64,000 nucleotides of DNA from positions 186,001 through 250,000 of the forward strand of contig NZ_JALGQH010000002.1 of assembly GCF_022810305.1 (NCBI RefSeq). Direction: 5' to 3'. Position numbers and translations under genes: made by a program. Every line of letters starts with the position of its first letter. Positions within the stretch are counted from its first letter, which is position 1. The notes under the pieces were generated by a model. That model had not been told where the DNA came from, ran no database searches, and saw only the letters and a program-made list of their open reading frames with translations. Source of the DNA: Rhodococcus sp. ARC_M6 (lineage in GTDB: Bacteria; Actinomycetota; Actinomycetes; Mycobacteriales; Mycobacteriaceae). Shown here in pieces: positions 1-64,000 of the stretch.

Positions 1-575
1 GAGAGAGCGGACCGAAGAGCGACGGACGTGGTCGCCTCGGGAGTTTCGACCAGCACCGAATCGGTGGCCTGTTCTGCTTGCTTGAGTGGGAATCCGAGAC
101 CTTCGAGTGCTTCGACGATCTGATCGCGAATCGCGTTGGCTGCAATCAAGCCCGATGCACCGGCCGCCGAAGGCACGGCGTCGACCTTGTCTCGGAGTTC
201 GACGACCATCCGCTCGGCACCACGTTTGCCGATCCCCGGAACTCGTGTGAGCGCCGTCAGATTGCCCTCCGAAAGGGCCCGTCGGAGTGCATCGGGTTCG
301 AGAACCGCCAACGTTGCCATCGCCAACCGGGGGCCGACGCCGGACACCGTCTGCAACAGGCTGAACAAGTCCTTGGACTCCGTGTCGGAAAATCCGTAGA
401 GCGTCATCGAATCTTCACGAACGATCATCGTCGTAAAGAGCCGAGCCTCACTCCCCCGGTGCAACGCGCCCAGCGTTATCGGAGTTGCATTGACTCGATA
501 GCCGACACCGGCTGCCTCGATGACTGCATGGTCGAGCGCAATGTCGAGTACTTCGCCGCGTACCGACGCGATCAT
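1..575 (-). CDS. ruvA: Holliday junction branch migration protein RuvA (3' end cut by window edge)
   Basis: RuvA binds the four-way Holliday junction and loads the RuvB motor for branch migration in recombination and repair. The visible 191 codons begin [18 protein letters not shown] and contain the two helix-hairpin-helix stretches typical of the family ([15 protein letters not shown] and [15 protein letters not shown]), followed by a C-terminal RuvB-binding domain. Family length is about 195-205 residues, so only a few residues lie outside the window. The ATG at 573-575 overlaps the ruvC stop codon, so the two genes are translationally coupled in the usual ruvCA order. Confidence 0.96.
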
Positions 576-1174
576 CGTGAACCTGCCTTCTTGGTGATTT
601 CTGCTTTGCTGGCTTCGACTCTGGTGGTCTCGGCCAATTTTGCCTGATACTTGCGGATCTGTTCTGCCGCCATCGCTTCGGCTTTTGCCATCCGTTCGAT
701 CATCGGTGCCCGCCAACAGTGACAAATCGCGATGGCCAGCGCATCCGCCGCATCTGCGGGCTTAGGGGCTTGTTTCAAATTGAGGATTCGCGTCACCATC
801 GCGGTGACCTGCGCCTTGTCTGCATTACCGCTGCCCGTGACTGCGGCCTTCACCTCGGAAGGAGTATGGAAGAACACCGGGATTCCCGCTCTCGCTGCCG
901 CGACGGCAACAATGCCGCCGGCTTGCGCTGTACCCATGGCGGTACTGACGTTGTGTTGAGCGAACACCCGCTCGACGGCAACAACTTCTGGTTTGTACTG
1001 CTCGATCCACAGTTCGGCGGCATCGGAGATCCGTAGGAGCCGTGAGGCCAGGGCCATGTCAGGAGGCGTTCGCACCACATCGACTGCGATGGGCCGCACA
1101 ACTCTGCCGTTGCTCCCGTCGACCACACCGAATCCACATCGGGTCAAGCCAGGGTCCACTCCGAGCACGCGCAC
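572..1174 (-). CDS. ruvC: Crossover junction endodeoxyribonuclease RuvC
   Basis: RuvC is the dimeric resolvase that cuts Holliday junctions moved by RuvAB. The N-terminus reads [16 protein letters not shown] with the first catalytic Asp. A second acidic residue lies in VVAVERVF, and the last pair lies in [10 protein letters not shown] chose the GTG at 1172-1174 because GGAGAGG lies about 7 bases upstream. An in-frame GTG at 1192 would add six residues, MERCDG, not seen in the family. The 200-residue protein is slightly long because of a Lys/Glu-rich C-terminal tail. Its stop overlaps the ruvA start. Confidence 0.95.
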
Positions 1175-1303
1175 ACCATCACACCTCTCCACACCGAACA
1201 GCTGTTCGATAGCCTAGCGGTGTGCGGGCGAACTGCCGACATCAACACGCAACCCGGCCGCGACAAGTGCGTCGCGACCGGGTCGAGTGTGACAACTGTC
1301 GAC

Positions 1304-2059
1304 TTATTCAGCGTCGAGTTCTGCAAGGACCTCGTCGGACAGATCGATGTTGGTGTACACGTTCTGCACGTCGTCGGAATCTTCGAGCGCGTCGACGAGC
1401 TTGAAGATCTTGCGTGCGCCGTCAGCATCGAGGGGAACCTCGAGCGATGCACGGAAATCGGCCTCAGCCGAGTCGTAATCGATCTCGGCCTCCTGCAGCG
1501 CAGTACGGACCGCGACGAGATCATGTGGCTCACAGACGATTTCGAAGGTTTCACCGAGATCGGTGACCTCTTCAGCGCCGGCGTCGAGAACCGCCATCAA
1601 GACGTCATCCTCGGACTGCCCGTGCTTTTCGAGCGTCACGACACCCTTACGGGCGAACAGGTACGAAACCGAACCCGGATCAGCGAGGTTGCCACCGTTA
1701 CGGGTCATCGCGGTACGAACTTCACCGGCTGCACGGTTACGGTTGTCGGTGAGGCACTCGATCAGCACGGCAACACCATTGGGCCCGTAACCCTCGTACA
1801 TGATGGTCTGCCAGTCTGCGCCACCAGCTTCTTCACCGGCGCCACGCTTGCGCGCACGTTCGATGTTGTCATTGGGGACAGAAGTCTTCTTCGCCTTCTG
1901 GATGGCATCGAACAAGGTGGGGTTGCCCGTGGGATCGCCACCGCCGGTTCGTGCCGCCACCTCGATGTTCTTGATCAGCTTCGCAAAGGATTTGCCACGA
2001 CGTGCGTCGACAACAGCCTTCTTGTGCTTGGTGGTGGCCCATTTTGAGTGGCCGCTCAT
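1304..2059 (-). CDS. yebC: YebC/PmpR family DNA-binding protein
   Basis: This 251-residue protein belongs to the YebC/TACO1 family. Members act as transcriptional regulators or as translation factors that help ribosomes through difficult motifs. The start [19 protein letters not shown] is the family signature, and the whole protein keeps the expected length. A longer frame begins upstream, but the ATG at 2057-2059 carries the conserved N-terminus and has AAGGGG about 10 bases upstream. It sits between pdxT/tesB and ruvCA, as in mycobacteria. Confidence 0.94.
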
Positions 2060-2185
2060 GCGATTCAAGCCCCTTTCCTGCTGTGTTGCGCACGCCGAAT
2101 GCGCGGTTTCAGCTCTGCCGATGTTACCCGCCCCACGTCGCCACATGCTGCATCCCCCGCAGATGAATTCGCCAAACACGAGATT

Positions 2186-2204
2186 GTTTGCATAGAATGC
2201 AAAC
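2186..2204 (+). promoter_or_regulatory. Perfect inverted repeat overlapping the -10 box, likely GntR operator
   Basis: GTTTGCAT (2186-2193), spacer AGA, ATGCAAAC (2197-2204) form a perfect 8-bp dyad that ends at the base before the ATG of the GntR gene. A -10-like TAGAAT (2193-2198) lies inside it, which puts the transcription start at or very near the ATG and suggests a leaderless mRNA. No good -35 hexamer is visible. GntR repressors of the YtrA type usually repress their own operon from such a dyad. Autoregulation is an inference. Confidence 0.65.
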
Positions 2205-2561
2205 ATGTTGGTTCGGATAGACCACGCGTCCACCACTCCCCTCGCGGATCAAATTGCAGCGGGCGTCCGTGGTTCCGTCATCCGCGGCGAGATCGGTCCT
2301 GGTGATCGACTGCCGTCGGCCCGGGCTCTCGCCGAGTCCGTCGACGTAAACCTGCATACGGTGCTGCGTGCATACGCCGCGCTTCGCGACGAAGGCCTCA
2401 TCGACCTCCGGCGCGGCCGAGGTGCGGTCATCCGCGCCGAATTTGATTCCGGTGCAGCAGCTCTCAACGAATCTGCCCGTGAGTTTGTCAAGCTAGCCCG
2501 CAATCTGGGGCTCGATACCGCCCAGATGCTCAACCTCATCAAGGAGACCAGCAACTCGTGA
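2205..2561 (+). CDS. GntR family transcriptional regulator, YtrA type
   Basis: A 118-residue regulator made almost entirely of the GntR winged helix-turn-helix ([21 protein letters not shown]...[22 protein letters not shown]) with a short C-terminal helical tail. This is the layout of the YtrA subfamily, which lacks a large ligand domain and usually controls membrane or transport proteins encoded next to it. The downstream membrane gene starts with GTG inside its stop codon (2558-2561), so the two are coupled. No ribosome binding site precedes the ATG, which directly follows the operator dyad. Confidence 0.9.
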
Positions 2562-3514
2562 GCACCAGCAAGATCCGGCTGGGGGCCGCAGCCTCCCGAC
2601 TCTGGATCGCAGCCTCGTTGACATTCATTCCGACGGCCGCCCTGATCATTGCGCGCTTGGTCTGGGGAAATGAACTCCCACACACCGTCGCCAGTCACTG
2701 GTCCGGCTCAACTCCGGACGGGTTCAGCACGACCACAACATTTTTCGCGTGGACGCTGGCATTGTCCCTGATCGCCTCGGTGGTTGCCGCTGTCACTGCA
2801 GTTCGCGGGGGCGAGAATTCGCCGCTGCTGCTCTCTGTCACAGCGACAACCAGCGCCACTTTCGCGACAATCTGGATCCTCAGTGTTGCCCTTACGCTGG
2901 ATGCCGGATCGCCCGAAGAAGCCCGGATCGGCTGGTGGATCATCGCACCGATCGCAGCGGCACTGACGGGAATCGCCGCGTGGGCGCTGACGTCCCAGTC
3001 TGGATCAGGTGCGATGTCCTCACTACCCACCCCGACGTTGGCCACGCCGCTCTCCGCCACTGAACGTGCCGTGTGGATCGGTCGCGCGCACAGCATCTGG
3101 CCGTGGATTCTCGCCGTCGGCCTGACGGCGCTTACCGTCGGAACTGCCACCTACTCCGACTGGTGGGTTGCGCTGATCCTGCTCGCTTCGACTGTCCTCA
3201 TCACGGCTTTCGCATCCGTCACCGTACGAGTCGACAACACGGGCATGAGTATCAGTTCGTGGGGCATCCGATGGAAGAAGATCGCCATCACCCGGGTGAA
3301 ATCGGCATCCGTCGACAACATCCGGCCGATGGAATGGGGCGGTTGGGGCTACCGCCTCACTCCTCGCGGAACTGCGATCACTCTGCGATCCGGCGAAGCC
3401 ATCGTACTGACGCTCGATACCGGTCGCCTCTTCGCAGTCACGGTCGACCAACCAGAAGACGGAGTCCGCCTGATCAATTCATTGGTTCAAGCGAAAAGCT
3501 CTCGGGAGATCTAA
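2558..3514 (+). CDS. DUF1648 domain membrane protein
   Basis: A 318-residue integral membrane protein. The first helix (about residues 15-37) is followed by [17 protein letters not shown], the DUF1648 signature, and then by further hydrophobic segments near residues 63-85, 93-115, 127-148 and 180-220. The C-terminal part is a soluble PH-like segment ([28 protein letters not shown]). It is co-transcribed with the GntR regulator. In other actinobacteria such pairs are self-contained, and the function is unknown. Its TAA stop overlaps the TAG stop of the convergent pdxT by two bases. Confidence 0.82.
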
Positions 3515-4116
3515 CCCCGCACCAGGTCGACAAAAAGTTCGTGAACGCGGCGGTCTCCGGTGACCTCGGGGTGGAAGGACGTCGCGATCACGGAACCCTG
3601 CCGCACCGCCACGATGCGACCCGCTGCTTCGCCCGCTGCCGCCGGTACCTGCGCCAGCACCTCGACGCCTGGTCCCACCCGCTCGACCCACGGCGCGCGA
3701 ATGAACACGGCGCGGATCGGATCACCGATGATTCCCTCGAACTCCAGATCGGACTCGAAGGAATCGACCTGACGACCGAACGCATTGCGGCGCACCGTCA
3801 TATCGATAGCACCGAGACTCTCGGCGTCGGGCCGGGTGTCGAGCACCTCACTGGCCAGCAGAATCATTCCCGCGCACGAACCATAAGCCGGCAGACCGCC
3901 GCGAAGCCGTTCACGGAGCGGATCCAACAACTCGAAAACCTGAAGCAGTCGGCTCATCGTCGTCGATTCCCCACCGGGAATGACGATTCCGTCAACCTTG
4001 TCGAGCTCTTCGGGACGGCGGACACCGATCGCGTCGGCCCCGGAATCCGTCAGAGCAGCAAGGTGCTCTCGGACGTCACCTTGAAGCGCCAGCACACCGA
4101 TCAACGGACGAGTCAT
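3511..4116 (-). CDS. pdxT: Pyridoxal 5'-phosphate synthase glutaminase subunit PdxT
   Basis: PdxT hydrolyses glutamine and channels ammonia to PdxS to make pyridoxal 5'-phosphate. The 201 residues show [17 protein letters not shown] at the N-terminus, [13 protein letters not shown], the nucleophile Cys in [12 protein letters not shown] and the His/Glu pair in SFHPEV near the C-terminus, so the triad is complete. Its start overlaps the stop of tesB (4113-4116), so it is translated with the thioesterase. The PdxS partner lies about 20 kb away (24443-25351), which is unusual. Confidence 0.96.
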
Positions 4117-4967
4117 GCCGAAGTTCCTGTCTTGTTCTCACGTTTCGCAGGCTCACGCTCGATCCGCGTCAACCCTTCTTGCACAACCGCTGCCACCATA
4201 TTGCCCGCACGGTCGAAGATGCGCCCCTGCGTCAGTGCCCGGCCGAAACCGGCCGACGGCGAAGTCTGGTCGTAGAGCAACCATTCGTCCGCCCGGAACG
4301 GACGCAGAAACCACATCGCGTGGTCGAGCGACGCGTTCTGCGTCTGAACATCCTTGTGCGGAACCTTGGATGTGCCCAGCAAAGTCATGTCACTGAGGTA
4401 CGCCAACGTGCAAATATGCAGGAGCGGACGATCCGGCAGGGTGTCCCGGTACCGCATCCAGACTCGCTGCTGTGCTGCAAGATCGGGCGACGCCGTCGCG
4501 TCGTCGGCCGGCACGATCCGCACATCCCAGTTCTTCCACTCCTGGTAGTACGGCAGCTTCGCAAGTTCCGGAATCGTCAATGCATCAGGCAGATCCTCCG
4601 GCGCCGGCACGGTTGGCATCTGGTCCTGATGTTCGATGCCCTCGTCTTCGATGTGGAACGATGCCGACATCGTGAAGATCGTTTTACCGTCCTGCACGGC
4701 GTTCACTCGGCGAGTGCAGAACGAGCGGCCGTCACGGATCCGATCCACCAGGTACACCGTCGGGATCTTCGGATTTCCGGGCCGCAGAAAATAACCGTGT
4801 AGTGAATGGACGCGGTAGCTCTCGTCCACGGTGCTGACCGCTGACACCAGCGACTGGCCGGCCACTTGTCCGCCGAACGTGCGCGGCAACCCGGTGGGAT
4901 GAACTGCCCCGCGGAAGATGTCCTTCTCGAGCGTTTCGAGAGCGAGGATCTCTTCGATACCAACCAT
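4113..4967 (-). CDS. tesB: Acyl-CoA thioesterase II, backbone copy
   Basis: A double-hotdog thioesterase of 284 residues that hydrolyses acyl-CoAs to free fatty acid and CoA. Recognisable segments are [26 protein letters not shown] in the first hotdog and [13 protein letters not shown], with [20 protein letters not shown] and [11 protein letters not shown] in the second hotdog. It overlaps pdxT at 4113-4116. The tesB-pdxT order equals the tesB2-snoP arrangement of mycobacteria, so I treat this as the ancestral copy. A paralog lies at 5660-6481. Confidence 0.94.
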
Positions 4968-5054
4968 GTGTCCTCCGGCGATGTAGATGCCGACAACGCC
5001 GGCCGAACTGGTTCACATTATCGCCTCGACGGGTCGACACGGCACCATGGTGGC

Positions 5055-5675
5055 GTGAGTATCTTCATACCTTCCACGCCACAGGCTCTCGCCGGACAGG
5101 TCGCGGCGCTGTGTCAGTCACGTCCGTCGGTGACGGTGGTGGCCGTCGACGGCGCGGATTGTGCTCGACCTGTCGAACTCGCCCGGTTGATCGGCTCTGC
5201 CGTTGAAGCACTTGATCGCCCGAGTAATGTTGTCTCACTTCACGACTACGTACGTCCGGCATCGCTGCGGTTCGAGTTCGGGCACGAAGACACCCTGAGC
5301 TACCGGACCATGTGGTTCGACTACGAGGCCCTCGACCGGGAAGTCATCACGTCCTCCCGGGATCGACAGACCTGGCTCCCCAAGCTCTGGGACGAAACTA
5401 CTGATCGATCAGCGCGGTCAACACGTGAGACGGTTCACGAACGCCATGTCCTCATCGTTGCCGGTCCGATGCTGCTCGGACGCGGACTCGACTTCGCCAT
5501 CACGGTTCGGTTGGACATGAGCGAAGCCGCGCTACGACGACACACTCCGTCGGCGGCCGTGTGGACGATCGACGCACTTCTCGAGCATCATAGCGCCGTG
5601 ACCGAGCCTGTTGATCTGGAAGTGCGTTACGACCATCCCGCTCGGCCGGCCGTACGCGCTCACTTGGGCCGGTAG
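5055..5675 (+). CDS. Hypothetical protein, uridine-kinase-like
   Basis: A 206-residue protein starting at a GTG (5055-5057), VSIFIPSTPQALAGQV. I rejected an in-frame ATG at 4866 because it would run back across the tesB start. It has VTVVAVDGADCARPVELARLI, resembling the start of P-loop uridine-kinase-like proteins, but no clean GxxGxGKS motif. The C-terminal half has HVLIVAGPMLLGRGLDFAITVRLDMSEAALRRHTP, the kind of late kinase-fold motif seen in such proteins. Catalytic activity cannot be claimed. It is divergent from tesB and ends 16 bases inside the convergent second thioesterase gene. Confidence 0.7.
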   Translation: MSIFIPSTPQALAGQVAALCQSRPSVTVVAVDGADCARPVELARLIGSAVEALDRPSNVVSLHDYVRPASLRFEFGHEDTLSYRTMWFDYEALDREVITSSRDRQTWLPKLWDETTDRSARSTRETVHERHVLIVAGPMLLGRGLDFAITVRLDMSEAALRRHTPSAAVWTIDALLEHHSAVTEPVDLEVRYDHPARPAVRAHLGR

Positions 5676-6481
5676 TTCCGCGTCAATCCTTCCTGGACTA
5701 CCGCTGCCACCATGTTTCCACGCTGATCAAAAATCCGCCCTTGAGTGAGAGCCCGACCGAAACCGGCCGACGGCGACGTCTGGTCGTAGAGCAGCCATTC
5801 GTCGGCGCGGAACGGACGCAGAAACCACATCGCGTGATCGAGCGACGCAGACTGCATCGCTACATCCGGGTGCGGCGTACGGGAAGAGCCGAGCAACGTC
5901 ATATCGCTCATGTACGCGAGGGTGCACACATGAAAAACCGGATCGTCCGGCAGTGCCTCACGGGATCGGAACCACACCTGTTGTTGGGCAACTGAACCTG
6001 GGCGCTTACTGATATCGGCTTTCGGGACCAGACGAAGATCCCAGTCCGCCCACTCCCGCGCCAGCCAGGCGGTCTCCCAGTCCTCTGAATCGCGGGCAAG
6101 CGGCAGCGACTCCGGGTCCGGAACGGGAGGCATCTCGTCCTGGTGCTCGATACCCTCGTCCTGGACGTGGAACGACGCCGACATCGTGAAAATCGCCTGG
6201 CCGTCCTGGATCCCCGTCACCAACCGAGTAGCGAAGGATCGACCGTCACGAACCCGATCGACCAGGAAGACCGTGGGTTTCAAGGTGTTTCCCGGACGCA
6301 GGAAGTAGCCGTGTAAGGAATGGACCGAGAACGCGGGGTCGACGGTGCGAACCGCGGACACCAAGGCCTGGCCGGCAACCTGGCCGCCGAAAGTTTTGGG
6401 CAACGTCGTCTCAGCGGTGATTCCTCGGAAGATATCGCGCTCGAGGCGTTCCAGTTCCAGGATTTCTTCGATCTTCGCCAT
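5660..6481 (-). CDS. tesB: Acyl-CoA thioesterase II, second copy
   Basis: A 273-residue paralog of the thioesterase at 4113-4967, with MAKIEEILELERLERDIFRG at the N-terminus. I chose the ATG at 6479-6481 because it aligns with the paralog start. The frame extends 15 codons upstream without family similarity. The N-terminal half has diverged from the first copy, but the stretch [16 protein letters not shown]...VVQEGLTR near the C-terminus is almost identical (about 51 of 53 residues), which hints at recent duplication or gene conversion. Confidence 0.92.
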   Translation of the reverse strand: MAKIEEILELERLERDIFRGITAETTLPKTFGGQVAGQALVSAVRTVDPAFSVHSLHGYFLRPGNTLKPTVFLVDRVRDGRSFATRLVTGIQDGQAIFTMSASFHVQDEGIEHQDEMPPVPDPESLPLARDSEDWETAWLAREWADWDLRLVPKADISKRPGSVAQQQVWFRSREALPDDPVFHVCTLAYMSDMTLLGSSRTPHPDVAMQSASLDHAMWFLRPFRADEWLLYDQTSPSAGFGRALTQGRIFDQRGNMVAAVVQEGLTRNYRPK

Positions 6482-6581
6482 CGATGCTCCAAACCTTGAG
6501 GTGAGCCGACCAATTCCGACCCTCACACAATGCCTGATCGTCGGCGGTCATGTGAAACCGGATACCGACGCAAAAAACTAC

Positions 6582-8258
6582 TCAGCCCAGCGCTCCTGCC
6601 TCCAATGCCGCCTTCCATCCCCCGTACTCACTGATGTCCTTGCCACTCGCCGCGGCTTCCAGGTCGCACCCGAACCCGGTCCCCCAACTCCCGTCGTCGA
6701 ACCCCACAGCGCCGAGCATCATCGGCGTCGGAAGTAAGGCCAGGAACTTGCCCAGTGCTGCGGGGGCCAGTCTCCAACGCTCACCGACTATCGACACCCC
6801 GCCCTCGGCGACTCGGACAAGGCCGGGCTTGGGCGGGGTCGTGTCCAGCGCACTGAGCCGGTAGCGGGGAGAAGTGGCTACCGGCCCGAGCCACCGGGCA
6901 CCGAGCGTCGTCAACTGATGCTCGAGCGGTTGACCACGCAGGTGAGCGCCGAATACTGCCAGTTCGACGGCCTCTCCCGGTGTGCTGGTCCATCCGCCGG
7001 CCGACTCTCCCGTCACCATTGCCGCAATATCCGCGGCAACGGCGTCCTCGAACGCGCGCGCCAGCACCGTCACGCCGAACTGCGCCTCGCCTGCCATTCC
7101 AGCCGGTACCGCAACCGCCGAGAGGTCGAACAGATTGCAGAAGTTGGTGTACGTCCCCATCCGGGAGTTCACCCCGATCGGATCAGCCGCGACCTCGGCG
7201 ATCGTCGGGTGCTCCGGTGCCGTCGGCACCATCAGCGCATCGATTCCGTCGAGGTTCTTCATGGCTCGATTCCGCAACTGCGCCAACAGTTCCCGGTCTT
7301 CGAGTAGACGATGAGCAGGTATGTTGCCGGCCGGCGCGACGATCGAACACACCGTCGGGTCCACACCGTCAGGGTGTGCGTCGACGAATTCGCCTACCGC
7401 CGCATATCTTTCGGAAACCAGAGCACCGTCGTAGAGGAGCTTCGCGGCATCGAGGAAGAGCGTGAGATCCACCTCCACAATCTCGGCACCCGCTGCGCGT
7501 AGCTGTTCGACGGCGACACCGAACGCCGCCGACCACTGCGAGTCGAGACCGGGCAACTCGCACGGTACTGCTACTCGCGGCCGCGGCGGCGCAGACAAAC
7601 GAACATCGCTCGGCCAAGCGCGGTCCGGCGCACCCGTTGCCATAACCGCCATCGCGGACTCTGCACCGGCCAGGTCTGCAGCGAAGATACTCACGCAGTC
7701 GTAGGACCGGCACGCCGGCACCACTCCCTCTGTCGAGACGGCCCCGAAGGTCGGCTTGATACCGACGATGCCTTGCAGGCCGGCCGGGACGCGGCCGGAG
7801 CCGGCGGTGTCGGTACCGATCGCGAGGTCGACCAGTCCGAGCGCCACGGCCACCGCGGATCCCGAACTCGAGCCTCCCGAGATGTATTCCGGCCGACGAG
7901 CATCGCGAACGGCCCCGTAAGGACTGCGCGTGCCGACGAGCCCGGTCGCGAACTGGTCGAGGTTGGTCTTGCCCAGTACGACGGCACCGGCCGCCCTCAG
8001 TGCCGCTACTGCGGCGGCGTCACCTGTTGGCGTGTAGGCATATTCGGGACACCCGGCGGTTGTCGGAAGGCCGGCCACGTCGACGTTGTCCTTGACCGCG
8101 AGCACCATCCCTCGCAGTGGCAAATGCGCTGCGGATGCGTCGATATCTGCGGCCTCAGCCAACGCGTCGGCCTCTGGGCGCAGATGTATCCAGATCTCCG
8201 GCCGGTTCACGTCCTCGATGGCCCGATACGCAGCCGATACCCGCTTCGTCGCGCTCAC
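6582..8258 (-). CDS. atzF: Allophanate hydrolase
   Basis: Allophanate hydrolase converts allophanate to ammonia and CO2, the last step of carboxylase-dependent urea or guanidine breakdown. The 558 residues contain the amidase signature with the catalytic Lys in AVKDNVDVAG, the Gly/Ser-rich SGGSSSGSAVAVALGLVDLA and the Ser nucleophile region GTDTAGSGRVPAG. The C-terminal 120 residues (VFGAHLRGQPLEHQLTTLGA onward) match the extra domain that separates AtzF from simple amidases. It is the last gene of the operon that begins with the permease at 13303 and overlaps the preceding gene by ATGA. Confidence 0.93.
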   Translation of the reverse strand: MSATKRVSAAYRAIEDVNRPEIWIHLRPEADALAEAADIDASAAHLPLRGMVLAVKDNVDVAGLPTTAGCPEYAYTPTGDAAAVAALRAAGAVVLGKTNLDQFATGLVGTRSPYGAVRDARRPEYISGGSSSGSAVAVALGLVDLAIGTDTAGSGRVPAGLQGIVGIKPTFGAVSTEGVVPACRSYDCVSIFAADLAGAESAMAVMATGAPDRAWPSDVRLSAPPRPRVAVPCELPGLDSQWSAAFGVAVEQLRAAGAEIVEVDLTLFLDAAKLLYDGALVSERYAAVGEFVDAHPDGVDPTVCSIVAPAGNIPAHRLLEDRELLAQLRNRAMKNLDGIDALMVPTAPEHPTIAEVAADPIGVNSRMGTYTNFCNLFDLSAVAVPAGMAGEAQFGVTVLARAFEDAVAADIAAMVTGESAGGWTSTPGEAVELAVFGAHLRGQPLEHQLTTLGARWLGPVATSPRYRLSALDTTPPKPGLVRVAEGGVSIVGERWRLAPAALGKFLALLPTPMMLGAVGFDDGSWGTGFGCDLEAAASGKDISEYGGWKAALEAGALG

Positions 8259-10267
8259 GCGGCCACCTCCTTGACTGTTGTTGTGGTGCGGGCAAATTCA
8301 CCCGCAGCGGACCAAGCGTCGCGTTCAGCGTCGAATGCAACAGCCTGGCCGGCCCGAAATCCGGCGATGGAATCCGCATTATCGGCGAGAAACTGCTCAT
8401 GCTCGGCGAGAGAGAAGGTGCCATCCGTAATCTGCACGCCGCCAGGCCCACCGGCCGCAGTCTCGGCGCGCAGTTCGAGCAGCTCGTCCGGTTCGACGGG
8501 ATACCATGAAATCCGATCGAAGAAACGCAGCAGCCACGGTGTGTCGTGCTCGAACGGACCGGACTTCTCGGGATACCGGTGGTTCCAGACCTGCGTGGTG
8601 CGTCCCACGAACTGGTAACCGCCAGGCCCCTCCATGCCGTAAATGCACAGGTACGCGCCGCCGATTCCGACTGCGTTCTCCGGCGTCCAGGTGCGTGCCG
8701 GGTTGTATTTTGTCGTGACCAGTCGATGCCGCGGATCGAGCGGCGTAGCGACCGGCGCACCGAGATAGACATCGCCGAGCCCGAGCACAAGATATTCGGC
8801 GTCGAAAACCGTGTCGAAGACATCGGCAACCGAGTCCAGTCCGTTCATCCGCCGGATGAATTCGATGTTCCAGGGGCACCACGGCGCATCGGCGCGCACG
8901 CCGTGCATGTACCGCTTGATTGCTTCCCTCGTCGACGGGTCGTCCCAGGACAGGGGCATCCGCACTGACCGGCTGGGCACGACGAGTTCGGATGAGTCCG
9001 GGATCTGTTCTTCGGCCTCGGCGAGCAAGCCCATCAGCTTCGACACGGGCAGCACGTCCGGGTCGACGCGCACCTGAAGCGACCGGATGCCCGGCGTGAG
9101 ATCGAGCAGTCCGGCCGGCTTTTCGGCCTCCAAACGCTGATGCAAAGCGTGCGCCCGCGCCCGAAGCGCGAGGTCGAGCGTCATGTCCCCGTATTCGACG
9201 AGCACGTTGTCGTCACCGGAGCGGCGGTAGGTCACCGCGGTTGCACCGTCGCGCCGGGCGATCACGCCGTCATCTCCGTCGCCGCCGGCACCGAATACCG
9301 CCGGCTGACTTGCGCGACGACGCAGACCCAGTTGACGCTTCGACGCGGCCCGCTCAGCCCGGATCGGTACGAACCGGATGGTGTCGCCGGGGCTCAGTTG
9401 CCCGAGCTTCCACCGTTCCGCCGATACAACCGTGACGGGGCAGACAAATCCTCCGAGGCTCGGTCCGTCGGGTCCGAGCAGGATCGGAGTGTCACCGGTG
9501 AAATCGAGCGCACCCACCGAGTAGGCGTTGTCGTGAATGTTGGAGGGGTGCAGGCCTGCCTCGCCGCCGTCACCGCGCGCCCAGTCCGGCTGCGGACCGA
9601 TCAACCGGACCCCGGTGCGGTCGGAGTTGAAGTGCACCTCGTAGTCCGTGGCGTACAGAGTGTCGATGTCCTGGCGGGTGAAGAACTCCGGCGCACCGTG
9701 GGGCCCCTCGGTGACAGCGATCTCCCAGCGGCCACCGATCGCAGGCACGTGCTCCATCGGAACCGGCTGGGCGTCATCAGGATTGGAAGGGCCCGCGCCG
9801 CAGTGCAACACATCCCCCTCGCGTAGTGTCCGGCCCTCGAGACCGCCGAACTTGCCGAGGGTGAACGTCGCCCCGCTGCCCAGATAATCCGGCACGTCGA
9901 TGCCGCCGCGCACCAGCACGTAGATCCGCAGTCCCGGTCCGGAGGCTGCCCCGACATCGAGAACGCCGCCGGCCGGAATCTGCACCGGCGCCCAAGTCCG
10001 CACCGGAACACCGTCCACCAGGACGGTGGCGGGTGCACCGGTGACGCAGACTTCCGTTGCCTCGGCGAAGCGCAATGCGGGACCGGCCATCGTGCATTCG
10101 AGTCCAGCCGCCCCCTCCTCATTGCCGAGTGCAACGTTGCCCAGTCGGAAGGACAGGTCGTCCATCGGCCCCGACGGGGGCACACCGATCTGCCAGTAGC
10201 CGACACGACCGGGCCAGTCCTGGACTGTGCTCAACATGCCCGGACGTTGCACGGTGATCTCGGTCAT
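8255..10267 (-). CDS. Biotin-dependent carboxyltransferase (KipA-KipI fusion), urea/guanidine carboxylase CT portion
   Basis: A 670-residue protein equal to the carboxyltransferase half of urea or guanidine carboxylase. The N-terminal KipA-like domain (ITVQRPGMLSTVQDWPGRVG, IGVPPSGPMDDLSFRLGN) runs to about residue 320. The KipI-like domain follows (RVDPDVLPVSKLMGL, CPWNIEFIRRMNG, GDVYLGAPVATPLDPRHRL). The tail ends with FRAGQAVAFDAERDAWSAAGEF, where complete enzymes continue into the biotin carrier domain. I see no biotin carboxylase domain and no AMKM biotinylation site, so biotin loading must come from a protein outside this window, or the activity differs. Confidence 0.88.
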   Translation of the reverse strand: MTEITVQRPGMLSTVQDWPGRVGYWQIGVPPSGPMDDLSFRLGNVALGNEEGAAGLECTMAGPALRFAEATEVCVTGAPATVLVDGVPVRTWAPVQIPAGGVLDVGAASGPGLRIYVLVRGGIDVPDYLGSGATFTLGKFGGLEGRTLREGDVLHCGAGPSNPDDAQPVPMEHVPAIGGRWEIAVTEGPHGAPEFFTRQDIDTLYATDYEVHFNSDRTGVRLIGPQPDWARGDGGEAGLHPSNIHDNAYSVGALDFTGDTPILLGPDGPSLGGFVCPVTVVSAERWKLGQLSPGDTIRFVPIRAERAASKRQLGLRRRASQPAVFGAGGDGDDGVIARRDGATAVTYRRSGDDNVLVEYGDMTLDLALRARAHALHQRLEAEKPAGLLDLTPGIRSLQVRVDPDVLPVSKLMGLLAEAEEQIPDSSELVVPSRSVRMPLSWDDPSTREAIKRYMHGVRADAPWCPWNIEFIRRMNGLDSVADVFDTVFDAEYLVLGLGDVYLGAPVATPLDPRHRLVTTKYNPARTWTPENAVGIGGAYLCIYGMEGPGGYQFVGRTTQVWNHRYPEKSGPFEHDTPWLLRFFDRISWYPVEPDELLELRAETAAGGPGGVQITDGTFSLAEHEQFLADNADSIAGFRAGQAVAFDAERDAWSAAGEFARTTTTVKEVAA

Positions 10268-10917
10268 CGCTGCTCCTCGGGCCGGGTGACGATCATTCGC
10301 ACCGGAGTGGGGTCGAAACCGTTGCAGGGGTTGTTGATCTGGGGGCAGTTCGATACCAGGACCAGCGTGTCGATCTCGGCACGGAGGGCCAGTCGCTTAC
10401 CGGGTGCGGACAGTCCGTCGACGATGCCGAGGGTGCCGTCCGCGTCGACGGGAACATTCATGAAGAAGTTGATATTCGAGACCAGGTCCCGTTTGCCGAG
10501 TCCCCACTTGGCGCCCTCGATCAGAAAGTTCTCGACGCAGGCGTGTTGGTGCTTGGTGTGGTGGCCGTAGCGCAGGGTGTTCGACTCCTGGGAACAGGCG
10601 CCGCCGACGGTGTCGTGGTTGCCCACCTCGTCGGCGACCAGAGTCATCAGCGCCGTGCCGTCGTCGGCCCGAAGCACGGACCCTGTCGTCAGAAACAGAT
10701 TGCGCTGTGCCGCAACGGTGGCCGCTGCCGAGTATCGGAGGCCGTGATCGTCAGCAGCATAGAAGAGGGAGTCGACGGCCTGATTGCCGTGCAGGTCCAC
10801 GATGGTCAGGATGTCTCCGGCCCGCACGATCGTGGACCAGGGCCCGCGGGCGCCGACAGTCTCGTCGAGGATCACGGTTCCGGGGACAAGGGCGGGAGTG
10901 TCTACAGCGGTGGTCAT
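10264..10917 (-). CDS. DUF1989 protein, urea-amidolyase-associated protein 2 / carboxyguanidine deiminase subunit
   Basis: A 217-residue DUF1989 protein (DLHGNQAVDSLFYAADDHGLRYSAA, Cys-rich GNHDTVGGACSQESN, NINFFMNVPVDADG). DUF1989 pairs beside urea-carboxylase-like genes were long called UAAP1/UAAP2. They have since been shown to be carboxyguanidine deiminase subunits CgdA/CgdB that turn carboxyguanidine into allophanate. The His and Cys residues in the GNHD...C stretch fit a metal site. It overlaps its neighbours by 4 bases on both sides, so the operon is tightly coupled. Confidence 0.86.
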   Translation of the reverse strand: MTTAVDTPALVPGTVILDETVGARGPWSTIVRAGDILTIVDLHGNQAVDSLFYAADDHGLRYSAAATVAAQRNLFLTTGSVLRADDGTALMTLVADEVGNHDTVGGACSQESNTLRYGHHTKHQHACVENFLIEGAKWGLGKRDLVSNINFFMNVPVDADGTLGIVDGLSAPGKRLALRAEIDTLVLVSNCPQINNPCNGFDPTPVRMIVTRPEEQR

Positions 10918-11783
10918 TTGACGTCCCTTCCGAGCTGGGTTTCATTGACGGGCGTGGCGGCGTTCCAGGCGTCTTCGGTGTTGAGAACCGCCCGGAGGTA
11001 CTCGGGGTCGTTATTCGGCAAGGATTCGAGGTCTGCGGGCGCAGCCCAGGCCAGAACTTCGAGTGCCGTCGTGCTGAACGTGGATGCCGGGTCGAGAGGA
11101 TGGGCGGTGTTCGCGATCAGCACGATCACCGGCAGGTGAATCAACAGTTCCAGTTCCCGGCCGGCGCCGGCATTTCCGGTGCTGACAAGCGCACCGTCAG
11201 GGTCGACCCGCACTCCGTGGAACAAGGTGAGCACGGGCGGAAGGTCGCGGGCAGTCAGGCCGTGCTTGGCTCCCGCCAGCTTCAGAAGTTCTCGGCCGGC
11301 GGGTGCGCTCGAGTGCGCGGATCCCTCGCCGTACTTCGCAGTGTTCGTGGCCAATGACGTAGTTCCACAGAACGCGTCGTGGTGACCGGAGGTGTCGGCA
11401 ATGACGGTAGCCAGAACTCGACCCTGGTCGGAGAGCAGCGGATGGCCGACGCTCAGATACGCCTGCCACGGCACCTTGACCGTGTCGGCGATATTGAGTC
11501 GCTCGTGTGGGGCGTCGGCCCGGTAGACCAACAGGTTGGCGCAAGCGCTGCCATCGATGTCGCGCAACCGGATTCGAGTGCCACGGGCCAACACCTTCGA
11601 GGTATATCGACCGCCGGGCACGGTCTCCGCCCAGGTCAGCCGGTCGGCGTCAATACCGGCGGGAGGTGTTGGCCAGGCGGAGGCCGGTAGGACAGGCATC
11701 GAGTCCGTGATCGCGCCGGCCTGCGAGCGGGCATGGTCGCGAGCGGCCGCCGTTGTGTCGGTATGGGTACTGCTGGTGGTCAC
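10914..11783 (-). CDS. DUF1989 protein, urea-amidolyase-associated protein 1 / carboxyguanidine deiminase subunit
   Basis: The larger DUF1989 partner, 289 residues from the GTG at 11781-11783, which overlaps the permease stop. Key stretches are PGGRYTSKVLARGTRIRLRDIDGSACANLLVYRADAPHERLN, TSGHHDAFCGTTSLATNTAKYGEGS and LTLFHGVRVDPDGAL. Together with the 10264-10917 product it would form the heteromeric carboxyguanidine deiminase. The frame is open upstream, but that part overlaps the permease gene and shows no family similarity. Confidence 0.86.
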   Translation of the reverse strand: MTTSSTHTDTTAAARDHARSQAGAITDSMPVLPASAWPTPPAGIDADRLTWAETVPGGRYTSKVLARGTRIRLRDIDGSACANLLVYRADAPHERLNIADTVKVPWQAYLSVGHPLLSDQGRVLATVIADTSGHHDAFCGTTSLATNTAKYGEGSAHSSAPAGRELLKLAGAKHGLTARDLPPVLTLFHGVRVDPDGALVSTGNAGAGRELELLIHLPVIVLIANTAHPLDPASTFSTTALEVLAWAAPADLESLPNNDPEYLRAVLNTEDAWNAATPVNETQLGRDVK

Positions 11784-13303
11784 TTCGTGGCTCCAATCGT
11801 GACAGGGTTCGGAACGGTTTTGCCGCGTGGGTAGCAGAAACTGCCCACCAAGACGACGGCAATAACGGTGATCGGGGCGGCCCATTGCAGGATGGGCATA
11901 TCGCCGGAGGGATTAAAGATTTCGGCGCGCGGCCAGGACAGGTTGATCACCATCGCTGCGCCGTAGAGCACTGCGGCAATGTTGATGGGGATACCGAAGA
12001 CGCCCAGCGAGAACAGCTTGCGACCCTCGGAGTCGTACTGCACGTCGCCGTACGGCCAGCCCTGCAAACGGCGACGCAGCAGCGGAACTGTAACCATGAG
12101 GTACGCCAGATAGATGAGTACGATGCAGACGCTCGACAGGGTGGTGAAGATTGCCGAGTTTCCGACGTTCACGGCGAGTACCAGGATGCAGGCGATCCCG
12201 ATCAGTACCGATGGAGCGATCGGAGTTCCGGTGCGGGCGTTGACTTTCGCGAGTGTCTTCGATGCGGGCAGACGGCCGTCGCGGGCCATCGAGAACATCA
12301 GCCGGGATGCCGCGGTCTGGATCGCCAGGGTGCACACAAAGACCGCGATCGCCACGTCGATCAGCAGCAGGGTTCCCCACGGAGAGCTCAGGATCGCGCC
12401 GAGCACGTACGGCAAACCTTCGCTGGCAAGTCGGCCGTCGGTCAGGCTGGGCGCGGCCATCAGTGCGCCGACGATCATCAGGCCACCGCCGAGAGCGGAG
12501 ACGGACAGAGCCAGGCGGATGGTCCGCGGCGCGACGCGGCGCGGATTGTGGGTCTCCTCAGCGAGCTCACCCGCCGAGCCGAAGCCGACCATGACGTACG
12601 CGGCCATCAAACCGGAGACGATCCAAGCCCAGATGTAGCCCGGCTCGGTGCCGGCGGCGCCCGTATCGAACACAACCTGCGGACCGCGCTGAGCATGGGT
12701 GAAGAACATGCCGACCACCGCGATGACGCCGATGATCTCGCAGGTCACGCCGATGTTGTTGATGCGCGACATCCAGTTGACACCAACGCAGTTGATCGCC
12801 GTCGTAAGCACCAACAGCACTGAGCCGAGCAGCACCGCGTTGGTCGCACCACTGGACGAGGTGAGTGAGCTGTCCTCGCCGACGATCTGGAATCCGCTCC
12901 ACACGTTCGGCAGCACCACCTGCAGCGCGATGGCCGCGGCCGAAGCAGTGACGATCTGCGCGATGATCATGAACCAGCCGGCGAACCAGCCGATGATCTC
13001 GCCGCCCATCCGCCGCGCCCACTGGTAGATCGCCCCCGAAATCGGGTACCGCGCAGCAAGTTCGGCAAAGCACAGCGCAACCATGAACTGGCCGAGGAAC
13101 ACGCAGGGCCAGGTCCAGAAGAATGCTGGTCCTGCGAAGCCGAATCCGAGCCCGAACAGCTGGAAGATCGTGGTGAGGATGGAGACGAACGAGAAGCCTG
13201 CGGCGAACGAGGCAAACTTGCCGAGCGAGCGATGCAGTTGCTGCTCGTAGCCGAACTCGGCGAGGTCGTTGTCGTCGCTGGGCTTAGGTGCCGCGATCGT
13301 CAT
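11780..13303 (-). CDS. APC-superfamily amino acid/amine permease
   Basis: A 507-residue transporter with about 12 hydrophobic segments of the APC fold. The start (FAGFSFVSILTTIFQLFGLGF...GPAFFWTWP) is typical of the amino-acid/choline transporter branch. As the first gene of the operon with DUF1989, carboxyltransferase and allophanate hydrolase genes, it probably imports the nitrogen compound, possibly guanidine or a related amine. The substrate is inferred only from context. AGGAG lies 7 bases before the ATG. Confidence 0.88.
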   Translation of the reverse strand: MTIAAPKPSDDNDLAEFGYEQQLHRSLGKFASFAAGFSFVSILTTIFQLFGLGFGFAGPAFFWTWPCVFLGQFMVALCFAELAARYPISGAIYQWARRMGGEIIGWFAGWFMIIAQIVTASAAAIALQVVLPNVWSGFQIVGEDSSLTSSSGATNAVLLGSVLLVLTTAINCVGVNWMSRINNIGVTCEIIGVIAVVGMFFTHAQRGPQVVFDTGAAGTEPGYIWAWIVSGLMAAYVMVGFGSAGELAEETHNPRRVAPRTIRLALSVSALGGGLMIVGALMAAPSLTDGRLASEGLPYVLGAILSSPWGTLLLIDVAIAVFVCTLAIQTAASRLMFSMARDGRLPASKTLAKVNARTGTPIAPSVLIGIACILVLAVNVGNSAIFTTLSSVCIVLIYLAYLMVTVPLLRRRLQGWPYGDVQYDSEGRKLFSLGVFGIPINIAAVLYGAAMVINLSWPRAEIFNPSGDMPILQWAAPITVIAVVLVGSFCYPRGKTVPNPVTIGATK

Positions 13304-13316
13304 AGGTTCTCCTGAG

Positions 13317-13362
13317 AGGGACGGTGGGCGGTATTTCTGTCAGTTGATAGTTTTCCGTCCCT
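13317..13362 (-). promoter_or_regulatory. Leader stem-loop abutting the permease ribosome binding site
   Basis: In the mRNA sense the leader has AGGGACGG (13362-13355), a 30-nt loop, and a perfectly complementary CCGTCCCT (13324-13317). The 3' arm ends a few bases before the AGGAG of the permease gene. Such a stem could modulate access to the ribosome binding site. I looked for the conserved blocks of the guanidine-I (ykkC) riboswitch and for ACGR-loop guanidine-II hairpins and did not find a convincing match. Confidence 0.3.
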
Positions 13363-13427
13363 TCGTTCCCACGCGGTGTCCCGCACGTTTCCCCGTGTAG
13401 CAATTACGTTGCGAGTCCATGACTTCC

Positions 13428-13443
13428 GTTAACGAGAAGTTTC
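13428..13443 (-). promoter_or_regulatory. Possible GlnR-type nitrogen box
   Basis: The minus strand reads GAAAC, six bases, TTAAC. This resembles the GTnAC-n6-GaAAC half-sites bound by the actinobacterial nitrogen regulator GlnR. It sits about 130 bases upstream of the permease and in the shared divergent promoter region with the CBS-nucleotidyltransferase gene. The match is short and imperfect, so this is only a candidate that fits a nitrogen-assimilation operon. Confidence 0.22.
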
Positions 13444-13504
13444 CGAACCCTCACACCGGCAGTCGGTGACGCAGGGCGTCGCAGCACAGCCTTAGATAGG
13501 GGAC

Positions 13505-14902
13505 ATGAACGTCGTCCGCGATCCATCCATGCGCCCGGTCGGTGAGCTGTTGCGCGGGCCGGCACTGACCTGCACGCCCCAGACAACTGCCGCCGACGCC
13601 GCCCGCGCCATGACATCCGCCGGCCGGCGCTACGTACTCGTTCCACTCGGCGACGGCCGGCTCGGCATCTTCACGGACGGGGACCTGCGCCGGCGGGTCG
13701 TCGCTGCCGGACTTAGTACGACAACTCCCATCGCCGCGGTGATGACCACCCCCGTGCACACGGCGACTACCGACCGCCTGGGCGCGGACGTGCTGCTCGA
13801 CATGCTCGAACGCGGTGTGCGGCATCTACCAGTCTTGTCCGAGCGGGGCGACGTTCTCGGCGTGGTCGAGGACGCCGACCTGTTTGCCACCGCCACGCGG
13901 AGCGGATTCCTGCTGCGAGGCAGCATTTCCCGAGCGGCTGATGCCGACGAGTTGGTGGCTGCGACCGCGCGGATACCGAAGTTCGTGGTCGGGCTGTGGC
14001 GAGCGCGAGTGGCAGCGCTCGACGTCAGCGCCATCACGTCGGTGATCATGGACGCCGCAATCACCCGCGCCGCCTACCTACTCGCCGACTCTCGTCCCGA
14101 ATCTGGTTCCACTTGGCTCTCCCTCGGCAGTATCGCCCGCCGCGAGGCCATGCCCAGCTCCGACGTCGACAGCGCCTTGATCTGGGCAGACGACGATCCG
14201 GAACGGCAGGCCCGCGAACTCGAGTACGGGAATCAGGTGCACGAACTGTTGGAACGCTGCGGGCTCCCGTCAGACGCCAACGGGGCGGTGACGTCGAGCC
14301 CACGGTTCGCGCGTTCCGAATCCGAGTGGCTGCGTGGGCTCGGCGGCTGGCTCGCTGATCCGTACTCCGATCAGGGCGTGGTCATGGTGTCGCTGCTCGC
14401 CGACAGCCGCGTCGCGTTCGGCGACAACCGGCTCGCCCTCTCCCCCGCCGTCTTCGAGCGGCTGAGTCCGGAACCACTGCGACTGCTGCTGAAGGAGGCC
14501 GTCGAAGGCAAGGCCCGGATGCACTCGCTTCGCGAACGACTCACCCGCCGAGCCAATACTGTCGACATCAAAGCGCAGGGCGTCATGCCGATCGTGAACA
14601 TCGCGCGATGGGCCGGGCTTGCGGCCGGCTGCACCGACCCGTCCACCGCAGTTCGGTTGCGAATTGCAGCAGGCGCCGGGGCATTGCCGGACGACGACGC
14701 AGCAGTACTCGCGGAGTCGTTCGACGCGCTGGCCCAGATCCGGTTGCGGCACCAGTGCGAGCAGATTGACCGCGGCGAAACCCCGACCGACGTCGCCCAG
14801 TTGGACTCCCTGACACCGCTGCATCGGAGCCTGCTCGCGAGTGCGGTTCGCGAGATAGCCGGGGTGCAGCGCAAACTCGCCTACGCCGGGCCTCCGACAT
14901 GA
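13505..14902 (+). CDS. CBS-domain DUF294 nucleotidyltransferase-like protein
   Basis: A 465-residue signalling protein with two CBS motifs in the first 130 residues (RRYVLVPLGDGRLGIFTDGDLRRRV; RHLPVLSERGDVLGVVEDADLF). A DUF294 nucleotidyltransferase-like domain follows (LSLGSIARREAMPSSDVDSALIW, carrying G-S and D-x-D residues), then the DUF294 C-terminal helical domain. The family is related to GlnD/GlnE-type regulators; CBS pairs usually bind adenosine nucleotides. Its end overlaps the start of the Fic gene (ATGA), so an operon with Fic and TetR is clear. It is divergent from the nitrogen operon. Confidence 0.85.
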   Translation: MNVVRDPSMRPVGELLRGPALTCTPQTTAADAARAMTSAGRRYVLVPLGDGRLGIFTDGDLRRRVVAAGLSTTTPIAAVMTTPVHTATTDRLGADVLLDMLERGVRHLPVLSERGDVLGVVEDADLFATATRSGFLLRGSISRAADADELVAATARIPKFVVGLWRARVAALDVSAITSVIMDAAITRAAYLLADSRPESGSTWLSLGSIARREAMPSSDVDSALIWADDDPERQARELEYGNQVHELLERCGLPSDANGAVTSSPRFARSESEWLRGLGGWLADPYSDQGVVMVSLLADSRVAFGDNRLALSPAVFERLSPEPLRLLLKEAVEGKARMHSLRERLTRRANTVDIKAQGVMPIVNIARWAGLAAGCTDPSTAVRLRIAAGAGALPDDDAAVLAESFDALAQIRLRHQCEQIDRGETPTDVAQLDSLTPLHRSLLASAVREIAGVQRKLAYAGPPT

Positions 14903-15717
14903 CGGAGCTGACCGAGGTTCAGCGGCACGCAGTCAAGCAGACCGTGGCCGCCGAAAGGCTCGAGGGCTGGCAACCCGGCGACAACGACCTCGCTGATCTG
15001 GAATTGCTGGCCGTCGGCACGCTCACCCTCGCGGACCACATCGAACGTCACCGCCGAGACGCCGCCGCACGGACGGTCCCACACCGGCGACGTCGAATGG
15101 CGCTACCCCGCCCATACCTGGTCACGGGAACCACTGTGCTGCGCAACAACTTCGGATTCCGGGACTCTGCCCAATTGCGGGACGTCGAGTTTGCCGTGAC
15201 CGCTGCCCGGCTGCTACAAGCCCACCTTCGGCCGGCACCGTCTCCACGTTTGGTGGACGCCGACCATATCTTCGCGCTCCACCGACACGTGTTCGGTGAC
15301 GTATTCGGCTGGGCGGGGCAACAACGCATCGTCGATATCACCAAGAACGGCGACACCTTCGCGCCGATCGGGATGATCCACCGTTACCTGCGTGAGGTCG
15401 AGATCGCGGTTGCCGCGACAAATTGGTATCGCGTCGACCGTGGCCGCCTGGCCTACGCACTGGCAACCGTCTACGTCACCTACAACCATGCACATCCCTT
15501 TCGTGAAGGCAACGGCCGCACCGGCACCCTGCTGCTGCACCAGCTCACCGGATCGACCGGATTCCTCCTGGACCTGTCGAGCATCAATGCTGCGGAATGG
15601 GTTGCCAGCTCACGTGACTCGGCTCCATTCCGCCGCACCGGCGCACCGTCGCCTCGCCCACTGATCCCACTGCTGCGACGCGCGCTCATAGACCGTTGCG
15701 ATGGAAGGATGGTGTGA
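14899..15717 (+). CDS. Fic/DOC family AMP-transferase-like protein
   Basis: A 272-residue Fic protein with the complete active motif HPFREGNGRTG (His base, Asn/Arg nucleotide contacts), so it should be able to transfer AMP or another nucleotide moiety. DVFGWAGQQRIVDITKNGDTFAP is the flap that positions the target side chain. The N-terminal 60 residues resemble the VbhA-type antitoxin helix (AERLEGWQPGDND...VGTLTLADHI). In the inhibitory (S/T)xxxE(G/N) pattern the first position is Ala, so autoinhibition may be weak. It is coupled on both sides by 1-4 base overlaps. Confidence 0.9.
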   Translation: MTELTEVQRHAVKQTVAAERLEGWQPGDNDLADLELLAVGTLTLADHIERHRRDAAARTVPHRRRRMALPRPYLVTGTTVLRNNFGFRDSAQLRDVEFAVTAARLLQAHLRPAPSPRLVDADHIFALHRHVFGDVFGWAGQQRIVDITKNGDTFAPIGMIHRYLREVEIAVAATNWYRVDRGRLAYALATVYVTYNHAHPFREGNGRTGTLLLHQLTGSTGFLLDLSSINAAEWVASSRDSAPFRRTGAPSPRPLIPLLRRALIDRCDGRMV

Positions 15718-16409
15718 TGACCACTACCGGAGCCGGTCGACCCAGGCTGTCGACACGCAAGCGTCCCGGAGCAACTGCGCGCGACGAGATCCTGGATGCG
15801 GCGGCCGAGCTATTCACAACCGGCGGTTTCACCACCACATCGACGCGGATGATCGCCGATGCGGTGGGCATCAGGCAGGCATCTCTCTATCACCACTTCG
15901 CGAACAAGGAAGACCTGCTGGCGGCACTGCTGGTAGAGACGGTCACCTCCCCCGTCGCATTCGCACAGCAACTGTCCGAGAGGGAGGAACCTGCCACAGT
16001 GCGTATGTACGCCCTGACATGGTTCGACGCCCATCAACTCGCGACCTCGCGATGGAACCTCGGCGCCCTCTATCTTCTTCCGGAGTTGCGGTCCGAGAGA
16101 TTCGAGCCGTTCCGCGCCCAACGAGGCACACTCATGGACCTCTACACAGAGTTCGCCCGAGACACGCTGATCCAGATCGATCCGCTCCGCGATGCCGATC
16201 TCCGTATCGCTCAGTTGCCGTTCCGTCTCGTCGAGACCGTGATCAACACACGGTCGGACGTCGAGGCGGAAAGCGCCGGCACCCCACCATCTCCCGACAT
16301 CATCGCAGACGCGGCAATGAGGGTCCTCGGGTGGACGGGATCTATCGCTGAGCTTGCTTCTCGCACAACGAGATTTATCGCTGACTACGAGGGATACCAA
16401 GGAATGTGA
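15717..16409 (+). CDS. TetR family transcriptional regulator
   Basis: A 230-residue regulator from the ATG at 15717-15719, which overlaps the Fic stop by one base. The N-terminal DNA-binding domain is complete (ATARDEILDAAAELFTTGGFTTTSTRMIADAVGIRQASLYHHFANKEDLLAALL), followed by a ligand-binding helical domain of usual length. As the third gene of the CBS-nucleotidyltransferase/Fic operon it probably controls this operon. No clear dyad operator was found upstream of 13505. Confidence 0.88.
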   Translation: MTTTGAGRPRLSTRKRPGATARDEILDAAAELFTTGGFTTTSTRMIADAVGIRQASLYHHFANKEDLLAALLVETVTSPVAFAQQLSEREEPATVRMYALTWFDAHQLATSRWNLGALYLLPELRSERFEPFRAQRGTLMDLYTEFARDTLIQIDPLRDADLRIAQLPFRLVETVINTRSDVEAESAGTPPSPDIIADAAMRVLGWTGSIAELASRTTRFIADYEGYQGM

Positions 16410-16485
16410 GTTGGATATCCAACTGATCGCTGACGGCGGTGGTTGGGTGCGACACGGCTGGCAATTCAGGCATGACGAACCATCG

Positions 16486-16812
16486 CTAGTCTCCGATGTA
16501 TCCAGTTTCGGGGTTGATCTGGAGAAGGAAATCGCGGATCGACTCGCGATGCTCGGCAATCGTGGGCGTCTCGAGTGCAGCGGATGGTGAGTTCGCTAGG
16601 TCTAGAACGCTGCCATAGGCCACGTGCCGCGAGCTCGAAAATCCGTACCCTTTGTTCGGTCCGGATTCCCAGTCGTAATCACATGCGCCCGGTTCGTCTC
16701 GACGGAGCGTCACAGAGAAGATCTCCCCGTCAACATTCAAGCTGAAGGGCCCATCATGTGCAGTCGGACGGCTGTCACCCGCCAACTCGTCGCGATCCTC
16801 GGTATTCATCAT
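16486..16812 (-). CDS. Hypothetical protein
   Basis: A 108-residue soluble protein (FSLNVDGEIFSVTLRRDEPGACDYDWESGPNKGYGFSSS ... HRESIRDFLLQINPETGYIGD). The composition is protein-like, and I associate the C-terminal pattern IRDFL-x-I-x-PETGY with small actinobacterial hypothetical proteins. No function can be assigned. The gene is isolated between the TetR gene and the DUF222-HNH gene. Confidence 0.6.
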   Translation of the reverse strand: MMNTEDRDELAGDSRPTAHDGPFSLNVDGEIFSVTLRRDEPGACDYDWESGPNKGYGFSSSRHVAYGSVLDLANSPSAALETPTIAEHRESIRDFLLQINPETGYIGD

Positions 16813-16888
16813 CCGAGCCTGTCACAAGAGCACACACTGGCCTCCCGAATTATCTCGACCGCAGCGCCTCGCACCCGAAAAAATAGCG

Positions 16889-18430
16889 TCAAAACGGTGG
16901 TGGATCATCCCCGTAGTCCACCGGCTTCCGTGGACGAACCACGTACTTACGTCCCGAGGCTGTTGCCTGGATTCGGAGCAGCTTCTGCAGTTTGTGGTTC
17001 CGCTCCCGCGCTATCCGTTTCTCAATCTGCACCCGGATCCGAGCATGCTGCCGTCTGCGTTCACCCCCAACCCGGGCAGCCTTGTTCTCGAGTTTGGTCC
17101 GCCGCCGCGGCCCACCCTCCGGTGGGATCGGTTCAGTTGATCCCGCCAGCAATCCCGCCGCCCGAGTCCGGTAACAATGCCCCGTCGGAGAAACCAAGCT
17201 GACCGTCCGATCCGGGTTCGGGGTATGCACCCAACGTCCGGAATGCTTGAGCCGATGATGATTACGGCAATACGCCGACAGATTCGACGCGGTCGTCTTC
17301 CCACCATTGCCGGGATCGGTGTGATCGAACGGCACCAGATGATCGAGATCGCAATTCCACGCCGGAACATCACAGTGCAACCACTGACAACTCCCCGCCA
17401 ACGCCCGCACCCACGCATCCACTGCCGCACCGGGGCGGTAGACCAACGCCGCCGCGGATTCCTCGGCCGGCACCCGCACTTCCTTGACGATCGCACCCTT
17501 CACGAGCTCCCGTCCATGATCGGCACTGATCACCCCGTACCCGTCGAGATGCGCCGGCTCGGAACCACCATCGGTGCTGTTGTTGAACGTCGACTCCGTC
17601 ATCACCACAACCACCAACGGCCGACGCACCACCGTCAACCCACTCCGGTCCTGCGGACAATCCACCCGCCCGCAGTCACACGGCAACACCGCCGAACCAT
17701 CCATCAACGCACTCAACGCATCCGCCCGCCGCTGCTCATACGTCCGCGAATCATCCCGGCACACCGAGCACGCCAACTCCCGCAACCGACCGTCGAACGC
17801 CCGAGCCTGCTCCGCCGGGATACTGCCCACGATCCGGGCCATCCCGTCCTCCATGGCACTGACCCCGATGAACCGGTCCGCCAACGCACGCCGTCGGCGC
17901 TCCCGCATCCCCTCCGGATCCACCCGCGCCACAATCCGATCGATCGCGCCCGTCAACCGGCGACCCGTCAACCCTGTCCCACCCTCGACTGCCGGAGCCA
18001 AGACTTGTTCCAGGACAAGGCGTTCCACCTCATCGATCAACTCATCCGAGACGTTCGCGGTCGCGGAGTCGATCAACCCCACCCGATACACATCCAGGTC
18101 CCCGCGCGCCATCGCCGCCCGCGTGCGGTGCAAACGGGTCTTCAACGCAAAGCCCAGTCCGATGAGTTTCCCGGCCGCTGAGCGGCCCATCGTGAGTACC
18201 GCTCCGATTTCCGATTCCGCCAACTCGTGCGCCGTCGACGACCACGTTCCGGTGGCGGTGTGCTCGGCGCTACGGCGGGTGAAGAACTCGGCAATCGCAG
18301 CAAGTTTTCGCTCCACCAACCGAGCTTCACACGAATGCAGTTCAGAGATGAGATCGATGAGGGCGCAATGGGATTCGGCACCGGTCAGCTGCGCTGACGG
18401 ACCGCAATTTCCCACCCCCGACTCCAACAT
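16889..18430 (-). CDS. DUF222 / HNH endonuclease domain protein (13E12 repeat family)
   Basis: A 513-residue member of the REP13E12-associated family common in actinobacteria. The N-terminal DUF222 domain (EARLVERKLAAIAEFF, AHELAESEIGAVLTMGRSAAGKLIGLG) leads to a C-terminal HNH nuclease motif (CDLDHLVPFDHTDPGNGGKTTASNLSAYCRNHHRLKH) with paired Cys/His zinc ligands. I prefer the ATG at 18428-18430. An in-frame GTG about 50 bases upstream is possible. These genes are multicopy and often associated with mobile DNA. The biological role is unproven. Confidence 0.88.
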   Translation of the reverse strand: MLESGVGNCGPSAQLTGAESHCALIDLISELHSCEARLVERKLAAIAEFFTRRSAEHTATGTWSSTAHELAESEIGAVLTMGRSAAGKLIGLGFALKTRLHRTRAAMARGDLDVYRVGLIDSATANVSDELIDEVERLVLEQVLAPAVEGGTGLTGRRLTGAIDRIVARVDPEGMRERRRRALADRFIGVSAMEDGMARIVGSIPAEQARAFDGRLRELACSVCRDDSRTYEQRRADALSALMDGSAVLPCDCGRVDCPQDRSGLTVVRRPLVVVVMTESTFNNSTDGGSEPAHLDGYGVISADHGRELVKGAIVKEVRVPAEESAAALVYRPGAAVDAWVRALAGSCQWLHCDVPAWNCDLDHLVPFDHTDPGNGGKTTASNLSAYCRNHHRLKHSGRWVHTPNPDRTVSLVSPTGHCYRTRAAGLLAGSTEPIPPEGGPRRRTKLENKAARVGGERRRQHARIRVQIEKRIARERNHKLQKLLRIQATASGRKYVVRPRKPVDYGDDPPPF

Positions 18431-18555
18431 CCCTCCACCGTATTCGAAACTATGTTCGAAGACAACGGTCACGGGCAAATCAGTCGGAAAAGTCCGAGTA
18501 TTGGTGGAACATCCAGGGCTGCTATATTTTTCGGTCAAATTCCCAGGACTGGAAG

Positions 18556-19428
18556 CTACACATCAGATCCGTTTGACTCGGTGGCATCAGCCGCCAAATC
18601 AGCCGCTTCTGCCCGCATCCGCCGGAAGAGTCGAACCGTCAGCACCACGAGGGCTACCAGCACTACCGCCAGCAGAACACCGAGATCGGAAAATTTCTCT
18701 GCCACATTGCCGGCGGTGACCTGCAGCGAGAACTGGTCGTCGACACCCATCAGTGCACCGAGATTCGCGGTTCCGTCTGTGAGCAGAAACAGCATTCCGA
18801 TAACAATGAACAGCAAGCCCGAGATCAGCGACGTTGTATGAGTGGTGATCGGACCGAGCTTTATCGCTCGCCCTCGAAGCCAGCTTCGCCGACCGAGATC
18901 GAATCGGTCCCAGACAAGGGCAAGCAGGAACAACGGCATCGCCATTCCCAAGGCATACAGCGCCATCAGAACCGCGCCATACCCCGCCGATCCACCGGAG
19001 ACTGCGACAGTAAGAACACTGCCAAGCAACGGGCCTGAGCAGAATCCCGCAAACCCGTACACCGCGCCGAGTGCAAAGACCGACACTGAACCCGAGACCG
19101 TGATCGATTGCGACGCTCGTTGGGCCGGCGCGAAGGCAAAGCCTTTTCCCAAAACTGCCAGAACACCGAGGACGATCAAAACGCCGCCGCTGATCAGGGT
19201 TATGAGCGTGCGGTGCTCGACAAGGACGGACCCCATCATGCCGAGTCCCGCACCGAGCGGCATGAGGACGGTGGCCAGACCGACGTAGAAGAGAGCGGTC
19301 CTCATCGCGAGGCGTCCGATTCCGTCGAACGCGTAGGCAAAGAATGACGGCAGCAACAGCGCCGAGCAGGGACTGACCAGCGAAAGCAAGCCGCCGAAGA
19401 AGGCTCCGACCAATCCGATATTCGTCAT
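18556..19428 (-). CDS. ccdA: CcdA/DsbD-type transmembrane thiol-disulfide transporter
   Basis: A 290-residue membrane protein of the CcdA family, which passes electrons from cytoplasmic thioredoxin to extracytoplasmic thiol proteins. The N-terminus (GAFFGGLLSLVSPCSALLLPSFFAYAF) carries the first membrane Cys after the usual S-P motif. A second conserved Cys lies in VYGFAGFCSGPLLGSVL. Six to seven hydrophobic segments are present. It is preceded by a DsbA-like thiol oxidoreductase gene 6 bases away, so both belong to one redox unit. Confidence 0.88.
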   Translation of the reverse strand: MTNIGLVGAFFGGLLSLVSPCSALLLPSFFAYAFDGIGRLAMRTALFYVGLATVLMPLGAGLGMMGSVLVEHRTLITLISGGVLIVLGVLAVLGKGFAFAPAQRASQSITVSGSVSVFALGAVYGFAGFCSGPLLGSVLTVAVSGGSAGYGAVLMALYALGMAMPLFLLALVWDRFDLGRRSWLRGRAIKLGPITTHTTSLISGLLFIVIGMLFLLTDGTANLGALMGVDDQFSLQVTAGNVAEKFSDLGVLLAVVLVALVVLTVRLFRRMRAEAADLAADATESNGSDV

Positions 19429-19434
19429 TCGCCG

Positions 19435-20145
19435 CTAGAGTCCCGCAGCCCGATCAATTACCTGTTCGAAGGTCGTCAGAGGCTGCGCTCCGAGGACGGG
19501 AGTGCCGTTGACGATAAACGACGGAGTGCTCGAAATGCCGATCGTCCTGGCTTCGTACATGTCTTGCGAAATTGATTCGTCAAATTTCGAACTTGCTGCA
19601 TCAGCTTCGAATTGCTGGAGATCGGGCACACCGGCCTTGGCGGCAATGTCATTGAGTGTTGCCGCAGTGAGGTCGGGGTGCCCTCGGTCGGGAGCCTGCG
19701 AATACAGGGCCGAGTTGTACTCCCAGAACTTGCCCTGCGCGGCTGCGGCCCGACCGGCCCGCGCTGCGGCAGTTGATTGTTCACCGAAGATCGGCAGGTC
19801 GCGCCATTCCATTCGCAATACGCCATCGTTGACGTACTTCTCGATCAGCGCAGGTTCGGTGTCACGACTGAACTTGGCGCAGAATGGGCATCGATAGTCG
19901 GAATACTCCACCAGCACCACCGGGGCATCCACGGAGCCGATTGCCAGAGGGTCACCGCTGATACGTCGTGAGTGATCCCCGGCGGGACCCACCATGGCCA
20001 CAGCCGGCGGTGTTAATGCGCCTGATTTTTCTTCACCGTTGTTGCCGATCACGAGGACCGTGCCGAGCACGACAGCCACCACCGCCAGGATTCCGATCAA
20101 CCAGAATTCTCGACGGATTCCAGGCTTCTTGCGTGTTGCTCCCAC
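19435..20145 (-). CDS. DsbA-like membrane-anchored thiol:disulfide oxidoreductase
   Basis: A 236-residue protein with an N-terminal signal anchor (FWLIGILAVVAVVLGTVLVIG) and a thioredoxin fold with inserted helical domain. The active site is YSDYRCPFCAKF (CPFC), and the cis-Pro loop is ISSTPSFIVNG. It belongs to the actinobacterial DsbA/MDSA-like group that acts outside the membrane. It is followed by ccdA, and its promoter region contains the two BlaI-like operators, so expression is probably controlled by the repressor encoded at 21701-22075. Confidence 0.9.
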   Translation of the reverse strand: MGATRKKPGIRREFWLIGILAVVAVVLGTVLVIGNNGEEKSGALTPPAVAMVGPAGDHSRRISGDPLAIGSVDAPVVLVEYSDYRCPFCAKFSRDTEPALIEKYVNDGVLRMEWRDLPIFGEQSTAAARAGRAAAAQGKFWEYNSALYSQAPDRGHPDLTAATLNDIAAKAGVPDLQQFEADAASSKFDESISQDMYEARTIGISSTPSFIVNGTPVLGAQPLTTFEQVIDRAAGL

Positions 20146-20184
20146 TGATGACCTCTCGACCCGACTGGCTTGTACGCACGCTTA

Positions 20185-20229
20185 ACTACTATCAAGGATA
20201 GTAGTACAACTACTAAGCTACTTAGTAGT
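20185..20229. promoter_or_regulatory. Twin perfect dyad operators, BlaI/MecI-like
   Basis: Two perfect inverted repeats lie in tandem in the divergent intergenic region. The first is ACTACTATC-AAG-GATAGTAGT (20185-20205). The second is ACTACTAAG-CTA-CTTAGTAGT (20209-20229). Each has 9-bp arms and a 3-bp spacer, and their centres are 24 bp apart. The ACTACT/AGTAGT arms resemble TACT/AGTA-rich operators of the BlaI/MecI family, and a BlaI gene lies 1.5 kb away. They would control both the DsbA-like gene (minus) and the CPVC membrane protein gene (plus). Confidence 0.75.
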
Positions 20230-20263
20230 TGGCGACTACGCCATCGCAACCGGAGAGGACTCC

Positions 20264-20752
20264 ATGCCCGCCGCAGATTCCCCGCAGAACACCGTTACCG
20301 AACGAAAATTCCGTACCCGACCTCATTGGCTGCGCGCCGCTGTAGCGGGAGCAGTGACGGCACTGATCGTCGGAGTTCCCACTGATATCGTCGATACCGC
20401 CCTGTTTAGCCGGGAGGTCCCTGTTCGCTGGTGGGAGTACCCGGTCTTCGGTGCGACGGTGCTGCTTACCGCTGCCTGGTTCGGAATCCAAGCGCCACCA
20501 CGCAGTGAAGAACGCCCAACCAAGACGTACGCCGGGGTTGCGCTCGCCGTGTTCGCAGTCGGCTGCCCGGTCTGCAACAAACTCGTCGTCGCGGCGCTCG
20601 GAGTCTCGGGGGCACTCGGGATCTGGGCGCCGATTCAGCCGATACTCGCAGTGGTTTCGCTTGCCCTACTCACCATGGCCGTAACCTATCGGTGGCGCCG
20701 ACGCGATTGCTCTGACGACACGTGCACAACCGACCTGGCCGCCGTCAGGTAA
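20264..20752 (+). CDS. Membrane protein with intramembrane CPVC motif
   Basis: A 162-residue protein with about four hydrophobic segments. The third contains VGCPVCNKLVVAALGVSGALG, with a CxxC pair like that of thiol-redox membrane proteins. The C-terminal tail is short and has two further Cys (DCSDDTC). It is divergent from the DsbA-like gene with the twin operators between them, which suggests a shared thiol-redox role. The ATG has GGAGAGG about 5 bases upstream. Its stop overlaps the convergent M56 peptidase gene by 8 bases. Confidence 0.75.
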   Translation: MPAADSPQNTVTERKFRTRPHWLRAAVAGAVTALIVGVPTDIVDTALFSREVPVRWWEYPVFGATVLLTAAWFGIQAPPRSEERPTKTYAGVALAVFAVGCPVCNKLVVAALGVSGALGIWAPIQPILAVVSLALLTMAVTYRWRRRDCSDDTCTTDLAAVR

Positions 20753-21704
20753 GACAGAAAATAGCGACCGAGCCGAAACCCGCTGCGATGACAAGGAACA
20801 ACGGCACTACCGACAACAGTGCGCCCACCGAATAGTCGACGGCAGACGAAATCTGTCCTCGCTCCGGCATCGCGTCGAGCCAATGAATCCGATCCGACAC
20901 TGCCGTCGGCGACCGGAGTGTTTTGCCCAGCGGATCATTCCCACGATCGACGCGCCGACCGGAGGACCGCACCAGCGCAGATCGAACTGCCTCGGTCCCG
21001 AATTCACGGGCGGCACAGCGATCTGCCGCCAGTTCTGTAAGAACACGAAGCCATGCCGGCGCTTGTCGACACAACGGAACAAACGGTAGTGCTGCACTGA
21101 GAATCTCGGCAAACAACACCAACTGATGGTGTCTGCCACGCAGATGCGCGCGCTCGTGCCCAAGCACTGCCCGCTGTTGTTGCGGCGTAAGGGCAGACAA
21201 CCCGTCGGTCGCGACGATAACGCCCCGCCCGGTTGCGATACTGTATGCCGCCGGACGGTCACTCTTCAGCCACAGCGTCTCCGATACACCATCGCGAGAC
21301 GCCTTATGGCACAACAATTTCAGCATCGCCAGGTGCTGAGCAGTGTGCTGTCGGTGGCGTGCGATCAACGTGAACCCAACGAATCCGATCCGAAGTACAA
21401 GCGCGATCGCCGCTGAGACGAGGGTCAGTTGAGCGAAGGGCACCCACGCTAGTTGATCATCGTTCTGCAGCGACTCGGCACAGGTCAGGACAAGCGATCG
21501 CAGGCGCGGCATGTACTGTCCCGGCCGGGTTACCAACGCGACCGGGGTCGCTAGCAGCGTAAGCACAAAAAGAATCAGTGAAATCGTCCAAGCTGATAGT
21601 GCGAGGCTCGGGTTACGGGTCGGCGACAGCAACGGCCGGAGATAGCGCGGTGCCGTGACGCCGATGATGAGAGCAGCCGCGCACAGGCTTGCAGCGAGAA
21701 TCAC
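20745..21704 (-). CDS. M56 family (BlaR1-like) membrane metallopeptidase
   Basis: A 319-residue membrane peptidase with the zinc motif HERAH in QRAVLGHERAHLRGRHH and the downstream acidic helix LTELAADRCAAREFG. It has hydrophobic segments at both ends. It lacks the penicillin-binding sensor domain of classical BlaR1, as do most actinobacterial M56 proteins. Such proteases cleave the partner BlaI repressor to derepress its regulon. Its GTG or ATG start overlaps the end of the BlaI gene (21701-21704), so the two are coupled. Confidence 0.9.
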   Translation of the reverse strand: MILAASLCAAALIIGVTAPRYLRPLLSPTRNPSLALSAWTISLILFVLTLLATPVALVTRPGQYMPRLRSLVLTCAESLQNDDQLAWVPFAQLTLVSAAIALVLRIGFVGFTLIARHRQHTAQHLAMLKLLCHKASRDGVSETLWLKSDRPAAYSIATGRGVIVATDGLSALTPQQQRAVLGHERAHLRGRHHQLVLFAEILSAALPFVPLCRQAPAWLRVLTELAADRCAAREFGTEAVRSALVRSSGRRVDRGNDPLGKTLRSPTAVSDRIHWLDAMPERGQISSAVDYSVGALLSVVPLFLVIAAGFGSVAIFCLT

Positions 21705-22075
21705 TTGTGCTTCGACGTTCTGCGCGCCGCGCGGCGAAGAATCTTGGATTCTTCATCGTTCGCCGAACTGGCGAAATGCAGCATGACCTGTTCCGCATTA
21801 CCACTGGAGCGCAGCACTTCGCGGAGCAATTCTACGGCCTGCTCCTCCCGTGACCTACTGGCGCGGTAGCGGTATGCACGTCCGTTCCGCTCCCGGGTAA
21901 CCATTTGTTTGGAGTGCAAATTATCCAGAACCGTCATCACGGTGGTGTATGCGAGTGGACGAGGCGGCGTGAGTCGGTCCATCACGTCTCGGACTCGGAG
22001 TGCCACGTCCGCGCCCCACATCACCTCCATGACTGATGCCTCGAGTTCACCCAATCCGATCACAGCTGGCACCAT
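21701..22075 (-). CDS. BlaI/MecI/CopY family transcriptional repressor
   Basis: A 124-residue winged-helix repressor (LGELEASVMEVMWGADVALRVRDVMDRL..LAYTTVMTVLDNLHSKQMVTRERNGRAYRYRA) followed by the dimerisation helices. It is co-translated with the M56 peptidase, the standard sensor-repressor pair. I see no copy of the ACTACT dyad immediately upstream of this gene. Its most likely visible targets are the twin operators at 20185-20229. Confidence 0.93.
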   Translation of the reverse strand: MVPAVIGLGELEASVMEVMWGADVALRVRDVMDRLTPPRPLAYTTVMTVLDNLHSKQMVTRERNGRAYRYRASRSREEQAVELLREVLRSSGNAEQVMLHFASSANDEESKILRRAARRTSKHK

Positions 22076-22154
22076 TTCCGTCTCGAGTTCCCTATCGGAG
22101 CAATGCTAGCGGGAATTGATCGGCCGCCAGTTGCCCAACCCGATCGGCCACCCC

Positions 22155-22934
22155 TTAGCCGGTGACTTCGCGACAGGACGTACCACTCGGCAGATCCGAG
22201 ATAACGCTTCGACGGATGCAGACGAGCATCTCGTGAGCATCCCTCTCGAAGTCGTAATCCACAGCGACGATCTCGGTTTCGACACCGTCGGCATGCAGCG
22301 CCCTCCGGAGCGCATCAAGATGCTCGTACCGCTGGTGCGTTACATGGGAGACCAAGGGAAAGATCCGTAACTCTTTCCGCGCCACGCGGAGCAGCTCACG
22401 AAGGAACTGCAGGTGAGTCGCTTGATCGAACCGATCGCCGTAGGTGAACAGGAGGTGCGACGACAGGACCAGATCGAAAGAACAGTCGCCGAAAGGCAGA
22501 TCAGGAAGTGCTGCAACGACATACGAGTCAGGATTCTCCGCCACATCCCTGACGAAGTCATCAGACGCCTCCAGGCGATGACTCAAATGATGATCGGCAT
22601 CGGTAAAGAATTGGCCGGCGAATTGTTCGGGATGCGCTCGGACGTACTCGTTCCCGCGAACGGCCTCGGCTCGCGCATTCGCCACGGTTCCGGCCATATC
22701 GTCATATGCCACATCGCAGGCCGTCACGGCAGTTCCACGCTCTCTGGCAACGGCACTGAACGACGCGGCACCTGCCGGGCAATCCAGAATTTTTCCAGCA
22801 AGATCGGCATCGGAGATGGCGAACATCGCGACATACTCGACGAAGGATCTGGAGGTGACAAGCATGTCGCCGATTCCGGAATTGATCATAGGTTTCTCTC
22901 GAGCGCTCACAGCAGCGAGACTAGCCTCACTCAT
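22155..22934 (-). CDS. Class I SAM-dependent methyltransferase-like protein
   Basis: A 259-residue protein with a Rossmann-type SAM pocket (AGKILDCPAGAASFSAVARERGTAVTACDVAYDD) and the later motif FGDCSFDLVLSSHLLFTYGDRFD. The first glycine motif is CPAGAAS rather than the common GxGxG. The C-terminus (RVARKELRIFPLVSHVTHQRYEHLD) fits a methyltransferase of unknown substrate. It is divergent from the SRPBCC gene with only 14 bases between starts. Confidence 0.8.
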   Translation of the reverse strand: MSEASLAAVSAREKPMINSGIGDMLVTSRSFVEYVAMFAISDADLAGKILDCPAGAASFSAVARERGTAVTACDVAYDDMAGTVANARAEAVRGNEYVRAHPEQFAGQFFTDADHHLSHRLEASDDFVRDVAENPDSYVVAALPDLPFGDCSFDLVLSSHLLFTYGDRFDQATHLQFLRELLRVARKELRIFPLVSHVTHQRYEHLDALRRALHADGVETEIVAVDYDFERDAHEMLVCIRRSVISDLPSGTSCREVTG

Positions 22935-22948
22935 GGCAGCATGAGTTC

Positions 22949-23428
22949 ATGCCAGTCATCGAGTCGAGTGTCGAGATCCCGGTAAGCACCCACATCGCCT
23001 TCGCTGTCTCTCAAACCACAGGCACGACTCGATTGCTGTGGGATCCGTTCATCGCATCGCAGAAGTTTCTGGACGGAGCCGACGAACCCGCGCGTAGTGT
23101 TCGGACGCTCACCCATCACCATTGGCATCTGAAAATGATCAGCCAATACGTCTCTTACAATCCTCCGACCAATGTCGGGATGAAGATGATCGAAGGACCC
23201 TGGTTTCTCGAGAATCTAGCTGCCGGATGGCGCTTCGTACCAGTGGACGGCGATAGCAACAGAACTGTCGCGACGTGGCGTTACAGCTTTACCTGCCGAC
23301 CGGCGTGGCTTGCTCCGATCGCCGAACGGATTGGACTGCACGTTCTCGGCCGCGATATCGAAAGGCGTATCAGCGGATTCGCGAAAGGATGCTCGAATCC
23401 CGAAGTGCTGGCTGCACTCGAAAGCTAA
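22949..23428 (+). CDS. SRPBCC family (polyketide cyclase/dehydrase-like) protein
   Basis: A 159-residue helix-grip protein that probably binds a hydrophobic ligand. VIESSVEIPVSTHIAFAVSQTTGTTRLLWDPFI is the usual opening, and WRFVPVDGDSNRTVATWRYSFTCRPAW is the strand region around the cavity. No cofactor motif is present. It is divergent from the methyltransferase and ends 21 bases before the convergent azlD. Confidence 0.8.
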   Translation: MPVIESSVEIPVSTHIAFAVSQTTGTTRLLWDPFIASQKFLDGADEPARSVRTLTHHHWHLKMISQYVSYNPPTNVGMKMIEGPWFLENLAAGWRFVPVDGDSNRTVATWRYSFTCRPAWLAPIAERIGLHVLGRDIERRISGFAKGCSNPEVLAALES

Positions 23429-23448
23429 CGTAGCGAACACCCTCGACT

Positions 23449-23757
23449 TCAGTCCATTCCCGCCAGACGTAGCAAGGCTGTCGATGCTGCCGCACCCACG
23501 ACAACCACCACGAAAGGTGCACGCCGCCAGATCAACACACCCGCCACCGCGACGCCGAGCACCCGTGCCCACCCGGCAAACCCGTCGCCGGAGTACACCG
23601 TCTGAGTTGCGGCCAACGAGACCAGCAAGGCTGTGGCGCCCAATCCGAGCATTCGCACGGACCGGGGACTGAGATGTATCCGCTCACGCAACAACGGACC
23701 GGTGACACGAAACCCGAACGTGCCCAACGCAATCAGGCCGATAGTCCACCAACTCAT
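23449..23757 (-). CDS. azlD: AzlD-type branched-chain amino acid exporter small subunit
   Basis: A 102-residue membrane protein from the ATG at 23755-23757 (MSWWTIGLIALGTFGFRVTGPLL), with the AzlD pattern of three to four helices (LSPRSVRMLGLGATALLVSLAATQ; VLGVAVAGVLIWRRAPFVVVVVGAA). AzlCD pairs export branched-chain amino acids or analogues. It overlaps the azlC stop by 4 bases. Confidence 0.9.
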   Translation of the reverse strand: MSWWTIGLIALGTFGFRVTGPLLRERIHLSPRSVRMLGLGATALLVSLAATQTVYSGDGFAGWARVLGVAVAGVLIWRRAPFVVVVVGAAASTALLRLAGMD

Positions 23758-24416
23758 CGGTTTCGTCCCGCTGCGATCAGGCCCAGCAATCCGGCGACGA
23801 CGCCGAGTCCGGCTGGCAGTACAGGCGTGAGCACCACCGCAATTACCGCCCCCAGCAAAGCAACTCGGCGATCCACCCGAGTGCGCCACGCCCCTGCAGT
23901 GAGCGCGAGGAGCGCTGCGGGAAATGCCGCATCGATACCGAGCGCGTTGGGATCACCCAGAAAATTCCCACCCACTGCACCGATCGCGGTGCCGACATTC
24001 CAGGCCAGGAACAGCGTGATCCCAGCCGCGAAGAACGTTTTCCGTGCGCGGGCAACATCACCATGAGAAGCAAGTTCTGCTGTAGTGAAGGCGGTGGCCT
24101 CATCGGTCATCAGGTGAGCGCCGAAAATACGCGAAGGCCAACTGCCTCGCAGAACGTCGGCGAGCACCAGCCCGTACGGCAAGTGGCGGGCGTTGAGAAG
24201 TAGTCCACCGAAGACAACGGCGGCGGGGGCTGCACCTGCAACCACCGCCGCCACTACCAGAAACTGAGCTCCGCCCGCGTAGACGACCGCGGAGAGAACG
24301 AGAACCTGCGGCAGCGACACGCCCGCTGCTACCGCAACCGCTCCGAACGACGCACCGACCAATGCCATCGCCAACCCCAACGGGAGTAGAGCAGCTAGGG
24401 ATTGACGATCAGGCAC
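23754..24416 (-). CDS. azlC: AzlC-type branched-chain amino acid exporter large subunit
   Basis: A 220-residue membrane protein with the AzlC signature (LLPLGLAMALVGASFGAVAVAAGVSLPQVLVLSAVVYAGGAQFLVVA, LLNARHLPYGLVLADVL, FGAHLMTDEATAF). With azlD it forms the two-subunit LIV-E exporter. It is the last accessory gene before pdxS. Confidence 0.93.
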   Translation of the reverse strand: MPDRQSLAALLPLGLAMALVGASFGAVAVAAGVSLPQVLVLSAVVYAGGAQFLVVAAVVAGAAPAAVVFGGLLLNARHLPYGLVLADVLRGSWPSRIFGAHLMTDEATAFTTAELASHGDVARARKTFFAAGITLFLAWNVGTAIGAVGGNFLGDPNALGIDAAFPAALLALTAGAWRTRVDRRVALLGAVIAVVLTPVLPAGLGVVAGLLGLIAAGRNR

Positions 24417-24442
24417 CGAGACAGATTACCGCCTCGGGAAAA

Positions 24443-25351
24443 TCACCAACCGCGCTCAGCGAGACGGTGACCAACCGGCAGTTCCTCGACGTTGATGCCG
24501 ACCATAGCTTCGCCCAGTCCACGGGAAACCTTGGCGAGCACGTCCGGGTCGTCGAAGAACGTGGTGGCCTTGACGATTGCCTCGGCACGCTGCTGCGGGT
24601 TACCCGACTTGAAGATTCCCGAACCGACGAACACGCCTTCGGCGCCGAGCTGCATCATCATCGCAGCGTCGGCGGGGGTGGCGATGCCACCGGCGGTGAA
24701 CATGGTGACGGGGAGCTTTCCGGCCTTGGCAACCTCGACGACCAACTCGTACGGAGCCTGCAGTTCCTTTGCCGCAACGTACAGTTCGTCTTCGCTCATC
24801 GAGGTGAGACGACGGATCTCGCCGCGGATGGTCCGCATGTGAGTGGTGGCGTTGGAGACATCGCCGGTGCCGGCCTCACCCTTGGAGCGGATCATGGCCG
24901 CGCCTTCGTTGATGCGACGCAGTGCTTCACCCAAGTTGGTGGCGCCACAAACGAAGGGAGCGGTGAACTTCCACTTGTCGATGTGGTTGGCATAGTCGGC
25001 CGGGGTGAGAACCTCGGACTCGTCAATGTAGTCGACGCCGAGGCTCTGCAGGATCTGCGCTTCGACGAAGTGACCGATACGTGCCTTGGCCATGACCGGG
25101 ATACTGACAGTGGCAATGATGCTGTCGATCATGTCGGGGTCACTCATGCGCGAGACGCCGCCCTGAGCACGGATGTCTGCGGGGACCCGCTCGAGTGCCA
25201 TGACGGCAACGGCGCCGGCGTCTTCGGCGATCTTGGCCTGCTCAGCGGTGACCACGTCCATGATCACACCGCCCTTGAGCATTTCAGCCATGCCGCGCTT
25301 GACGCGCGCAGTGCCGACGGCAGTTACGGGGGCAGAACTGGGGGTGCTCAC
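24443..25351 (-). CDS. pdxS: Pyridoxal 5'-phosphate synthase lyase subunit PdxS
   Basis: PdxS joins ribose 5-phosphate, glyceraldehyde 3-phosphate and PdxT-delivered ammonia into pyridoxal 5'-phosphate. The 302 residues are full length. Landmarks are [35 protein letters not shown] with the first catalytic Asp, [18 protein letters not shown] with a catalytic Lys, and [17 protein letters not shown]. In relatives pdxS directly precedes tesB-pdxT. Here about 19.5 kb separates them. Confidence 0.97.
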
Positions 25352-25466
25352 AGCAAACTCCTGCAGTAGTGGCGTGATGATCGAACGCCAAAACTCTAGA
25401 ACGAACCGGACCTTAAATCCGTAGCCAATTTCGCTTTGCTGGCCTTAAATCGCCAGAGCGGTGAGA

Positions 25467-26489
25467 TCAACGAATAGAACGTACGGCCGGGTCTTCGGTT
25501 CCGTCTGCAATAGTCGCAGCTTCTGCAAGCAGATTTGCCAGGTCAAGCGGGTAAACAGGTTCCCCGGATTTGGAAAGTTCCCGGATGTCATCGGCGCTAC
25601 ACCAACGGAAGCCGGAAATTGCTCGCTGCTCCAACTCGGTGTGGCCCTTGAATACGGGCGTGAAACCGTGTGTGCGCGTGGTGAAGAAGAGCTCTTCGCT
25701 TCGGATTAACTCCCCGTCGAACGGGAAAATTGCGACGCGACGCCACAGTGGACCCCGAAGGTCCTCTCCCGTGACAACCAATCCAGTTTCCTCGGCGATT
25801 TCACGAACTGCAGCCGCGCGGAGGTGCTCACCACGCTCCAATCCCCCGCCCACCGTGAACCAGAAATGCGAGTTCGGAATCTGCGGATCGTGTCCGCGAA
25901 GCAGCAGCACCCGGTCCAGCTCGTCGAGCAGAACGACGCGCGCCGAGGTTCGTGACGTGTCGACGGTAATTCCCTCGGGCACCGCAGCCGCCGTCGTCCG
26001 CTCGGAGATCTCGAAATACTGTGGCAGCGGTGCTGTTCCACCAAGGTGGAGCCAGCGGACAAGCCTTCGGGTTCGAAGCGCGAGAGTGTCGCGGACGGCG
26101 TCGTTGTGGAAACGACGTGCAATCAGTACCCGAGCCTCGGCGTCCGCCAACTCGGCAACAAGCTGGGGCCGCAGAGACGTAGTTCCATAGGCAGCCAAAG
26201 CGTTGGAGAGCTTGTTCTCCGCCAGCTCTCGGTCCGGCCGATCAGCCCGCTCGGCCGCGTCAGCCAAGGTCACGAACCTTCGGGCGTCATCAGCGCTCAT
26301 GTCGACGGCAGCGGCACGAACCACGGCAGCACGCCGCGACAACGCTGCATCGAGCGCCAGCCACGACTGGTCTGAACGGACATGCAGTCGGTCCAGCCGG
26401 TTAGCCGTCCCGTAGGCCCACAGCCCGATGACCAGAACAATGGCGGCAACGAGTCCGAGGACAAAAATTGTGAGTGCAGAGAAAGTCAC
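25467..26489 (-). CDS. Membrane-anchored NUDIX hydrolase
   Basis: A 340-residue protein with an N-terminal membrane helix (FVLGLVAAIVLVIGLWAYG), a central LemA-like helical region, and a C-terminal Nudix domain with a complete box in GLERGEHLRAAAVREIAEETGL. The Nudix box binds Mg2+ and hydrolyses nucleoside diphosphate-linked substrates. The position directly after pimA matches the M. tuberculosis Rv2609c locus. Its start overlaps the pimA stop by 4 bases. Confidence 0.9.
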   Translation of the reverse strand: MTFSALTIFVLGLVAAIVLVIGLWAYGTANRLDRLHVRSDQSWLALDAALSRRAAVVRAAAVDMSADDARRFVTLADAAERADRPDRELAENKLSNALAAYGTTSLRPQLVAELADAEARVLIARRFHNDAVRDTLALRTRRLVRWLHLGGTAPLPQYFEISERTTAAAVPEGITVDTSRTSARVVLLDELDRVLLLRGHDPQIPNSHFWFTVGGGLERGEHLRAAAVREIAEETGLVVTGEDLRGPLWRRVAIFPFDGELIRSEELFFTTRTHGFTPVFKGHTELEQRAISGFRWCSADDIRELSKSGEPVYPLDLANLLAEAATIADGTEDPAVRSIR

Positions 26490-27613
26490 GATCCCACCAC
26501 ACGCACGCCGGTACCGCCCACCGTCACTGTCTCGTACACACGAAGAATCTGCTCAGCAACAACCGGCCAGTCATATTCGGAGACAACAGCGGTCGCCGTA
26601 TTGACCAATGCCCGCCGCCGGTCCGGATCACCGAGAACCGAGTCGATCGCCTCCGCGAGAGCATCAGAATTCCCGATCGGAACCAACAATCCGGCTTGAC
26701 CGTCACGCAGTACCCGGCGGAATGCGTCGAGCTCGCTGGCTACCACGGCAGTACCGGCAGCCATCGCCTCGACCAACACGATTCCGAAGCTCTCCCCACC
26801 CAGGTTCGGCGCGCAGTACACGTCGACGCTACGAAGCGCCGACGCCTTCTCCTCGTCACTGACCTGGCCGAGGAGACGCAAATGCTTGAAGTACTTGCCG
26901 GCATCCTTGCGAAGTTTTTCCTCGTCCCCGCGCCCCACCACAATGACTTCGAGGTCGGGATAGCGCTCGACCAGCGTCGGCAATGCACCGAGCAGCACGG
27001 CCATCCCCTTGCGTGGTTCGTCGTAGCGACCGAGGAACAGGACCGTCCCACCTTCACGCGGATAACCCGGTAGGAGTGCCGCGTTGGCAAACGCGGAAAC
27101 ATCGACGCCGTTCGGGATCTCTACAGCATCGGATCCGAGAGATTCGACCTGCCAGCGACGCGCCAACTCCGAGACTGCAATGCGTCCGCTGATCTTTTCC
27201 AGGTACGGAGCCAGAACACCTTGAAAGGTGCTCAGTGCCAATGATTTTGTCGTCGACGTGTGGAATGTGGCAACGATGGGTCCTTCGGCGATACGCAACG
27301 CCAGCATCGACAAGCTGGGTGCGTTCGGTTCATGGATGTGCAGGACGTCGAAGTCACCGTCGGCAATGAACTTACGCAGTCGCGCATTGGCGGTAGGACC
27401 GAAAGACAAACGAGCTACCGAACCGTTGTACGGAATCGCGACAGCCTTACCGGCGGAGACAACGAAGTTCGGCAGTTCGTCGTCGTCCGACGACGGCGCC
27501 AGGACACTGACCTTGTGGCCACGTTCGATCAGAACCTCGGCCAGGTCCACCACGTGCGCCTGCACCCCACCGGGTACGTCGAACGAATACGGGCAGATCA
27601 TGCCGATTTTCAT
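26486..27613 (-). CDS. pimA: Phosphatidylinositol alpha-mannosyltransferase PimA
   Basis: PimA transfers the first mannose from GDP-mannose to phosphatidylinositol in the synthesis of PIMs, lipomannan and lipoarabinomannan. The 375 residues are a GT-B GT4 enzyme: MKIGMICPYSFDVPGGVQAHV at the N-terminus, LHIHEPNAPSLS, and the C-terminal donor site NLGGESFGIVLVEAMAAGTAVVASEL with the EX7E pattern. It is coupled by 4-base overlaps with patA upstream and the NUDIX gene downstream. Confidence 0.97.
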   Translation of the reverse strand: MKIGMICPYSFDVPGGVQAHVVDLAEVLIERGHKVSVLAPSSDDDELPNFVVSAGKAVAIPYNGSVARLSFGPTANARLRKFIADGDFDVLHIHEPNAPSLSMLALRIAEGPIVATFHTSTTKSLALSTFQGVLAPYLEKISGRIAVSELARRWQVESLGSDAVEIPNGVDVSAFANAALLPGYPREGGTVLFLGRYDEPRKGMAVLLGALPTLVERYPDLEVIVVGRGDEEKLRKDAGKYFKHLRLLGQVSDEEKASALRSVDVYCAPNLGGESFGIVLVEAMAAGTAVVASELDAFRRVLRDGQAGLLVPIGNSDALAEAIDSVLGDPDRRRALVNTATAVVSEYDWPVVAEQILRVYETVTVGGTGVRVVGS

Positions 27614-28512
27614 TCACCCTCCATACGGGCGAGCCGCGATTCGGAGAGGTCGGAACGCCAGAGCGGTTGCAACATGTGCCAATCCGCCGGGTGGGCCGCA
27701 ATATTGATCGCAAACTGGTCTGCGAGCGCCTGAGTAGCCGGGCCGACTCCGCCGGACACGTCGATGGGCGGATCGACCTTGAATCCCCAACCGTCGGGTG
27801 TGAACCAGCAGTGGACGGGAAGCAGATGGGCACCGGTGTCGATGGCCAGTTTTGCCGGACCGGCCGGCATCCGGGTCGGTTCACCGAAGAAATTGACGGG
27901 CACACCGTGCTTCGCCAAGTCCCGCTCGCCGAGTAGGCAGACGATCCGGTTGTCCCGCAACCGCTTCGCGAGCTCCACGAACGGCGGCTGCTCGCCGCCG
28001 CTGAGCGGAAACACCTCGAATCCGAGGCTCTCTCGGTAGTCGACAAATCGTTGATACAGCGATTCCGGCTTCAAACGTTCTGCGACAGTGGAGAAGCCGT
28101 TCCAGTACTGGGCACACCAGACCCCCGCCATATCCCAGTTCCCGCTGTGAGGCAGAGCCAGGATGGCACCGTTGCCGGCTGCGATCGCCGCCTCGAGGTG
28201 TTCCTTCCCTTCGATCAGCGAATCCAGCGACTTACCCGTTTCCACAAGATCCATCGACGGTAGACGGAACGCCTCACGCCAGTACCGTGCGTATGAGCGC
28301 ATCGAGTCCTTGATCAACTGATCCGGGACGTTCTCGGGAGTTGTGCCGAGCACGCGAGCCAAGTTGCGACGCAACTGTTCCGGTCCACCCTTTCGGACCG
28401 CAAAATCAGCGCCGGCGTCAAAAAGCTTGACTGCCACCGACTCCGGAAGACTGCGAACCAGGCGCCAACCAGCGGCGTAACCCAGATCGGTAGCGCGCTC
28501 GGCAACACTCAC
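27610..28512 (-). CDS. patA: Phosphatidylinositol mannoside acyltransferase
   Basis: PatA acylates the mannose of PIM1/PIM2. The 300-residue protein belongs to the LpxL/HtrB-like acyltransferase family with the catalytic HX4D motif in LALPHSGNWDMAGVW. FFGEPTRMPAGPAKLAIDTGAHLLPVH is the usual acceptor region. Its context between pgsA and pimA is the same as in all mycolic-acid bacteria. Confidence 0.95.
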   Translation of the reverse strand: MSVAERATDLGYAAGWRLVRSLPESVAVKLFDAGADFAVRKGGPEQLRRNLARVLGTTPENVPDQLIKDSMRSYARYWREAFRLPSMDLVETGKSLDSLIEGKEHLEAAIAAGNGAILALPHSGNWDMAGVWCAQYWNGFSTVAERLKPESLYQRFVDYRESLGFEVFPLSGGEQPPFVELAKRLRDNRIVCLLGERDLAKHGVPVNFFGEPTRMPAGPAKLAIDTGAHLLPVHCWFTPDGWGFKVDPPIDVSGGVGPATQALADQFAINIAAHPADWHMLQPLWRSDLSESRLARMEGE

Positions 28513-29168
28513 TTGTCGGACTCACCTTCAGTCTTGGGTGCCGGCGGTGTGATCGGCAGAAGCTCCCGAGCCCCCGGCGAATTCCGCACCGCGAGCACCC
28601 GCTGGAAAACTGTCACGATACTGCCCGCAGCGAGAACCCACATGGCGATGTGGATTGCCCAGGGCAATCCGAGTCCTGTGAGACCGGCACCCGCGAGCAC
28701 GATGACCAGCCGGTCCGGACGCTCGATCCAGCCGCCGTCCGCAGTCAGTCCACTCGCTTCGGCGCGAGCCTTCGCGTAGGAAATGACCTGCGACGTGACG
28801 AGGCAGATGAGCGTCGCCACCAACAGCCATTTGTTGTTCTCGTGGTACACCGCCCACCACGCCAAGCCGGCGAAGATCGCGCCGTCGGCAACTCGGTCAC
28901 ACGTGGCGTCGAGAACCGCGCCGTAGCGCGTTCCGCCGCCACGCGCACGGGCCATCGCACCGTCCAACATGTCGAACATGACAAAGAACCAGATGAAGAT
29001 AGTTCCCCAGAACAAGTGTCCGGACGGGAACAGCGTCACCGCACCGGCAACCGTCGCGACCGTTCCGATGATTGTCACGGCATCGGGGGTCAAACCGGTC
29101 TTGATCAGCGCTTGACCCATCGGTGCCGTCACCTTGGACACCGATGCTCGTCCGAAGATACTCAGCAC
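28509..29168 (-). CDS. pgsA: Phosphatidylinositol phosphate synthase (CDP-alcohol phosphatidyltransferase)
   Basis: A 219-residue membrane enzyme that makes phosphatidylinositol phosphate from CDP-diacylglycerol and inositol 1-phosphate. The family motif D-x2-D-G-x2-A-R-x8-G-x3-D-x3-D is complete in DMLDGAMARARGGG followed by YGAVLDATCD. Six hydrophobic segments are present. It lies 27 bases after the HIT gene and overlaps patA by 4 bases. It supplies the substrate of PimA. Confidence 0.95.
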   Translation of the reverse strand: MLSIFGRASVSKVTAPMGQALIKTGLTPDAVTIIGTVATVAGAVTLFPSGHLFWGTIFIWFFVMFDMLDGAMARARGGGTRYGAVLDATCDRVADGAIFAGLAWWAVYHENNKWLLVATLICLVTSQVISYAKARAEASGLTADGGWIERPDRLVIVLAGAGLTGLGLPWAIHIAMWVLAAGSIVTVFQRVLAVRNSPGARELLPITPPAPKTEGESDK

Positions 29169-29195
29169 CGAACAGCCCCTTCTCGCGACAAATTG

Positions 29196-29750
29196 TCAGT
29201 CATTCCAGGCCCGTGCCAGTAGCCCTCGGGTGTCACGCAACAGCTGCGGCATGACCTTCACCCCACTCAGAACGGTAATGAAGTTGGCGTCACCGCCCCA
29301 GCGAGGAACCACATGCTGATGCAGATGCTCGGCCAGCGACCCACCGGCCGCGGCACCGAGGTTGAGGCCGACGTTGAAACCATGTGGGTTGGACACCCGC
29401 TTGATCACGCGCAGCGCCTGCTGGGTGAACGCCATCAACTCGGCGCTTTCCTCCGGCGTCAAATCCTCGAGTGCTGCGACCTTGCGGTACGGAACCACCA
29501 TCAGGTGGCCCGGATTGTACGGGTACAGGTTCAAAACCGCATACACGTGTTCGCCGCGCGCGACGATCAATCCCTCTTCGTCAGCCATCTTGGGAATCTC
29601 GATGAACGGTTCGTTGGGTACGCCCGGCGTCTTGGGTGCCTCCGCGATGTAAGACATGCGGTGCGGCGACCAAATACGTTGCAGATGATCGGGATCGCCG
29701 ACGCCGTGGTCGATCAGCGAACCCGGGCCATCGTCATCCGGCGTTGTCAT
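29196..29750 (-). CDS. HIT domain protein, AP4A phosphorylase-like
   Basis: A 184-residue HIT-family protein from the ATG at 29748-29750. The catalytic histidine triad is in [13 protein letters not shown], and the nucleotide-binding stretch is [17 protein letters not shown]. The M. tuberculosis gene at this position (Rv2613c) is an AP4A phosphorylase. The gene starts inside the thrS stop codon. Confidence 0.92.
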
Positions 29751-31804
29751 GGCGCCACACTTGGCTGCACCAGTTCGGCAGTCGGAGAAGCATTTTCGCG
29801 GCGCGCAATCCATTCGGTGATGATTCGAACTGCGTCGTCGACAGGGATACCGTTGATCTGGGTGCCGTCGCGGAAACGGAAGCTGACAGCGCCGGCTTCC
29901 ACGTCACGCTCGCCTGCGAGGAGCATGAACGGAACCTTCTGCGTGGTGTGGTTGCGGATCTTCTTCTGCATCCGGTCGTCGCTGAAATCGACCTCGGCGC
30001 GCACGCCGGCCGACTTGAGCTTCTTGGTGACGTCGAAGAGATGATCGGCGAAGGCCTCGGCCACCGGGATTCCGACAACCTGCACGGGAGCCAGCCAGGC
30101 CGGGAAAGCACCGGCGTAATGCTCGGTCAACACACCGAAGAACCGCTCGATCGAGCCGAACAGCGCACGGTGAATCATGACCGGACGGGTCTTGACGCCG
30201 TCGTTGCCGGTGTATTCGAGGTCGAAACGCTCCGGCAGGTTGAAGTCGAGCTGAATGGTGGACATCTGCCAGGTGCGGCCGAGCGCGTCCTTGACCTGAA
30301 CCGAGATCTTGGGGCCGTAGAACGCAGCTCCGCCCGGGTCCGGAACCAACGTCAGACCGGAAGCCTGACCGACCTCGGCCAGTGTCGCGGTTGCTTCTTC
30401 CCAAACCTCGTCGCTGCCGACGAACTTGTCCGGGTTCTTGGTGGACAGCTCGAGGTAGAAGTCGTCGAGACCGTAGTCCTTGAGCAGTGCGAGAACGAAC
30501 TGCAGGGTGGTGGTGAGCTCGTCGCGCATCTGCTCACGGGTGCAGTAGATGTGCGCGTCGTCCTGAGTCATGCCACGCACGCGAGTCAGACCGTGAATGA
30601 CACCGGACTTCTCGTAGCGGTACACGGAACCGAATTCGAAGAGCCGCAACGGCAATTCTCGGTACGAGCGGCCACGCGCACGGAAGATCAGGTTGTGCAT
30701 CGGGCAGTTCATCGGCTTGAGGTAGTAATCCTGGCCCGGCTTACGCACGGTGCCGTCCTCGTTCAATTCCTCGTCGACGTGCATCGCCGGGAACATTCCG
30801 TCCTTGTACCAGTCAAGATGACCGGAAACCTCGTACAGATGTCCCTTGGTGATGTGCGGGGTGTTGACGAACTCGTAGCCGGCCTCGATATGACGGCTAC
30901 GTGAGTAGTTCTCCATCTCGGTGCGGATGATTCCGCCCTTGGGGTGGAAGACCGGCAGGCCGGAGCCCAACTCGTCAGGGAAGCTGAATAGGTCAAGCTC
31001 GGTACCGAGCTTGCGGTGATCGCGACGCTCGGCCTCGGCGAGGAGTTCGAGGTACTGATCCTGCGCTTCGGTGGACTCCCAGGCGGTGCCGTAGACACGC
31101 TGAAGATCAGCGTTGTCCTGGTTGCCGCGCCAGTATGCCGCAGAACTGCGGGTCAGCTTGAAAGCGGGGATGTGCTTGGTGGTCGGGATGTGCGGACCAC
31201 GGCACAGATCGGACCAGATGGTGTCGCCGGTACGCGGATCGAGATTGTCGTAGATGGTCAGCTCGTTGCCGCCCACCTCCATGACCTCGGGGTCGTCGAT
31301 GCCGGACTTGTCGTTGATGAGCTCGAGCTTGAACGGCTCGTTCGCCAACTCGGCCTGCGCGTCCTCGATCGAGTCGACAACACGACGCGAGAATCGCTGC
31401 GATCCTTTGATGATCTGCTTCATCCGCTTTTCGAGCTTGGTCAGATCTTCCGGGGTGAACGGACGATCGACCGCGAAGTCGTAGTAGAAGCCGTCGGTGA
31501 TCGGCGGGCCGATGCCCAGCTTCGCGTCGGGGAATTCCTTCTGCACTGCCTGCGCCAGAACGTGAGCAGCCGAGTGGCGGATAACGCTGCGGCCGTCGTC
31601 GGTGGACGCGGCAACCGGTTCGACCTCGACATCGACGTCAGGAGTCCACGAAAGGTCCTTGAGCGTGCCTTCACTGTCACGAACAACAACGATGACGTCC
31701 GGGCCCTTAGTGGGGAATCCTGCTTCACGAACCGCTGTCCCGGCGGTCGTCCCCGCGGGCACCCGAAGTGGGGCGGCTGAGTGCTCTGGCGCGGGACTGG
31801 TCAC
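29747..31804 (-). CDS. thrS: Threonyl-tRNA synthetase
   Basis: A 685-residue class II synthetase with the N-terminal TGS domain (residues 1-75), the editing domain with its metal-binding histidine motif ([17 protein letters not shown]), the catalytic core ([34 protein letters not shown] with zinc Cys; [50 protein letters not shown]) and the anticodon-binding domain. It heads the operon that continues to the NUDIX gene. No T-box leader is visible upstream. Confidence 0.97.
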
Positions 31805-31936
31805 GGCGATGTGCTCCTAATGTATTTGCGGCAAGTAAGACGTGCGTATCGCTCGATGAGGACGCGCGCACGATCATGTTATCGGCCCCGCCGTACCGAC
31901 GAGTCAACCGAGTGAAGTTAACAAGCGACTTTCACG

Positions 31937-32389
31937 TCAGAGAGGTGACTCGAGCCACGAGTAGTCCAGACCGACCCACGTTCCGAGCAGGTGGAAGGTG
32001 CCGAGAACCCACAGAGTTGCCATCACGACCACGGTGGTGAACAAAACGCCTAGACCTTTGACGATCAAGGACTGCTTGCCGAACCACGTCATGAATCGGT
32101 CGTAGCGCGCTTTGGCGAAATGCAGGAGCCTATGAGCCCAAGCGAACTCCGACGCGAGTATTCCGAGGCCGGCAAAGACAATGAGCCAGCCCGGTCCCGG
32201 GTACGGAATGGTGACGACGCCGACTGCGAGCACGATCAGGCCGATAACTCCCACGCCGATTCGGTACGCGAGGTTCAAACTCGGACGAGCTGCGATATGC
32301 GCCCGCCACCGATGCCAGCGGGACTCGGCTTCCTGGAAGGGCGACAGATCGGAATCGTCGACGTGAGTGTCGACCTCTTCGGTACTCAA
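31937..32389 (-). CDS. TIGR02611 family membrane protein
   Basis: A 150-residue actinobacterial membrane protein with the TIGR02611 signature (VGVIGLIVLAVGVVTIPYPGPGWLIVFAGLGILASEFAWAHRLLHFAK). Three hydrophobic segments follow an acidic, Trp/Arg-rich N-terminus. Function unknown. It is the last chromosomal gene before the island boundary. Confidence 0.9.
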   Translation of the reverse strand: MSTEEVDTHVDDSDLSPFQEAESRWHRWRAHIAARPSLNLAYRIGVGVIGLIVLAVGVVTIPYPGPGWLIVFAGLGILASEFAWAHRLLHFAKARYDRFMTWFGKQSLIVKGLGVLFTTVVVMATLWVLGTFHLLGTWVGLDYSWLESPL

Positions 32390-32485
32390 CGTCCCTCACC
32401 TATTTCCGTCACGTATGTGTGTGTCAGCAACCAGGCTACCGAAACGTCCTCTCCGACTTGCAGTCGAAAGAACACCCGGAGACGA

Positions 32486-32519
32486 CTGAAGGCGTCCCCG
32501 TAATCGGGAACGCCTTCAG
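32486..32519. terminator. Strong hairpin just outside the island
   Basis: CTGAAGGCGTCCCCG (32486-32500), loop TAAT, CGGGAACGCCTTCAG (32505-32519) pair over 15 positions with one mismatch. It lies on the chromosomal side, 9 bases from the distal tRNA-derived repeat. It is therefore best read as the original terminator of the tRNA-Val gene before the island inserted. Confidence 0.65.
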
Positions 32520-32527
32520 TTCCTCCT

Positions 32528-32552
32528 GTGGTCCCGGCTGGGATCGAACCAG
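32528..32552. repeat. Distal attachment site, 25-bp copy of tRNA-Val 3' end
   Basis: The 25 bases GTGGTCCCGGCTGG...AACCAG are identical to 62046-62070, the 3' part of the tRNA-Val(CAC) gene on the minus strand. After this copy the sequence no longer resembles a tRNA. It marks the left end of the island. Confidence 0.88.
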
Positions 32553-32685
32553 ATGTTATATACCTGCTCGGAGCAGCTAACCATAAGGTCAGAGGCGCCG
32601 AGGAGTGCCACACCGTGCCTAGATATGCCAACTTCTGACACTCTAGGTCCCACAGAGGGCCCACGAAATCAAGGAAAACAGCTGC

Positions 32686-33108
32686 ATGGCCAGAAAAGTC
32701 TTCGGACGTATTGAAAAGTTGCCGTCAGGCCGGTATCGAGCCCGCCACCCCAACCCCACTCCGGGGAGCGCGGAACGTATCCCGGCACCCAGCACGTTCA
32801 GCACGAAAGGCGCGGCACAGACCTGGCTGAACACGCGGCAGGATGCAATCGCCGGGGGCACCTGGGTACACCCAGATGACGCTGCCGTGGCACGTCAAGC
32901 TACTCAGGCCGAGGATGCACGTAAAGCTGTCGCGTTCGGTGTGTACGCCGAAAAATGGGTCGCCACCAGGACCAATAGCACGGGCGAGCCGCTACGCCCC
33001 TGCTCTTACTCGAGTGCATCGTCGACTGTCACGAAAGGGGTTCTGCGATCACCAATTCTCGGCCAGCGCCCGCTGATATCGCTTTGGCGATCACGGCCGC
33101 CACGGTAA
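32686..33108 (+). pseudogene. Phage-type integrase, N-terminal remnant
   Basis: The reading frame MARKVFGRIEKLPSGRYRARHPNP..FSTKGAAQTWLNTRQDAI..VAFGVYAEKWVATRTN is the arm-type and core-binding N-terminus of a tyrosine integrase. After GEPLRP the correct reading seems to move to another frame (GFCDHQF), and the whole catalytic domain is absent. Its position 130 bases from the attachment repeat is where an integrase gene is expected. Confidence 0.75.
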
Positions 33109-33446
33109 CCGCCCCAGACCCGCCGCGAAGCACGTTGCTCACCAAGCCCCGACTTCACTCTGTTCACAAGTTGCCTCTCACCTCCGGAGCTGTCACGGAT
33201 AACCACGGTCGAGACTGGGTACCACGACGACGTACGCCTCCTGTTTCAGGAGGGAAATGCACACTGAGTGACGGGATGCGCGTAGGCGGTCATACGTCGA
33301 ACATCAACGTTCCGAATTCGGTACCACAATGCCGAACCCGAAAGTCGCAACCCGGAGCAGTTGAAGCACATCGCGCTCGACACCCCACATCATTTGACAA
33401 GTGTTGTCGGACCACCAGCGGCATCACCTATCGAGATGGAGTGAAA
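33109..33446. other. No gene recognised
   Basis: This stretch follows the integrase remnant. It has no frame with convincing family similarity and is probably decayed element DNA plus the promoter of the lipoprotein gene. Confidence 0.4.
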
Positions 33447-33875
33447 ATGAAAAGAACCATCGCAACGATCGCGATTGCCGGCGCACTAGTGGCCACGGCA
33501 GCCTGCGGAAACGACGACGCAGAAACAGACGTGGACAACGACACCACCAGCGAAGTGACTATGCAAACACCGACTACAACGGCACCGAATCAGAGTTCGA
33601 CGGTGGAGTCAACGGACGACCTGGGAAGAATTGACCAAGCGAAACTCGCCACGTTTGTCGTCGCGTTTCGTACCGGCTACTCGGAACTTGCTCAAGACCG
33701 CGACGATGCGAGTATCGAAGAGATCGTCCTGGAGTCTTGCCAGGACATCGCTGCCGGTGCGGATGAGCAACAAGTCACCGAAGAGATTCGGAACCTCGCT
33801 GCTCACAATGGCAACGAGCCGACAATGGACCAGGCCGAACGGATCTATGACATGGTGACGCCGGCCTGTCCGTGA
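33447..33875 (+). CDS. Small secreted lipoprotein, DUF732-like
   Basis: A 142-residue protein. I chose the ATG at 33447 because it begins a signal peptide (MKRTIATIAIAGALVATAAC) with a GGAG upstream. The frame is open further 5' without similarity. Cys20 would be the lipidated residue after an ATAA/C lipobox that is not ideal at -3. A Thr/Ser/Asp-rich linker leads to a small helical domain with one internal Cys and a C-terminal Cys (MVTPACP), like the DUF732 group of actinobacterial exported proteins. Function unknown. Confidence 0.7.
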   Translation: MKRTIATIAIAGALVATAACGNDDAETDVDNDTTSEVTMQTPTTTAPNQSSTVESTDDLGRIDQAKLATFVVAFRTGYSELAQDRDDASIEEIVLESCQDIAAGADEQQVTEEIRNLAAHNGNEPTMDQAERIYDMVTPACP

Positions 33876-34625
33876 TTGATCCGCGGGTGCGCAACTGCAG
33901 GGCTTGGGCGTGAGATCCAGCGACTGTCGAGCTGAGTCCACGTATGCCAGATTCTCGGGCAATAGTCTTTTCAGCCGGCCGAATCACCCGCAGTTGGTCA
34001 ACTAGATGCGCCCTCACTGTCGTCGAGAAGGACCAGTTGTCGCCATGACGTACTTTCGTGCCACCCGAGCGCGGAATTGTCTGCGCGGACGTCGACAAAC
34101 CTTGCGTGTATGTCTTCCGCACGGTCGATGTTGCGCGTGTCGGTCACATTTCCTGCGTGATCAATCACTCCCTGTGTAGCCATTGCAGGTGGTGTGCCCG
34201 CCGACTGTTCCTTAATCGCCGCAGCGAACCACTCGTCAACCTCGCAGTGCCCGGGACCCGACCAGGCGGGCTCCTCAATTGAACGGTGGATTCTGCGAAT
34301 ATGGCGCCGTTGTCGATGGGGCACAGTTCCTTCGATTCAAAGGCAAGTATCAAGGTCGGTGGACTTCAATCCGATTCGGGGCGGAAAGAATGGCGCCCTT
34401 CGGATTCCGACAACGCCAGGATCGGCCATGTGCATGAGCCCGATCGACCAGCAGTGGGTCCTCTCAAGCGTCGACTTCCATGGTGCGTGACGATATTGCG
34501 CTACTTGGGTAGTTGAGTATGTACTGGAAAGTCACGGACAACAGGTCGCCTGTATTTTGTAATGTTCTGCAGGGCAAGCAGTTTGATGAACCAAACCAGC
34601 TTCCGAGTGCCGAGGCGGCTGGAGA
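33876..34625. other. Long stretch without a clear gene
   Basis: About 750 bases. A minus-strand frame at 33998-34324 (108 codons, CEVDEWFAAAIKEQSAG...SALGWHESTSWRQLVLLDD) reads like protein but I cannot place it in a family. No ribosome binding site or neighbour supports it. The rest shows nothing recognisable. Confidence 0.3.
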
Positions 34626-34650
34626 GGTTTGACGCAAAGGAACAGGGGTA
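34626..34650 (+). promoter_or_regulatory. SigF/SigB-type promoter for the alcohol dehydrogenase
   Basis: GGTTT (34626-34630), 15 bases, GGGTA (34646-34650) followed by G matches the general-stress sigma consensus of actinobacteria. It lies about 105 bases before the GTG of the alcohol dehydrogenase gene. Confidence 0.6.
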
Positions 34651-34755
34651 GCCGATTCGCAAGGCGGCACACACGTCGCCCCCACGAGACTGATTTCGAT
34701 TCGGGCGGTCATTGTCGAACAAGCTCCGATCGGACCATAGGTAAGGAGCACGGGC

Positions 34756-35934
34756 GTGAGAGCAGTGACCTGGCAGGGAAAAAGACATGTCAGTGTCGAT
34801 ACCGTTCCGGATCCGGAGATCCGCGTGCCGACCGATGCGATCGTCGAACTTACTACGACCAATATCTGCGGATCCGACCTCCACCTCTACGAAGTGCTCG
34901 GCGCGTTCATGAACGCCGGGGACATACTCGGGCACGAGCCGATGGGCGTTGTGCGTGAGGTGGGCGACGCGGTCAACGGACTGCACGAAGGCGACCGAGT
35001 GGTCATCCCATTTCAGATTGCCTGCGGCAGGTGCTACATGTGTCACGCCGGTCTGCCGACGCAGTGCGAGACCACCCAGGTTCGAGATAAGGGTTCCGGC
35101 GCAGCACTGTTCGGATACTCCGCGCTCTACGGTCAGGTGCCAGGGGCGCAGGCTCAGTACCTGCGGGTACCGCACGCCCAGTACACCCACATCAAGGTTC
35201 CCGACGGTCCCCCCGACTCCCGTTTCGTCTATCTGTCCGACGTACTACCGACCGCATGGCAGGGCGTCGAGTACGCCTCCATTCCTGCCGGCGGCTCGGT
35301 GGCTGTGCTGGGGCTGGGGCCGATCGGCGACATGGCGGCACGTATCGCCTCGCACCGGGGAGCCAGGGTGATCGCTATCGATCTGGTGCCCGAGCGACTC
35401 GAGCGTGCGCGTGCCCGCGGAATCGAGGTGCTCGATTCGAGCCAGGTGGACAATCTCGGTGACGCAGTGCGAGAGATCACCGACGGTCGGGGTCCCGATT
35501 CGGTGATCGACGCCGTGGGGATGGAGGCACACGGCTCGCCCGGTGCCCGGCTGGTTCAGCAGGCCACGTCGCTGCTTCCCGATCGGATCGCCGGGCCACT
35601 GATGACCCATGCCGGTATTGACCGTCTCCAGGCTCTGCATTCGGCTATCGACATCGTCCGACGCGGCGGCACCATCTCTCTGCTCGGCGTTTACGGAGGG
35701 ATGACAGATCCACTACCTATGCTCACCCTGTTCGACAAGCAAATCCAACTGCGCATGGGACAGGCAAATGTGAAGCGGTGGGCGGACGACATCATGCCAC
35801 TTCTGACCGACGACGACCCACTCGGTGTCGACTCCTTCGCCACCCATGAGCTACCACTCGAAAGTGCCCCCCAGGCGTACGAAATCTTTCAAAAGAAGCA
35901 GGACGGTGCCATCAAAATCCTACTGAAACCGTAA
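34756..35934 (+). CDS. Zinc-dependent alcohol dehydrogenase (formaldehyde-dehydrogenase-like)
   Basis: A 392-residue MDR-family enzyme. The catalytic zinc ligands lie in NICGSDLHLYE and ILGHEPMGVV, and the structural zinc loop has its four Cys in ACGRCYMCHAGLPTQC. NAD binding is shown by VLGLGPIGDMAARIA, and an Asp after it (VIAIDLV) favours NAD. The long insertion before the C-terminal part is typical of the glutathione-independent formaldehyde dehydrogenase-like group. The GTG start has AAGGAG 9 bases upstream. It has the stress-type promoter at 34626-34650. Confidence 0.9.
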   Translation: MRAVTWQGKRHVSVDTVPDPEIRVPTDAIVELTTTNICGSDLHLYEVLGAFMNAGDILGHEPMGVVREVGDAVNGLHEGDRVVIPFQIACGRCYMCHAGLPTQCETTQVRDKGSGAALFGYSALYGQVPGAQAQYLRVPHAQYTHIKVPDGPPDSRFVYLSDVLPTAWQGVEYASIPAGGSVAVLGLGPIGDMAARIASHRGARVIAIDLVPERLERARARGIEVLDSSQVDNLGDAVREITDGRGPDSVIDAVGMEAHGSPGARLVQQATSLLPDRIAGPLMTHAGIDRLQALHSAIDIVRRGGTISLLGVYGGMTDPLPMLTLFDKQIQLRMGQANVKRWADDIMPLLTDDDPLGVDSFATHELPLESAPQAYEIFQKKQDGAIKILLKP

Positions 35935-35949
35935 CTCCCAGGACGGTAT

Positions 35950-36147
35950 TCATGTTTTCGCTGCGATCCTCCCCGTCGCCGCCACCCGCTCCTTGTAGGC
36001 CTGAATCCTGCCTGCTGCGGTCGAGACCAGGATCGGGCGCGCACCCGCGTTGACCACCGCCCGCCACGGCTCGGTCAGCTCGACCTGCTCGACACCCTCC
36101 GACGCGACCAGAGATGCGATCGTCTTGTCTCGAAGCTCCGTTTCGAC
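35950..36147 (-). pseudogene. DJ-1/PfpI family protein, N-terminal remnant
   Basis: The frame reads ELRDKTIASLVASEGVEQVELTEPWRAVVNAGARPILVSTAAGRIQAY, which is the start of a PfpI-type stress protein. It then diverges and stops after 65 codons, whereas the family has about 180. At the expected start there is GTC after a good GGGAGG, so even the start codon seems lost. The promoter at 36189-36213 is still intact. Confidence 0.7.
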
Positions 36148-36188
36148 TGCGCCCTCCCATCACTTCCCGGCGCGTCCTACAAATCCGC

Positions 36189-36213
36189 CTACCCGGAATA
36201 CGCCGGGGTAACC
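36189..36213 (-). promoter_or_regulatory. SigF/SigB-type promoter before the PfpI remnant
   Basis: On the minus strand GGTT (36213-36210), 15 bases, GGGTAG (36194-36189). Spacing and sequence equal those at 42934-42958, 44215-44239, 47591-47615 and 59437-59461. It points at the PfpI remnant about 40 bases downstream. Confidence 0.6.
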
Positions 36214-36560
36214 GCCTAAGCGCTGGGGGCACGCCGTGAGCCTTGAGCCACTACCGATTGGTCGGGGGCAAGTCTGCCGCTGCCGAAGTGATTACCGCGC
36301 ATCGAAGGACGGCTTGTGTCAAAACTCGAGACGAACGGATACATCACTGTCGCAGCGGAGAATTCACGGAGGTGAGACCCGCCGCACATGATCCGCCTAC
36401 CGGCTGTCCCTCGCCGGAGGTGGACGGCAGGGAAAGTGCATCGCGTCGGTTCGATGCGCACCCACCGGCGCGCCGCGGTCACAGGTTTCGTGCCGGTGGG
36501 TTCACCCCAACTCACACAAAGCCCCCACTTCCCCCCTGATTTTGGTTTCAACGGGACATC

Positions 36561-36596
36561 GCATCACCTCGAACACACGCATCACCTCGAACACAC
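36561..36596 (+). repeat. 18-bp tandem duplication
   Basis: GCATCACCTCGAACACAC occurs twice in direct succession (36561-36578, 36579-36596), with no spacer. It lies at the end of the GAF remnant. No function is apparent. Confidence 0.8.
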
Positions 36597-36639
36597 CCAG
36601 TGCGGGAAATGCGGAGTATGAACAACTTTCGCCAGGTCC

Positions 36640-36955
36640 ATGTATCTTGTCCGTGCGCGTCACGGACAATAGCCAACGCAGCATTTTCCCGAGGTAACAC
36701 ATCGCCGCGCGCGACGACAATCTCATTCTCTTCGGCAGCTTCGAGACAGGGTCCATGCCCAGCGCGATATTGAAGCGCGATACTGGAGGTTGTCGGTCTC
36801 ATGGACCGTTTACACCGTGCACGCCACGGTTTCCGGGTTCCTTCGCCATCGACTACCGAAACTCCGGCCATGGCGGCATCACATCGAGTTGCGCTCGTCG
36901 GCAGCTTCGTCGAAACCTTCGCGCCTATGTGGGGCCCCCTGTCTGGGCATTTCAC
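36640..36955 (-). pseudogene. GAF(-ANTAR) regulator remnant
   Basis: The minus strand contains ATRCDAAMAGVSVVDGEGTR and then, after frame changes, LQYRAGHGPCLEAAEENEIVVARGD. Together these are the GAF domain of the GAF-ANTAR regulators common in Rhodococcus. Between them ETVACTV and TDNLQYRA sit in another frame, and a short duplication of TATCGCGCT is visible. No ANTAR domain follows. The gene is therefore broken by at least two indels. Confidence 0.6.
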
Positions 36956-37070
36956 AACTGCAAAGGTTTTCCTACACTGGAAGAGTCGCGGTTAGACGCC
37001 CTGAACCCCGGACGTCGATCGTGAAGCCTCCGTCGAGTCACCCCGGCCCGATGGAGGCGCCCTGTACGGG

Positions 37071-37474
37071 CCCCGATCATCTTCCTCGGGTGTGGGGCTC
37101 GTCGGCCGCGGGTAGATGACGGTCAAACGTTCTCGACAGCAGTGCTGTGGACGAGTTGACTGGTGCTGGAGGCGTGACCAATCAAGAGCGGTCAGACTCA
37201 CCACGTTTGTCTCTCACCGCACTGCCGCCCGCTTCGGCACATTCTTCCGAAGTAGTGCGGGCGGCCGCACCGAGGGATCACAGAGAACAGGACATGGTCA
37301 TGAGCATGGGAAAGAAAATCCAGCACAAGGTCGAAACCGCGGAAGGCGCCGCCAAGAAGGCTTTCGGCAAGGCCACCGGGAACGCCCACCTCGAAGCAGA
37401 GGGAAGCCAGGAACAGGCCAAGGGCAACGCCAAACAAATGGGCGACAAGCTCAAGGACGCTGGAAAGAAGATCA
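37071..37474 (+). repeat. Long dispersed direct repeat, copy A (leader plus csbD)
   Basis: The sequence from CCCCGATCAT at 37071 through most of the csbD gene is repeated at 59893-60340. Conserved blocks include CTCGTCGGCCGCGGGTAGAT, CGGTCAAACGTTCTCGACAG and GACTGGTGCTGGAGGCG. About 230 bases of non-coding leader are conserved in addition to coding sequence, which suggests a regulatory leader. Copy B carries an extra block of about 100 bases. Confidence 0.75.
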
Positions 37475-37494
37475 AGAACGCTTTCAAACACTGA
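37300..37494 (+). CDS. CsbD family stress-response protein
   Basis: A 64-residue, highly charged CsbD protein (MSMGKKIQHKVETAEGAAKK, FGKATGNAHLEAEG, KQMGDKLKDAGKKIKNAFKH). CsbD proteins are small and largely unfolded, and are induced by general-stress sigma factors in Bacillus and by nutrient stress in actinobacteria. An ATG two codons upstream (37294) is equally possible. It is the only fully conventional plus-strand copy in the island. Confidence 0.88.
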   Translation: MSMGKKIQHKVETAEGAAKKAFGKATGNAHLEAEGSQEQAKGNAKQMGDKLKDAGKKIKNAFKH

Positions 37495-37534
37495 TCATTG
37501 TTCGGTGAGTCCGACCGAAACTCTGTGAAACCGG

Positions 37535-37864
37535 CTATTCGTTCGCCAGCAGCGGCCCCAGCGGTCCGAGGTCGATGTTCAGGTCCTCGGGCGTGAGATC
37601 GAAATGATCACGCAGCTCCGCCATTCGCTCCTCGAGCAGCATCAGCGTCGTGCCGATGCGTTCGATCTGCTCATCGCTGAGGTCCCCGTGCTCGACTCGG
37701 CGTAGCGCCTGCCGCTCCATCAACTGGCGTAGGAGCTCGACGATGGTGAGGACCAGTGCGACCAGCCCCTTCTCGACGGACTCTGGGTCGGCATCGATCC
37801 GTTGAGGCAGAACCCGCCGACCGACGTCGGTCGGCGCATCCGACTCGGGCTCGGGCTCAGTCAT
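37535..37864 (-). CDS. gvpK: Gas vesicle protein GvpK
   Basis: A 109-residue GvpK. RIDADPESVEKGLVALVLTIVELLRQLMERQALRRVEHGDLSDEQIERIGTTLMLLEERM is the family core. GvpK is a minor protein needed for vesicle assembly. It is the last gene of the minus-strand gas-vesicle operon, starting 8 bases inside the gvpS gene. Confidence 0.94.
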   Translation of the reverse strand: MTEPEPESDAPTDVGRRVLPQRIDADPESVEKGLVALVLTIVELLRQLMERQALRRVEHGDLSDEQIERIGTTLMLLEERMAELRDHFDLTPEDLNIDLGPLGPLLANE

Positions 37865-38066
37865 CGCTAGGCTCCTGACCGGCCGGGTCTGGGACGAGTG
37901 CGCTGACCGATGCGATGAGCGTGCGCAACGAGATTCGGACCATGTCGACGTCGGCGAGCGACAGAGTGATCTCACCGGTGATGACGACACCACCACCGAG
38001 CACTCGATCGAGCAGGTCGACGAGAGCGATGCGGCGCGTGTCGTCCGAAGGAACCATCTCGCTCAT
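37857..38066 (-). CDS. gvpS: Gas vesicle protein GvpS (GvpA/J-like)
   Basis: A 69-residue GvpA-fold protein (IALVDLLDRVLGGGVVITGEITLSLADVDMVRISLRTLIASVSAL). The LLDRVLGGGVV...DVDMVRI pattern separates it from the main GvpA and fits GvpS of actinobacterial clusters, placed between gvpL and gvpK as in Streptomyces. It probably caps or nucleates the vesicle wall. Confidence 0.85.
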   Translation of the reverse strand: MSEMVPSDDTRRIALVDLLDRVLGGGVVITGEITLSLADVDMVRISLRTLIASVSALVPDPAGQEPSDD

Positions 38067-38070
38067 GGGC

Positions 38071-38850
38071 TCACTCGTCGATCCCGGCGAAGGAGTACGG
38101 CGGCCACGGTCCGGTCAGTTCCAGTGCGACGCCTGGGCGCTCGTCGTCGAGGGCCGCGACGAGCGCGGCGAAGTCGTCGACCCGCTCGGAGTCCACCAGG
38201 TAGGTGCCGTTGAAGATCATCCAGGCACGCTTGCCAGTGAGCACCGGATCGGTGACCTGTCGCCGGCGCCCGCCGACAGCATTCCCCAAGAGCGCCGAGT
38301 GAATCTCCTCCGCATGGCTCGCCGCCCTGCGTTCGACGTCTTGCTGCGCGCTCAACTCCGCACGACGGCGCAGTAGATACGCGGTCCCCTTTCCCCCCGC
38401 ACCGGTCGGGGAAGGTTCCGCTTTCGCGTTCTGAGCCAAGGTCTTCGAGTCTGCGTACGCTTTCACGCCCCACTCGCTCCGTCCGGTCACCCTCCGCAAC
38501 GTTGCCCTGAACTCCTCCCGTCGTTCGTCGAGGAGTAGACGAACCCGGTCGTCGTCGAGGTAGACAGTGGCCAATCGCAGTGGAACGGTGGGACCGCAGC
38601 GCACCATGGCGGCCACCACAGCGTCGTGTGCCCTCGCGGTCGTGGCCAGCCAGTCGAGGTCCTCGAGGTTGTGCTGCAGCGGTGCCTGCCCGAATTCGCT
38701 CAGGCTCACCGTCCCCACCACCGCGACGAGACCCGCCGACGCCACGGCCCGGACCGGCTCCCCGGCCACCCCAGAGACCCCGGCGAGTTGTGCGTCGCCG
38801 ATGCTGTCGGTCGTGATGCCGTAAAGCCAGACACCGTCATCCGCGGTCAT
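38071..38850 (-). CDS. gvpL: Gas vesicle protein GvpL/GvpF family
   Basis: A 259-residue GvpF/L protein from the ATG at 38848-38850 (VWLYGITTDSIGDAQLAGVSGV...VASAGLVAVVGTVSL; VPLRLATVYLDDDRVRLLLDER; WGVKAYAD). GvpF/L proteins bind GvpA and guide its assembly. It overlaps the gvpJ gene by 14 bases and lies next to gvpS. Confidence 0.92.
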   Translation of the reverse strand: MTADDGVWLYGITTDSIGDAQLAGVSGVAGEPVRAVASAGLVAVVGTVSLSEFGQAPLQHNLEDLDWLATTARAHDAVVAAMVRCGPTVPLRLATVYLDDDRVRLLLDERREEFRATLRRVTGRSEWGVKAYADSKTLAQNAKAEPSPTGAGGKGTAYLLRRRAELSAQQDVERRAASHAEEIHSALLGNAVGGRRRQVTDPVLTGKRAWMIFNGTYLVDSERVDDFAALVAALDDERPGVALELTGPWPPYSFAGIDE

Positions 38851-39244
38851 CGCCAGGCTCCTGCCGCTTCGCCTCCACCTCGATCGTTTCGGCGGCCTCG
38901 ATGGCAGAATGCACCGACCTGTCGGACTCGAGTTCGGCGATCCGCTCCCGCAGCTTCCGATTCTCGAGTTCGACGTCACTGTTCCTGCCGGTCAGCCAAG
39001 GGTCATGCTCCCACCAATCGATGCCCACCTCCTTCGCGGTCTCCAGCGAGGCGATCACCAGTCGCACCTTGATGGTCAGCAGTTCGATGTCGAGCAGGTT
39101 GACTTGGATGTCCCCGGCGATCACGAGTCCCTTGTCGAGCACCCGCTCGAGGATCTCGCCGAGGTTCGTCGACTGGTGCCCGCCACCCAGTCCGCCGCCC
39201 GAGCTCTGCGGAAGGTTGCTCGCACCGCCACCGGCGATGGTCAT
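38837..39244 (-). CDS. gvpJ: Gas vesicle protein GvpJ
   Basis: A 135-residue protein with a GvpA-type core (LGEILERVLDKGLVIAGDIQVNLLDIELLTIKVRLVIASLETAKEVGIDWWE) and a C-terminal coiled-coil extension rich in Glu/Arg. The IKVRLVIASLETAKEVGIDWW end is characteristic of GvpJ. It is coupled with gvpO by a 4-base overlap. Confidence 0.9.
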   Translation of the reverse strand: MTIAGGGASNLPQSSGGGLGGGHQSTNLGEILERVLDKGLVIAGDIQVNLLDIELLTIKVRLVIASLETAKEVGIDWWEHDPWLTGRNSDVELENRKLRERIAELESDRSVHSAIEAAETIEVEAKRQEPGDDRG

Positions 39245-39531
39245 GACAGCCCGCTCCCACTGTCACCGACACCCCGTACGTAGCGGCGAGTTCTGCGGTA
39301 GGACAACAGTTCTCCATCCAGATCCAACACCACCTCGTACAGTGCGAGCATGTCTGTCGACGACGGGATTCGCCGATCCTCGACTACCTCCACCTCCACC
39401 GTCCAGCCGTCGTCGGTCGGCATGACCGACGTCGCGCCCAACGGTTTCTTGCCGGTCAACTGTGCGATGTCACGCGTTGCTATCTCGGCGATCTCGGGTG
39501 CCGGCAACGGTGGCTCCTGTTCTGCCATCAC
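39241..39531 (-). CDS. gvpO: Gas vesicle protein GvpO
   Basis: A 96-residue GvpO (AEIATRDIAQLTGKKPLGATSVMPTDDGWTVEVEVVEDRRIPSSTDMLALYEVVLDLDGELLSYRRTRRYVRG). The final Y-RT-RYVRG is the family signature. It is an essential assembly protein in halophilic and actinobacterial clusters. Confidence 0.93.
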   Translation of the reverse strand: MMAEQEPPLPAPEIAEIATRDIAQLTGKKPLGATSVMPTDDGWTVEVEVVEDRRIPSSTDMLALYEVVLDLDGELLSYRRTRRYVRGVGDSGSGLS

Positions 39532-39534
39532 CGA

Positions 39535-39786
39535 TCACTCCTTCTCCGGAGTGGTGGTCTGCCCCGTCCCGGTCATTCGGTCGAGGATCGCCTGCTGAGC
39601 CTGCTCTTCCTCTTCGGCGGAGATCTCGCCCGTCGCGCGGGCGTCCTCCAACTCCTCGAGAGCGCGGCGCGCACTCGCGGGATTGTGGAGTTCGTCTTCG
39701 ACCTGTCGCTGAATCAACTCGGCCAGCGATATCACCCCACGAACGGGAGCGAGTGGCAAGGTGGCGATGAACGACAGCAGACCCAT
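39535..39786 (-). CDS. gvpG: Gas vesicle protein GvpG
   Basis: An 83-residue GvpG (LPLAPVRGVISLAELIQRQVEDELHNPASARRALEELEDARATGEISAEEEEQAQQAILDRM), a small helical coiled-coil protein that cooperates with GvpF/L. Only 3 bases separate it from gvpF. Confidence 0.92.
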   Translation of the reverse strand: MGLLSFIATLPLAPVRGVISLAELIQRQVEDELHNPASARRALEELEDARATGEISAEEEEQAQQAILDRMTGTGQTTTPEKE

Positions 39787-39789
39787 CGG

Positions 39790-40581
39790 TCAGCCCTCCG
39801 GCTTCTGGGTCACCACGAAGTCGTAGGCGGCGAGAGGTCCGAGCAGGCGCATGTCGACCCGGCCGTCCCACTGCTCGGCCAGTTCCCCCACCGCCTTCTC
39901 GAGTTCTTCCTGCCGGGCCACCTCGACGAGAACGGCCACTTGCGCGGCCTCTTCCTCGTGAGTCGGTTCCCGTACGTTGACCGAATCGGACAGCGAGTCG
40001 AGTGCCTCGAGCACCTTGCGGGTGTCGGCGTCCCGCTTGGCGACGATGGCGTTGCTTACGATCTCGCCGAGCGCCATCCGGGCATCGCGGGTACTTTCCT
40101 CGGGCTGATCGCGGATCGCGCCGAGCAATTGGGCGGCTTGTTCGCTCTCGTCGATCACTTCACGAAGGATTGCCTGCTCGACGTACCGTCCCTTGACGAC
40201 GTATTGGGCTCGACCTTCGAGTTCCTGCAGCGCCGCGGCGAACTCGTCGGCGTGTGCTGCGAGCAATTCCTTCTCGACAGACTCTTCATCGGTCATGACC
40301 GCACCGAAACGAAGTGGGAGTACGGGTGCCACACGAGATGTGCCGTCCAGTAGGTATGCATGGGCTTGCAGGTCCTCGGGTTTCCCGAGCGGTCTTTCCA
40401 CCGAGATTTCGCTCACGAGTGCTGCGATGCCGCCGTGCTTGACGATGGTGACCGGGCCGTCACACACGCCGACCGCATCCTCTTCGGCTTCCATGTCCGC
40501 GGGCACGATGCCGTACACGTAGACACCGCTGGTGCGCGGTTCCTCGGGTGAATCGGTGCTCTGGTCTGACGTAGACATCAT
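39790..40581 (-). CDS. gvpF: Gas vesicle protein GvpF
   Basis: A 263-residue GvpF/L protein ([82 protein letters not shown]). GvpF keeps GvpA soluble and delivers it to the growing vesicle. It is coupled with gvpA by a 4-base overlap. Confidence 0.93.
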
Positions 40582-40988
40582 TGGTCCCCTCGAGTGGACT
40601 TTCGCGAAACCCGTTCGCGCTCAGGATCTTCCTGCCCTCCTCCGAGAATGTCGCCGAGTTTCTCACCAGCGGCCTCGAGCGCGCCCTTGGTTTTCGATTT
40701 GGCGCCGCCCTCGGTGACAGATCCGACCAGATCCGTCAGACCCTGCGGCTCACCACTGCCGACCTCGAGTCGGTTCGCGGCCTCCGCAAAACGCAGGTAG
40801 GTGTCGACGCTGGCGACGACGACGCGTGCGTCGATGGTCAACAGTTCGATGCCGACCAGGGAGACGCGTACATAGGCGTCGATTACCAGGCCCTTGTCGA
40901 GGATGGTGTCGATGACGTCGGCGAGGCTACTGGAACTGGGGCCGCCACTGACTCCGCCGCCTCCGCCCGCCGGTTGTATCGCCGTCAT
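40578..40988 (-). CDS. gvpA: Major gas vesicle structural protein GvpA, extended form
   Basis: The GvpA core ([53 protein letters not shown]) is highly conserved and should form the ribbed vesicle wall. A 60-residue Gly/Lys/Glu-rich C-terminal extension and a Gly-rich N-terminus make it 136 residues, about twice the canonical GvpA, as known for actinobacterial forms. It is the third gene of the operon. Confidence 0.93.
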
Positions 40989-42124
40989 CGCTTTGCGCCC
41001 TGTCTGGAGCTGGCGGCCGCACTCTTACTCGATCGGCCACGCCGTTTCGGGGGTGCCGAGTTCTCATCGGCGGCTGCGGTCTTACGCGGAGGTCCGCGGC
41101 GTTTCGGCGGCGACGGGGCCTCCCCCTCGTCATCATCGTCATCATCGGCCGGCCCAGCCTCGTCCTCCGCGGTTTCCTCCGACTCCTCGTCGGCCTCGTC
41201 GGCCTCGTCGGCCTCTTCGAGTTCATCGGCCTCTTCGAGTTCGTCGGCCTCCTCGGGTTCGACCACCTCGCCGTCCCGGATCTCCCCACGCCAGCCCTCC
41301 ACCTCGTCGGGATGGAGAACAGCCTGCGTCATGAGATGGCGTCCAAAGTGCTTCAACTCCAGACGAACTCGTCGCCCCGGAGCACGCCACAGGTTTCCCG
41401 TCTTCTCGAAAAGGCCCTTCGGGTGATACTCGAGTATCAAAATGATTCGAGTGAGATCGGGAGTCACCTCGTGGAACGTCACCGCGCCGTCGATAAAACC
41501 TTTGGCACCCTTCGAGCTCCACACGATCCGCTCATCGGGAACCTGCTCGATGATCGACGATTCCCAGGTTCGGTGCGACAGAAAGACCTGCGCCTTCCAC
41601 TCGAGTTTCTCCTCCGATTCCTGCTCGACCCGCTCGACCTTCTTCATGAAGGAAGGAAAATCGGCGAACTGAGTCCATTGGTTGTAGACCAACTGGACCG
41701 GGGCGCCCACATCGATTGATTCGACGATATTGGTCAACTTGAGCTTCTTGCCCTTGCCGCCGCCCTTGCTCCCACCACCGGTGACAGCCTCCTTGACGTC
41801 GGAAGCCTTGTCCTTGACCATCTGCTTGGCACCCTCCCAGCCTCCGCTCACCGCAGATTTGATCGGTGACTCACCCTCTGTCTGCTTCTCGGACTTTTTC
41901 TCGGAACCGGTAACAGCCGAAATCAGTCCTCCACCGCCGCCCTCGGCGTAGTCGGCGAGCCTGCCCGATGCGTTCTGCACCTTGTCCGAGACCGACGAGA
42001 GTGCCTTGTCGGCCACCGTGCCGACCAGCCTCTGCACTGCACCCTGCAACACACCCGACGATCCCTGCCCGTCGCCCGATATGGATTCTCCTTGCTTGTT
42101 CGCGGCGTTCGTCATCGCTATCAC
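40985..42124 (-). CDS. SRPBCC domain protein of the gas-vesicle operon
   Basis: A 379-residue protein. Residues 1-130 are low-complexity with helical segments. The centre is an SRPBCC (cyclase/dehydrase) domain ([70 protein letters not shown]). The last 100 residues are an acidic repeat tail ([23 protein letters not shown]) followed by a Lys/Arg-rich end. The GTG at 42124 overlaps the upstream stop. An ATG at 42115 is the alternative start. Role in vesicle formation unknown. Confidence 0.82.
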
Positions 42125-42807
42125 CGTCCTCCTCGCCGGACGGGCGCAGAATCAGTCGTCGCCTTGGCCCGTGTCCGGCGACCGCGCGACGGAGCTTCTT
42201 CGTCATCCTCGTCAGATTTCGCGGGCCGCGACCTGCTGGTCGCCCCCGAGCTGTTGCCCGGTGTCCGCCGGCGCGCAGCGGGCCGCTTACGTGGCGCCGG
42301 TTCCTCGTCAGCGGCTTCTTCCTCGTCGGGCTCCTCGTACTCGTCTTCCTCGCCGTCGTCCGGCTCGTCCGGCTCTTCGTCGACTTCGGATTCGTCGTAC
42401 TCGTCGTTCTGAGACCGACCGCGGCGCTTAGCACCGAGTTTTCCGACCTTGCTCAGCTTGCCTACCGTGTCGCCGATCCCGTCCACGGTGCCGTCCACGG
42501 TGTCGACGACTGCTCCACCGCCTGAGAGGAGTCGGTTGTTGAGCGAATCAATGCGCCGACTTGCGGCGGTAACCGCTGCGGCCTTCGCCGCGCTGACGAG
42601 CTCTTCCCGAACCGAGTCGCTGAACTTGGCGAACTCGGGGGAACCCGCGAGCATCTTGGTGCCGCGTTCGAGTAAGTTACGCGGCCCCCCGGGGAAGCGT
42701 CCGGTCGCCCCCGCACCGGCGAGCATCAGCGCCATCTTCATTCTGCGTGTGCGGCCCAGCACGTATCCCGCGCCGACGGCCAACGCCACCTGACCTTTGG
42801 TTTTCAT
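42121..42807 (-). CDS. Gas-vesicle operon leader protein with acidic tail
   Basis: A 228-residue protein. The N-terminal 35 residues (KTKGQVALAVGAGYVLGRTRRMKMALMLAGAGATG) form a short hydrophobic YtxH-like segment. A helical region follows, then a highly charged tail (DEYDESEVDEEPDEPDDGEEDEYEEPDEE) and a basic end. Equivalent proteins head actinobacterial gas-vesicle clusters and are sometimes misnamed DNA primase. It is the first gene after the stress-type promoter at 42934-42958, with AAGGGG 9 bases before the ATG. Confidence 0.75.
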   Translation of the reverse strand: MKTKGQVALAVGAGYVLGRTRRMKMALMLAGAGATGRFPGGPRNLLERGTKMLAGSPEFAKFSDSVREELVSAAKAAAVTAASRRIDSLNNRLLSGGGAVVDTVDGTVDGIGDTVGKLSKVGKLGAKRRGRSQNDEYDESEVDEEPDEPDDGEEDEYEEPDEEEAADEEPAPRKRPAARRRTPGNSSGATSRSRPAKSDEDDEEAPSRGRRTRAKATTDSAPVRRGGR

Positions 42808-42933
42808 CGTCGAACCCCTTTTGCCGAGTAGTCACAGGCGCGTCTCGTGCCAACGTCGCGGCATTGTGTCGCAGGTCCATGCTCGGGAATGTGTTCGCAA
42901 AACCGTGCGCGGTAAGGGAGGCGCCATTTTCGA

Positions 42934-42958
42934 CTACCCACTCACAGCACACTCAACC
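42934..42958 (-). promoter_or_regulatory. SigF/SigB-type promoter of the gas-vesicle operon
   Basis: Minus strand GGTT (42958-42955), 15-base spacer, GGGTAG (42939-42934). It lies about 127 bases before the first gene of the gas-vesicle operon. It is the only such element I found in the 470-base gap. Confidence 0.65.
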
Positions 42959-43275
42959 AGCAGCCGACCCCTCGATTCGGCCAACTCCCGCGCGGCGACG
43001 GTGCGCAGTCGTTACCTGCCCGAAAAGCCTGGCCGGCGGCGATCCGCCAGTTGGCTGCTGTGATCTCCCAACCACGACAATTGTGACTTGTTGTGTCCCG
43101 GAGACGGTGACGGATTCATTTGCTCACCCCGACACAACGCCGGGGTAGCGCATTGGTGTGGAAGGCCCAAACATGTCGATTTTCTTGCTCGGCGCTTCCG
43201 TTGTCGACCGCGCCGAGCATCTAGGTATTTTTACGACAAAGTGTTGCTGCTCAACAACTCTCACTGGTCGTCATG
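42959..43275. other. Intergenic, no gene recognised
   Basis: This stretch lies between the gas-vesicle promoter and the end of the next minus-strand gene. I see no protein-like frame and no tRNA. Confidence 0.4.
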
Positions 43276-44205
43276 TCACTCGGCACCGGACCGCACTGCT
43301 GCGACTACAGCCGCGACGACGAGTGCCAGTAGAAGAACCACGAGTAGTACCGGACCGAGTAGGAGTCCGAGGATCAGGAGCAGTGCGAGGGCGATCTTGG
43401 TCTTTCCGCTCAGTCCGGTCACCAGCGCTTTGATCGCGGCCCACGCAGGATTCTTGCCCGTCAGGATCGCCCGAATGCCTGCGAGGCCGGCTTTCATCCC
43501 CGGGCTGCGTGCGACACCGTCGACGAGCGTATCCATCCCATCCCGGATTTTCTGTTGAATTTTCCTCGTCACCGTCTCACCGCGGTCTCGCACCGCGTCC
43601 AGCTGTCGGCGAACGTAGGTTTTCAACCACTCGATGATCGCCTCAACCGACCGCGCCACTCGGCCGCGAGGAGCCTCCGAAGGCTGCTCGCCTGTGATCT
43701 CCTGTGGAGGCTGGTCTGGTCGACGCGTGCGATTCTGCTCGGTGGATCGGCGGAGTGCGGACGGTTGGGACTTACCTCGGACAGACGTCCGAGCCACTGG
43801 CTTCACAGTGACTTCGGATGACCGCGCACGTCCTGGGGATGCGGCACGGTCGGGGCGCCGCCGGCGGGGCCTGCCCAACGCGGGTTCGGCGGCGGCATCG
43901 GCTCGTGACGGTCGAGGCGCCGAATTCTTCCCGCCTGAAATGCTGCCACGGGACGAGGTTGGGGATGATTTCGGGGCAGCCGGTGGCCTGGGCGGTAGCG
44001 GTCGCCTGCGTGGCAGCCGCCCCGAAGCCCCGACGGAAGCGGCGGTTGACCTTTTCGCTGTCTTCGATGACCGAGCCGCCGCACCGGACGAGTCGCTTAC
44101 CGCCGCGAGGTTGTCACTGTCCGTGGTCCTGCCGTAGGAGAAAGCACGTCCACGCTCCGGCCCGGCCGGTGTGGTCCTCCCGCCCATTCTCCCTCGTGCA
44201 CACAT
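43276..44205 (-). CDS. Basic, low-complexity protein with C-terminal membrane anchor
   Basis: A 309-residue protein. The first 190 residues are Ser/Pro/Arg-rich and probably disordered. Residues about 190-260 are helical (VARSVEAIIEWLKTYVRRQLDAVRDRGETVTRKIQQKIRDGMDTLVDGVA). The C-terminus has a long hydrophobic anchor (TKIALALLLILGLLLGPVLLVVLLLALVVAAVVAAV). No family is recognised. The ATG at 44205 is about 10 bases from the -10 element of the stress-type promoter, so the transcript may be leaderless. Confidence 0.65.
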   Translation of the reverse strand: MCARGRMGGRTTPAGPERGRAFSYGRTTDSDNLAAVSDSSGAAARSSKTAKRSTAASVGASGRLPRRRPLPPRPPAAPKSSPTSSRGSISGGKNSAPRPSRADAAAEPALGRPRRRRPDRAASPGRARSSEVTVKPVARTSVRGKSQPSALRRSTEQNRTRRPDQPPQEITGEQPSEAPRGRVARSVEAIIEWLKTYVRRQLDAVRDRGETVTRKIQQKIRDGMDTLVDGVARSPGMKAGLAGIRAILTGKNPAWAAIKALVTGLSGKTKIALALLLILGLLLGPVLLVVLLLALVVAAVVAAVRSGAE

Positions 44206-44214
44206 ACATCCAAT

Positions 44215-44239
44215 CTACCCACCGGGAAATCTTCAAACC
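44215..44239 (-). promoter_or_regulatory. SigF/SigB-type promoter before the anchored basic protein
   Basis: Minus strand GGTTT with GGTT at 44239-44236, 15-base spacer, GGGTAG (44220-44215). The spacing is the same as at the other island promoters. Confidence 0.6.
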
Positions 44240-44285
44240 AGAGCGGAAGACTTCCCGTTTCACCTGAACGTCGTGGTCGTCCTTC

Positions 44286-44591
44286 TCAATGACCTTCCTG
44301 ATCGAAGAGCGCTTGACCTTCGAGTTCCTTGACACGACGGTGTTCCCTCATAATGACGAGCACTCCAACTACGAAGGACACCACACATACGACCCCAGCG
44401 ATCAACGCCCAGCCCCGAAATCCGTAACCTGCTGCTACCAAGGCCAATCCGAGCGCCACCAACCCAAGTCCGATCAGTAGATATCCGGGAAGGTTGCGAC
44501 CGTCGGTGATCGCTTCACCGGCATGCGACCGAATCGTGCGTTCATCGTCCACGGGAATGCCCCCGTTCTCATCGGTCACCACCCTCTCCAT
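44286..44591 (-). CDS. Small membrane protein (UsfY-like layout)
   Basis: A protein of about 101 residues with RTIRSHAGEAITDGRNLPGYLLIGLGLVALGLALVAAGYGFRGWALIAGVVCVVSFVVGVLVIM, that is a short polar head with an H-A-G-E motif and two membrane helices, then a charged tail. The layout resembles UsfY of the mycobacterial sigF locus, but similarity is weak. The start could be the ATG at 44591 or a GTG at 44579. A weaker stress-type promoter lies upstream (44645-44670). Confidence 0.6.
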   Translation of the reverse strand: MERVVTDENGGIPVDDERTIRSHAGEAITDGRNLPGYLLIGLGLVALGLALVAAGYGFRGWALIAGVVCVVSFVVGVLVIMREHRRVKELEGQALFDQEGH

Positions 44592-44644
44592 CCTGAAATC
44601 ATGACGACGCATGCTTCGCAGCCATCGTCGGCCCATTTCGCAAT

Positions 44645-44670
44645 TACCCGAGCGATGCACCGACGAAAAC
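44645..44670 (-). promoter_or_regulatory. Weaker SigF/SigB-type promoter candidate
   Basis: Minus strand GTTTT (44670-44666), 16 bases, GGGTA (44649-44645). It differs from the others in the first -35 base and in spacing, so confidence is lower. It is placed about 55 bases upstream of the small membrane protein gene. Confidence 0.4.
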
Positions 44671-44790
44671 TGGGCGAGGTGCGCCGCAGCCAGAATTTCG
44701 AGAACACAGTGTGCAACCTAGCGGAAAAGGACGAGAGACCCAGCAAGGTCGTATGCTGAGAATCCGGGGGCTCGAACTGGAGGAAATCCC

Positions 44791-45993
44791 ATGGTGGACA
44801 AGGCTGCTCCTCACCAAAACTCCGCAGAGACACCCACACTCGGTGTGGAGGAGGAGTTTCACCTCTGCGATCCGCACACCGGACGACCGAGCCTACGCAA
44901 CACCGACGTTGCCGCCGCGGCCGATGCACTCGGCCTCACCGTCCAACTCGAGCTCTCCCGCTGCCAGATCGAAACGTCCACATCCATCGGCACCCACATC
45001 CGCGACCTTCGCGATCAACTGTGCGAATCGCGTGCGGTCACCGCCGACGCTGCTGCACGCACCGGATGTCAATTACTCGCGGTGGGAACGCCGTTCTACG
45101 ATCCACCCCCGGACTCGATCACCACCACACCGAGATATCAGCAGATGGCTGAACAATTCGGCGCCCTCACCACCGGTGTGATGTGCGGCTGCCACGTGCA
45201 CGTCGGCGTGGAAGACCGCGAACGAGCGGTGCAGGTCATCAACCATCTACGGCCGTGGTTGCCGACACTGCTGGCTTTGACTGCGAACTCGCCGATCAGT
45301 GCCGGTGTCGATACCGGCTACGCCAGTTGGCGTCACATCCTGTTCGGACGGTGGCCCAGCTCCGGGCCACCTCCGTACTTCGAGTCCGCCAACGACTACG
45401 ACGCCGCCGTCGCGACGATGCTCGAGACTGCAGTCATCCTCGATCCGCACATGGTCTATTGGTACGTGCGCATATCGGATCACCTCCCCACCATCGAGAT
45501 CCGGATCAGTGACGTGCCGGCCACTGTCGAAGAGACGATGACATTTGCCACGCTGGTACACGCCTTGGTCACCACCGCGATGAAGGCAATCAGCCGAGGC
45601 GAGTCCGCGCCGATCGTCGACCAAGAATTACTCCATGCGGCGTGCTGGCGAGCTGCCCGCGACGGACTCTCCGGACGCGGGCTGGACGTGAACAGGAAGC
45701 GTCTGGTGCCCGCTCGCCACTTGATCCGCCAGCTTCTGGCTCACACCGCATCGACACTCGCAGAACTCGGCGAACTCGAGCAGGTCACTACGTCGCTGGC
45801 TTCCGTGCTCGACCACGGCAACGGGGCGATCGTTCAACGCCGCACGCTTGCCTGTCGCGGCAAGGTTGCCGACGTGATCGACGAATCCGCGCGGCGCACA
45901 TTCGAAGGGTGCGATCCGCAAGCCGATCCGATCCGGAATTGGCGCCCTCGCTCACGCAAGAGTCCACCTGGCATCACTTCGGCCAGACACTGA
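44791..45993 (+). CDS. YbdK-type carboxylate-amine ligase (glutamate-cysteine ligase 2 family)
   Basis: A 400-residue GCS2-family enzyme. [13 protein letters not shown] at the N-terminus holds the Glu metal ligands. [50 protein letters not shown] and [21 protein letters not shown] are family landmarks. Members show ATP-dependent glutamate-cysteine ligase activity in vitro, so a role in thiol or redox protection is plausible but not shown. The last 15 residues are unusual for the family. Confidence 0.9.
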
Positions 45994-46480
45994 TGTAAGT
46001 CCGCGCGATCTCGAGGAGTGCCGATGCTGCTTCGTCTTCCAGGCGTATACCCACCGCAAGAAGACACATGGATGAGCCGTACGCATCGAACCGGCATGAT
46101 GCGCAGTTTCGGGCCCACCTCCGACGAGTGAAAGCCGGAACGGCTGGCCGTACACGGCAAACCCCTGCCCCGAGGAGACGTCTGCCGCAAGCGATAGATG
46201 CCCACGCTCAAGCATGCATAGACCTAGTGCATGACGAAACCCACCTAGAAAGGGGCGGATCGAATCATATGAGCGATGAGCACCCACACGGGACAAAACA
46301 ACACCGCAATCTCGGCGACGATTCGGCGGTCGTGCCGCTAGTGCCAAGTCACGTCCACGCTTGGTCCTGAGCGCCATTCGGTTGCCCATCGCCCGGTCTG
46401 CCACCCCGCGGTCCCACAAGAGTGCGGGTCCGAGCGCCATTCCGTGTTCTGATACTCCGGATATTCGAGGTGGGGCGGGT
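45994..46480. other. No gene recognised
   Basis: About 490 bases after the ligase gene. A minus-strand piece ([25 protein letters not shown], near 45980-46060) looks like the end of a degraded protein but has no supported start. Nothing else is recognisable. Confidence 0.35.
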
Positions 46481-47080
46481 CTACGTCGCGGGGTACGTCT
46501 GTGCCCTCTGCACGTCTCGATAACTGCGAAGAGACAGACGCCCGACGGCCATAGCACCGAGGAACAAGATTGCAGCGCCGAGGCCCTCGAAGAACGCCAA
46601 CTGCTGCAAAGCCACGCTCGCCGGTCTGGTCGCTGTAGGACTACCCGGGTCGCCGGTGTGCAGGACCGGTGCCAGAACCGGACCGACGATGAACCAGGCA
46701 CCACCGAGAACGGCCAGCCATGCACCGAGGCTGGCGACCGCACGATGTGCACTCAGTAGAAGCAGAGCTCCACCGGCCACCGTCACAGCGCCGGGTAGCA
46801 CCTCGAGCCAGCCTCGGCCCGATGTCCAGACCCAGGCTTCGTCCGGTACGAAGGAAAACGAAAAGTACGGGCCGACAAACGGAATCAACGCACCCCACAG
46901 TCCCAGCAGAATCAGCAGAATCCCGGAGATTGCGCCGCGACTACGGGGTACCCACATCCGGCCGGGCGTCGTACCGGCGGCTTTCTCCGCGGTCGTCGGT
47001 GAAGAGTAGTCATCCGATGAGATTGGATCCACCGAGTGCGCGTTCTCCGGATCGGGACGAGACATGTCATGACTGGCCAT
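46481..47080 (-). CDS. Hypothetical membrane protein
   Basis: A 199-residue protein with a polar N-terminus of about 55 residues and four hydrophobic segments (GAISGILLILLGLWGALIPFVG; GWLEVLPGAVTVAGGALLLLSA; LGAWLAVLGGAWFIVGPVLAP; LAFFEGLGAAILFLGAMAVG). The ATG at 47078-47080 has GGAAGGAG 7 bases upstream, which decides the start. The pattern resembles membrane proteins annotated as hypothetical in stress islands of Rhodococcus. Function unknown. Confidence 0.75.
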   Translation of the reverse strand: MASHDMSRPDPENAHSVDPISSDDYSSPTTAEKAAGTTPGRMWVPRSRGAISGILLILLGLWGALIPFVGPYFSFSFVPDEAWVWTSGRGWLEVLPGAVTVAGGALLLLSAHRAVASLGAWLAVLGGAWFIVGPVLAPVLHTGDPGSPTATRPASVALQQLAFFEGLGAAILFLGAMAVGRLSLRSYRDVQRAQTYPAT

Positions 47081-47321
47081 AAGTCCACTCCTTCCCGAAA
47101 ACAAGTGCTACGTCGTCACATTCTGCTCGGCCAATACCACGACCAAACGAGCACAGAAAGCACGTAGATCGTCCGGTTTTCGGCTTGACACCAGCGTGCT
47201 GGGTTCGATGCCCGCATGGGCTAGAACACTTGACGCGGGCCCCTGGTAGGGACGCCAGTTCGGCACCGTGTTCCCGCCTGGCCGTGTTCGTCGACGAGAC
47301 GACAAAGGTCGTCGACGGGAA

Positions 47322-47495
47322 TCAGTCCTTGAAGGTGTCCTTGACCTTCTCGCCAGCCTGCTTCAGGTTGCTCTTGGCCTGATCCTTGTTTCCTTCGGCT
47401 TCGGTGTCCTTGTCTCCGGTCGCCTGCCCGACCTTCTCTTTGGCCTTGCCGGCCAACTCTTCGGCCTTGTTCTTCGCCTTGTCGACGGCACCCAT
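47322..47495 (-). CDS. CsbD family protein (57 residues)
   Basis: A short CsbD protein (MGAVDKAKNKAEELAGKAKE, VGQATGDKDTEAEGNKDQAK, SNLKQAGEKVKDTFKD). It is typical of the family, and GGAGAAGGAGAA precedes the ATG. It was easy to miss because of its length. Upstream is a well-matched stress-type promoter (47591-47615). It differs from the 37300 copy and represents another CsbD subtype. Confidence 0.88.
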   Translation of the reverse strand: MGAVDKAKNKAEELAGKAKEKVGQATGDKDTEAEGNKDQAKSNLKQAGEKVKDTFKD

Positions 47496-47590
47496 GGGCT
47501 TCTCCTTCTCCTTTGCGTACTGGTCGAACGGTCGACCACCCTGTGCAATACGCCCCGTGAGGCGACATCACCACGCGGACAGTGAGCTGT

Positions 47591-47615
47591 ATACCCGTCC
47601 CGGTGATGTCCAACC
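47591..47615 (-). promoter_or_regulatory. SigF/SigB-type promoter of the minus-strand csbD
   Basis: Minus strand GGTT (47615-47612), 15 bases, GGGTAT (47596-47591). It lies about 95 bases before the csbD start and is among the best matches in the window. Confidence 0.65.
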
Positions 47616-47962
47616 GCTCTCGACGGGATCCGTTGTCGCTGCTCGCGGGAGGTTCGAGCAAAAGCACCACGACCACCCGAAAATTCAGGTGGAGGATGAC
47701 CGATCGAGGCAATCGTGTCTGTCCATGGCTGCCGCGCCACCGCTTCGCGCCGACTTGCCAACGGATATGCAATTGATCGTCCCAGAGACCGAGTTCCCGA
47801 TCGCGTTTTCGACAGCTCCGGCTGCGAATATGCCGATTCCAGCCGAGTGTCGAAAGACGATCGGGATCTGCATCGCCACCCGCTGACTGATGTGTAGATC
47901 TTCAGTTAACTCCGCAGGTCGACCTACGCCAATGGTGTAGACCTACAACACGATCGACAGGT

Positions 47963-48511
47963 TTAGACGACCGCAGGTACTTGACGGCAGGAATCGGTCA
48001 GAGTTGCCGCCACGCCCGCAAACAGGATGTCGAGACCACGTTCGAGTTCGACTTCGCCGTCGTACGCGGCCGGCACGGACGCAAGGCCACGCAGAAGGGG
48101 AAAGTCGCCGATCGGAAGGCGGTGCAACCCCAGGCGCAGCAGGTCGTCGGTCTCCTCGGGCCGTTCGACGAGTTTCTGCAGCTCATTAAGAACGTGCCCA
48201 TGCAGGAAGCCGAACAATGCCTGGTAGACGTGCAGCGCCTCGGCGTCACTGAAGCCGGCCCGAATGAGCAGCGCAAGGATGGCTTCAAGGGCGTAGCGTT
48301 CCCAGCGGCCGAAGCCCGAGGGGCGTCGAGAGCGGTCGGGTGACGAGCAGCGGCACCACCTGAGGATGGTCGAGCGCATGGACAGCGCATCGATGCCGTC
48401 GCGATCGATGCTCTCGAGCGCGACCTCGAGGATCCGTTGCCGGGTGATCGGGCCGCCGTCAGCTTGACCGACACCGCGACGTGTCGAGCGACGGGCAGGA
48501 TCTTTCGACAT
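47963..48511 (-). pseudogene. TetR family regulator with deleted DNA-binding helix
   Basis: The protein starts RRSTRRGVGQADGGPITRQRILEVALESIDRDGIDALSMR, the first helices of a TetR regulator, but then jumps to STILRWCRCSSPD and on to the C-terminal ligand domain of the TetR/TetR_C type (LEAILALLIRAGFSDAEALHVYQALFGFLHGHVLNELQKL). The recognition helix and following helix are missing. It is very unlikely to bind DNA as a normal TetR. The deletion keeps the frame open. Confidence 0.65.
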
Positions 48512-48773
48512 CACAACCCTCAATCCCTTTCTCACACTGTAGGCCTCAAGCAGAGAACTACACTGTTGACGCGCCATCGAATGCGGCGTTGACTAGGTAC
48601 GACAGTGTGCCGACGGTAGGCCGCCATGATCATCGTCTTGGGACTGGCACGCGTGCTCTGGCAGGGCCTTGGTGCCTCACCCGAACGACCACCGGCACAG
48701 TCCGGCCGCTAGCCCCTCGGAGTGTCCGACGCATCCCCGTCGGTCGAACATCAGAGGAAGCAGAAACATCGCC

Positions 48774-48925
48774 ATGAGCATCGGCAAAGATCGCCCACAA
48801 GGCCGAAGCCGCAAAGGGGGTCGGTCAAGGAAGTGGTCGGCAGGGTTACCGGCAACACCCATCTACGGACCGAAGGCAACCTCAAACAGTCGGGCGTCAA
48901 AGCCAAAGACGCCTTCAAGCACTGA
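48774..48925 (+). pseudogene. CsbD family gene with two small indels
   Basis: The beginning (MSIGKD) and the end (GSVKEVVGRVTGNTHLRTEGNLKQSGVKAKDAFKH) are CsbD, but they lie in different frames. Compared with the csbD copy at 37300, two bases are missing after GGCAAA and one G is extra in the following G run. The 152-base length is not divisible by three. Either the gene is dead or the assembly has homopolymer errors here. Confidence 0.65.
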
Positions 48926-49018
48926 CCCGACAACCCCGGGTCCACCTGATCGGGTAGTCGCGATGCCGGGGACCCACTCCACTTCAGGCTCTGTCGATTC
49001 ACCAACTAGGAATTCGTC

Positions 49019-49174
49019 ATGATCATCCTCGGAATTATTCTCGCTGTCGCCGGATGGCTACTCTCGATCCCCGTGCTGCTGTATCTCGGGGTCATCCTGC
49101 TCGTCATCGGTATCGTGCTGATGGTCGCGGGCTCGGCGGGCCATGCAGTCGGTGGCCGACGCCACTACTACTGA
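49019..49174 (+). CDS. DUF6131-like 51-residue membrane protein
   Basis: A very short protein (MIILGIILAVAGWLLSIPVLL..GVILLVIGIVLMVAGSAGHAVGG then RRHYY). The two helices with the ending GxxVGGRRHYY match small actinobacterial membrane proteins annotated as DUF6131. AGGA precedes the ATG at the right distance. Function unknown. It lies just before the desaturase gene. Confidence 0.75.
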   Translation: MIILGIILAVAGWLLSIPVLLYLGVILLVIGIVLMVAGSAGHAVGGRRHYY

Positions 49175-49239
49175 CCGCCGTCCCGTCCCCACGCCACAGA
49201 GCCCACGGGTTCTCGGTCTCGGACAACTGGTGAACCCTC

Positions 49240-50478
49240 ATGGCAATCTCCGACATCAAGGAATACGCGCATCTCAGCAGTAGAGATGTGGAGGAGTTGA
49301 GCCGCGAACTCGACAGTATCCGCCGCGAGGTCACCGATTCGCTCGGCGCGGCGGACGCAGCCTACATCCGCCGCACCATCGCATTCCAGCGGATGCTGGA
49401 CACCGCCGCTCGGCTGCTGATAGTCGGCAGCCGCACAACGACCGGCTGGTCACTGGGAACGACAGCTCTGGCCGCGGCGAAGAGCATCGAGAACATGGAG
49501 ATCGGGCACAACGTGTCCCACGGTCAGTGGGACTGGATGAACGACCCCGAAATCCACTCCAGTACCTGGGAGTGGGACATGGCGGGCCTGTCGTCGCAGT
49601 GGCGCTACTCCCACAACTATCGCCACCACATGTTCAACAACGTCGTCGGTATCGACGAGGACCTCGGCTTCGGCGTCATCCGCATCACCCGCGACCAGCC
49701 GTGGCGGCCGAATCATCTGCTCCAACCCCTACGGAACGTGTTGCTGGCGGCCACGTTCGAATGGGGCATCGCCCTGCACGGCCTGTACTCCGAACACGCC
49801 CGCGCAGGCACCGACACCGAGAAATCCGCCCACACGCGGGCACTGCTCGGGAAGATCGCCCGCCAGGCGGGAAAGGACTACCTGTTCTTCCCGATCCTCA
49901 GCGGGCGGCGGTGGCGACGGACCCTGAAAGCGAACATCACGGCCAACCTGCTGCGGAACCTGTGGGCGTACATCGTGATCTTCTGCGGGCACTTTCCCGA
50001 CGGTGCCGAGAAGTTCACTCTGGCGGAACTCGAGCATGAGAGCCGAGCGGAATGGTATCTGCGCCAGATGCTCGGCACAGCCAACTTCAGGGCCGGAAAA
50101 GTGATGGCGTTCATGAGCGGCAACCTCTGCTATCAGATCGAACACCACCTGTTTCCCGACCTTCCCAGCAATCGCTATGCGGAGATCTCGACGAAGATAC
50201 GTGCCTTGTGCGAGAAGTTCGACGTGCCCTACACCACAGGTTCCCTTGCGTGGCAATACCTTCTGGTTCTCCGCACCGTCCACAAACTGGCATTGCCGGA
50301 CTGGTTTCTCACCGCGTCCGCGGACGATGCACCGGAGACCGCCTCCGAACTCAAGTTCCGCCCAGCCGGCGACCAGCCTGCCGGGGCCGCGCGAATCGCA
50401 CTCCGGACCGCGCAGCGGACCCCGCCCGTCACACCTCACGGCATTCATCGACCGACACGGAGCGAACGCGATGGCTGA
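49240..50478 (+). CDS. Acyl-lipid/acyl-CoA fatty acid desaturase
   Basis: A 412-residue membrane desaturase. All three histidine boxes for the di-iron centre are visible: HNVSHGQW, HNYRHHMF and QIEHHLFPD. It resembles the DesA3-type stearoyl-CoA desaturases of mycobacteria, which introduce a double bond into membrane fatty acids. The C-terminal 40 residues are a Pro/Ala-rich tail. It overlaps the following DUF1206 gene by 8 bases, so they are co-transcribed. Confidence 0.92.
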   Translation: MAISDIKEYAHLSSRDVEELSRELDSIRREVTDSLGAADAAYIRRTIAFQRMLDTAARLLIVGSRTTTGWSLGTTALAAAKSIENMEIGHNVSHGQWDWMNDPEIHSSTWEWDMAGLSSQWRYSHNYRHHMFNNVVGIDEDLGFGVIRITRDQPWRPNHLLQPLRNVLLAATFEWGIALHGLYSEHARAGTDTEKSAHTRALLGKIARQAGKDYLFFPILSGRRWRRTLKANITANLLRNLWAYIVIFCGHFPDGAEKFTLAELEHESRAEWYLRQMLGTANFRAGKVMAFMSGNLCYQIEHHLFPDLPSNRYAEISTKIRALCEKFDVPYTTGSLAWQYLLVLRTVHKLALPDWFLTASADDAPETASELKFRPAGDQPAGAARIALRTAQRTPPVTPHGIHRPTRSERDG

Positions 50479-51334
50479 ACCCAACTCGTCTACGACATCG
50501 TCGGACGGTGATCACTCAGCGTCATACGACAACTTGACCTCGGCGGCGGGCCGGATAGCCCAGAACAGTATCTTCGAAAGATTCGCCCGAGCAGGCTTCG
50601 TCACCAGCGGAATCGTCCACCTGATCATCGGCTACATCGCCATCCGGGTTGCCCTGGGCGGCGCTGCTGGTGCCACCGACCAATCCGGCGCGATGGCGGA
50701 ACTAGCCAGCAAGCCTGGCGGAAAGATCGCACTGTGGGTAGGTGTTGTCGCATTCCTGGTGATGGCACTGTGGCGCCTCGCCGAAGCTGCGCTCGGAAAG
50801 TCGTCTGAACCGGGGTCCGACAGCGCACCATCCGAAGTGATCAACCGCATCAAGGCCTTTGCTTTGAGTGTGGTCTACTTCGCCTTCGCATTCACCGCGT
50901 TCGGGTTCGCCCGGGGCAGCGGAAAATCCAGTGGCGCCCAGAGTTCGGGCCTGAGCGCCCGCCTCATGCAAAGTACCGCGGGAACCGTCGCGCTGATCGT
51001 CGTCGGCCTGATCGTCATCGCGGTCGGCGGTTACCACGTCTACAAGGGAGCCAGCCGGAACTTCGTCAAGGACCTCAAGGGTGAACCCAGCGACCTAGTA
51101 CGACGACTGGGCATTGTGGGTTACATCGCGAAGGGCCTGGCCATCGCGGCGATCGGTTTACTGTTCATCCTCGCGGCCGCCCAATCAGCGCCGAGCAAAG
51201 CCACCGGACTCGACGGCGCCTTCAAGACACTGTTAGCCCAGCCGTACGGCGCGACACTCCTTGTCTTGGCGGGCCTGGGGATCATCACCTACGGTCTGTA
51301 CTGCTTCGCGATGGCCCGATACGTCAAGATGTAG
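50471..51334 (+). CDS. DUF1206 membrane protein
   Basis: A 287-residue protein from the ATG at 50471. It has three DUF1206 repeats, each with two helices (ERFARAGFVTSGIVHLIIGYIAIRVALGG; VINRIKAFALSVVYFAFAFTAFGFARG; LVRRLGIVGYIAKGLAIAAIGLLFILAAAQS). These proteins are common in Rhodococcus and Mycobacterium. No mechanism is known. It is translationally coupled with the desaturase. Confidence 0.92.
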   Translation: MAEPNSSTTSSDGDHSASYDNLTSAAGRIAQNSIFERFARAGFVTSGIVHLIIGYIAIRVALGGAAGATDQSGAMAELASKPGGKIALWVGVVAFLVMALWRLAEAALGKSSEPGSDSAPSEVINRIKAFALSVVYFAFAFTAFGFARGSGKSSGAQSSGLSARLMQSTAGTVALIVVGLIVIAVGGYHVYKGASRNFVKDLKGEPSDLVRRLGIVGYIAKGLAIAAIGLLFILAAAQSAPSKATGLDGAFKTLLAQPYGATLLVLAGLGIITYGLYCFAMARYVKM

Positions 51335-51389
51335 TGCCACACCATCGGCTTCGTGATGTCTCGATCGCTTGTGTTACGGGAGATGTTAA

Positions 51390-51681
51390 CCGAAGAAGAG
51401 CGTTGAGGGACTCAATCGCATTGGTGGAGCACAGCACTCGCCGTATCTCGGTGTCGTAATCGAGGAACGGAATGATCCCCCGAGCACTACGTGCAGGGCG
51501 GGACCCCCCATCCTGCCAGGCATTCGTCCACAGCCGGATGATCGCCCGGTACCTCTCACCCCAACGCTCAGCGAGGTCGTCGAACGCTACTCGAGGAGGT
51601 CGTCTCGGTCGGGGCGGTATAGATCGACTTGAGATCGTGCTTGAGCCCGCCCCAGTGCCGACGCGACGACAACCGAAAGGT
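51390..51681 (-). pseudogene. IS256-family transposase, 3' exon fragment
   Basis: The minus strand directly after the group II intron reads TFRLSSRRHWGGLKHDLKSIYTAPT, then after a 1-base frame change VAFDDLAERWGERY and IIPFLDYDTEIRRVLCSTNAIESLNA. These are C-terminal parts of an IS256 (Mutator-type) transposase. Both the frame change and an odd insertion (QDGGSRPARSARG) show decay. The last residues and the terminal inverted repeat are missing. Confidence 0.8.
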
Positions 51682-51744
51682 GTGGGGTCGACCCGAGACG
51701 CGGTATCGGGATTACTCCCGGTCCGTTTCCTCGGGCCGCCCGCC

Positions 51745-51778
51745 GAACCCGGCGTGCGATTCTCACCGCACCGGGCTC
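51745..51778 (-). ncRNA. Group II intron domain V
   Basis: The minus strand reads GAGCCCGGTGCGGTGAGAA followed by TCGCACGCCGGGTTC. That is a 34-nt hairpin with GAGCC at one end and GGTTC at the other, the hallmark of domain V, the catalytic heart of the intron. The maturase reading frame ends at 51763, so its last codons run into domain V, which is unusual. Confidence 0.85.
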
Positions 51779-53257
51779 TCCGCAAATGCTGTCGGTCCTG
51801 CCTTCTGGGCATGGATCAGCCACGGGTTGGGGATACGCGCCCCGCGGTATCGGTAGCGTTTGATTGTCACCGTCGCGGGTTGAAATAACGTGATCCCGCC
51901 CGCTTCCGGCCACCATCGACCGGAGCCGTAATAGTGGCGAATGATCCAGTACGCCTTCCGGTTCGGATGTTTCTTGCGTAGCCAACGCCAGACCCGCCAC
52001 CACAGGTGGTGGTTGAGCAGGCCGAACGCACGGGCCGACGCGCCGTGCCGGAAATAGAACGCCCAGCCGCGAGTGATCTGTCCCAAAAGTCGGAACATAT
52101 CTTTTGCGGGCAAGCTGGTGGTCTGTCTACCGGTCGCTGTCGTGACCTTACGCCGAATGGTGTTCATCGATTTCTTCGACGGGTAGGTGTAGATCAGTTT
52201 CCGGTCGCTTCCCCTCTGTCGGTGCCGCTGGATGCGGAAACCGAGAAAATCGAAGCCCTCGTCGATCCCGACCACTTGCGTCTTTTCGGGCGCCAGACGG
52301 AGCCCGACCGCCGCAAGCACGGTCTCGATCTCGCCGTAAAGATCCTCGGCTTGCTGCCGGGTGCCGAACACCATGACCACGAAATCGTCTGCATAGCGGA
52401 CGATTCGGTAGGTCGCGGCGCCTCGGCGGGTGGCACGCCAGCGTTGGGTCTGGTTGCCCATGGCCCGCCACCTCTCCCGGAAGTGCTCATCGAGGACCGA
52501 CAGAGCGAGGTTGGCCAGCAGCGGGGACAAAATCCCACCCTGGGGAGTGCCGGTGGTGGTGTCGCGGACCTCGTTCAGCTCGTCCAACAGTCCCGCTTTC
52601 AGAAACGCCTTGACCAACAGCAGGATTCGTCGGTCAGACACACGAAGCCGCAACCGGTCCATCAGGGCCGGGTGCGAAATTTCGTCGAAACATGCCGCGA
52701 TATCGCCCTCGAAGACCTGCTCGTAGCCGCGTGCGGCATAGAACCGGATTTCCTCGATGGCGTCCTGACATCGACGTTCCGGGCGGAACCCATAACTGGA
52801 CGGGTCGAAATCGGCCTCCAGAATCGGCTCCAACACCAGCTTCAACGACGCCTGCACGACGCGGTCACGAAGAGTGGGGATGCCCAGGCGACGACGTTCG
52901 CCGTTCGCCTTGGGAATCGACACCGTCCGCACCGGTACCGGACGAAACAAGCGGTCCTTCAACGAGGTCCGCAGTTTCGGTCAGGAAACCGGCCACGCCG
53001 CGCTCGCTGTTCTCGACCGACCACGCGGTGGCCCCGTCGATCCCAGCCGTCTTGGCGCCCTTGTTCTCCCGGACCCGCGTCCACGCCATGACGAGGAACC
53101 CTGGGTCCACCACGAGATTAAACAGATCATCGAAACAACGACCAGGATCGGCCGCCGCCCAACTGTGCAGTTTGGTCTGAATCCCCAGTACCCGCTGGCG
53201 CACCGTGTATGGACGTTCCAGCAGTGCACCGATATTCACCGGCGCCTCTTCCGGCAT
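51763..53257 (-). pseudogene. ltrA: Group II intron reverse transcriptase/maturase, frameshifted
   Basis: The N-terminal part (MPEEAPVNIGALLERPYTVRQ, VRENKGAKTAGIDGATAW) and the main part (RFRPVPV-like RLFRPVPVRTVSIPKANGERRRLG; YGFRPERRCQDAIEEI; catalytic YADD in IVRYADDFVV; domain X RGWAFYFRHGASARAF) form one maturase. They lie in two frames. An extra base in the GAAAC run at about 52974-52978 separates FLTE from LRTSLKDRLFRP. Without it the protein would be about 495 residues. No HNH endonuclease domain is seen at the C-terminus. Confidence 0.85.
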
Positions 53258-53843
53258 GACAACTCCCATTCTGCTTCACTTGCTGCCGCCCTTCGCCCTG
53301 TGACCGGCTTTCCCGGCCTCCGACTACTACGACGACTCCGCCCCGCCCCGGCCCGATCGGCCGACAGCGGACCCAACCCGACCGCCCGCACTGGATGCGC
53401 GGGAAATGTGGTGGGACCGAGACGGTTCCCGTGTTCACCTGTCACCGCTCGACGAGTCCGGTGCCCAGCTATACCCCGGCGGTCGACGGGAGTACGCCGC
53501 AGACTTTCCTCCCGACCTGCCCACACCGACGGCTTCGGTGCAGACGGGCGCCATCACCGCAACAATGATGACGCGCACCGCATCCCGACCCACATCCGCC
53601 AGATTCGAGCCGGTTCTTGTTAACGAGGCGTCAAACGCTGATTCCTCGCGTACACCCTCTCGTCTCGCTTGCCGGGCCCGCACCATCTGGCAGTGCTAGT
53701 ACGTCCCGGCTTTGTCGGGGCTGCTCCCACCCTCCTCGGCGCTCCCCGAGTCAGGCTGCCCCCAGCTTCACCGAACCGCTACGGCGGCCCGGCGTCGAAG
53801 GTCTTCCACCTCCGATCGGTGAGTCAGGCGCCTCACGGCGCAC

Positions 53844-53926
53844 GTTGCGAATCAAATGGATCACGCATGTCTGGACCGTAGTCGCCGGCCAGACGTTCTC
53901 GACGACTTCCTCGCTACGTGCGCCGG
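53844..53926 (-). pseudogene. IS256-family transposase, 5' exon fragment
   Basis: The minus strand reads VVENVWPATTVQTCVIHLIRN up to the intron, the segment that precedes NTFR in IS256 transposases. Only about 25 codons remain. Immediately upstream is the stop of the amine oxidase gene, so the first part of the transposase has been lost. Confidence 0.75.
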
Positions 53927-55291
53927 TCATCCGATCCTCAAGATGAGGTCGGCCTCGCGTCGACCGGAGAGCAGCGCCCCGTGAACGGTGGACGCTTCGG
54001 TGGCGTGTGTGGCCTCACCGGCAAAGAAGACTCGGTGGCCGATCGGTGCCGCGACGATCGCTCGGTCGTCGGGAGTGGATTCGAGCCCCGGGTAGGAGTA
54101 GGAGCCGCGGGCGTAGGGGTCGGCCGACCAGCGAGTCACCTGGTAGTCGGAAGGTTCGGGCACACGTTCGCCGTACATGACACGCAGAGCTCGCATCCCT
54201 TCAGCGACGGTGGCGGTGTCATCGAGGGATTCGATGCGGCGCGCGACCGACCCGCCGCGCAGCACGGCGATCACGGGCACACCCGTGACGCTTTGTAGCG
54301 GAAACCAAGCGGCCATCGGATCATCCGGCAAGCCGAACTGGGCGATGAGCTCGGCATCGTCCCAGAACTGAGCGTCGAAGCGCAGATACAGCTTGTTGTA
54401 GACACCCATACCGAGGCGGCCGATCGCCTCTTGCTTCTCAGCAGGCAAGGGCGGGTCGAAAATGACGGCATCGGTCTTCAACACACCCAGTGGCAGCGTG
54501 ACAATCACATGATCGGCGTCGAAGACACCGCGGTCGGTGGTGTGCACCTGGACACCTGCGGCGCTGTAAACGATGCGATCGACCACGTGTCCCAACCGCA
54601 CATCCAGGTTCTCGGCGAGCCTGGTCGCAATCTCGTCGTAGCCTCGAGGAAAGACCACCTCGTCACCGCTGTGACTGTCGTGGTGCTGCCCTACCCACAG
54701 GGGAACCTGGTCGGCGTCTGCACCGAAAGAGTCCTGGATGAAGTGGCGGACGGTATTTCGAATGAGGTTGGCGCGAATGTCGCTCATCCCAAGCTGCGGC
54801 AGCACCAATTCGACTGCGGCGGCGAAGGAGGTGTTCGCGAACCCTCGTTGCGCGGACAGCCCTTGCATCGCGGTCATGACCGCCTCGATGTCGGTGCCGT
54901 ACGCGGTCATCGCTGCCGGGTCCAGTTGGCGGCCGCCGCTGTAGGCGGTGATCATGTTCTGGTTGAGCACCACGGTGGGCAGACCGAACTCGTCGCGGAG
55001 CTCGCTGACGGGGTTTTCCTCGACGCCGTGAATCCAGGAGGCGCCCAAGTCGAGGGGCATGTCCTGCCAGGTGCGATCGGTCCACAGTCGACCACCCACG
55101 CGGTCGCGCGCTTCGAGCACCGTCACCTCATGCCCGCCCCGGATCAGGTCGCGCGCTGCGGTGAGCCCCGCGATGCCGGCTCCGATCACGAGAACCGAGC
55201 CTGCGGGCTGCGCGGATGCATCGGCACCGCGGTGCCCGAAGCCCGAAACGGAGATGGTTGCGGAGTTTGGGGGCGGGTTGTTCGGACTCAC
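53927..55291 (-). CDS. Flavin-containing amine oxidase
   Basis: A 454-residue FAD-dependent amine oxidase (MAO/polyamine oxidase family). VLVIGAGIAGLTAARDLIRGGHEVTVLEARDRVGGRLWTD binds FAD, and VHTTDRGVFDADHVIVTLPLGVLK and VFFAGEATHATEASTVHGALLSGRREAD are the later family motifs. I chose the GTG at 55289-55291 because GAGGAAGGA lies 7 bases upstream. An upstream ATG (55342) would extend into IS-derived sequence. Probable substrates are polyamines or other amines. Confidence 0.9.
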   Translation of the reverse strand: MSPNNPPPNSATISVSGFGHRGADASAQPAGSVLVIGAGIAGLTAARDLIRGGHEVTVLEARDRVGGRLWTDRTWQDMPLDLGASWIHGVEENPVSELRDEFGLPTVVLNQNMITAYSGGRQLDPAAMTAYGTDIEAVMTAMQGLSAQRGFANTSFAAAVELVLPQLGMSDIRANLIRNTVRHFIQDSFGADADQVPLWVGQHHDSHSGDEVVFPRGYDEIATRLAENLDVRLGHVVDRIVYSAAGVQVHTTDRGVFDADHVIVTLPLGVLKTDAVIFDPPLPAEKQEAIGRLGMGVYNKLYLRFDAQFWDDAELIAQFGLPDDPMAAWFPLQSVTGVPVIAVLRGGSVARRIESLDDTATVAEGMRALRVMYGERVPEPSDYQVTRWSADPYARGSYSYPGLESTPDDRAIVAAPIGHRVFFAGEATHATEASTVHGALLSGRREADLILRIG

Positions 55292-55307
55292 GACGGTTCC
55301 TTCCTCG

Positions 55308-55361
55308 GGGGAACAACGGATCGATCGACGTCCACTGCTCATCGGTGATGATATTCGGTGC
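55308..55361 (-). pseudogene. IS5-family transposase N-terminal fragment
   Basis: Eighteen codons read APNIITDEQWTSIDPLFP, the usual opening of IS5-type transposases (TDEQW..I.PLLP). Nothing else of that transposase follows. It lies directly upstream of the amine oxidase gene. Confidence 0.5.
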
Positions 55362-55411
55362 GCGGAACGACGAGCAGTGCCGCCGATTCAACCGTCTCCC
55401 GTGAAGAGACA

Positions 55412-55690
55412 CTCCTAGTCCGGTCGGCGGCGCGGGTTGAAGGGCTCACCGGGCACTGTCAGGTTGGTGAGCGGCGCGAGCGGCTCGAAAAGGCCATCAC
55501 CGTGATGGCCGCCGACAGCGAGTTCACCGCGGTGGTGGACCGGCTGGGATGCCTGCGTGGGATCGGCGCGCTGACCGCGTTCGCTCTGGCGGTGGAGATC
55601 GGCGACTGGAAGAGGCTGACGGGTCGCAGCGTCGGCGCTTATCTGGGTTTGGTACCCACCGAGCACTCCTCCCTGGGGAGAACAAGCCGA
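55412..55690 (+). pseudogene. IS110/IS1111-family transposase fragment
   Basis: The frame contains RRERLEKAITVMAADSEFTAVVDRLGCLRGIGALTAFALAVEIGDWKRLTGRSVGAYLGLVPTEHSS, the Transposase_20 region of IS110-type transposases. N- and C-terminal parts are missing. It differs from the complete IS110 at 57731-59002 and is an independent insertion remnant. Confidence 0.8.
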
Positions 55691-55815
55691 GAACAGTGGG
55701 CGCAAAACCCAAGCCACACCGAAGACAACGGGATCGTCGAACTCCGGGGCTTGAGAGCCGAACCCGGTGTATCCGCACATATGCTCGAACTGCACAGCGC
55801 AGAGCGTACTGAAAC

Positions 55816-56832
55816 TCAGTCGTCCATACCGTCGGATTTCTGCCCCTTTCGGCCCAGCGCCGAAAGCTCTGCAAGCAATCCTCGACTGGATAGAATGATC
55901 GAAGACGTGGCTACCGAAGTAATCTTCTCGCACTCCAAGAGTTCTTCGAACTCCAAAAGCCGTTCTTTAACCTGAGGTAACGCCGTGACTACGGTGTCTC
56001 CGTTGGGATTGCCCACTGGGCCTCTCCCGGCATCGCCGAATGCGTCGGCCATCGCTTCGAGCAAACGGGCGAGGGGATCTTTCGACGTCACGTCCTCGTC
56101 GAGAATGCAGGCCTCGACTGCAAGGACCATGCCCATCAGGTGCAGCATTGCCCGATCGACCGCCTCGGCTACCGGGCGGAAAAGTTCCGGCCCCCCGATG
56201 CGCAACCAGCTGCGTTTCCGAAAGTTGCCGACGAGGCTGTCTTCACCCTGCAGTACGACCGTTTCGGCGGCCACGGATCTGTTCACCGACAATGCCCGTT
56301 GCCGCCAATTATCCCTATTGCCGCCGCCTGATCTCACGCCCTCGGCCAAATGCCCCAGGACGTCCGACACCTCGTGGGTGCGCATCACGAGCACGTCTCT
56401 GGCGTGTGACAGGTGGTCCGGCGGGACCAATACTGCGTTTATCGCAATACCGATGGCAACACCCAGGATTACATCGCCTATACGGTGCATGACGAGGTTT
56501 GCGTTCGTCGCTGTTCCGTACAGAAGGACCAACACCGCGGTGACGGCAACCCACACTCCGTCAGGCGACAGCAGCGGGATTCGGCCGACGAGTAAACCTG
56601 CCGCTGTTGCAAGAGCCAGAGCTGCGACGGGCGGGAGTATCACCGCTGCGATCGCAGCCACGATGACGCCGAGGACGACCACACTCACTTGACGTGCCGC
56701 CACCTGCATCGAGTTCCGCACCGTGTTACCGATGATGAAGAGCGCAGCGTACGGCGCCAGAAACGCTTCAGGGCTGTGAAATACCCTGTCTGCGATAACC
56801 CACGCGATAGCCACGGCCACCGTGCCTTTCAC
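55816..56832 (-). CDS. FUSC family membrane protein (possible N-terminal truncation)
   Basis: A 338-residue protein with one half of the FUSC fold: hydrophobic segments between residues 1 and 140 (AVAIAWVIADRVFHSPEAFLAPYAALFIIGNTVRNS; VVVLGVIVAAIAAVILPPVAALALATAAGLLVG; VWVAVTAVLVLLYG; VILGVAIGIAINAVLVPP) and a long cytoplasmic helical domain. Relatives export aromatic acids or serve the envelope. The only start in frame is the GTG at 56832. About 35 open codons without a start precede it, so the N-terminus may be damaged. Confidence 0.8.
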   Translation of the reverse strand: MKGTVAVAIAWVIADRVFHSPEAFLAPYAALFIIGNTVRNSMQVAARQVSVVVLGVIVAAIAAVILPPVAALALATAAGLLVGRIPLLSPDGVWVAVTAVLVLLYGTATNANLVMHRIGDVILGVAIGIAINAVLVPPDHLSHARDVLVMRTHEVSDVLGHLAEGVRSGGGNRDNWRQRALSVNRSVAAETVVLQGEDSLVGNFRKRSWLRIGGPELFRPVAEAVDRAMLHLMGMVLAVEACILDEDVTSKDPLARLLEAMADAFGDAGRGPVGNPNGDTVVTALPQVKERLLEFEELLECEKITSVATSSIILSSRGLLAELSALGRKGQKSDGMDD

Positions 56833-56896
56833 GGCCGCGACGAGACCTATGCTTTCACATCGCTGTACCAGGGGGTGCTCGAGAATTCCTTGCTCC

Positions 56897-57343
56897 TCAC
56901 TGTTCGATTGACAGTTTCTGGTATCGATTCAACCAAAGCGAACTTTGTCCCCTGTAAACAGGCAGATCACGCGCCCCACGCCGGTTGCGTCGTAGATCGC
57001 AGTGACCACGGCCGCGACTGCCCAGAGTAAGCGCATAGAGGTCGCCGCTGCAGGCAAGCTCTCCGAAGCCCTTGAGACTGTCGAACGTGCACGTGGACGC
57101 CCGTACGACTTTCACCAATTGATCGGGCGTGCCGACCTGATGCTCGACGAAGCGGTCCAGAAGCCACGTGAAGCCGGCCGTCACGATCTCGCGGAGAAGG
57201 TAGAGACCGAACTGGTCGGCCGAAACGTCTTTCCCGGACAATGGACGTTCCAGGTAGTCGAGGATTTCGACGACCACTTTTAGTCCGCGTTTCGCGAGTG
57301 TGAAGTGATCGTGCGCAGCGAGCTTTGTGGTGGGCGCCGTCAT
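56897..57343 (-). CDS. Hypothetical protein
   Basis: A 148-residue frame from the ATG at 57341-57343 (TKLAAHDHFTLAKRGLKVVVEILDYLERPLSG, FGLYLLREIVTAGFTWLLDRFVEHQVGTPDQLVKVVRAS). The first 100 residues look like a folded helical protein. The last 40 are Arg-rich and less convincing. I recognise no family. It precedes the FUSC gene in the same direction. Confidence 0.4.
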   Translation of the reverse strand: MTAPTTKLAAHDHFTLAKRGLKVVVEILDYLERPLSGKDVSADQFGLYLLREIVTAGFTWLLDRFVEHQVGTPDQLVKVVRASTCTFDSLKGFGELACSGDLYALTLGSRGRGHCDLRRNRRGARDLPVYRGQSSLWLNRYQKLSIEQ

Positions 57344-57730
57344 GTCTTCGAATCCGAAATGAAGGAAGCTCGGCGAACTCACGGGCACCCTGGGCACGAG
57401 GCACGGCCGTAGCCGCGCTACGTGCGATTTTCGCCGTGTCGGAAGGAAGGCCCTGTCTTTCAGAGTTGCCAAAGTGAGGTACGTGGAAATAGTGAGCGTA
57501 GGGAGACCCCGAGCACTGACTTCGAGCATTTCGATCAGATTGGCACCGTTGTCCAACTGGCCGGTATCGACACCGTCATGGCGCCAACTCCCTGGCGAGA
57601 CGCCGCCGCGCGGCGGCGCCTCGATCCTTGTGCGAGGGTCTCCTCACAAAGCCTCCGCGTCCTTATGCCGCAGGTACTTCAGTGCCTCAATCACCCCGCA
57701 CTCCTGACAGACATCCCATGCTGAATTTGG
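57344..57730. other. No gene recognised
   Basis: This stretch lies between the hypothetical gene and the IS110 element. No frame with recognisable similarity was found. The part next to the IS may be its left end. Confidence 0.35.
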
Positions 57731-59002
57731 TCAAGCAGCCACTGTGGTTGTGGTTCCAGCCGTAGCGGTGGTTCCGGTTCGGTGATGCTGCCACGCGATA
57801 TCCTCGTCGTACGGTGTGCCGGTCTTGAGACAGCCGTGCAGTATGCCCACCAGCCTGTTCGCAAGCTGACGCAACGCTGCGTGGTGGCCGATTCTTCTGC
57901 CGCGTAGCGCGTCGTAGTAGGCCCGGGCACCGGGAGATGCGCGCAGCGCGGAGAAGGCCTGCAGGTGCAGCGCGGCGCCGAGGTGGTGGTTGGTGGCGTA
58001 ACGGGCAAGGACAACGGTCCTCTTGCCCGAGGCCCGCGTGATCGGACTCTGCCCGGAGTAGTTCTTGCGTGCCCGGGCGTCTGCGAATCTTGTGGAATCG
58101 TCCCCGAACTCGCCGAGGACCCGAGAAGCCAGGACCACCCCGAAACCCGGCTGGCTGAGATAAATATCAGCGTCCGGGTGACGGCCAAAATGCTCGGCCA
58201 CCACCGTCTCGAACTGTGCGATCTGCTCGTTGAGGGCGGTGATGATCCTGACCTCTCCGGGAACGATGCGTGCGTAGGCACACTCAAGGGCCGCCGGTTG
58301 CCGCAACGCGGGCGCGCGGAGTACCGCCAGTAGCGTGTTTGCTTTGGCCTCGGCATGGTGGCGGCGGGCAGTCCGCAATGCGGCAATGAGCTGGCTTCGG
58401 GTCAGTTTCGCGGCCAGCACCGGATCCGGTGCCCGGGCAAGTAGCCGCAGTGAATCCACTGCGGCAAGGTCCTCGAATGCGTCGATGGCTGCGGGAAAGA
58501 ACTCGCGCAGAACAGAACTCAGCCGCAGCACATGGCGGGTTCGGTCCCAGATCGCACTTTGGTGCGCGCGTGCCAACAGCTTCACCGCCTCGGCCACGTC
58601 ACTGTCCCCGGCGATCGGACGGTGATGGGCGCGGTCGAGGCGGACGATTTCGGCGAGCACATGCGCATCACCGGCATCGCTCTTGGCGCCGGAGGTGGCG
58701 TGGCGTTGCCGGTAGCGCGCGGACGAGAGTGGGTTGATCGCGAACACCTGGTAGCCGGCTGCTCGCAGCGCCGTTACCCAGGGGCCGCGGTCGGTCTCGA
58801 TTCCGACGACGATCTGCTCGGCGACCTGTTCAGGTGGCAGTTCCACCCAGGTTGTGGGGGCGTGCTCGGCGAGCAGGGTATGTAGCCGTGTGATGCCCTC
58901 CAAACCTTCCGGCACACGTGCCCGCGCCAGTCGGTGCCCCGTTTCGTCTTCGATCTCTATGTCGTGGTGGTCCTGCGCCCAGTCGTCTCCGATGAACAAC
59001 AT
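57731..59002 (-). mobile_element. IS110-family insertion sequence with intact transposase
   Basis: The transposase has 423 residues from the ATG at 59000-59002 (MLFIGDDWAQDHHDIEI with the first Asp of the DEDD site; GIETDRGPWVTALRAAGYQVFAINPLSSARYRQRHATSGAKSDAGDAHVLAEIVR). It continues to the C-terminal Transposase_20 domain (GFGVVLASRVLGEFGDDSTRFADARARKNYSGQSPITRASGK). It appears complete. IS110 elements lack obvious inverted repeats, so the exact ends are not defined here. Confidence 0.9.
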
Positions 59003-59436
59003 CGCATTCGTCCTCCTCCGTGGTCCGTCAGGCAAGATCACAGCTCCCGGAGACCCCCGCACTCTAATGATCAAGTGCTCACGCCGGAGCGGGCACGGCA
59101 TCCCATCAGCGGTCTGGCCACCGGCGTGTCGGTGGGCGCACGGTCTGTCATTAGGCCTCGATGAGGGGCCTGGGAGGGTGAGTGCTGATCCACCGACCGC
59201 TGTGTAGTCGAGCCTTCCACAAGCACCCGACTAATCCCATTAGAGAGGGTGGGCGCCTATGCGAATGGGCGAGATGCACACGAACTCGGACGCAATCCCT
59301 CAATCCGTCACGGACCAGGAAGAAACCACCGCGTTCATCGCCGGAATTCACTGCCACCACGCGCAAAAGGAAACACTGGCACCCTGTTCGGCCGTCGAAC
59401 CGGAACGCGGTTACCGATCACTCGTTTCTGTCTCGC

Positions 59437-59461
59437 GGTTAGCGTTCAGGCTGAGGGGTAT
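59437..59461 (+). promoter_or_regulatory. SigF/SigB-type promoter of the YtxH-like gene
   Basis: GGTT (59437-59440), 15 bases, GGGTAT (59456-59461) followed by TCG. It lies 61 bases upstream of the YtxH-like ATG and is a best-class match. Confidence 0.65.
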
Positions 59462-59521
59462 TCGTCGACGTACGCGCAATCAGCGATAACTCGCTCATGC
59501 CACACGACAACAGGAGACGTC

Positions 59522-59887
59522 ATGCAGAAAGCGTTGATCTTCATAGCGGGCGCCGCCGCGGGCTTTATCGTGGGCACCCGATCCGGGCGGCAAACTTACG
59601 AGAAGATGAGGCAGCAGTCTCACGATCTCTGGCACAATCCCGCCGTTCAGGAGAAAGTGAGCGAAGCGACGGAAACGGTGAAGGAGAAGGCTCCGCAAGT
59701 ACAGCAGAAGGTCAGTGACCTGGCCAAGAAGGCTGTCCACCAAAACACGGACGCAAGTGCCCCGAATATTCCCACCGCCGGAGAGTCCCTGCATGAAGCT
59801 GCAACCACAACTCCTGCAGTCGAAAGCCCAACGCCCGAGATCCCTTCCCCACCAGACGATTCCAGCAAGGGGCAGAGTTCGTTGTGA
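59522..59887 (+). CDS. YtxH-like general-stress membrane protein
   Basis: A 121-residue protein. The ATG at 59522 has AGGAGA 6 bases upstream. ALIFIAGAAAGFIVGTRSGRQTYEKM is a YtxH-type membrane segment. A helical region follows (VQEKVSEATETVKEKAPQVQQKVSDLAKKAVHQ), then a Pro/Thr-rich tail. YtxH-like proteins belong to general-stress regulons in Bacillus. The promoter at 59437-59461 supports the same here. Confidence 0.78.
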   Translation: MQKALIFIAGAAAGFIVGTRSGRQTYEKMRQQSHDLWHNPAVQEKVSEATETVKEKAPQVQQKVSDLAKKAVHQNTDASAPNIPTAGESLHEAATTTPAVESPTPEIPSPPDDSSKGQSSL

Positions 59888-59892
59888 TCAGG

Positions 59893-60340
59893 CCCCGATC
59901 ATCATCCTCGGGTGAAAGCTCGTCGGCCGCGGGTAGATGACGGTCAAACGTTCTCGACAGCAGCCCCGTGGGCGATTTGACTGGTGCTGGAGGCGCGAGC
60001 AATCAAGAGCAGCCAGGGATTGTATTCGGCGTTAGCAATTATCCAGGCCGCCCGATGCGGAACTGGTCGAGCGACGGATGTCCGGCAACAAAGGGCAGTG
60101 TCCCTCCGCGCGGACGAGGCTCACCAAGTTTGTCACTCGCCTCACCGCTGAGTGCTTCGGCACAATCTTCCCAAGCAGTTCGGGGCGGCCGCACCGGGAT
60201 CGCAGAGAACAGGACATGGTCATGAGCATGGGAAAGAAAATCCAGCACAAGTATTTCGGTAAGGCCACCGGGAACGCCCACCTCGAAGCAGATGGAAGCA
60301 AGGAACAGTCCAAGGGCAACGCCAAACAAATGGGCGACAA
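59893..60340 (+). repeat. Long dispersed direct repeat, copy B
   Basis: The second copy of the leader-plus-csbD repeat (copy A 37071-37474). The leader blocks are conserved, but about 100 bases are inserted near 60010-60110. The match ends at GACAA (60340) inside the csbD sequence, where integrase-derived DNA begins. Confidence 0.75.
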
Positions 60341-60455
60341 AGGTGAGCGAAGAGATGCGATCTTCTGTCGTTCCTCCGTACCCCGCACCACGGTCAGTAC
60401 CGAGGCCGCCAGTTTCAGTGATCGCCGCGCGTTGGCGATCTTACCGTTGCTCTGA
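60216..60455 (+). pseudogene. CsbD family gene, internally deleted and 3'-truncated
   Basis: The frame begins MVMSMGKKIQHK like the copy at 37300. It then lacks about ten codons (VETAEGAAKK is replaced by Y), continues FGKATGNAHLEADGSKEQSKGNAKQMGDK, and then runs into antisense integrase sequence. The C-terminal AFKH is absent. Confidence 0.75.
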
Positions 60456-60650
60456 TCGATGGTTCGGCCTGTGACGCGAACCCTGGTCCGTGCGGCCACC
60501 GTGATGCGTCCGGCGTCCAAATCAATTGCGCTCCAGCGCAGTCCGGCCATCCCGATCAGCGCCTAATTCACCCTGGAGTGCATCGCCACCAACCGCGCAA
60601 CCTCGCCCTCATCGAGTCGTTCGGACAAGCCCAGCGCCCCCTCGTAGGTG
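60345..60650 (-). pseudogene. Tyrosine integrase, catalytic-domain fragment
   Basis: The minus strand reads ALIGMAGLRWSAIDLDAGRITVAARTRVRVTG..NARRSLKLAASVLTVVRGTEERQKI, the first part of a phage-type integrase catalytic domain (LRW.DIDL). A TAG stop precedes ALIGMAG. The His-x-x-Arg and Tyr motifs are absent. It abuts the truncated csbD copy, showing an old rearrangement. Confidence 0.65.
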
Positions 60651-61544
60651 TCGACGTCGGGTGATCCGAGCGAGGCACGGTGAGCCGTACGTGGTCGATC
60701 TGCTGACAGCGAAGGCCGCGAAAGTAGGCGCCGAGACGGCCACCTCGGCCGCTCGTGCCACCGGTACCGACCCGAACTCGGAGCGGCGGACTGAAGTCGA
60801 GCGCTGCATCGCAGAGTCGGGTATTAGTGGCATTGCCAAGAGCGACCTCGCTGGCTTGGTGTGAAACTGCACCACCACCCTCGCACTACCGCGAAGGTGA
60901 CTCCCCCGAGGCCATGCGGTCACCGGAGGCGGCGAGGTGCCGGAGCGCGCTGTGTCGGTCCTTGACAGCCACAACCGAGACGTGGGCATCCCCATGGAAT
61001 GCAGCATCACGACAGTGTCGGGGATGTCGACCTTCGCCGCCGCACCACGCGGCCGGCGCCTGCTCTCGTGACCTATGTGGTCGATCACCACCGAGCAGGG
61101 TCCGGAGCACCTCGACGAGGCCTAGTACTCGGTTGGTATCTAAAGCATCGTTCTCGCTACCCCATCACCGCGATTGCCTTGAGGAACGAGTCGATGATGA
61201 GCAGTCGGGGCGGGGTTGCTTCAGGGCCCTGCGGATTCAAGGGCCCTGTGGACGTCTCAAACGTGCTCTTGCGGCTCACCACCCCGCGCATCCGGGTCCA
61301 TCACGTTCACTGTGCGCCGACGGATGGCGTCGTCGGGCCTCCCAAGCATCCGCAGGCGTGCATACGGCTTGCAGACACCATTGCGTCCAGGAACAGGTAC
61401 ATAGCAACACTGGTGGCCATCTGACAGCCTTCGCCGCGTCCTGGCACGCCGCAGACACACCCAGGTCTTACCACGCCCCGCTGCCAGGAAGAAGCGCGCA
61501 GCCGACTTTGAGTAGCGGGCCATCCAGGTAGACCGTGCGGTGGG
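60651..61544. other. Decayed element DNA, no gene recognised
   Basis: About 900 bases between the integrase fragment and the excisionase remnant. Several short frames exist on both strands, but none resembles a known protein over its length. It is probably debris of the element's integration or replication module. Confidence 0.4.
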
Positions 61545-61760
61545 TCAGCAGCGGCACCAGGAATCGCCACCAATACCGTCACGGTGGCCGTTTGCCAGAA
61601 GTGCACGCAAGCTTTCGGCCGGAATGCGTACCGGAACGCCCGGCTTGCGGGCGAAAAGGGTTTAGAGGTGGCCGTCGGCAAGCAAGCGCCAGATGGCGCG
61701 CTGGCTGAGCTGTATCCGTTCGGCCACTTGAACCACGCTGAACGCCCGTAAGTCGGCGTA
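61545..61760 (-). pseudogene. Excisionase (helix-turn-helix, MerR-like) with in-frame stop
   Basis: The minus strand reads DLRAFSVVQVAERIQLSQRAIWRLLADGHL, stop (TAA at 61664-61662), then TLFARKPGVPVRIPAESLRALLANGH in the same frame. Together this is a typical small Xis-type DNA-binding protein interrupted by a nonsense codon. Its position next to the tRNA attachment site fits an excisionase. Confidence 0.65.
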
Positions 61761-62015
61761 CGGATCGGGGGGTGTCGATGCAAAAGTTCGAGTAGACAAG
61801 GAGACTCCAGGACAGATAATTCTGTCCGGCTCCCGCGCGCTGTGGCGTCTTACCCGCCTAGGTATCGGGGGTATCTCAGACGACCCCGAGGTTTCTCTTG
61901 TCTGGCTCCCAGCCGCCACGACACGGTGGGGCACAGGGCCTACCAGACAGCGCCGTAAACTGCTAGGGCCCACGTAGGGGCCACGGCCCCACGCTTAGCC
62001 CTCCGCAAAACGAAG

Positions 62016-62041
62016 AGAACCCCCTGTTGCCAGGGGGTTCT
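62016..62041 (-). terminator. tRNA-Val terminator hairpin, island copy
   Basis: AGAACCCCCTG (62016-62026), loop TTGC, CAGGGGGTTCT (62031-62041) is an 11-bp perfect hairpin just downstream of the tRNA-Val 3' end on the minus strand, followed by CTTCGTTTTG. It lies inside the island, so it was probably brought in by the element. Confidence 0.75.
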
Positions 62042-62045
62042 TCGG

Positions 62046-62070
62046 GTGGTCCCGGCTGGGATCGAACCAG
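62046..62070. repeat. Proximal attachment site in the tRNA-Val 3' end
   Basis: Identical to 32528-32552. It covers the last 24 bases of tRNA-Val(CAC) plus one base. It marks the right end of the island, with the tRNA kept intact. Confidence 0.88.
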
Positions 62071-62118
62071 CGACCTTCCCGGTGTGAACGGGACGCTCTT
62101 CCACTGAGCCACGGGACC
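62047..62118 (-). tRNA. tRNA-Val(CAC)
   Basis: The 72-base sequence folds as a normal tRNA: acceptor GGTCCCG/CGGGACC, anticodon stem TCCCG/CGGGA with loop TTCACAC (anticodon CAC), T arm GCTGG-TTCGATC-CCAGC. CCA is not encoded. It is the integration site of the island. Confidence 0.95.
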
Positions 62119-62405
62119 TTCTGAAACATCCGAACGCATGCGCTCGAACGAGTTGGAACATTAACACGACCCAGCGCTGAATACGAATCACCAGGTTGTC
62201 ATTCACGCCGGCGGCATCCCGACTCGAATTCCCCGATTCAGGACCTTCCACATCCGGGCTCTGAGGCACGTTCAGGACAGCATTTTGCTTCATTTCAGAC
62301 TAAAAATTGCCCCTGAACTGGTGATTTGTATGTTTCGGATGCCGTCGGCTAATGTTTTCAACGCACCGAGGAGAGCAACCCGCTCCCCAAGCAACACGGT
62401 GCAAT

Positions 62406-62478
62406 GCGGACGTGGCGCAGCTGGTAGCGCACAACCTTGCCAAGGTTGGGGTCGCGGGTTCGAATCCCGTCGTCCGCT
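62406..62478 (+). tRNA. tRNA-Gly(GCC), first copy
   Basis: Acceptor GCGGACG/CGTCCGC, anticodon loop TTGCCAA (anticodon GCC), T loop TTCGAAT. 73 bases. CCA is not encoded. It heads a five-tRNA cluster. Confidence 0.96.
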
Positions 62479-62503
62479 CGAGAGGTGTGACTCAACCTTT
62501 TAC

Positions 62504-62574
62504 GGTGGAGTGGCCGAGTGGTGAGGCAACGGCCTGCAAAGCCGTGCACACGGGTTCGATTCCCGTCTCCACCT
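62504..62574 (+). tRNA. tRNA-Cys(GCA)
   Basis: Acceptor GGTGGAG/CTCCACC, anticodon loop with GCA (CTGCAAA), T loop TTCGATT. 71 bases. Confidence 0.96.
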
Positions 62575-62575
62575 C

Positions 62576-62647
62576 GCGCGATTAGCTCAGCGGGAGAGCG
62601 CTTCCCTGACACGGAAGAGGTCACTGGTTCAATCCCAGTATCGCGCA
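62576..62647 (+). tRNA. tRNA-Val(GAC), first copy
   Basis: Acceptor GCGCGAT/ATCGCGC, anticodon loop CTGACAC (anticodon GAC), T loop TTCAATC. CCA is encoded at 62648-62650. Confidence 0.96.
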
Positions 62648-62742
62648 CCACGTCAGGCCCTCGGGCCTGATGGTAAAAACCCGCTTGCGGGTCTGATAGG
62701 TTAGACAAGCACTGAGCGCCGTTAACGGAGTTTATTGCGAAT

Positions 62743-62815
62743 GCGGACGTGGCGCAGCTGGTAGCGCACAACCTTGCCAAGGTTGGGGTCGCGGGTTCGA
62801 ATCCCGTCGTCCGCT
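62743..62815 (+). tRNA. tRNA-Gly(GCC), second copy
   Basis: Identical in sequence to the tRNA at 62406-62478, but here CCA is encoded at 62816-62818. Confidence 0.96.
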
Positions 62816-62836
62816 CCATTTTTCTCTCAAGATCCC

Positions 62837-62908
62837 GCGCGATTAGCTCAGCGGGAGAGCGCTTCCCTGACACGGAAGAGGTCACTGGTTCAATCCCAGT
62901 ATCGCGCA
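62837..62908 (+). tRNA. tRNA-Val(GAC), second copy
   Basis: Identical to the tRNA at 62576-62647, with CCA encoded at 62909-62911. It ends the cluster and is followed by a strong terminator. Confidence 0.96.
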
Positions 62909-62920
62909 CCACGGCAGTAC

Positions 62921-62955
62921 AAAAGTCCGGAATCCCTTTGGGGTTCCGGACTTTT
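62921..62955 (+). terminator. Terminator of the tRNA cluster
   Basis: AAAAGTCCGGAATCCC (62921-62936), loop TTTG, GGGTTCCGGACTTTT (62941-62955) pair along their length with one bulged T, and the arm ends in TTTT. A classical intrinsic terminator after the last tRNA. Confidence 0.85.
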
Positions 62956-63041
62956 GCGTTGTCTGTCAAGAATTGTGGCATGAGATTGAGACGGGACCCC
63001 ATTCGGGATCCCGCCTCAATGTATCTGGATGTTCGGGTTTC

Positions 63042-63524
63042 TCAGTTGGAGAAGCGGTTCGCAGCCGACGTCATCGCCCGGAGCGAGGATTCTGTCGCGG
63101 TCTCACCGATGCCCATAGCCCAGCTGCGACGGCCACCGCACTCGGTGAAGATGAATGTGGCCGTACGGTGACCGATCTGGTGCTGATGGAACGACAGAAT
63201 TTCCAGGGAGATTCCCGCGTCGTACAGCATCGATGTCATAGCCGAGATCGCGCCGGTTGCGGTGGCGGAGGCTTTGGCAATCCGCTCCCCCAGGCCGAGT
63301 GTCGCCTCGAAGGTCCAACGGCCGGGTGCAATCTTCTCGGTTGACCACGCGCCGAGACGGATCGGGCCGTTCATTGCGGCGTACGTGGATTCGAATTCGT
63401 TCCACGACATCGCGGAGCATTCGGAACGCAGGCCGGCCGGCAGGGATTTTCCGTGGCGCGCAGCAAAAGGATCGGCTGCGAAGGCGGTCGAAGAATCAGA
63501 AGCGAAAGCGAAGTTGAAAGTCAT
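63042..63524 (-). CDS. Free-standing LeuA regulatory-domain-like protein
   Basis: A 160-residue protein from the ATG at 63522-63524. The second half (MNGPIRLGAW; DAGISLEILSFHQHQIG; AMGIGETATESSLRAMTSAANRF) resembles the C-terminal leucine-binding domain of 2-isopropylmalate synthase, with its NGP and G-x-G-x-x-T-x-x-SLRA-x-x-SA-NR patterns. The catalytic barrel is absent, and the N-terminal 40 residues look like a different small segment. It could sense leucine or oligomerise with LeuA. Function unproven. Confidence 0.7.
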   Translation of the reverse strand: MTFNFAFASDSSTAFAADPFAARHGKSLPAGLRSECSAMSWNEFESTYAAMNGPIRLGAWSTEKIAPGRWTFEATLGLGERIAKASATATGAISAMTSMLYDAGISLEILSFHQHQIGHRTATFIFTECGGRRSWAMGIGETATESSLRAMTSAANRFSN

Positions 63525-63699
63525 GATCGTGGTCTTCCTGGAATGAAGCGGAGGACCAACAGGTAGCACAACGACCCGCAGCGGGGGGTCGGTCCGATTC
63601 AGACCCCGCTACGGCGGTGTACTACGAGAATGCGCTTCATGAGAGTCGAGGCTAGGCGGCCGGGCCGCAGAACGCAACCCGGCCGCCTCCGTCGACAAA

Positions 63700-64000
63700 C
63701 TAGACCCGCGCCGCCTTGTGCGCTGAGATCAACGCGCGATACCACTCGAACGAGTCTTTCGGGGTCCGCTTCTGTGTATCGAAATCGACGTGGACCAAGC
63801 CGAATCGTTCCTTGTAGCCGGCCGCCCATTCGAAGTTGTCGAGCATCGACCACACAAAGTAGCCCTGCACGTCGACGCCGTCGTCCATGGCTGATCGCAG
63901 CGAACGCAAGTGCGCGTCGTGGTAGTCGATGCGAGCAGGGTCATGGACCTCGCCGGCCTCGTTCGGAGCATCGTGGAACGAGCACCCGCTTTCGGTGATG
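63700..64000 (-). CDS. GH1 family beta-glucosidase (5' part outside window)
   Basis: The visible 99 codons are the C-terminus of a glycoside hydrolase family 1 enzyme. ITESGCSFHD carries the Glu nucleophile (I-T-E-x-G), followed by DYHDAHLRSLRSAMDDGVDVQGYFVWSMLDNFEWAAGYKERFGLVHVDFDTQKRTPKDS, the sugar-binding WSxxDNFEW motif. The sequence is complete up to the stop at 63700. Confidence 0.93.
   Translation of the reverse strand, partial: ITESGCSFHDAPNEAGEVHDPARIDYHDAHLRSLRSAMDDGVDVQGYFVWSMLDNFEWAAGYKERFGLVHVDFDTQKRTPKDSFEWYRALISAHKAARV

Follow-up and report, generated by a model that had tools for sequence, protein, structure and literature searches.

A cluster of putative SigF-type promoters around the gas-vesicle operon of Rhodococcus sp. 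ARC_M6

Here we report that a region of the Rhodococcus sp. ARC_M6 genome, analysed within a 64,000-nucleotide stretch of DNA (the window), very probably represents a cluster of SigF (general-stress) promoters that would drive the gas-vesicle (gvp) operon together with genes for a basic protein, a UsfY-like protein, a CsbD protein and a YtxH-like protein. Comparison with orthologous loci makes a shared SigF regulon a well supported prediction for these genes.

All six sites that an earlier sequence-only reading had claimed were recovered in a pattern scan, each oriented toward its gene, and these strict sites and a further site at the UsfY-like gene all combine a GGTT or GTTT -35 with a GGGTA -10 at 15-17 spacing. 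The candidate promoter of the alcohol dehydrogenase (ADH) gene (34626..34651, plus strand; an exact motif, read as GGTT-N16 or GTTT-N15) ends its GGGTA 105 nt before the start codon. The corresponding distances are 127 nt to gvpY for the gvp operon promoter (42934..42958, minus strand; GGTTGAG-N12-GGGTAG, with TC next), 10 nt for the basic protein (44215..44239, minus strand; GGTT-N15-GGGTA[GT]), 96 nt for csbD (47591..47615, minus strand; GGTT-N15-GGGTAT) and 61 nt for the ytxH-like gene (59437..59461, plus strand; GGTT-N15-GGGTAT). At the PfpI remnant, GGGTA of the exact motif (36189..36213, minus strand; GGTT-N15-GGGTA[GT]) ends about 54 nt before the assumed start of the recognisable pfpI frame. 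The weaker site proposed at 44645 is also present, as GTTT-N17-GGGTAA (44644..44670, minus strand), 47 nt before the ATG of the UsfY-like gene, whose family is a SigF marker in Mycobacterium smegmatis. A seventh match to the loose form of the pattern lies outside the island at 24601-24625 (minus strand) and has A as its last base.

The strict pattern GGTT-N15/16-GGGTA(G/T) occurs six times in 24.8 kb, against once in the remaining 415,212 bases of the same contig (C41), where the reversed-motif control gave no match; the loose pattern was found seven times in the window against 0.54 expected, a count reached by none of 100 shuffles. Across the whole genome the strict pattern stood at chance level (31 matches versus 27 reversed) and the loose pattern gave 117 versus 95, so that a motif this short is mostly noise genome-wide. 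In the genome scan that had been proposed as a check the island is enriched, holding six of the 31 strict matches, but the genome-wide count is at the level of the control. Six of 31 matches within 0.39% of the genome corresponds to a binomial probability of 2.4e-9, or about 1e-6 after 510 windows, values that are flattering because the pattern was derived from the island itself; the comparative tests below are independent of that derivation. A position weight matrix ranked the gvp site of the window highest across the window and 415 kb, a rank partly built in by its training, mostly on the gvp promoters of relatives. As an island discriminator the matrix was modest only, with five matches against 0.96 expected at score 14, one of the five lying antisense inside a gene. 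A short degenerate motif that clusters by chance would fit the genome-wide counts, but for the set as a whole this reading is rejected on the six-to-one contig comparison and the genome-window binomial, and the sites recur before orthologues; we regard it as highly improbable. For individual sites, a chance origin is very unlikely at the gvp operon and the basic protein, possible at the PfpI remnant and less so at the ADH gene.

The operon gvpY-Z-A-F-G-O-J-L-K (37535..42807, minus strand) was delineated with Pfam and NCBIfam. Pfam matches comprise GvpK, two GvpL/F proteins, two Gas_vesicle proteins, GvpO, GvpG and a polyketide-cyclase/SRPBCC domain, GvpA was assigned by NCBIfam (162.8 bits, over a cut-off of 151), and the first gene had no match in either database. 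We assume for the first two genes the names gvpY and gvpZ, taken from Streptomyces. The gene set gvpA, F/L, G, J, K and O is complete. Matches to gvpY numbered 66 in 14 of 28 genus genomes, with up to 10 per genome, some of which are pieces of one gene, and 30 loci were fetched for promoter comparison. A (G/A)TTGA-type promoter, TTG-N14/15-GGGTAGT, precedes gvpY in 29 of these 30, homologous promoters that do not count as independent events; locus L027, inside the genus, is without the motif. The -35 element in the 29 is the GGTT of the sequence-only reading in 10 and GATT, AATT or GCTT in the other 19. The promoter block is visible also in an unanchored alignment. The anchored alignment has anchor columns that are invariant by construction; beyond them, the columns that stand out are the C that follows GGGTAGT (2.0 bits), the G two positions ahead of TTG (1.8 bits) and the A and G directly behind it (1.6 and 1.3 bits), and most other columns reach 0.1-1.2 bits.

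The extended form RTTGAG-N12-14-GGGTAGTC matched 39 times in the 28 genus genomes against once when reversed, and 37 of the 39 lie upstream of gvp genes. Among the 30 of these matches that were fetched, 27 have a gvpY homologue 44-124 nt downstream and one is followed by gvpA genes; the nine without a locus were assigned by eye, eight coinciding with gvpY matches and one having the promoter sequence of the gvpA-type locus. A looser motif gave 46 forward matches (some GGTTT sites counted twice) versus two reversed in loci L097-L111. Of the 15 loci that contain gvpY, 14 have it no more than 200 nt from that gene; for gvpZ this applies to one of 15, and for gvpA, F, G, O, J, L and K to none (n = 11-15). 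In a set of named genomes there were nine motif matches versus six reversed, the motif being missing from nine of 15 gvpY-like loci (Gordonia, Prescottella, Nocardia, R. triatomae, Saccharopolyspora, Prauserella, Nocardioides and two Streptomyces); loci L217, L218 and L221 appear to be contigs counted already. The idea that the gvp mRNA has a structured 5' leader was rejected, as three leaders folded no more stably than shuffled sequences (z +1.11, -0.30 and -0.84).

Directly upstream of the operon lies the gene for a basic protein with a C-terminal hydrophobic segment (43276..44205, minus strand), which matched nothing in Pfam or NCBIfam and whose position relative to the gvp operon is kept in relatives. 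Its promoter is kept in nine of 11 relatives' loci by hand placement (L046, L098-L103, L105 and L107), has a spacing of 19 in L106 and is missing in L104; L097, which has no clear orthologue, was excluded from the 11. Automatic counts (3/11 for the basic protein and 3/10 for csbD37) extrapolate starts from alignments, and hand placement was preferred for the basic protein; scattered 23-36% matches of this low-complexity protein were disregarded. No motif was seen at L219, where a Gordonia relative lies upstream of gvpY. With GGGTA ending 10 nt before the ATG, the mRNA is probably leaderless, and the protein, having its own promoter, is a candidate gvp partner. The neighbouring UsfY-like gene (44286..44597, minus strand) encodes a small membrane protein matching NCBIfam NF041247 (UsfY) with E 1.1e-20 and 74.2 bits, below the curated cut-off of 100 bits; in the sister genome G016, the one genome compared, GTTT-N16-GGGTAA occupies the same place.

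CsbD and YtxH are stress products of the Bacillus subtilis SigB regulon. Homologues of the csbD gene of the window (47322..47495, minus strand; Pfam CsbD, 1.6e-16) carry G[GTA]TT-N14-17-GGGTA upstream in 13 of 30 fetched loci (of 63 matches) and lack it in 17. A second, csbD-like gene, csbD37, which runs toward the end of the gvp operon (37294..37494, plus strand; CsbD 2.6e-11 on a longer ORF), has no strict motif and lies next to gvpK in seven loci and near gvp in three more. The ytxH-like gene (59522..59887, plus strand; 121 aa) matches YtxH on a longer ORF at 2.1e-7 and 31.7 bits and the GvpT domain at 0.0033, both under cut-off. Of 19 ytxH loci, seven (L090-L096) are partial or remote and were left unjudged; among the 12 judged, the promoter has GGGTA in two, with the identical form in L079, and GGGCA in eight, as GTTT-N15-GGGCA in the equivalent position, and is missing in L085 and L089. 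Promoters of this type thus recur before orthologues of the gvp, basic-protein, csbD and ytxH genes, and the proposal of one promoter class across the cargo holds for these and for the UsfY-like gene. The ADH gene and PfpI are more doubtful members. The former (34756..35934, plus strand; zinc-dependent family, ADH_N 4.2e-21 and ADH_zinc_N 6.3e-18) gives a mixed orthologue signal, with the motif in nine of 19 loci but reversed control matches in five of 20 (20 examined of 25 fetched, among the matches listed), and its membership of the regulon is weakly supported. The latter is a broken remnant (35953..36159, minus strand), an open stretch between two stops that has no clear in-frame start codon and matches DJ-1_PfpI at E=7.3e-4, its 19.8 bits falling short of the curated cut-off (26.6).

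The genome encodes a SigF (NF005514, 440.9 over 372 bits) that is its sole over-cut-off SigB/F/G sigma factor in a profile search, the next two sigma candidates reaching 135.5 and 127.5 bits against a cut-off of 234. Beside it lies a weak RsbW-like match (E 4.6e-6, far below its cut-off), the candidate partner-switching anti-sigma factor. Over-cut-off SigB/F/G sigma factors occur in 28 of 28 genus genomes, and several relatives carry more than one, so that the reader may vary by strain. That would leave room for another sigma factor, such as a principal-type or ECF sigma, to read the sites, but the genome studied here carries a single over-cut-off candidate and the sites match the published SigF consensus, GGWWT-N16-17-GGGTAY as excerpted, making such a reader improbable.

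The sequence-only reading further held that the island transfers a ready-made regulon. The shared SigF-type promoter class survives comparison, but the single transferred unit is not supported in that form, divergence being core-like and relatives of the cargo lying mostly elsewhere. The block at 36876-51399 is 93.9-96.4% identical to G016 in long pieces, against 94.7-96.5% for two core samples, and its GC content is 0.60-0.63 versus 0.615; neither divergence nor composition is unlike the core, and recent transfer of the block, judged by identity to G016, is unsupported. The block neighbourhood differs in G016, where the window is unmatched in the 22 kb to the left and the last 8 kb fetched to the right. 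We put at about even the chance that the region is an accretion hot-spot: the promoters would be genuine, but each would go with its own gene family and have been SigF-type before collection, and the island would have no special standing as a unit. Alongside the core-like divergence, this is favoured by a Mutator transposase fragment, a group II intron maturase and an IS110-type transposase in the region, and by distances in other gvpY genomes: a gvpY match lies no more than 25 kb from ytxH (rows scoring 89 bits or more) in two of 11 cases and not in nine, from ADH (640 bits or more) in one of 14 and not in 13, and from motif-bearing csbD in one of 11 and not in 10, some of these genes being on other draft contigs. 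Against it, the basic protein, gvp operon and csbD37 remain together in relatives, co-location of ytxH recurs (8.6 and 13.3 kb from a gvpY match in G005 and G009), one ADH copy lies 13.6 kb from such a match in G006, and plasmid copies of the gvp operon keep the promoter. The operon and promoter were found together in three of three Rhodococcus plasmid regions, and it is the gvp operon that travels together with its promoter, on these plasmids. The region is thus one of SigF-type genes assembled around a recurring basic-protein/gvp/csbD module, with no single demonstrated transfer unit.

Sigma-B control of gvp has been reported already in Streptomyces: excerpts of PMC5733086 and PMC6629963, which attribute the finding to Lee et al., describe the S. 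coelicolor operon (SCO6499-6508) as dependent on SigB and induced by saline stress. Both are actinobacterial gvp operons. In contrast to S. coelicolor, gvpY and gvpZ lead the operon here, a basic-protein gene lies upstream under a recurring promoter of its own, the gvp promoter has the extended RTTGAG core and copies occur on plasmids; two other Streptomyces loci have gvpO first and no such site in the 300 nt upstream. The M. smegmatis SigF regulon, as excerpted, resembles the present one in its GTTT/GGTT-N14-19-GGGTA boxes with GGGCA variants, its UsfY proteins and several sigF-dependent dehydrogenases, whereas the main text of PMC4694148 contains no occurrence of CsbD or of alcohol dehydrogenase. 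The B. subtilis SigB regulon, of the CsbD and YtxH class, has a similar promoter (GTTTAA-N12-14-GGGWAW, as excerpted) in a different phylum. Gas vesicle formation is among the enriched GO terms in a Rhodococcus strain exposed to benzo[a]pyrene together with arsenite, according to an excerpt of PMC13118703; further sources seen as excerpts are PMC2631018, PMC8346170 and PMC7693655. Among the titles and abstracts listed by searches of the open-access PMC literature, none concerned the control of Rhodococcus gvp by SigF.

Because the gvp operon and small stress genes share a SigF-type start signal, the gvp genes probably belong to the stress response, and the stress control that had been proposed for them gains credence from the recurring promoter before gvpY. 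Under this model stress would release SigF from an RsbW-type anti-sigma factor, and SigF-RNA polymerase would transcribe the nine-gene gvp operon leftwards from about 42.93 kb, along with the genes for the adjacent basic protein, the UsfY-like protein, CsbD (at 47.5 kb) and the YtxH-like protein. In this lineage the gas-vesicle proteins would then count as stress products, and the vesicles or their proteins may protect the cell under the inducing conditions. More tentatively, and with rather less than even confidence, we suggest that Rhodococcus gvp is a SigF-driven stress module, multiplied and plasmid-spread with its fixed promoter, tied to CsbD and a leaderless basic protein, and serving stress survival over flotation. 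The recurrence of a SigF-type promoter before nearly every Rhodococcus gvp operon examined, plasmids included, points to general stress; it bears on why soil actinomycetes retain gas-vesicle genes, and makes that question testable.

All six sites claimed as promoters in the sequence-only reading are exact matches to GGTT-N15/16-GGGTA(G/T), each oriented toward its own gene. The cargo in this part of the 6.34 Mb draft genome (window at 186001-250000 of contig C41) comprises a zinc alcohol dehydrogenase gene (ADH, 34756-35934), a short PfpI remnant, a nine-gene gas-vesicle operon running from 42807 down to 37535, whose first two genes are here given the Streptomyces names gvpY and gvpZ, and genes for a basic protein (43276-44205), a small membrane protein (44286-44597), CsbD (47322-47495) and a YtxH-like protein (59522-59887). 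Amid the cargo (51324-52962 and 57731-59101) stand a Mutator transposase fragment, a group II intron reverse transcriptase/maturase and an IS110-type transposase. Segments 36876-37195 and 59891-60344 both match one csbD-upstream region of the sister genome G016; judged by this similarity a csbD segment is duplicated here, with its right-hand copy apparently broken.

The island has six matches to the strict motif, and 415,212 bases elsewhere on the contig have one. That it might be frequent in unrelated DNA, an objection the reading had raised against itself, holds genome-wide, where the short motif is noise (31 matches vs 27 for the reversed pattern), but not for the island, as six of these 31 lie within 0.39% of the genome. 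Because the pattern was derived from the six sites themselves, we took comparison across genomes as the real test.

A gvpY search matched 66 times, in 14 of the 28 genus genomes. TTG-N14/15-GGGTAGT was present at about -120 to -155 in 29 of the 30 loci fetched; only in L027 was it not found. The -35 element has the originally proposed GGTT form in ten of the 29 and GATT, AATT or GCTT in the other 19. These copies encode proteins down to 33% identity with that of the window; the anchored alignment columns are invariant by construction, and beyond them G two before TTG, A and G after TTG, and C after GGGTAGT are high, with most spacer and flank columns at 0.1-1.2 bits. Scanned across all 28 genomes, RTTGAG-N12-14-GGGTAGTC matched 39 times versus once when reversed. 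Among 30 matches fetched, 27 lie 44-124 nt upstream of a gvpY homologue, one precedes gvpA genes and two (L196, L202) are unrelated; eight of the nine unfetched coincide with gvpY matches and the ninth has the promoter sequence of a gvpA-type locus. A looser motif gave 46 forward vs 2 reversed matches in loci L097-L111. Of the 15 loci having gvpY, L046 included, 14 carry it ahead of that gene, and it precedes a later gvp gene, a gvpZ, only once in L097-L111 and L046.

In the gvp leader of relatives (42808-42930 in the window) a tandem 25-nt repeat resembling TTACCGCGCACGGTTGTGCGACACA is clearest in L018 (1394-1443; units 84% alike), and L019 seemingly has one unit fewer. The same search found none in the window or L022, and folding of the leader RNA gave no notable structure. 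The repeat is possibly a regulator site.

Named relatives of the window gvpY include those of Rhodococcus opacus, R. jostii and R. koreensis, which marks the source organism as Rhodococcus-like. Across 15 gvpY-like loci in named genomes, the promoter is present in four from Rhodococcus and two from Amycolatopsis, the latter as GTTT-N16-GGGTAG, and was not seen in the other nine. Eleven plasmid records matched GvpF, and the gvp operons in all three regions read, from Rhodococcus, carry the same promoter. Each of these loci (L232-L234) has a second similar site, which in L233 and L234 is GATTGAA..GGGTAGTC upstream of an internal gvpJ.

In 11 loci of relatives the gvp operon is preceded by the basic-protein gene, and nine of these loci have a GGTTT or GTTT box and a GGGTA ending 10 nt before the ATG, so that transcription would start at or beside the start codon. 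L009 (7897-8628, contig C19) has a second copy, partial and degraded, of window 43521-45850, in which this promoter is retained exactly. Downstream of a weaker site also proposed, at 44645, the gene product matches the UsfY model (E 1.1e-20), at 74 bits under the 100-bit cut-off; the M. smegmatis UsfY gene MSMEG_1777, with GTTT-N16-GGGTA, serves as a marker of SigF activity. For csbD, the motif was found in 13 of 30 loci (ten outside the source genome and G016) and not in the other 17. For ytxH, L079 retains GGTT..GGGTAT and eight further loci have GTTT-N15-GGGCA at the same position; GGGCA forms are listed among M. smegmatis SigF genes in PMC4694148. The signal at ADH orthologues is mixed: seven show GTTT-N16-GGGCA at about -65, another has GGTT-N16-GGGTA and another GGTG-N17-GGGTA, with the reversed control of this loose scan also matching in 5 of 20 loci. 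In nine others a small gene apparently precedes ADH, with CGGGTA boxes ahead of it, in two cases with GATTGAG.

A single sigma factor in the genome, the candidate to read these promoters, exceeds the SigB/F/G cut-off, at 305 bits (next two 135.5 and 127.5). It scores 440.9 bits with the SigF model (cut-off 372), and its gene adjoins one that matches RsbW weakly. Every one of the 28 genus genomes encodes one or more sigma factors above the SigB/F/G cut-off. In L012, GGTG-N17-GGGTAT (592-618, +) and GTTG-N17-GGGTAC (466-440, -) lie close to where the rsbW-sigF operon and a divergent anti-anti-sigma-like gene begin, a possible case of autoregulation.

The principle of sigma-controlled gvp expression is known, since SigB control of the S. 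coelicolor operon has been reported (PMC5733086 and PMC6629963). In the open-access literature, mostly at the level of titles and abstracts, we found no report of a Rhodococcus-wide, plasmid-borne gvp promoter, nor of coupled basic-protein and UsfY genes.

That the island transfers a ready-made regulon, as had been suggested, is supported only in part. In favour, the gvp operon travels with its promoter on plasmids; against, the block shared with G016 (36876-51399; long pieces 93.9-96.4% identical) diverges like two core samples (94.7-96.5%), and most cargo relatives lie elsewhere. The surroundings of the block in G016, as far as fetched, gave no match to the window. In other gvpY-bearing genomes, 2 of the 11 relatives of ytxH, 1 of the 14 of ADH and 1 of the 11 of csbD that bear the motif have a gvpY match within 25 kb; most are thus elsewhere than gvpY, yet co-location recurs. 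The neighbours include ytxH in G005 (C1, 3.60-3.61 Mb) and G009 (C5, 457-470 kb) and an ADH copy in G006 (C3, 394-407 kb), 8.6-13.6 kb from a gvpY match. Since the plasmid copies carry the same promoter and most other cargo lies elsewhere, the mobile unit supported by the data is the promoter with the gvp operon; the remaining cargo looks accreted, and cargo of these kinds may assemble time and again.
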